Virus record (IMG/VR): IMGVR_UViG_3300001515_000126
Location: 1 to 22,592 of that record
Length of the DNA: 22,592 nucleotides
Reading direction: 5' to 3' (one strand)
Source: a virus
Every line of letters starts with the position of its first letter. The stretch's first letter is position 1. The notes below the pieces were generated by a model, which was given only the letters and a program-made list of their open reading frames with translations, was not told the origin of the DNA and ran no database searches. A program made the position numbers and the translations under genes. This document shows, piece by piece, positions 1 to 22,592 of the stretch.

Positions 1-11
1 CTGTTAGACAT

Positions 12-35
12 AAGGGCATCTTCGGATGTCCTTTT
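12..35 (+). terminator. Rho-independent-terminator-like hairpin with UUCG loop
   Basis: A 9-bp stem (12-20 pairing with 25-33, one G-T wobble) closes on a TTCG tetraloop and runs into a short T tract (32-35). UUCG loops closed by C-G are unusually stable. The hairpin probably ends transcripts of a gene left of the window, just before the primase-helicase. The T tract is short, so termination may be partial and some read-through into the replication block is possible. Confidence 0.6.
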
Positions 36-59
36 AGACTGTAACGTAAGGAGAATATT

Positions 60-1721
60 ATGAACAAACTAGACCACACACAATCCAATTGGAAGGTAAT
101 GCACCTACCCTGTAGTGTATGTGGCTCATCCGATGGGGTGAGCGTTAATACAGACAACTCGTGGCACTGTTTCAGTGGCGGTTGCGATGCACACGGGCAA
201 CATTATGAAGGCGAATATGAAGAAGGAAATTATATGACCGAAGAAAAGAAAGTAACACAGATGGTAACAACAGGTATCCTAGGGGAGTTAGTTGACAGAA
301 AGATTACATCTACTACTGCTAAGAAGTATGGTGTAACAATAACAAGGAATGTAGATGGGAGTGTTAAGCAACACCTATACCCCTACTACAATGAGGGTGA
401 GCAGGTAGCTCAGAAGATTAGAAACGTACAAGATAAAGACTTCCGTATCGAGGGCTCAACACGTACTGCTGACCTCTTCGGTGCACAGACAGTGCGTAAG
501 GAAGGTAAGTTTATTACTATCACAGAGGGTGAGTGTGATGCGATGGCCGCCTATGAATTGATGGGTAGTAAGTGGGGTGTAATAAGTATTATCAATGGTG
601 CAGCATCAGCACCTAGAGATATCAAAAGGAACTTAGATTTCTTTGATAAGTTTGAGACAGTAGTGATATGCTTTGATTCAGACAAGGCAGGTAGAGATGC
701 AGCTAAGAAAGTAGCTGAGTTATTCCCACCATCTAAGGCTAAGATTATGACGTTGCCTGGTGATTACAAAGATGCCAATGATATGCTTAAGGTAAACAAG
801 AAGCAAGCCTTTATGGATGCTTGGTGGGACGCTAAGCTATTTGCACCTGATGGTATCGTTAGGGGTGATGATATGTGGGGTGTAGTCACTGAGGAAATTA
901 ATCAATCCTTTGTTGAGTACCCTTGGCAGAGTATGAATGACCTAACCTATGGTATACGTACACACGAATTGATTACTATCACAGCAGGTAGTGGTATGGG
1001 TAAGTCCCAGTTCGTTAGAGAATTAGTGTACTATCTTATGAACATTAAGGATGGTAGTAACGTAGGGTTATTAATGATGGAGGAATCTATCAGACGTACT
1101 GGCTTAAGTCTTATGTCCTTATCCGCTAATCAATTACTACACCTACCTGATGTACACATTGATAAAGAAGAACTCAGACAACACTACGATGCTACGTTAG
1201 GTACTGGTAGGATATTCTTGTACGATAGCTTTGGTTCTAACAGCATTGATAACATCGTTAGTCGCGTACGTTATATGGCTAAGGGTTTAGATTGTAAGTA
1301 CATCTTCCTTGACCACGTATCAATCATTGTGTCTGACCAACAGAACGGTGATGAACGCAAGGCTCTTGATGAGATTGTTACTAAGCTACGTACGTTAGTA
1401 CAGGAGACAGGCATTGCTTTATTTCTTGTTAGTCACCTACGTAGACCTGGCGGCACATCGCACGAGGAAGGTGGTATGACCTCACTCTCACAGCTTAGAG
1501 GCTCAGCAGGTATTGGACAGCTATCTGATATGGTGATTGGATTAGAGCGTGATGGACAGGATGATGACCCTATCAAACGTAACACTACTACTATACGTAT
1601 TCTTAAGAATAGATTCAGTGGTCTTACTGGCCCTGCTTGTTACTTATACTATGATAAAGATACTGGTAGAATGGTAGAGGTTGATAACCCTAATGATGCA
1701 GGAGATGATGATGAGTTCTAA
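60..1721 (+). CDS. Primase-helicase, T7 gp4-like
   Basis: Bifunctional replication protein that unwinds the fork and primes lagging-strand synthesis. An N-terminal zinc finger shows C18-x2-C21, then C37-x4-C42; T7 gp4 has x2 in the second pair. A TOPRIM primase core follows, with ITEGECDA near residue 157 and FDSDKAGRD near residue 206. The DnaB/RecA-like helicase has Walker A AGSGMGKS at about 309-316, Walker B-like FLDHVS near 416 and the SHLRRP element further on. The C-terminus is acidic and ends in Phe (GDDDEF), like the T7 gp4 tail whose last Phe contacts DNA polymerase. AAGGAG lies 6 nt before the ATG. The 553-aa length is close to T7 gp4 (566). The DNA polymerase start lies inside its 3' end. 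Confidence 0.96.
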   Translation: MNKLDHTQSNWKVMHLPCSVCGSSDGVSVNTDNSWHCFSGGCDAHGQHYEGEYEEGNYMTEEKKVTQMVTTGILGELVDRKITSTTAKKYGVTITRNVDGSVKQHLYPYYNEGEQVAQKIRNVQDKDFRIEGSTRTADLFGAQTVRKEGKFITITEGECDAMAAYELMGSKWGVISIINGAASAPRDIKRNLDFFDKFETVVICFDSDKAGRDAAKKVAELFPPSKAKIMTLPGDYKDANDMLKVNKKQAFMDAWWDAKLFAPDGIVRGDDMWGVVTEEINQSFVEYPWQSMNDLTYGIRTHELITITAGSGMGKSQFVRELVYYLMNIKDGSNVGLLMMEESIRRTGLSLMSLSANQLLHLPDVHIDKEELRQHYDATLGTGRIFLYDSFGSNSIDNIVSRVRYMAKGLDCKYIFLDHVSIIVSDQQNGDERKALDEIVTKLRTLVQETGIALFLVSHLRRPGGTSHEEGGMTSLSQLRGSAGIGQLSDMVIGLERDGQDDDPIKRNTTTIRILKNRFSGLTGPACYLYYDKDTGRMVEVDNPNDAGDDDEF

Positions 1722-3477
1722 GGTAGTATTTGATATTGAAGCTGATGGGTTAGACCCAACACAGGTATGGTGTGTATGTGCTAAACGCTTAGGCGATAAA
1801 GAAGTTTACACCTTCACAGATGCTGATTTATTTAAGGCATACCTTAAGGATGTGACTGAGTTAATAGGACACAACATCATTGGCTATGATGTACCTGTAC
1901 TTGAACGTCTATGGGATGTAGACTTTAGTAATCTTAAACTTACTGATACTCTTGTACTGTCTAGACTATCTGAACCATCTAAGTTAGGGGGACACGGCCT
2001 TAAGAAATGGGGTGAGTATCTTAACTACCCTAAGGGAGATTATGAGGATTGGTCAAGGCTCACACCTGAGATGATTGAGTACTGCAAGCAAGATGTTAGA
2101 GTTACTGAGTCTGTTTATGGGGTAGTACTTAAAGACTTAAAGGGGTTTAGTGAAGACTGTGTTGAGTTAGAACATAAAGTTGTTGCTATCATACATCAGC
2201 AACAGCTGAATGGTTGGTTGATAGATGAGCGTGAAGCTACTACACTACACGTTGAGTTATGTGAACGTAAGCAAGGCTTAGTAGATGAGGTGTTAGAAAC
2301 ATTTAAACCTCTACCTACTTTCATTAAACTAACACAGCTAAAGAACCCTATGCTTAAAAATAGGCAGCCTTCTATGGCGTTTGCTAAGCAGATGGCAAGG
2401 GGTGCACACTTCAATGAGGCTAGGGAGTGGGGGTGTATTGAGTATCCAGAGTTTAACTTAGCTTCAAGACAACAGATAGTTAGATACCTTGAACACTTTG
2501 GTTGGACACCTACTAAGTTTACTGATAAAGGTAATGCTATTGTAGATGAGTCAGTCCTTAAAGGAATCACTAACATACCTGAGTGTATCTTGATTGCTGA
2601 GTACTTCTTAATCTCTAAGCGTGAGGCTATGCTACGTAACATCTTAGGTAAGGTAGGTAAGGATGTACGCATACACGGATACATTAATACTAATGGTGCT
2701 GTAACAGGTAGGATGACACACTCCGACCCAAATATGGCGCAGATACCATCAGCTAAGTCAGACAAAGATGGTAACCTTATATGGGGTATTGAGGGTGGCT
2801 ATGGTGCAGACTTTAGAAACATCTTCAAGGCTAAGGAAGGTTATGTTATTGTAGGTTGTGACGCTAGTGGTTTAGAGTTACGAATGCTTGCACACTATAT
2901 GAATGATAAGGAGTACACAAATGAAATACTACACGGAGATATACACACAGCAAACCAAGTGGCTGCAGGACTTCAATCAAGAAATCAGGCAAAGACTTTC
3001 ATCTATGCATTCTTGTATGGTGCAGGGGATGCAAAAGTCGGGAGTATCGTTAACGGAGGGGCAAAGGATGGTAAGCGACTTAAGACAAAGTTCCTTAATA
3101 ATACGCCACCACTTAGAGATTTACGAGAGCGAGTTGGAACGGCTGCTAAAAGAGGGTACGTTAAAGGACTTGACGGCAGAAGAATCTGGATTAGACACCA
3201 ACACGCAGCACTTAACTCTCTCTTGCAAGGGGCAGGAGCAATAGTTATGAAGAAAGCCTTGACAATTTTGGATGAACGTGCTAGAATAGCAGGACTTGAT
3301 TACAAATTTGTAGGTAACATACACGATGAGTACCAGACAGAGGTACTTAAGGAACACGCTGTTGAGTTTGGTGTGTTAGCTGTCGAGGCTATACGTGAGG
3401 CAGGTCAGGCATATGAAATGAGATGTCCTCTTGATGGGGAATATAAGATTGGATTAACTTGGGCGGAGACACACTAA
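1711..3477 (+). CDS. Family A DNA polymerase with 3'-5' exonuclease, T7 gp5-like
   Basis: Replicative polymerase, 588 aa. Exonuclease residues are visible: D8/E10 (FDIEADGL), D60 (GYD) and Y124/D128 (YCKQD). Polymerase motif A has D384 (CDASGLELR). Motif B has R424, K428, Y432 and Y436 (KTFIYAFLYGAG). Motif C is H538-D539-E540. Y432 aligns with T7 Y526 (E. coli Pol I F762). The protein is about 116 aa shorter than T7 gp5. The thumb insertion that binds thioredoxin in T7 looks reduced, so host thioredoxin may not be the processivity factor. The reading frame is open further upstream, but AGGAG at 1700-1704 best fits the third of three consecutive ATGs (1705, 1708, 1711). The start overlaps the end of the helicase gene. 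Confidence 0.96.
   Translation: MSSKVVFDIEADGLDPTQVWCVCAKRLGDKEVYTFTDADLFKAYLKDVTELIGHNIIGYDVPVLERLWDVDFSNLKLTDTLVLSRLSEPSKLGGHGLKKWGEYLNYPKGDYEDWSRLTPEMIEYCKQDVRVTESVYGVVLKDLKGFSEDCVELEHKVVAIIHQQQLNGWLIDEREATTLHVELCERKQGLVDEVLETFKPLPTFIKLTQLKNPMLKNRQPSMAFAKQMARGAHFNEAREWGCIEYPEFNLASRQQIVRYLEHFGWTPTKFTDKGNAIVDESVLKGITNIPECILIAEYFLISKREAMLRNILGKVGKDVRIHGYINTNGAVTGRMTHSDPNMAQIPSAKSDKDGNLIWGIEGGYGADFRNIFKAKEGYVIVGCDASGLELRMLAHYMNDKEYTNEILHGDIHTANQVAAGLQSRNQAKTFIYAFLYGAGDAKVGSIVNGGAKDGKRLKTKFLNNTPPLRDLRERVGTAAKRGYVKGLDGRRIWIRHQHAALNSLLQGAGAIVMKKALTILDERARIAGLDYKFVGNIHDEYQTEVLKEHAVEFGVLAVEAIREAGQAYEMRCPLDGEYKIGLTWAETH
3259..3287 (+). promoter_or_regulatory. Candidate sigma70-type promoter with extended -10, inside the polymerase gene
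   Basis: A perfect TTGACA (3259-3264) is followed by exactly 17 nt and TAGAAT (3282-3287), preceded by TG-C, the extended -10 signature. That is 11 of 12 consensus bases. Transcription would start near 3294 and feed the exonuclease gene and the nucleotide-metabolism genes. It could give those genes more transcript than helicase and polymerase. This is inference from sequence only. Confidence 0.5.
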
Positions 3478-4346
3478 TGGCTAAGAAGAAAACAGTAGAT
3501 ACTTTAGTAAAGGATGTAGAGAAACTATTCACTAACATAAGTAAGGGCAAAGAACTTAAGATGCCTAAGAAGAAGGTAGCTAAGTTGATGGCGGGGCTTG
3601 AAGAAGTACTACACCAATGGGCTACACCTAGAGGACAGAGTACTGGCTTACGTATGTCTAATGTAGGTAGGCCTAACAGACAGCTATGGTATGACGTTAA
3701 CACTGATGCTACTGCTAAAGAGATGGATGCTTCTGTTATGTTCAGGTTCTTGTACGGTCACGTTGTGGAAGAGTTTCTTCTATTCTTTGTAGACTTAGCA
3801 GGTCACAAGGTAGAGATGCAACAGGCTGAGGTAGATGTATGTGGTCTCAAGGGACACATTGACTCAGTGATTGATGGTGTTGTTATCGATGTTAAGACTG
3901 CTAGTGATTACTCCTTCAAGAAGTTTAAGGAAGGTAAGTTAGCAGAGAGTGACCCGTTTGGTTACCTAGCACAGTTAGCAGGCTACGAACACGGACTTAA
4001 GAAACAAGGCGGTGGGTTCTTAGTAGCTAACAAATCAACAGGTGAGCTATGCTTGTTTAGACCTGATGACCTTGAGCTACCTAACATAGAGACACGCATC
4101 AATAAGGTACGTGAAGAACTTAAGCAAGACACACCACCTCTTGAACGTTGTCACCCTATCATAGACATTGGTAAGGCAGGCAACAGAGGGTTACATAACT
4201 CTTGTAAGTGGTGCTCACACAAGGTAGCGTGCAACCCTGACGCTAGAGTATTTAAGTATTCAACAGGTGATTTATTCTTTACACACGTAGAGAAGAGACC
4301 TCGCTCAGACATTGAAGAAGTAACGGAGAAATATTATGCACGGTAG
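3477..4346 (+). CDS. Cas4/RecB-like PD-(D/E)XK exonuclease
   Basis: Predicted DNA exonuclease of 289 aa, in the place where T7 has gene 6 exonuclease, so it probably takes part in recombination, primer removal or host DNA degradation. Nuclease core elements are H95 with E98/E99 (GHVVEE), D129 (GHID), D138-x-K140 (IDVK) and Q166...Y170 (QLAGY). The C-terminus has C243-x2-C246-x5-C252, the Fe-S type triplet of Cas4/AddB nucleases, plus C225. The usual fourth Cys ahead of the core, expected around GRPNRQLWY (residues 64-72), is absent. The start at 3477 (TAATG with the polymerase stop, GGAG 8 nt upstream) is preferred over an in-frame upstream codon at 3459. No CRISPR-associated genes are nearby. 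Confidence 0.85.
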   Translation: MAKKKTVDTLVKDVEKLFTNISKGKELKMPKKKVAKLMAGLEEVLHQWATPRGQSTGLRMSNVGRPNRQLWYDVNTDATAKEMDASVMFRFLYGHVVEEFLLFFVDLAGHKVEMQQAEVDVCGLKGHIDSVIDGVVIDVKTASDYSFKKFKEGKLAESDPFGYLAQLAGYEHGLKKQGGGFLVANKSTGELCLFRPDDLELPNIETRINKVREELKQDTPPLERCHPIIDIGKAGNRGLHNSCKWCSHKVACNPDARVFKYSTGDLFFTHVEKRPRSDIEEVTEKYYAR

Positions 4347-4578
4347 AAAAGCAAAAGCAATAAGAAGAGAAGCTACAGAAAATATGGTTGGTTGGTTACA
4401 ATCTTTACTTGATGGTGAAGAAAAGGATAAGGTAACCACTAAGACTGTACAGAGTTTAGCCCCTAAACAAACACACGTACTTAGTTTTGGAACAGTTAGA
4501 CTATCCATCTACTCATACAAATGGTTTGTTAAAATGGCTAAGCAACAGAAAGATTGGAAGGCTGTCGCAGGTGTCTGA
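4336..4578 (+). CDS. Small basic hypothetical protein
   Basis: 80 aa, not recognised. The N-terminus is strongly basic (HGRKAKAIRREA), followed by a helical WLQSLLDGEEKDK segment and a C-terminal half with aromatic residues (SIYSYKWFVKMAKQQKDWK). There is no signal peptide or membrane segment. The ATG lies inside the last codons of the exonuclease gene with GGAG 8 nt upstream, so it is probably translated by coupling with the nuclease. A nucleic-acid-binding or nuclease-accessory role would fit the charge and position, but nothing shows it directly. Confidence 0.7.
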   Translation: MHGRKAKAIRREATENMVGWLQSLLDGEEKDKVTTKTVQSLAPKQTHVLSFGTVRLSIYSYKWFVKMAKQQKDWKAVAGV

Positions 4579-4804
4579 TGAAAACATCTTGCTTAAGCTC
4601 TCGTTCGTAGAAGAGAGTGGTGTAATGGAGCTATCTGTTGTGAACAATACAGTAGAGGGTAGCAAAGCATATCAACTACTGTATCCATTAGCAGTTGGTA
4701 TCGGTATTATACTAGAAGATGACCCTGATTTACTATACGAAGCAGGTACTGAACTATATGATGGGGCTACTTACATCCACACAGACACAGACACGATGCA
4801 CTAA
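4571..4804 (+). CDS. Small hypothetical protein, GTG start
   Basis: 77 aa, not recognised. The frame is open from 4487, but the upstream part lies wholly over the preceding gene and reads as a shadow. A GTG at 4571 has GGAAGG 9 nt upstream and overlaps the preceding stop by 8 nt, matching the coupling seen across this block. The protein would begin VSDENILLKLSF (Met at initiation). It is acidic with a moderately hydrophobic stretch (YPLAVGIGIIL) and a His/Asp/Thr-rich end (YIHTDTDTMH). The ATG at 4578 is out of frame, and the ATG at 4625 is a weaker alternative start. Confidence 0.55.
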   Translation: MSDENILLKLSFVEESGVMELSVVNNTVEGSKAYQLLYPLAVGIGIILEDDPDLLYEAGTELYDGATYIHTDTDTMH

Positions 4805-4815
4805 GGATTTCATTA

Positions 4816-4849
4816 GGGGTCTGACCTACCTCTTCCCCGCAACAGGTCA
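4816..4849 (+). promoter_or_regulatory. Possible pseudoknot or structured leader in the only intergenic gap
   Basis: The 70-nt gap 4805-4874 is the only sizeable non-coding stretch on the plus strand. It contains GGGG (4816-4819) able to pair with CCCC (4835-4838), and TGACCT (4822-4827) able to pair with AGGTCA (4844-4849). The arms interleave, which is the topology of an H-type pseudoknot. An AGGAG ribosome site follows at 4862-4866. A role in translation control of the DUF3310 gene is speculative. No clear promoter is visible in the gap. Confidence 0.25.
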
Positions 4850-4874
4850 CTAAATTAAAATAGGAGAAGAAAAG

Positions 4875-5078
4875 ATGAAGGATAACATTAACCCCAGCCA
4901 TTACAAGCAGGGAAACATAGAGGTCATAGACTTTATTCTAGACCAGAAGTTAACATATGTAGAAGGTAATATCATCAAGTACGTAAGTAGGTATAAGACT
5001 AAGAATGGTTTAGAAGATTTAAAGAAAGCTCAGTGGTATCTACAAAAACTTATGTTAGAGATGACTAAAGATGACTGA
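4875..5078 (+). CDS. DUF3310 protein (resembles C-terminal half of T7 gp1.7 nucleotide kinase)
   Basis: 67 aa. The sequence fits the phage DUF3310 pattern: NPSHYKQGNIEVIDFI, a middle EGNIIKYVSRYKTKNG block, then EDLKKAQWYLQKL. The same layout (PSHY, then GNILKYRLRAG, then DLAKADFY) occurs in the C-terminal half of T7 gp1.7, reported to be a dTMP/dGMP kinase. Whether the short form has kinase activity is unknown. Its position just before nrdA suits a role in nucleotide supply. AGGAG lies 8 nt before the ATG, and the 3' end overlaps the next start by 8 nt. Confidence 0.78.
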   Translation: MKDNINPSHYKQGNIEVIDFILDQKLTYVEGNIIKYVSRYKTKNGLEDLKKAQWYLQKLMLEMTKDD

Positions 5079-5271
5079 CCTCTTACTAATAAATATTAGT
5101 TGGATGGTAGTGGGTGCTATTAGTATCTACTATGTAGATAAGAGAGCATACCGAGAGGGTATGTCAGATGCTATCGTTATGCACAGTACTGGTATGCTTA
5201 CATATACTACCTACACTGACTGCTCAGGAGACCCTATGATTGAGATGGAGATTAAATCAGATGAAGAGTGA
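5071..5271 (+). CDS. Small single-pass membrane protein
   Basis: 66 aa, function unknown. A hydrophobic segment at about residues 4-22 (LLLINISWMVVGAISIYYV) is followed by a positive DKRAYR patch, so the rest is probably cytoplasmic. The C-terminal tail is acidic and contains TYTTYTDCSGDP. The gene overlaps DUF3310 by 8 nt and nrdA by 11 nt, placing it inside the nucleotide-metabolism operon. It could be an anchor or a host-takeover protein; nothing in the sequence decides. Confidence 0.68.
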   Translation: MTDLLLINISWMVVGAISIYYVDKRAYREGMSDAIVMHSTGMLTYTTYTDCSGDPMIEMEIKSDEE

Positions 5272-7045
5272 ATACTTAGGAATAACAATAGACAGAGCCA
5301 AGGATAAGGGGATGACACCACAGGCGTTAGAACTAATCAAAGGTTATTACTTACGTGGTAAAGAGAAGTCACCACAGGAAGCTTATGCTAGAGCTTGTGT
5401 AGCATATAGTAATGGAGATGTTGAACTGTCACAGAGGTTATACGATGCTGTATCAAATGGTTATTTTATGTTCAGTTCTCCTATACTTAGCAACGCTCCT
5501 ATGCCAGGAGAGCAAGCGAAAGGACTACCTATTTCTTGCTTTCTTAGCTACGTGCCCGATACACTTGATGGTCTTATTGAACACCAATCCGAACTGGCTT
5601 GGCTAAGTGTTAAGGGTGGTGGTGTAGGTGGTCATTGGTCTGATGTACGTGCAGTGAGTGACAAAGCACCATCACCAATACCATTCATTAAAGTAGCTGA
5701 TTCAGCAATGACAGCATATAAACAAGGACAGACAAGGAAAGGAAGTTATGCAGCGTATATGGACATCTCTCACCCAGACGTGGTGGAGTTTCTTAACATC
5801 CGTATCCCTACGGGAGGTGATAGTAATCGTAAGTGTTTCAATCTTAATAATGCTATTAATATTACCGATGATTTTATCGATGCTGTTGTTGCTGGTGATA
5901 CGTGGGATTTACGAGACCCTCACGATGATAGTGTCAGGGACACTGTGGACGCTAGAGAAATGTGGGAGAGGTTACTCGAGACTCGCTTCAGAACGGGTGA
6001 ACCCTACCTCAACTTCATTGACGAAGCAAACAGACAATTACCACAAACATTAAAGGAGAAAGGACTTGAAATTAGAGGAAGTAACTTATGTAATGAAATT
6101 CACTTACCAACCAACGAAGATAGGACGGCAGTATGTTGCCTATCCTCCGTCAATCTTGAAACTTTTGACGAGTGGAAAGAAACTTCGTTAGTATGTGATT
6201 TAATAACTATGCTTGACAATGTACTTACTTGCTTCATAGCTGATGCACCACGTGAACATATGCGTAAGTCTATTAACTCCGCAGCTATGGAGAGAAGCTT
6301 AGGCTTAGGTGCTATGGGCTTTCACGCATACCTACAGAAGAAGAACATTCCTTGGGAGTCTGCCTTAGCTGTCGGACATAACAAGAAGATGTTTAAGCTT
6401 ATTAAGGAGCAAGCAGTTGAAGCTACTAAAGCATTAGCTGATGTACGTACCCCTTACTTTGATGGGCCTAACAGTGGTAGACGTAACTCACATCTACTAG
6501 CTATTGCTCCTAACGCAAACAGTGGAATGATACTGGGTACATCACCTAGTATTGAGCCTATAAAGTCTAATAGTTTTGTACATAAGACACGTATCGGTTC
6601 TCACTTGATTAAGAATAAACATCTTGAGAAGGTATTAGAGGAACATAGACTACGCTTAGGTAAAGATAAGGATTGGTTAGCTAAAGAGTGGAGAGGTATC
6701 GGACACCATAATGGTAGCGTACAGCATATTGATTATCTAACTGAGTGGGAGAAGGATGTATTTAAAACAGCCTTTGAACTAGACCAGATGTGGGTAGTAC
6801 AACACGCAGGTGATAGACAAGAGTTTATTTGTCAAGGTCAATCAGTTAATCTATTCTTCCCTGCAGGTAGTGATAAGAACTATGTATCACAGGTACACCT
6901 ACAGGCTTGGAAGTCTAAGCTTAAAGGTTTGTACTACTTACGTACTTCAGCTACTAGCAGTGCTGAGAATGTAGGACAACAGGTTACGAGAGTAGCACTT
7001 AAGGATTTTATGGAGGAAGAAGGATGTCTAGCTTGCGAGGGTTAA
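5261..7045 (+). CDS. nrdA: Class I ribonucleoside-diphosphate reductase, alpha subunit
   Basis: Catalytic subunit that converts NDPs to dNDPs for phage DNA synthesis, 594 aa. Active-site residues are N275, C277 and E279 (SNLCNE). The disulfide pair is C93 (PISCFLSY) and C292 (VCCLSSVNL). The radical-relay tyrosines sit in GLYYLRTSAT, and the C-terminal redox pair is C589/C592 (GCLACEG). C93 corresponds to E. coli C225, so about 130 N-terminal residues are missing, including the ATP-cone. The enzyme should therefore escape dATP shut-off. Start 5261 is preferred (GGAG 10 nt upstream, overlap with the preceding stop); the frame is open back to 5240. The nrdB start lies inside the 3' end. Confidence 0.96.
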   Translation: MKSEYLGITIDRAKDKGMTPQALELIKGYYLRGKEKSPQEAYARACVAYSNGDVELSQRLYDAVSNGYFMFSSPILSNAPMPGEQAKGLPISCFLSYVPDTLDGLIEHQSELAWLSVKGGGVGGHWSDVRAVSDKAPSPIPFIKVADSAMTAYKQGQTRKGSYAAYMDISHPDVVEFLNIRIPTGGDSNRKCFNLNNAINITDDFIDAVVAGDTWDLRDPHDDSVRDTVDAREMWERLLETRFRTGEPYLNFIDEANRQLPQTLKEKGLEIRGSNLCNEIHLPTNEDRTAVCCLSSVNLETFDEWKETSLVCDLITMLDNVLTCFIADAPREHMRKSINSAAMERSLGLGAMGFHAYLQKKNIPWESALAVGHNKKMFKLIKEQAVEATKALADVRTPYFDGPNSGRRNSHLLAIAPNANSGMILGTSPSIEPIKSNSFVHKTRIGSHLIKNKHLEKVLEEHRLRLGKDKDWLAKEWRGIGHHNGSVQHIDYLTEWEKDVFKTAFELDQMWVVQHAGDRQEFICQGQSVNLFFPAGSDKNYVSQVHLQAWKSKLKGLYYLRTSATSSAENVGQQVTRVALKDFMEEEGCLACEG

Positions 7046-7989
7046 CAGAAGAAAGTAAAACGTTTAAACCCTTTGCATTCCCTTGGGCTATGGAGATGGC
7101 AGAGAAGCACGAGGACTTACATTGGACAGAAGCTGAGGTAAACCTTAGTGATGATGTAACTCAGTGGAAGGATGGGTCACTAAGCGAAACAGAGAAGAAT
7201 CATATCACACAGATACTACGACTGTTCACTCAGTCTGATGTAGTTGTAGGTGGTAACTACTGTGATATGTTTATCCCTCACTTCAAGAACAATGAGATGA
7301 GGAATATGCTACTTAGCTTTGCAGCTAGGGAAGGAGTACATCAGAGAGCTTACGCATTACTTAACGACACACTAGGACTACACGAGAGTGAGTACAGTAT
7401 GTTCCTTGAGTATGATGCGATGGTAGAGAAGGTAGAGTTTATGAAGGATGCTGATACTAGTACCCAACACGGTATGGCTAGGGCTATTGCACTATCTGTA
7501 TTCAATGAGGGTGTTAGTTTGTTTAGTGCCTTTGTTATGCTACTTAACTATCAACGTATGGGTAAGATGAAAGGTATGAATACTGTAGTAGAGTGGAGCA
7601 TCAGAGATGAGACTATGCACTGTGAAGGTATGAGTAGATTGTTTAGAGAGTTTTGTAACGAACACCCGAGGATTGTGAATGATGAGTTTAAGAGAGAGAT
7701 ATATAATATGGCGCGACAGATTGTCGAGCTTGAGGATAAAGTTATTGACCTTGCCTATTCGGCTGGGGATATTGAAGGACTTGACAAAGGTGAAGTTAAA
7801 ACGTACATTCGCTATCTGGCGGACAGACGATTAATACAGATGGGACTTAAAGGTAACTTCAAAGTAAAAGAGAACCCTCTTCCTTGGGTGGAAGAGTTAA
7901 CAAGTGGTGATAGTATGAGTAACTTCTTTGAGAAGACTGTCACTGATTATTCAGCAGTAGGAATGACAGGAGAAATAATATGGGATTAG
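7024..7989 (+). CDS. nrdB: Class I ribonucleoside-diphosphate reductase, beta subunit
   Basis: Radical-generating subunit, 321 aa. All expected di-metal ligands are present with E. coli-like spacing: D72, E103, H106 (AREGVH), E162 (FNEG), E196 and H199 (DETMH). Y110 occupies the radical-tyrosine position (E. coli Y122), so this looks like a classical Tyr-radical enzyme rather than a Tyr-less subclass. The C-terminus (NFFEKTVTDYSAVGM) contains a Tyr that may serve the radical path to NrdA. A GGAGGAAG-type ribosome site precedes the ATG, which overlaps the end of nrdA by 22 nt. The stop overlaps the tusE-like start. Confidence 0.96.
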   Translation: MSSLRGLTEESKTFKPFAFPWAMEMAEKHEDLHWTEAEVNLSDDVTQWKDGSLSETEKNHITQILRLFTQSDVVVGGNYCDMFIPHFKNNEMRNMLLSFAAREGVHQRAYALLNDTLGLHESEYSMFLEYDAMVEKVEFMKDADTSTQHGMARAIALSVFNEGVSLFSAFVMLLNYQRMGKMKGMNTVVEWSIRDETMHCEGMSRLFREFCNEHPRIVNDEFKREIYNMARQIVELEDKVIDLAYSAGDIEGLDKGEVKTYIRYLADRRLIQMGLKGNFKVKENPLPWVEELTSGDSMSNFFEKTVTDYSAVGMTGEIIWD

Positions 7990-8270
7990 ATAGAACAGGT
8001 AACGGGTACTTAGTAGACCCAACACAGTGGTCACTGGATGTGATGCACGAGATGGCTAAGGAAGATGATGTCACACTAACAGATTCACAAGTGCTACAGA
8101 TTGAGAAGGCAAGGGAATACTATGATGAGAACTCCTCTGTGCCCCCTATAAGAACCTTTGCTAAGTATGTAGGCATTGATAAGGGTAAGCTATTTAAAGA
8201 GTGGCTAACAGGGCCTCTTAAACCCATCACTAAGTACGGTGGATTACCTCAACCAACAGGATGTGTATAA
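7980..8270 (+). CDS. TusE/DsrC-family sulfur carrier
   Basis: 96 aa. In cells TusE accepts persulfide sulfur from TusBCD and passes it to MnmA for 2-thiouridine in tRNA; DsrC acts in dissimilatory sulfur metabolism. Family features seen are GYLVDPTQWS near the N-terminus, LTDSQVLQIEKAREYY, a VPPIR segment and the C-terminal GGLPQPTGCV with penultimate C95. The second DsrC cysteine, 11 residues upstream of the last, is Thr here, so it is TusE-like rather than a full DsrC. The usual EHW before the R-x-x-Y helix is altered to DSQ. It overlaps the nrdB stop by 10 nt, a position where many phages carry glutaredoxin or thioredoxin. Confidence 0.88.
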   Translation: MGLDRTGNGYLVDPTQWSLDVMHEMAKEDDVTLTDSQVLQIEKAREYYDENSSVPPIRTFAKYVGIDKGKLFKEWLTGPLKPITKYGGLPQPTGCV

Positions 8271-8590
8271 TGAAAGATAGAAACTGGAACAAAGAGTTTG
8301 AATACAATTGGAAGTGGTTAGCACTAGGATTGTTCTTTATCTTTGCTGCAATCTTTGGAGATGCTCAGGCTAACAACTACAAGAATGCTAACTACACTTT
8401 CCCTAGTGAACGAGCAGAGTTTCATCTCATTAGGAATGATGGTATGAATACTCACTTAACTTGGAAATGTCAGGACGTAGAGACTTGCTATGAAGTGTTT
8501 AAGATGAAGCAGCACAAGGACAATACACAGAACTGTGCTAATGGTATGTGGATTGAGAGACCTAATGGTTATAAATGGAGATTAAAGTAA
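8270..8590 (+). CDS. Putative secreted or membrane-anchored hypothetical protein
   Basis: 106 aa, not recognised. A charged N-terminus leads into a hydrophobic core (WLALGLFFIFAAIF, about residues 16-29) ending in a possible signal-peptidase site AQA-NN after residue 34. The remaining 72 residues hold three Cys (WKC, ETC, QNC) and many aromatic residues, which suits a small periplasmic domain. Start 8270 (TAATG with the preceding stop) is preferred over the in-frame ATG at 8261, which has a poorer ribosome site. It could be involved in superinfection exclusion or envelope change, but this is a guess. Confidence 0.65.
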   Translation: MKDRNWNKEFEYNWKWLALGLFFIFAAIFGDAQANNYKNANYTFPSERAEFHLIRNDGMNTHLTWKCQDVETCYEVFKMKQHKDNTQNCANGMWIERPNGYKWRLK

Positions 8591-8706
8591 TGGATATGGG
8601 TGAGATATTAGTAGGTGTACTATTTATACTAAGCATTTACTTTGCTTGGTGGTGTGGTACGGTTGATTGTAGTGTTGATAAGGAGAGAAACAAAAGAGAT
8701 GACTGA
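8590..8706 (+). CDS. Tiny single-pass membrane protein (38 aa)
   Basis: A 38-codon frame starting at the TAATG junction with the preceding stop and ending 8 nt into the next gene. The product has one hydrophobic segment (ILVGVLFILSIYFAWWC, about residues 6-22), then two more polar stretches with Cys27 and a charged tail (DKERNKRDD). The exact fit between neighbours, filling an otherwise empty 108 nt in a block without gaps, is the main support. The family is unknown. Confidence 0.55.
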   Translation: MDMGEILVGVLFILSIYFAWWCGTVDCSVDKERNKRDD

Positions 8707-8908
8707 TGACAGTATGCAACGGAAGGAACGTTACTCTCAACTCATTGAGGACTCAGCAGTGGTGTGGCATAAACTGTATGCGGAGGAGAAAAGAAAATAC
8801 GAAGAGTTGCAGCAACGTTATAACGCACTTACAAAACAAATCAGGAAACAAGGGAAGGATAAAGTGGATGACCACGATGCCTTCTTGCGTAACTACAACA
8901 GGAATTGA
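8699..8908 (+). CDS. Small coiled-coil hypothetical protein
   Basis: 69 aa, not recognised. It is highly charged and almost entirely helical in character, with a coiled-coil-like stretch LYAEEKRKYEELQQRYNAL (about residues 26-44) followed by a basic TKQIRKQGKDK. The frame is open upstream to 8642, but the ATG at 8699 is favoured because it overlaps the preceding stop; AAGGAG lies 13 nt upstream, somewhat far. No membrane segment. It may bind a partner through the coiled coil. Confidence 0.62.
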   Translation: MTDDSMQRKERYSQLIEDSAVVWHKLYAEEKRKYEELQQRYNALTKQIRKQGKDKVDDHDAFLRNYNRN

Positions 8909-8910
8909 AA

Positions 8911-9099
8911 ATGAATGAAGTAGAGTTAGAGCTATCAGAAGCAATGATTAAAGATTTAGTTAGTATAGGTTTAGAAGTAATACTTAATAGTTACTTTACT
9001 AATCTTAAGAAGTTAGCTGAAGATGCAGGTGAGGAATGGGACGATGAGCGTATCAATATTATAGGACAGAACGGTAACAACGGAGACCACTATGAGTAA
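8911..9099 (+). CDS. Small acidic hypothetical protein
   Basis: 62 aa, strongly acidic, not recognised. It begins MNEVELELSEAMIKD and continues as a probable helical pair (LVSIGLEVILNSYFTNLKKLAEDAGEEWDDER) with a polar Asn/Gly-rich tail. The ATG at 8911 has AGGA 7 nt upstream and is preferred over the TTG at 8905. The end overlaps phoH by 8 nt. Short acidic early phage proteins often bind host enzymes or mimic DNA, but no specific target can be read here. Confidence 0.62.
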   Translation: MNEVELELSEAMIKDLVSIGLEVILNSYFTNLKKLAEDAGEEWDDERINIIGQNGNNGDHYE

Positions 9100-9787
9100 G
9101 AAAAAGAAAGTTAGTGCTATTAGTAAACTTAACTTTGACCTAACCCCTATCGAATCTTTAACAGAGGCACAGCAAAAGTTCTTTAACGCCTATGATAAAG
9201 GGGATAACCACTTACTAGTTGGCTACCCTGGCACAGGTAAGACCTTCTTAAGCCTATACAAAGCCTTTGAAGAGACACTAGCCAAGAAGAAGTGTGGCAT
9301 TGTTATCGTTAGGTCAGCTGTACCTACTAGAGATGTTGGCTTCTTACCTGGAAACCTAGAAGAAAAGGGTGAGATATACGAGCTACCCTATAGACAGATA
9401 ACTAATGAGTTGTTTGGTAGGGGTGATGCCTATGAGATACTAAAGAAGCACGGTGTTGTTAGATTCCTAACCACCTCCTACGTCAGAGGCATAACACTTG
9501 ATGATGTCATTGTTATTGCTGATGAGTTTCAGAATATGACAGCACACGAAGCTGATAGTATTCTCACTAGGCTAGGTAAGAACTCTAAGATAATCTATTG
9601 TGGTGACTTTATGCAGACTGATTTGATTAAACATAAAGAGTTAAATATCCACCGATTCATATCAGTAATTGAGTCGATGGATTCTTGGTTCGATGTCACT
9701 GAGTTTGGTATGAATGATATTGTTAGAAGTGGCTTGGTTAAAGAGTACATCATTACCAAGTATCATAAATATGTGGAGGGTTATTAA
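9092..9787 (+). CDS. phoH: PhoH-like P-loop ATPase
   Basis: 231 aa, single PhoH domain. Walker A is GYPGTGKT (44-51). The family signature RSAVPTRDVGFLPGNLEEK starts near residue 74, Walker B is ADEFQNMT (D144, E145), and CGDFMQTD near 170-177 matches the sensor region. PhoH proteins are common in marine phages; the biochemical role is unsettled, with RNA helicase/nuclease-related functions proposed. It has no fused PIN or KH domain. It overlaps the gene before it by 8 nt and shares TAATG with endonuclease I, suggesting expression with the DNA-processing genes. A phosphate-starvation role cannot be inferred from sequence. Confidence 0.93.
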   Translation: MSKKKKVSAISKLNFDLTPIESLTEAQQKFFNAYDKGDNHLLVGYPGTGKTFLSLYKAFEETLAKKKCGIVIVRSAVPTRDVGFLPGNLEEKGEIYELPYRQITNELFGRGDAYEILKKHGVVRFLTTSYVRGITLDDVIVIADEFQNMTAHEADSILTRLGKNSKIIYCGDFMQTDLIKHKELNIHRFISVIESMDSWFDVTEFGMNDIVRSGLVKEYIITKYHKYVEGY

Positions 9788-10185
9788 TGGCACGGAATAA
9801 CAAGTGGATGTATAAGGCAAGAGGTGCTGATTCTAAGTGGGAAGGTATGCTGCGAGATGGTGTACTTAACTGTTGTGAACACCACCCTGAAAAGCTACCC
9901 TATGTCATACCTCACAACTACACACCTGACTTCAAGACTAAGGATAAGAAGTATATCATTGAAGCTAAGGGTAGGTTTATGGATAGCTCAGAAGCTTCTA
10001 AGTATAAGTGGATACGTAAGAGTTTACCTGAACACATAGAGTTAGTATTTCTTTTTATGTATCCTAACAAAGCTATGCCCCACGTTAAGGTACGTAAGGA
10101 TGGAACGAAGTTAACTCACGCTGAGTGGGCTACTAAGAATAAGTTTAGATGGTTTGATGAAACAACAATCAAGGAAATATTATGA
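9787..10185 (+). CDS. Endonuclease I, Holliday-junction resolvase (T7 gp3-like)
   Basis: 132 aa. Resolves branched DNA before packaging and may help degrade host DNA. Catalytic residues of the T7 enzyme are conserved: E19 (SKWEGM, T7 E20), D48 in YTPDF (T7 D55), and E59/K61 in IEAKG (T7 E65/K67). The PYVIPHNYTPDF block is almost identical to T7. T7 endonuclease I is a domain-swapped dimer; the basic N-terminus here is short but present. In T7 the gene lies just before the helicase gene; here it is after phoH, about 8 kb downstream. Start at TAATG with the phoH stop. Confidence 0.94.
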   Translation: MARNNKWMYKARGADSKWEGMLRDGVLNCCEHHPEKLPYVIPHNYTPDFKTKDKKYIIEAKGRFMDSSEASKYKWIRKSLPEHIELVFLFMYPNKAMPHVKVRKDGTKLTHAEWATKNKFRWFDETTIKEIL

Positions 10186-10577
10186 CTGAGCAACAGGTAA
10201 TTGATTTATTGAATGATACAAGTAAGTACACCTTCAAGAAAGAGAAGGATAACTTCTCTAGATATGATGCCTTCTGTGAGGAGCACGGTGTTATGCTAGA
10301 GATTAAATGTAGGCGTGCCTTCTATGATGATACACTTATTGAGAAGATGAAGTATGATTGGAATACTAAGTATGCTACTGATAACAACTACAAGTTCTTG
10401 TATGCTGTTAGTATGGCTAAAGAAGGTAAGGATACCGTATACATCTTTAAACCTAATGACCTTAGCATTAGTTGGTTTACTAAGAAACTACCCGCACAGA
10501 CAGACTTCGGACGTAGAGAGTGGATTGATAAAGAGATAGCTTACATTCCTATCGTTGATGCAGTAGCTACTAGATGA
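10182..10577 (+). CDS. Predicted PD-(D/E)XK nuclease-fold protein
   Basis: 131 aa, no family recognised with certainty. The segment RYDAFCEEHGVMLEIKCRR gives D29, E40 and K42, a D-x10-E-x-K arrangement. This spacing is identical to endonuclease I next door (D48, E59, K61). E21 could be the extra N-terminal acid. The second half (YKFLYAVSMAKEGKDTVYIFKP) alternates strand-like segments, as expected for this fold. It overlaps endonuclease I by 4 nt and the ParB-like gene by 4 nt. It is probably a second branched-DNA or restriction-type nuclease, or a structural nuclease relative; activity is inferred only. Confidence 0.65.
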   Translation: MTEQQVIDLLNDTSKYTFKKEKDNFSRYDAFCEEHGVMLEIKCRRAFYDDTLIEKMKYDWNTKYATDNNYKFLYAVSMAKEGKDTVYIFKPNDLSISWFTKKLPAQTDFGRREWIDKEIAYIPIVDAVATR

Positions 10578-10954
10578 AGATATTAAAAGCTAAAGAACAA
10601 TTAGGACAAGAGATATACGCACTCACTGATATCTATCCTATGTCAGACATAACAACTAATCTTGACGTAGTGGAACTACATAAATCACTGGCAAAAGGTA
10701 TGAACTTTCCTATCATACTATACCCTGTGATAGTGTCTCAGTGGCGCACAGAGTCTATACATAATATATTATACATAGCACCACCTAAACACCTCAATGA
10801 TAGTGATGTAGTATTACAGATTAAGTGTGGGTGTAACAGGTATAACTATGCTAAGGCTCAAGGATTCACTCATATAGAAGCGATTAAGACTGAGCAAGGA
10901 GATGAGGTGGTTATGCATATGCAAGCCTCTGAGAAGTGGTGGAAGAAACAATAG
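10574..10954 (+). CDS. ParB-like domain protein
   Basis: 126 aa. The middle reads like the ParB/sulfiredoxin N-terminal fold: a conserved LHKSLAKGMNFPIILYPVIV strand region, then LQIKCGCNRYNYAKAQGFTHIEAI, where GCNRY (86-90) corresponds to the GxxR nucleotide-binding motif of ParB-type CTPases/nucleases. The C-terminal tail is basic and aromatic (EKWWKKQ). There is no helix-turn-helix, so chromosome partitioning is unlikely. Phage single-domain versions are common and mostly uncharacterised. It follows two nuclease genes with 4-nt overlap, and the strong promoter candidate at 10958 lies just after its stop. Confidence 0.6.
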   Translation: MKILKAKEQLGQEIYALTDIYPMSDITTNLDVVELHKSLAKGMNFPIILYPVIVSQWRTESIHNILYIAPPKHLNDSDVVLQIKCGCNRYNYAKAQGFTHIEAIKTEQGDEVVMHMQASEKWWKKQ

Positions 10955-10957
10955 GGG

Positions 10958-10986
10958 TTGACAATGGAATGGTTTTATGATATAGT
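10958..10986 (+). promoter_or_regulatory. Strong candidate sigma70-type promoter with extended -10
   Basis: Perfect TTGACA (10958-10963), exactly 17 nt, then TATAGT (10981-10986), preceded by TG-A, the extended -10 element. That is 11 of 12 consensus bases plus TGn. Transcription would begin near 10993 and drive the last three small genes and perhaps continue antisense into the end of the 1788-aa virion gene. It overlaps the first codons of the 38-aa frame at 10964. Confidence 0.6.
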
Positions 10987-11080
10987 AAGATTTATGTGGC
11001 ACGATGATAATATGTATATAACAATAGCAATACTTGCATTCATCATTGGTGCATTGCACGCAACTAACAGAGGAGAATAA
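10964..11080 (+). CDS. Tiny single-pass membrane protein (38 aa)
   Basis: 38 codons with AGGGG 6 nt before the ATG. The product starts MEWFYDIVRFMWHDDN and has a hydrophobic segment MYITIAILAFIIGALHA (about residues 17-33) with a charged end (TNRGE). It fills the gap between the ParB-like gene and the next gene. Its 5' end overlaps the promoter candidate at 10958-10986, so either the frame is read only from upstream transcripts or the stretch is mainly regulatory. Existence is uncertain. Confidence 0.5.
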   Translation: MEWFYDIVRFMWHDDNMYITIAILAFIIGALHATNRGE

Positions 11081-11081
11081 G

Positions 11082-11402
11082 ATGACAATAGTAACAGTAG
11101 AAAGCCTAACAGGCAGTAGACCACTTAAGTATAACTTACTAACAAAGGATACAGAATACCTAGCAGGTGGTCAGTACTTTGATTGGTTAGAGCGTAAGTC
11201 TATTGATGCCTTCAGAGTAGGTGGTAACACAGAGGAGGAGTTCTGTATTGAAGACTCAATCGGAAGAGCCATACCATTTAGGTTAGAGGATATAGATAGT
11301 TTAATTGATGTACTGTTAGCCTATAGACAGGACAATGATAAAAACATTAAGATTGCAGACCTACAAGCACAGATTAGGGAGTTAGAACACGATGGAGATT
11401 AG
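11082..11402 (+). CDS. Hypothetical protein
   Basis: 106 aa, not recognised. The ATG at 11082 has GAGGAG close upstream and is chosen over the frame start at 11034. The N-terminal half is mixed strand-like (TIVTVESLTGSRPLKYNLLT) with GGQYFDWLERKSIDAFRVGG. The C-terminal third is helical and coiled-coil-like (DNDKNIKIADLQAQIRELE). It would be the first complete gene on a transcript from the promoter at 10958. It overlaps the next gene by 11 nt. Confidence 0.65.
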   Translation: MTIVTVESLTGSRPLKYNLLTKDTEYLAGGQYFDWLERKSIDAFRVGGNTEEEFCIEDSIGRAIPFRLEDIDSLIDVLLAYRQDNDKNIKIADLQAQIRELEHDGD

Positions 11403-11613
11403 ACCACTAGATGCTAACAACGACCACACTACTGTTGCAGAGTTAGAAATATGTATTGCTAACCTAGACAGAGCTATCTTTGCATTACAGATGGATACAA
11501 CTAATGAAGAGAAGAACGCGCCCTACCTTGCACAGATGTATGAGTTAGAACAGTACTATGCTAAAGACTTACGAGCCCTTAAGAAACAGAAAGATATAGT
11601 AGGTGATTTTTAA
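11392..11613 (+). CDS. Small helical hypothetical protein
   Basis: 73 aa, not recognised. After a short polar N-terminus it is probably two helices (VAELEICIANLDRAIFALQM, and MYELEQYYAKDLRALKKQKDI) joined by TTNEEKNAPY, a likely helical hairpin. The ATG overlaps the preceding gene by 11 nt; the stop shares TAATG with the next gene. It is probably translated as part of the three-gene set 11082-11819. Confidence 0.62.
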   Translation: MEIRPLDANNDHTTVAELEICIANLDRAIFALQMDTTNEEKNAPYLAQMYELEQYYAKDLRALKKQKDIVGDF

Positions 11614-11819
11614 TGCACGCTAAACTTGTTGGTTTCCAAATACTCTTAGACAGAAAAGGGAGACTCCTAGTTGAACTAAGTGGTCTCCCCTTGGATGAAG
11701 TTGATGCTGTATTTGAAGACTCACCTGATAAGCATATGTATAACGTACTTATCGAAGAGTGTAATCATAAATTAGCTGCGTTAGTTATGCACCTAGAAGC
11801 AGAGCTAAGCTCGCTTTGA
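11613..11819 (+). CDS. Small hypothetical protein at the end of the early block
   Basis: 68 aa, not recognised. It begins with strand-like segments (LVGFQILLDRKGRLLVELSGLP), then a helical C-terminal region (YNVLIEECNHKLAALVMHLEAELSSL). It is the last plus-strand gene, and its stop lies 15 nt inside the converging 1788-aa gene. Start at TAATG with the preceding stop. Confidence 0.6.
   Translation: MHAKLVGFQILLDRKGRLLVELSGLPLDEVDAVFEDSPDKHMYNVLIEECNHKLAALVMHLEAELSSL
11797..11816. terminator. Hairpin at the convergence of early and late genes
   Basis: AAGC (11797-11800), a bulged A, and GAGC (11802-11805) pair with GCTC and GCTT (11809-11816) around a TAA loop: 8 base pairs with one bulge. 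It lies exactly over the overlap of the two converging genes; the minus-strand stop is within it and the plus-strand stop directly follows. Only three T follow on the plus strand and none on the minus strand, so at best it is a weak bidirectional terminator or RNA-end stabiliser. Confidence 0.35.
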
Positions 11820-14800
11820 AGTCTTACTTTGTTTACGCGTATCATCTAGCTTAGATATCGTATACTTCTCCTGCTTAATTTCTTTAAGCATCTCTTCAAT
11901 GGCATCATAAGTTTCTTTAGTTAACGACATCTTTTGCATATGTCCCACTCCCTTACTAGTGGGGTGGTCTATGTATACTGTAGAGATACCCCCCTCTTTA
12001 ATAACGTGCTTGATACCACCACGCTTCTGGATTATGTGGTAATCAGCTAACGTACGTGCCCATACTTCACCAGGATGTGCCACATAATTAACATTCCCTG
12101 CGTTACTTTTACTTTCAATGTCCTGATGTATGAGGGGGTCTGAAAGTATGTATGACATTGCAGTGGTTACCTTCTTCTTAAGAGGCTTACGCATCCTACT
12201 CTTTTCACCCATAGCTTTGTCGTTGAAGAAATTTCTACGCTCTTCTCGTGTACTTAAACTGTAGTAATCTTTTAGGTAGTCATCCCCTGCTAACTCAAAA
12301 CCATAACCAGATAAAGTACCTGGTGGTGCTTCGTTAGTACCCCCTTTCTTAGTACCACCTGTCTCATCCATATCGGATAAGTGTTGATTGAATCTATGTG
12401 CCCATTCGTGTGCAGTAGTATCTGCATACTTATGAGAAGTAATAATATCAGAAGGGCTTCCCTTAGAATGGTCTATGTTGTATAGTATTTGAGCACTTAA
12501 AGGCTGTTCCGTATCGTTAGAATAGTAACCTGTCGAAGCTACTATGTCTCCACCACCCTTACCATACCTACCATCATAGTTCTGCGCTGCAGAATGTTCA
12601 AGATTAAAATGTACAGACTCAGGAGTAAGCCCAAAAGAATCAGCTACCTCTGTTATCTCTCTTCGGTATTTCTCCTTGAACGCATCATCACCAACTACTT
12701 CAGCACCATACACAGCATCAGCTATGTAACTCTTTTTAAATAACGAAGAGAGTCCCTTACCTGGTATCTCTTGGCCCTCTGTTAACACTTCTCTTTTAAC
12801 ATCGCTTCTTGGTACGTACTCCTCAGTAACTTCACCACCCAAGCTAAGATTAAGTGAGTTCATCTGTGTAACTAACCCACCCCTTCTAAACTTCTTACGT
12901 GTCACTTCTATTACTTTGACATCTTCAGGATTGAAGATAGCTAATTCACCTTCACGCTTGTTCCCTTTAATGCCGTGCTTATTAAGTAGCTTATGTGCTT
13001 CCTTCTCCCCTAAGTGTGAAGTCAAGGCAGGGTAGACATCAATGCCACCATCCTCTAGGTCAACATCAAAGTCTACTTCCTTCTTAATATCTTTGAAGGC
13101 CTTAGTAACAAACTTAGATTGTCCACCATCACCCCAGTTAATAGACTTCTCAAGGATATCGTGAGGTACTTCCTTCTTGATTAGATAGCTACCTGACCAC
13201 GCAGAAGCATCAGCCTCATTTGTAAACGAGTAATCTGCTTTGCCCATTGTTGCGGTATTCCACTTAGTGGGGTCAATAGATTTATGCTCACCTGAAGACG
13301 AGCTACTATATATGTACATAGTTTTCTCTTCTTTAGGTAGTGGTACAGGAGCAATAGTCTTTTCTTTAGTTGGTGTCTTATGCTTACGTAATGTCTTCGG
13401 GATAGTACGTACCGCACTACCAGTCACGTTAGAATAAAGTACATCTTCTACAGCTTTCTCTTCACTATCATAGCTATGGTCACCCATAAGGGTAGCACCT
13501 GCTCTATCAATAGCATTAAGAGACTCTCTCATAATGTCAGGCATTGCCCACTCACTCTCACCTGTCTCAACATTACGTCTAACAGGCGCTAGTGTACCAT
13601 ACTCGTATCCTTTTTCTTTAGGGAAGGCAACACGTTCATCACGAACAATCGTTCCTGTATCGTCTACTGAAGCCTCGCCTCCCTTGCTAAAACCCAGGCG
13701 TGCTACTTGTGATACTAGACCACCCTTACTGAATGTAGCTAGCCCATCTTTTATCTCAGTATCTTTAATTTGTTTATCCTCAGGCATATCATAGACTTCA
13801 GTACCGAAGGTACGTTCAAGGATATTGATTGTCTTAGGAAGAGGAAGTATTTTTTTAATCTCTGGTGTCACTACAAAGGGGTCAGTAATATCTATTGACC
13901 TAATAGCTTCAGCACTCTTAGTTAATGTAGAGGCAGCAGGGAAAAAGTCTAATGGATTATTACCATACTTATTAATGTACTGTTGTGAGGCTAAGTTACC
14001 AAAGAAACCTGTGTTACCTGAGAGCTGGTTAGCATCCGCTAGGAACTTACCCCAATCTTTACTCTCATCTGATATCTCTCCATCAGCTACAATCTCTCTT
14101 AGTGTTTTAACACCACCATATACAGATAATAATCCTGCCATCTTAACAGCTAGCTTAGCCTCACCATCTTCCATACGAGCTACTAATGAATTAACCTGTG
14201 CTGTTTTAGCCTGCGCCCACGAGGAGAACTGACCTACTAATCTTAACCAAGGATTCTTAGTCTGTGTATAAAGTAGTCTGTTACCAACAGTAGGAATCTT
14301 AGCGTCTCTCTCCATAGCTCTAAAGCCTGCTGAGTTAAGTAGATGCTTAACATCTCCCTCGAACGCAGCGTCAAATGTTTTAAATTGTGCAATATGCTTT
14401 GCATCCTCAGGCGAGATACCTGAATAAGCCATACGTTTTCTGAGGTGCTCAGTCTTCTTAGTTGCCTTAGAACTAGCCAATAGTTTGACGTGCTCTTTGT
14501 GTGTGAACTCTCCCCACTTCTTACCTGTCTTCTTCTCAATAGATGCTATGTTCTTATTGTTTAATTTAGAAAACTCTACAGCAGTATCATAAGCGTCAAT
14601 TGCTCCTGAGTTATATGCGAATCTACGTGCATACGATGTGATGTTCTGGAGACCAATCATCTTGAAGAAACCTTGGTTAGTCTTACTGATAGCATTAGCA
14701 GCTTCGCTAGTGATACCTGATAACGCCTGTATTTCATCCTGTAATTGTGTTGTTTGATTCATTGCAAGGTAACGAGCAGGCTCTTTAGTATTACGTGCTG

Positions 14801-17171
14801 TCTTACCTTTAGTAGTGCTTGTTATCTTAATACCTTTAAGCGCACTCTTGAAGAACGTAGAGTTTTGAAAAGGCTGAATCAAGTCACCAAGGTTAGCTAG
14901 TGTTACATCCTCTAGCATAGCTAAGTTATTATACATAGCGATAGAACCCGCAGCATTGTGCCCGCCCCAATTAGAGATACCATATCTACCAAAATAAGCA
15001 TTCACAGAGTCATTAATAAACTTAATTTCTCTAGTGTGCTCTTTATATAGGCGTTTATCTTCAGCAGTTCCTGCATACTTATCGTGAATTTTCTTACGAA
15101 GTCTACCTAACAGCTCACCCTTAGCACCCCACGTACGTGCAAACTCTACTGTCTTAGTACTTTCTCTAACCATATTACTAAGTATCTCAGCTGGGTCATT
15201 CTTTAACCAAGGCTCTAGGATTTCTTCCACTTGTACATCAACACCTTCTATCTTAATAGTACCGTGTAGTTCTCTTTCTTTCTGTAGGTGTTTAATAAAC
15301 GGCAGTGTGTCTAACACCTGTTTACCTTCCTTGTTAATCGAGGATACAGTCTTATTACTATTCAAGTAGAAGTTCTTAATGAATTGATTAGCATACTTCT
15401 GAGCATCTTCAGTAGTAGCTTTAGGATTCTGCTTAGTATGGATGAAGGCTAACACATCTTTAAAGGCCTTACCATCTTTAGTAATTAAGTCGAAGTTATA
15501 TTCTCTAGGGAAGTAATTGTCTAGCTCTGTTATTGCGCGAATATCTACATCATTATGGTAAGCTTTGTAGTCATCAAAGAAGTCTTTGAATCTACCCGCT
15601 AAGGCTTTAGCTTCATCAGTGTTATCACCTGCTTTAGCATAACCACGTAGTATCTTAACCGCTGATGTCTGTGTCTCCTTAGATGTAGTCTGTAATACAT
15701 CGTCATACAATGTCATCATCCAATGGTTATACGCTAAGTTAGAACGCTCTTCTACGGCTAGCTGACGTGCGCCTTTAGCTTTGAACTGGTGAAACATCAT
15801 ATCAGAGAACTGTCCTGTCTCAGGACCTAGTGCCTTCAGCTTAGTAGCAAGTGTACCTGAGAAGCTAACATCGATATGACGTAGTGTAAACGCAACATTA
15901 CGTTTGAATACACTCTTCATTACATCTTTCTTAACTTCTTGAGGTAAGAAGGTGTTATGCTTAAGCTTCTTACTCAATGCACCCGAGCCAAAACCAATAG
16001 CCATTAATGTGTATAGCTGCGAGTCATCAGCATCTAACGCAATACCTGCACCACCCATCATTAATGTACCAAACATAGGACGTACTGCCACTTCAAATGC
16101 TTTAGCGGTAAAGCTCTTATTCTTATACATCAACTCAGCAATTTCTATCTGTGCCTTAGTCCGCATATCTGTCATCTCATTAAACTTAGAATCGAGACTG
16201 GCTTTTATTTTAACGTCTAAATCTTTAAATGTTTCTTCTGATAGATTACCTTCCTTACGGGCTGTTCTAATCCCTTGTAACCCTCTGAGTAGGTGTGTGT
16301 TATTATCAATATTCTTTAACTGACTATAGAAATCTTTAACTGATGGTAGTTTGAATGTCTCTGTGATAAGCTCTTGTTCTTTAGGGGTTAGTTTACCTAC
16401 GTCATCTGTACCACGTATGATACGCTCCTCCACCTTAGCAAGTACCTGCTCCTCTGTTAGTCCTTTAGAGTACTTCTTGCTAAGCATCTTAATGAAGGCA
16501 TCACCACCAACAGCTAACACACCACCACTACCTGCTACGATAGCTAACATCTCAGGGTCTACTTCACCTGTCATAGCATAACTATGTAGGGCATATTCTC
16601 CTGCTGCAGTAGAGGCTCCTGTTGCTCCTAACACTAACTTACCTGCTTTAGCTGCCTTGACCCACGGTACAAGGTACGTTACTGGGTCAACAATAGCAGT
16701 AGCAACACGTCCACCTATTACCGCAGCATCAGTATCATACTTACCGCCCTTAAACTTAGGAAACTCTTTAAAGATTTCTTCTTGTCGCTCAGCTTCTGTG
16801 TCTGCTCTAGCCTCTTCCCAGTCCTTACCTTCAACTACAGTCTCATATGCAGTCTCTGCTAGTCTACCTAAGCTACCTAATATCATAGGCTCCTGGGCAG
16901 TACCATATGATACCTTACGAGCAATAGTAGGCTCGTCCTGTTCAACTACTGCTACATCCTCTAAACTATCAAAAGGATTATAAGCAGCAACAGGCTCCAC
17001 TGTTAGCACATCCTCAGCTACCACGACAGGAGCTATTGCAGCTATAGTAGGTTCTGGTGTAGCTATAGTAGGTTCTACATCATCATCAAAAGGATTATAC
17101 GCTTGTACTACTTCTTGTTCCTTCTTGCGTACCTCTTCCTCGTCATCAAAAGGATTATAGTTTTGAGTCAT
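11805..17171 (-). CDS. Giant polyvalent internal virion protein with zincin-like and ADP-ribosyltransferase-like modules
   Basis: 1788 aa, last gene of the late block, probably injected with the DNA like T7 gp16. Modules in order: acidic, disordered N-terminus with YNPFD at 5-9, 25-29 and 64-68 and EPTIA three times; Ala/Gly-rich hydrophobic segments at about 150-232 and 358-402; a long helical body; an LPD38-like region near 960-1090 (QFSSWAQAKTAQ); GGLV motif near 1149; a region at 1284-1423 resembling the ADP-ribosyltransferase fold of polyvalent proteins (MYIYSSSSSGEHKSID start, HGIKGNKREGELAIFNPED end); a second GGLV motif near 1430; and a C-terminal zincin-like module with H1588-EWA-H1592 and E1702 (HPGEVWAR) as possible third ligand. 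No Shine-Dalgarno is visible; the start is 2 nt after the preceding stop, so coupling is likely. Enzyme activities are inferred. Confidence 0.85.
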   Translation of the reverse strand: MTQNYNPFDDEEEVRKKEQEVVQAYNPFDDDVEPTIATPEPTIAAIAPVVVAEDVLTVEPVAAYNPFDSLEDVAVVEQDEPTIARKVSYGTAQEPMILGSLGRLAETAYETVVEGKDWEEARADTEAERQEEIFKEFPKFKGGKYDTDAAVIGGRVATAIVDPVTYLVPWVKAAKAGKLVLGATGASTAAGEYALHSYAMTGEVDPEMLAIVAGSGGVLAVGGDAFIKMLSKKYSKGLTEEQVLAKVEERIIRGTDDVGKLTPKEQELITETFKLPSVKDFYSQLKNIDNNTHLLRGLQGIRTARKEGNLSEETFKDLDVKIKASLDSKFNEMTDMRTKAQIEIAELMYKNKSFTAKAFEVAVRPMFGTLMMGGAGIALDADDSQLYTLMAIGFGSGALSKKLKHNTFLPQEVKKDVMKSVFKRNVAFTLRHIDVSFSGTLATKLKALGPETGQFSDMMFHQFKAKGARQLAVEERSNLAYNHWMMTLYDDVLQTTSKETQTSAVKILRGYAKAGDNTDEAKALAGRFKDFFDDYKAYHNDVDIRAITELDNYFPREYNFDLITKDGKAFKDVLAFIHTKQNPKATTEDAQKYANQFIKNFYLNSNKTVSSINKEGKQVLDTLPFIKHLQKERELHGTIKIEGVDVQVEEILEPWLKNDPAEILSNMVRESTKTVEFARTWGAKGELLGRLRKKIHDKYAGTAEDKRLYKEHTREIKFINDSVNAYFGRYGISNWGGHNAAGSIAMYNNLAMLEDVTLANLGDLIQPFQNSTFFKSALKGIKITSTTKGKTARNTKEPARYLAMNQTTQLQDEIQALSGITSEAANAISKTNQGFFKMIGLQNITSYARRFAYNSGAIDAYDTAVEFSKLNNKNIASIEKKTGKKWGEFTHKEHVKLLASSKATKKTEHLRKRMAYSGISPEDAKHIAQFKTFDAAFEGDVKHLLNSAGFRAMERDAKIPTVGNRLLYTQTKNPWLRLVGQFSSWAQAKTAQVNSLVARMEDGEAKLAVKMAGLLSVYGGVKTLREIVADGEISDESKDWGKFLADANQLSGNTGFFGNLASQQYINKYGNNPLDFFPAASTLTKSAEAIRSIDITDPFVVTPEIKKILPLPKTINILERTFGTEVYDMPEDKQIKDTEIKDGLATFSKGGLVSQVARLGFSKGGEASVDDTGTIVRDERVAFPKEKGYEYGTLAPVRRNVETGESEWAMPDIMRESLNAIDRAGATLMGDHSYDSEEKAVEDVLYSNVTGSAVRTIPKTLRKHKTPTKEKTIAPVPLPKEEKTMYIYSSSSSGEHKSIDPTKWNTATMGKADYSFTNEADASAWSGSYLIKKEVPHDILEKSINWGDGGQSKFVTKAFKDIKKEVDFDVDLEDGGIDVYPALTSHLGEKEAHKLLNKHGIKGNKREGELAIFNPEDVKVIEVTRKKFRRGGLVTQMNSLNLSLGGEVTEEYVPRSDVKREVLTEGQEIPGKGLSSLFKKSYIADAVYGAEVVGDDAFKEKYRREITEVADSFGLTPESVHFNLEHSAAQNYDGRYGKGGGDIVASTGYYSNDTEQPLSAQILYNIDHSKGSPSDIITSHKYADTTAHEWAHRFNQHLSDMDETGGTKKGGTNEAPPGTLSGYGFELAGDDYLKDYYSLSTREERRNFFNDKAMGEKSRMRKPLKKKVTTAMSYILSDPLIHQDIESKSNAGNVNYVAHPGEVWARTLADYHIIQKRGGIKHVIKEGGISTVYIDHPTSKGVGHMQKMSLTKETYDAIEEMLKEIKQEKYTISKLDDTRKQSKTSKRA
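16968..17159 (-). repeat. Direct repeats encoding YNPFD and EPTIA motifs
   Basis: A 17-bp sequence occurs exactly at 17083-17099 and 17143-17159, with a 15-bp match at 16968-16982; it encodes the YNPFD motifs. A separate 15-bp repeat occurs at 17041-17055 and 17062-17076 and encodes EPTIA with its flank. The first set is spaced 60 nt and about 115 nt apart. The repeats sit at the very N-terminus of the 1788-aa protein. Confidence 0.8.
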
Positions 17172-17173
17172 AT

Positions 17174-19636
17174 CTATTTTATTTTTGAAGTTTTATCGGT
17201 ATACTGCTGTAGTCTAGAAGCGGCTGGGTTATTGATAGGGTAACCACCTTTTGTAGTACCTGTTGTACTATTTAAGATACTATCTCCAGCATTCTTAACT
17301 GCGTTCTTAGCAGCACGTGTTTTATTTACAGCTCGTTGTTTTAACCTGTTAGTACTTGAGGATACATTAGCCTTACCTCTATTAAGAGTAGCATCAACAA
17401 CCTTACCTGTAGTAGATGTCTTTAACTTATCAGCTATCTGTGCCTTACGGGAGCCATACTTCTTACCAAACTTACCATTAACAATTTGCTGTGCCATAGG
17501 ATGTTTAGTAATCTTTAACTTATCAAGTAGCATACCAAGCTTCTCACCTGCAACACCTAACTGAGAGGATACCTGTCCTGTACGTAGGTAAGTAGAAATA
17601 ATAGAAGGGAGTTTTGCTGCGCTTCCACCAGGTAACCCTGGGAGTGCACGCATAACTTCATCAGATACGTCACCTAACCAACTACTAACATCTTCTATGG
17701 TAGTAGTATCAGCTGGCTGAGTAGCCCATTCATTATCTCTAGGGTCACCATTCATTCGAGGGACATCTTCAACCTCTTCTGTATATAAGTAACCAAGACC
17801 TAAACTCTCATACTTAACTTTATTCTTCTCTGTGAAAGGAAGGAACCTAACAGTCCCAGTAGAACTAGTACCTAAGATACCTTTAACACCGTCTTTAACA
17901 GTAAACTGAACATTCATATCTACAGGAGTAACTTGTGGAGGTGTAGCAGTACCATCTGACATCAACTGTAAGTCACCTGTAGGTGTTACTTCAGGGACAA
18001 TAGTACTAGATGTATCAGACAATGGTGTAAGCACATCTGCACCTTGTGTTTGTAGTGTGTAATAGTTAGCAGAGATATCACCTAATGAGGCATCTTTAAG
18101 TACTGTACCCCCGATTTCTTTTACATATCTCAGTAAGCCACTTTCATATTGAATACGCATATCGTCAGTTACAGCAGTACCAAACGGAACTACGTTGTAA
18201 GGTATAACATAGGCTGAGTTAGCTGTTAGTCCTGTATCAAACTCAAAAGTTCTAGAGGCTAAATCCTTCTTAGCAATGTTAGTAACATTAGTCCAATCAA
18301 TAGCATCTAACTTCTTAATATCTAATACTTCATCTGAACGGGCATCTTCCCTTACTTGTGTAGACGCTTGATTAATAGCTTGTTTAAGGGCATCGTGGTA
18401 GTTACGTCCTAGCTCTGTAGGTGTATATACCTTTTTACCTTTAGTACCTGTCTTACGATAGAAGTAATCACCATCACCTAGAGCTTTACTAGCTGATAGT
18501 GTAATTGTATTGATATCCTTATTCTCATCTCTACTACGTGCAGTATCAAAAGCCTTAGTCTTATTTGAGATTTTTACTACATTCTTAGCTAGCTCATCTT
18601 GGAAGGTAGTCAACTTCTTCTGTGCCTTAACTAGTGTGCTCTTAGCATTAGTTGCAATCTTCAAATCAGGATGCATCATAAGCTCTTGAAGACGTAATAC
18701 ATCACCCTCTAATACTGATAGCTGTGTGCCTGAGCTACTAACTGCCACAGGGTCGCCTACGCTTTCTGGAGTTGTAACAGATACGCTTTCTGGAGTTGTA
18801 ACAGATGCAGGTACTACAGTGCTTGAGTTACCTTCTTGAATGTTACGCTGCGCATTAAATAAAGCCTGCTGAAGCTTATCGTACGGCATACCTGAACTAA
18901 CATCCTGTGTATAAGCTACTGATGTAGCAAATGCTTGGATAACGCCCTCTCTATCTTCAATAGGTACTGTTGCAATATGAGCTGCCAACTGAGGATAATT
19001 ACTTAAGTTGGTTGTATACTCTGAAGTCAATTCTTCAGCTATTAACTTCTTATTAGACTTTTTATTCTTGTCTGAAGGAAACTCCCACTTAGACATCGTA
19101 GCTTTCTGTTCCTCTGTAAGAGGTGTTGACTTGCCTCTACGGTATGTAGTGACAGAACCTAAGTCCTCCTCAGTTAAAGGAATCTTCTCTTTAGGGTCTG
19201 TAAAACCAAGGTCATTCATCAAACCACGCATCCCAGTTGGTGTCTCTGCACGCATACTCGTATAGATACCTTCCTCGTTAGAATACTTAAGAGTTGGCTT
19301 CTCACCTAATACAGGCATATTAGCAGGTATCCACGAAGAACCTGCCATTTTACGTGCCGTCTCAAGACCAGCTAAATCTTTATAGCCACCAGCAATTACT
19401 TGACCCTGCGGTGTATCAATACCACCAGCAGAAGTAATACTTTCAATCTTAACCTCAGCAGCATCGTACTTCTTATTAGCAGCTGTTAGCTTAGTCTTTA
19501 ATAATTCATCTTGTCGCTTAGCTTTAATCTCAGCTAGACGCTCAATACGCTTTGATTCCGCAGCATCTGTTTCCGCCACTCCTTTAGCAACACCACCTGT
19601 AAAATGGAGTAGACCCTCACCAAAACTAATACCCAT
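17174..19636 (-). CDS. Large virion protein, probable internal core/ejection protein
   Basis: 820 aa, no family recognised. The N-terminus is Gly-rich (ISFGEGLLHFTGGVAKGVAE) and runs into a charged coiled-coil-like stretch to about residue 65. The centre is Thr/Ser/Pro-rich with an exact 8-residue duplication (SVTTPESV twice, residues about 277-292). The C-terminal 100 residues are basic and low-complexity (NRLKQRAVNKTRAAKNAVKNA). AGGAGG precedes the ATG, and the ATG abuts the 176-aa gene's stop. Position between the cationic protein and the giant polyvalent protein parallels T7 gp15. There is no visible enzymatic motif. It could alternatively be a tail-tube or adaptor component, but size and composition favour an internal protein. 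Confidence 0.75.
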   Translation of the reverse strand: MGISFGEGLLHFTGGVAKGVAETDAAESKRIERLAEIKAKRQDELLKTKLTAANKKYDAAEVKIESITSAGGIDTPQGQVIAGGYKDLAGLETARKMAGSSWIPANMPVLGEKPTLKYSNEEGIYTSMRAETPTGMRGLMNDLGFTDPKEKIPLTEEDLGSVTTYRRGKSTPLTEEQKATMSKWEFPSDKNKKSNKKLIAEELTSEYTTNLSNYPQLAAHIATVPIEDREGVIQAFATSVAYTQDVSSGMPYDKLQQALFNAQRNIQEGNSSTVVPASVTTPESVSVTTPESVGDPVAVSSSGTQLSVLEGDVLRLQELMMHPDLKIATNAKSTLVKAQKKLTTFQDELAKNVVKISNKTKAFDTARSRDENKDINTITLSASKALGDGDYFYRKTGTKGKKVYTPTELGRNYHDALKQAINQASTQVREDARSDEVLDIKKLDAIDWTNVTNIAKKDLASRTFEFDTGLTANSAYVIPYNVVPFGTAVTDDMRIQYESGLLRYVKEIGGTVLKDASLGDISANYYTLQTQGADVLTPLSDTSSTIVPEVTPTGDLQLMSDGTATPPQVTPVDMNVQFTVKDGVKGILGTSSTGTVRFLPFTEKNKVKYESLGLGYLYTEEVEDVPRMNGDPRDNEWATQPADTTTIEDVSSWLGDVSDEVMRALPGLPGGSAAKLPSIISTYLRTGQVSSQLGVAGEKLGMLLDKLKITKHPMAQQIVNGKFGKKYGSRKAQIADKLKTSTTGKVVDATLNRGKANVSSSTNRLKQRAVNKTRAAKNAVKNAGDSILNSTTGTTKGGYPINNPAASRLQQYTDKTSKIK
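18759..18806 (-). repeat. Perfect 24-bp tandem duplication
   Basis: Two identical 24-bp units lie head to tail at 18759-18782 and 18783-18806. They encode an exact 8-residue repeat in a Thr/Ser/Pro linker of the 820-aa virion protein. Identity at all third positions points to a recent slippage or unequal recombination event. Confidence 0.92.
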
Positions 19637-20166
19637 TACACTTCCTCCTGCTCTGCTTCAAACTCATTTACTTTAGATAACAATGAAGAAGGTAACTTAC
19701 TCTTAACCTCTTCAGGTTGCATCTTTCTAATATCTTCTGTAGCGATAGCACGTAAGTCATCCTCACGTTCATCTAAATCATCACCATCACTATCTAACTG
19801 GAAATCGATATCTACGTCACTAGCTAACCACATAAGTAAATATATAGTAGGCTCAACAAGCAGCAATAATAAATCAGGTGACCACTTACCTTCGTGGAAT
19901 CCTTTAGTAAGATACACTTGTGCAAGCATATCCAATGGAGTCCCCTCACGCATTGTTTGTAGTACATCCTCATAACTACCTTCTTCCGTCAGATGGTCAA
20001 AGATAAAGGCCATAGCCTTCTCTACATTAGTAAACTCAGGTGGCATCTCATAAGGTCTCTGAGCTGCTGGGTCAGCTGTTAGTGATTCCCCTGGTACAGG
20101 AGCATCGAAGGGGTCACCCCCTAACTTTTCAAAACCCTCTGACATATTAATTTGCTGTTCAATCAT
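19636..20166 (-). CDS. Virion-associated hypothetical protein (PGxSLT family)
   Basis: 176 aa. The N-terminal region GGDPFDAPVPGESLT, followed by a Pro-rich PPEFTNVEKAMAFIF segment, resembles a protein common beside structural genes in marine phages; I recall no assigned function. The middle is hydrophobic (PDLLLLLVEPTIYLLMWLAS, about residues 95-115), perhaps buried or membrane-inserting. The C-terminus is very acidic (DSDGDDLDEREDDL). An AGGA element precedes the ATG. It sits between the cationic 447-aa protein and the 820-aa protein, with touching ends, and is likely a minor virion or assembly protein. Confidence 0.68.
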   Translation of the reverse strand: MIEQQINMSEGFEKLGGDPFDAPVPGESLTADPAAQRPYEMPPEFTNVEKAMAFIFDHLTEEGSYEDVLQTMREGTPLDMLAQVYLTKGFHEGKWSPDLLLLLVEPTIYLLMWLASDVDIDFQLDSDGDDLDEREDDLRAIATEDIRKMQPEEVKSKLPSSLLSKVNEFEAEQEEV

Positions 20167-20178
20167 TATGTTATCCTA

Positions 20179-21522
20179 TTAACCGTAAATTTGTTTCATC
20201 TTATTGGCCTGCGCCTGTGCATAGGCACTACCACCTTGTGCTCCGCCATAACTAGCTGCAAAGTCTAAGCCAGTACCTGATTGACCACTCATTAATAATG
20301 AGCCACCACCAGCATCATATTGGTCACCAGTATCACCTGTAGAGAATCCTGCACCGTAAGGACTAGATGAACCAGAACTACCAAATAAACTTGAAGCAGC
20401 ATCTTTCAACTTGTCAGCTACATTGTTCTTCTCTTTAGGTGCAGCAGGGTCTTGAGGTGAAATGTAAGTAGGTGTACCTCCTGCGGCTGCACTACGAGTA
20501 GCACGTAAACCATCAGCAGTATACTCAAATGGCTTCGTTATACCACCTTCCCAATCAAATGACATAGACTTATCAACACCGCCTGTTTGCTCCCATAAGC
20601 CTCTGCCTTGGTCTAAGCCAACACTAGCTGCTTCTGAGTAATCATACATCTCTGACATCTGTCTCTGATATTCAACTGAACCAGGAGTACCTTGGAGAGT
20701 ACTTGTATAATCTTTATAGAATGATTTACCTACCTCATCATTATAACCAAAGGCTTTAGCTTGACGCATAGCACCTGCTTCACCACCCTCCATACTCATC
20801 TTCATCATACGTTGTTGTGCTTTAGGGGACATACGCTGGGCATACTCAGAAGGATTATTATTAACATAGTTCTGTGAAGCTCTCTCGTGAATCTCAGGAC
20901 CAATCTCACCTATCGCTTTATCATAAGCTACTTCAGCATTTGCATCTGCAAGATTTGTCTGAGCTTTGTACTCAGGCGAATACACACTAAGCCCTGAATC
21001 AGATAAGTAATTGAGTTTACCAAAGTCACCTGTAGACATAACGTCACTTGCACTCTTATACATATTAGATACACCATCCATAGTAGAACTACCTACTGCC
21101 TTAAAGCCAGCAGTAACCTTTTCTGAGATAGTAGCATTCTCACCTAATGTAGAAACACCTTTATTGTATGCGCCAACACCTGCATTAATACCGTAACCAA
21201 TACCACCACCAACAGCACCTGCTAGAGCACCTTTAAGTTTACCACCACTAGTAATGAAACCAGTAATAGCACCCTTACCCATAGCACCCCAGATACCTGC
21301 ATTAGCCCAGAGCCCTTGGAAGCCAGGGATAAAGCCAATGGCAATGGAGGCAAGGGGCCCCATCTTCTTGACAACTTTGCCAATACCTTTAGCTACGTTC
21401 TTAACCCCCTTCCATACTTTCTTAGCTACCTTACCGATACCTTTTACTACTTTCTTAACTACCTTAGTAACTGACTTAAACGCCTTCTTAACAGCCTTAA
21501 CAATTCCACTAAACCAACCCAT
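20179..21522 (-). CDS. Virion protein with Lys-rich amphipathic N-terminus, probable membrane-active ejection protein
   Basis: 447 aa. The first 55 residues hold 17 Lys and no Asp/Glu, in short repeats such as KVVKKVVKGIGKVAKK and KVWKGVKNVAKGIGKV, which would form an amphipathic helix like membrane-active peptides. It is followed by a Gly/Ala-rich hydrophobic part (ITGFITSGGKLKGALAGAVGGGIGYGINAGVGA, about 88-121), a polar helical middle and a Ser/Gly-rich C-terminus (SLFGSSGSSSPYGAGF). AGGAG precedes the ATG. Order and composition suggest a T7 gp14-like role in crossing the envelope during genome entry. No family assignment is certain; a head-assembly role is possible. Confidence 0.72.
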   Translation of the reverse strand: MGWFSGIVKAVKKAFKSVTKVVKKVVKGIGKVAKKVWKGVKNVAKGIGKVVKKMGPLASIAIGFIPGFQGLWANAGIWGAMGKGAITGFITSGGKLKGALAGAVGGGIGYGINAGVGAYNKGVSTLGENATISEKVTAGFKAVGSSTMDGVSNMYKSASDVMSTGDFGKLNYLSDSGLSVYSPEYKAQTNLADANAEVAYDKAIGEIGPEIHERASQNYVNNNPSEYAQRMSPKAQQRMMKMSMEGGEAGAMRQAKAFGYNDEVGKSFYKDYTSTLQGTPGSVEYQRQMSEMYDYSEAASVGLDQGRGLWEQTGGVDKSMSFDWEGGITKPFEYTADGLRATRSAAAGGTPTYISPQDPAAPKEKNNVADKLKDAASSLFGSSGSSSPYGAGFSTGDTGDQYDAGGGSLLMSGQSGTGLDFAASYGGAQGGSAYAQAQANKMKQIYG

Positions 21523-21531
21523 AATATTCTC

Positions 21532-22592
21532 CTATCCTTTATAAATTTTCCAAGCTAACTCACCCGCTGCCGCAAGTGACTTACCCTTCTCAGCATCTGT
21601 TGCTGCTTCGTTACCCATAGCTGCAATAGCTAAACGAGTCTTAGCATCTACATCATTCATCGAAGATTGAAATGACCAGTTAGCTGAATCTCGCATCTCT
21701 TGCCACATATTAGCTTGTGCTTGCGCTGAGAGATTAAACATATTAATAGCATTTGCTTGATTCATTGCATTCTCACCAGCAGTGTTCGCAGTATTCAGCT
21801 GTCTTCTCCACGTAGCATTAGACTGATTAATAGCATTAGCGTTCTGTGTATTGAACTGGTCTCTGTTAAAACCTAGTTGTGAATTGAACTGGTCAATCTG
21901 TGAGTTAAGCTGTGCTGTTGCCTGACTAGCTTGGAGTTCGTTCCCAGCATCTAACGCAGACCTTTGCTGTGATAGTTGTGAGTTGTATTGACTAATAGCG
22001 TCTGCTCTCGTAGCATTATTAGTATCTACTTGAACACTCAAGTTCTTCATAAATGTATCTACTTGCTGTTGATTAGCTGCATTGAACTGCAGAGAAGCAT
22101 TAGTTGCTGACTGGTCAGATAGCATATCCTGTTGTCTCATCTGTGCATTAAGTGTAGATGCTTGTTGTGTATTAGACAAGTTAGCCATATCCATCTGAAG
22201 GAATGCTTGAGCATTCGCTACCTGTGCTTGCTGTGCGTTAGATAAGTTAGTTAAATCCATATTAGCTAGCGTAGTAGCATTCTGAATAGCAGCTTGTTGT
22301 CTATTACCTAAGTTAGTCATCTGCAATGTCTGCATAAACTTACTATTTGATAATGTCTTTTGTTGTGAGTAGTTCAAGTTAGACATATCCATACCAACTT
22401 GTGCAGAAGCATTCTGTAATGCTGTCTGCTGCTGATTAGATAGATTAGCCATAAAAGTCTGTTGCTCTGTCTGTGCATTCTGCTGTGCCATAGGTAACGC
22501 AGACTGTGTAATAGCAGCCATAATAGCTTCTCTTGCTACAGTAGACTTACCCATACCTCTTGCAGCTAACACAGCCTCAGCAGCTTCTAAGG
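21532..22592 (-). CDS. Gln/Asn-rich repeat virion protein (5' end outside window)
   Basis: The frame is open to the right edge, so the start is not in view; at least 353 aa are present. After an AARGMGKSTVAREAI segment come about five repeats of roughly 22 residues built on (M-D-M)-x-N-L-x-x-x-Q-Q (22116-22452). A Q/N-rich helical region containing NANAINQSNATWRRQ follows, and then WQEMRDSANWSFQSS near the C-terminus. This layout is familiar from marine podovirus and other phage structural proteins of unknown function. Long regular Q/N repeats suggest an extended coiled or tubular assembly. It lies first in the visible late block, 9 nt before the cationic protein gene. No catalytic motif. Confidence 0.75.
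   Translation of the reverse strand, partial: LEAAEAVLAARGMGKSTVAREAIMAAITQSALPMAQQNAQTEQQTFMANLSNQQQTALQNASAQVGMDMSNLNYSQQKTLSNSKFMQTLQMTNLGNRQQAAIQNATTLANMDLTNLSNAQQAQVANAQAFLQMDMANLSNTQQASTLNAQMRQQDMLSDQSATNASLQFNAANQQQVDTFMKNLSVQVDTNNATRADAISQYNSQLSQQRSALDAGNELQASQATAQLNSQIDQFNSQLGFNRDQFNTQNANAINQSNATWRRQLNTANTAGENAMNQANAINMFNLSAQAQANMWQEMRDSANWSFQSSMNDVDAKTRLAIAAMGNEAATDAEKGKSLAAAGELAWKIYKG
22116..22452 (-). repeat. Five-fold ~22-residue Gln/Asn-rich protein repeat
   Basis: Units begin at ANLSNQQQ, SNLNYSQQ, TNLGNRQQ, TNLSNAQQ and ANLSNTQQ, each preceded by Met-containing hydrophobic residues and spaced 20-25 residues. At DNA level the units are diverged, so this is an old duplication under protein-level constraint, unlike the recent 24-bp duplication at 18759. 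Confidence 0.75.

Follow-up and report, generated by a model that had tools for sequence, protein, structure and literature searches.

The window, the whole 22,592-bp stretch of marine podovirus DNA analysed here, contains no CATG and encodes a 131-residue protein whose homologues lie almost without exception on CATG-free phage DNA. We judge it quite probable that this loss of CATG is self-protection against an orphan endonuclease of the phage's own, encoded by this small gene (hereafter family 1). In many relatives, the loss of GATC tracks a second small protein family, phrog_13596 (hereafter family 2). Both families look like phage-encoded tetranucleotide endonucleases from which the phage is protected by having no sites. 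For family 1, we infer CATG cleavage and its purpose from genome composition and predicted fold.

The window is a linear IMG/VR fragment, and its genes are listed in Table 1. They follow the order typical of HMO-2011-type phages, with primase/helicase, polymerase, Cas4 exonuclease, endonuclease and ribonucleotide reductase followed by a reversed structural block, which has the same layout as in HTVC103P and HTVC115P. Because its modules and overall arrangement match those of Pelagibacter phage HTVC115P and Puniceispirillum phage HMO-2011, we assign the window to the HMO-2011-type podoviruses, described as being among the most abundant phages in the sea (PMC6918029). The window DsrC shares 86% identity with the DsrC encoded on L040, a contig that is genuinely from a Thioglobus chromosome, and dsrC-bearing phages have been assigned mainly to SUP05/Thioglobus hosts (PMC8190135). 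These sequence-based observations suggest that the host family is probably Thioglobaceae (SUP05).

Table 1. Genes and gene blocks of the window, with the evidence for each assignment.
Feature	Position	Strand	Basis
Primase/helicase, T7-like; phage-tree marker	60..1721	+	phrog_239; 52-55% identity to Pelagibacter phages HTVC103P, HTVC115P
DNA polymerase A	1681..3477	+	phrog_17
Cas4-domain exonuclease	3459..4346	+	phrog_1990
Ribonucleotide reductase (large subunit 5264-7045, small subunit 7024-7989)	5264..7989	+	PF02867, PF00317, PF00268
DsrC, sulfur-transfer auxiliary gene	7980..8270	+	PF04358
PhoH-like protein	9092..9787	+	phrog_170
T7 endonuclease I-like Holliday resolvase; lies next to the family 1 gene on its upstream side	9787..10185	+	PF05367, phrog_945
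Family 1, 131-aa PD-(D/E)XK nuclease, putative CATG-specific endonuclease	10182..10577	+	D29/E40/K42; AlphaFold; carriers without CATG
Structural block: internal virion-like protein of 1788 aa plus four more ORFs	11805..22572	-	tblastn to L278, L279; gene maps

An exact count of all 4-mers bore out the original prediction that GATC, CATG and CCGG are wholly absent from the window, and these three are the only 4-mers missing. A maximal-order Markov model predicts 87 GATC, 100 CATG and 6.2 CCGG sites. The 36 CCGG sites expected in the original prediction were too many, because CCG and CGG are scarce in the window; taken alone, the zero for CCGG is modest (Poisson p ~0.002 under the Markov model). 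The near-complete 52-kb sister contig G084 provides a firmer case, with no CCGG against 20 expected. CAT occurs 396 times in the window and CCG 47 times, never before G, as had been claimed. In 1000 shuffles of synonymous codons across the coding part of the window, which preserved the protein sequences and the codon usage, GATC came out at 68, CATG at 54 and CCGG at 13; the minima were 50, 35 and 3, so that no run reached zero. Other palindromes are near expectation, including GGCC (12 observed, 20 expected), GCGC (15 observed, 18 expected), TCGA, GTAC, AGCT and ACGT, which agrees with the earlier view that palindromes are not avoided in general. GATG and CATC are not avoided either. Some longer words are also low in the window: GGWCC (2 against 17 expected), GGNNCC (8 against 34 expected) and GGTACC (0 against 5-7 expected).

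The word losses arose at the DNA level through synonymous choices. Aspartate preceding C is encoded by GAC 46 times and never by GAT, against 90 GAC and 348 GAT elsewhere. Histidine preceding G is encoded by CAC 41 times and never by CAT, against 54 of each elsewhere. Isoleucine following G never uses ATC (0 of 77 codons), a choice made in 97 of 320 cases elsewhere. Pyrimidine-ending codons preceding ATG end in T in 119 cases and in C in none, as compared with 2647 and 1020 (28% C) elsewhere. This dependence of codon choice on the neighbouring base indicates selection on DNA rather than on protein.

Relatives were collected through the reductase and helicase genes. In the first set, family 1 homologues occurred only in CATG-free phages, making the family a perfect correlate of the loss. 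Loci fetched by homology to the family 1 protein alone lacked CATG in 79 of 80 cases. When a distant member served as the query in another round, 71 new loci were added, which together contain a single CATG where 1653 are expected. After deduplication, 135 of 137 family 1 loci have no CATG (53 sites seen, 4023 expected) over a G+C range of 24-47%. GATC amounts to 596 of 3798 expected sites in these 137 loci and is non-zero in 51 of them. Contig L372 holds 52 of the 53 remaining CATG sites, all in its left 8.8 kb, while the 3.7 kb around its nuclease gene contain none (12.8 expected). With a junction near position 8780 between a CATG-rich left part and a CATG-free, gene-bearing part, this contig looks recombinant, chimeric or misassembled.

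We also scanned 95 gene clusters blindly against 16 words over 265 loci. Family 1 emerged as the broadest near-perfect association with CATG, which is absent from 92 of 93 carriers and from 13% of non-carriers. Whole contigs give the same picture: G104 has no CATG (96 expected) and 120 of 129 expected GATC, and G107 has no CATG (155 expected) and 71 of 190 expected GATC. Within a close pair with 14 genes in common, L013 has 0 of 56 expected CATG sites and Podophage Lau218 has 20 of 74. Family 1 carriers are not independent of one another, forming four groups when at least two other shared genes are required and a single group when one suffices, and independent losses are therefore fewer than 137.

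Family 1 has no match among the families of Pfam or PHROG. Its AlphaFold model (pLDDT 90.8) contains the PD-(D/E)XK core fold, and the catalytic signature D...(D/E)xK is present, with D29 in 163 of 164 members (the exception is a gap) and E40 and K42 in all 164. On the strength of this predicted structure, we classify family 1 as a PD-(D/E)XK nuclease. The restriction enzymes NhoI, PvuII and DpnI (Z 7.5-8) are among its other fold matches. No DNA methyltransferase was found among the subset of window ORFs scanned.

Family 2, a small protein with no function assigned, stands in the same relation to GATC. In the blind scan over 265 loci, GATC was missing from all 29 family 2 carriers and from 44% of non-carriers. 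The 80 loci fetched by family 2 homology alone contain no GATC (1862 expected), whereas their CATG count is close to normal (2177 of 2854 expected). Nine further cultured carriers (HMO-2011, HTVC011P, HTVC025P, HTVC031P, HTVC142P, Eistla, CRP-143, C75C1 and C72C1; 36-52% identity, G+C 32-52%) each have zero GATC where 65-140 are expected. The non-carriers CRP-361 and HTVC010P have 112 and 126 GATC. HTVC019P, which infects the same host strain as HTVC010P (HTCC1062), carries family 2 at positions 12845-13246 and has none (95 expected). Deduplicated, 112 of 114 family 2 loci lack GATC, including those of HMO-2011 and SAR11 pelagiphages; when two shared genes are required, the carriers form two gene-sharing groups. 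Eleven GATC sites are left in family 2 loci, ten of them in L593. This locus (8839-9294), together with L413 (3259-3798) and L348 (2-259), encodes a family 2 variant in which PSAL replaces PSGI; the variant was not found elsewhere. Since L593 still has ten GATC sites, the PSAL variant probably has a changed specificity.

The two families dissociate doubly, each tracking the loss of its own word and not that of the other. L004 and L005, kin of the window, carry family 2 without family 1; they have no GATC and retain 16 of 44 and 23 of 53 expected CATG. Within a close pair with 13 genes in common, GATC stands at 0 of 62 expected sites in L231 and at 58 of 60 in L218. A single enzyme for GATC and CATG was rejected as a general rule, because the two words dissociate and GATG and CATC are not avoided. 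E31-x-K33 is invariant in family 2, and its structural model is weaker than that of family 1 (pLDDT 83.5). The best fold matches include the restriction enzymes Eco15I (the best, Z 5.0), NhoI and PvuII, all with low scores (Z ≤5). A search for family 2 in 398 Pseudomonadota genomes, run without a positive control, returned no match. Six pelagiphage loci (L344, L507, L508, L511, L513 and L514) show an almost total loss of GANTC (0-6 against 65-87 expected) beside that of GATC.

In the self-protection reading that we favour, the family 1 protein would cut host DNA, and perhaps that of competing phages, at CATG. Phage DNA would be spared by having no CATG, in place of being shielded by a methyltransferase, and the cut host DNA would feed the phage genes for nucleotide recycling. 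Family 2 would do likewise for GATC in many relatives. More broadly, and with slightly less assurance, we think it likely that abundant marine and freshwater phages carry small, interchangeable orphan endonucleases, each directed at one tetranucleotide palindrome and lacking a methyltransferase, and that their absent words can be read as phage weapons rather than as host defences. Further families may exist for CTAG, GTAC, GGCC and GCGC.

Such a state may have begun with an earlier purge of sites, caused by a host enzyme or made under cover of a methyltransferase that has since disappeared. A purge of this kind is likely because a site-rich phage, with ~100 sites, could hardly gain such a gene at once and survive its sudden arrival. 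One specific version, in which a host CATG system purged the sites and the phage then acquired an orphan CATG endonuclease that now excludes them, is a serious possibility that we would place somewhat below the probable. It is compatible with self-protection, of which it would be the origin. In L364, L369 and L375, which remain free of CATG, GATC stands at 7 of 14, 9 of 28 and 10 of 34 expected sites and appears to be gradually returning, as if one pressure had ended. However, the gene may equally well have arrived together with a methyltransferase that then disappeared.

The original prediction read all three missing words as a fingerprint of host restriction, and thus of Thioglobaceae that cut GATC, CATG and CCGG in phages, which lost the sites over time. 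Part of this reading stands: the losses are real, strong and at the DNA level, Thioglobaceae do carry enzymes of DpnII type (GATC) and HpaII type (CCGG), and site avoidance under orthodox type II restriction-modification (R-M) is well documented (PMC6286503). As an account of all three words, however, we find it rather unlikely. The loss of CATG goes with the phage family 1 gene and not with the host, and the loss of GATC in relatives tracks family 2. Phages of the single strain HTCC1062 differ in GATC, and in phages of SAR11, a host group without reported R-M (PMC9516812), a total lack of GATC goes together with family 2. A cause beyond the present host therefore had to be considered, and an absent word is not directly readable as a host enzyme. 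The same 2022 study found pelagiphages depleted of GANTC, the SAR11 CcrM-type site, although R-M is not reported in SAR11, and left this depletion unexplained (PMC9516812).

The words lost also vary among relatives of the window. Several lack GGCC in addition to GATC, CATG and CCGG; L004 and L005 lack GATC alone; L006 lacks GATC and CATG and keeps CCGG; and L012, L017 and L018 have lost no word. These differing sets show that the losses are separable and labile.

For the loss of GATC and CCGG in the window, several candidates were considered. Searches for family 2 in the window, in sister contig G084 and in 28 related records (among which there was no positive control) found no member, and we rejected it as the reason why the window lacks GATC. 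We likewise rejected a third GATC determinant in the clade: the high-association clusters in G084, G093, G094, G095 and G097 comprise lineage genes that are small or structural, and an endonuclease VII-like ORF of G084 has no counterpart in the window.

Candidate host genomes were also searched for MboI- and HpaII-type enzymes, as the original prediction had proposed. A DpnII-type (GATC) endonuclease is encoded in 4 of 83 Thioglobaceae genomes, one copy being decayed, with a D12 methyltransferase alongside it in G019 and G074. HpaII-type (CCGG) enzymes occur in five of the 83 (three of them full), as against 3 of 369 genomes in the class at large; the two cases examined are methyltransferase-endonuclease fusions. 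HaeIII-type (GGCC) enzymes occur in three of the 83; among these is G002, which together with one other genome has the closest DsrC. None of these GATC, CCGG and GGCC enzymes was found in G001, and no TaqI-type enzyme (TCGA, a word that is not avoided) scored above the cut-off in the 83 genomes. This host search, which covered DpnII-, HpaII-, HaeIII- and TaqI-type enzymes, identified no CATG system. Because Thioglobaceae carry DpnII-, HpaII- and HaeIII-type endonucleases, host restriction is plausible for the GATC and CCGG losses of the window, which may reflect either host DpnII- and HpaII-type systems or a further, unrecognised phage nuclease. Thioglobaceae genome G033 has, at L288:2569-3852, a HaeIII-type R-M system and, next after it, a fusion of a DNA methylase with a staphylococcal-nuclease-like domain. 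Depletion of GATC, ACGT, GTAC or GGCC is also seen in thiotrophic-symbiont and related chromosome pieces (L057, L060, L061 and L063), a pattern that R-M systems residing there would be expected to produce.

The closest fold to the family 1 model is that of archaeal Hjc (Z 12.2 over 105 residues, 10-11% identity), which resembles family 1 in its PD-(D/E)XK fold and size and is structure-specific rather than a restriction enzyme. Family 1 carriers, moreover, have other genes in common. Both points would suit a protein that is merely a Holliday-junction resolvase, linked to CATG by lineage hitch-hiking, an alternative that we regard as highly improbable. A T7 endonuclease I is already encoded in the window, and the sister contig has RusA in addition. 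One defined word is gone from nearly all family 1 loci over a wide range of G+C, whereas GATC, CCGG, GGCC and CTAG vary, and family 2 behaves alike with a different word. Hjc was not matched in Pfam by four family 1 homologues up to E = 1, nor was it among the PDB sequence matches of family 1.

An artefact of sequencing, library or assembly, such as MboI, NlaIII or MspI library preparation, would account for three common restriction sites, but its chance is negligible given that it is refuted by the same losses in isolate genomes (HMO-2011 and HTVC phages) and in many metagenome projects, that relatives in the same collection still have these words, and that codon choices show an evolved loss.

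The chlorovirus enzymes CviAI and CviAII recognise GATC and CATG, respectively. Chlorovirus endonucleases for short palindromes are believed to break down host DNA at an early stage of infection (PMC7019647), and they resemble the putative phage enzymes described here in being virus-encoded. Chloroviruses, however, encode adjacent cognate methyltransferases (PMC7019647), whereas none was found among the window ORFs scanned here, the genome lacks the sites and the hosts are bacteria. The archaeal virus nuclease HHPV4I is also virus-encoded and aimed at GATC, and it has been proposed to exclude other viruses; unlike the families described here, it is an SRA-wH-HNH protein that requires Gm6ATC (PMC10101028). 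In phage restriction-site avoidance, short palindromes are likewise wholly eliminated by selection on DNA (Rusinov 2018, PMC6286503). The agent there is host type II R-M, whereas here it is apparently a phage gene, for CATG and, in relatives, for GATC. The GANTC depletion of pelagiphages similarly involves the loss of a short word in phages whose hosts have no known R-M (PMC9516812), and the GATC case suggests what kind of answer may apply, a nuclease that the phage itself encodes. In the open-access literature, we found no earlier case of a phage endonuclease that has no methyltransferase and whose own genome is free of its sites.

These associations suggest a likely function for two families that had none (family 1 and phrog_13596), with the exact target predicted from composition alone. 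They offer a possible answer to the complete loss of short palindromes in phages of SAR11, reported to lack R-M, and they caution against using absent words as a host fingerprint. If confirmed, the two families would provide very small CATG and GATC cutters of about 115-145 residues. Setting genes against missing words is a simple rule by which more such enzymes may be found.

Further words are depleted in individual phage groups. Podophage Lau218 (L039, 1-37669) has no CTAG (94 expected), no GTAC (71 expected) and 11 of 80 expected GANTC. It has two annotated N12-class adenine methyltransferases and is a candidate for further word-specific nucleases. In dsrC phages of SUP05-type hosts (L122-L128, L134, L145, L146 and L163), AGCT occurs 0-2 times against 7-31 expected. 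The gene associations that the blind scan returned for AGCT and CTAG were set aside as clade markers only. Many family 1 carriers (L381, L387, L390, L394-L397, L402-L408, L411 and about half of L535-L605) have also lost CTAG completely or nearly so, which points to another determinant in that phage group.
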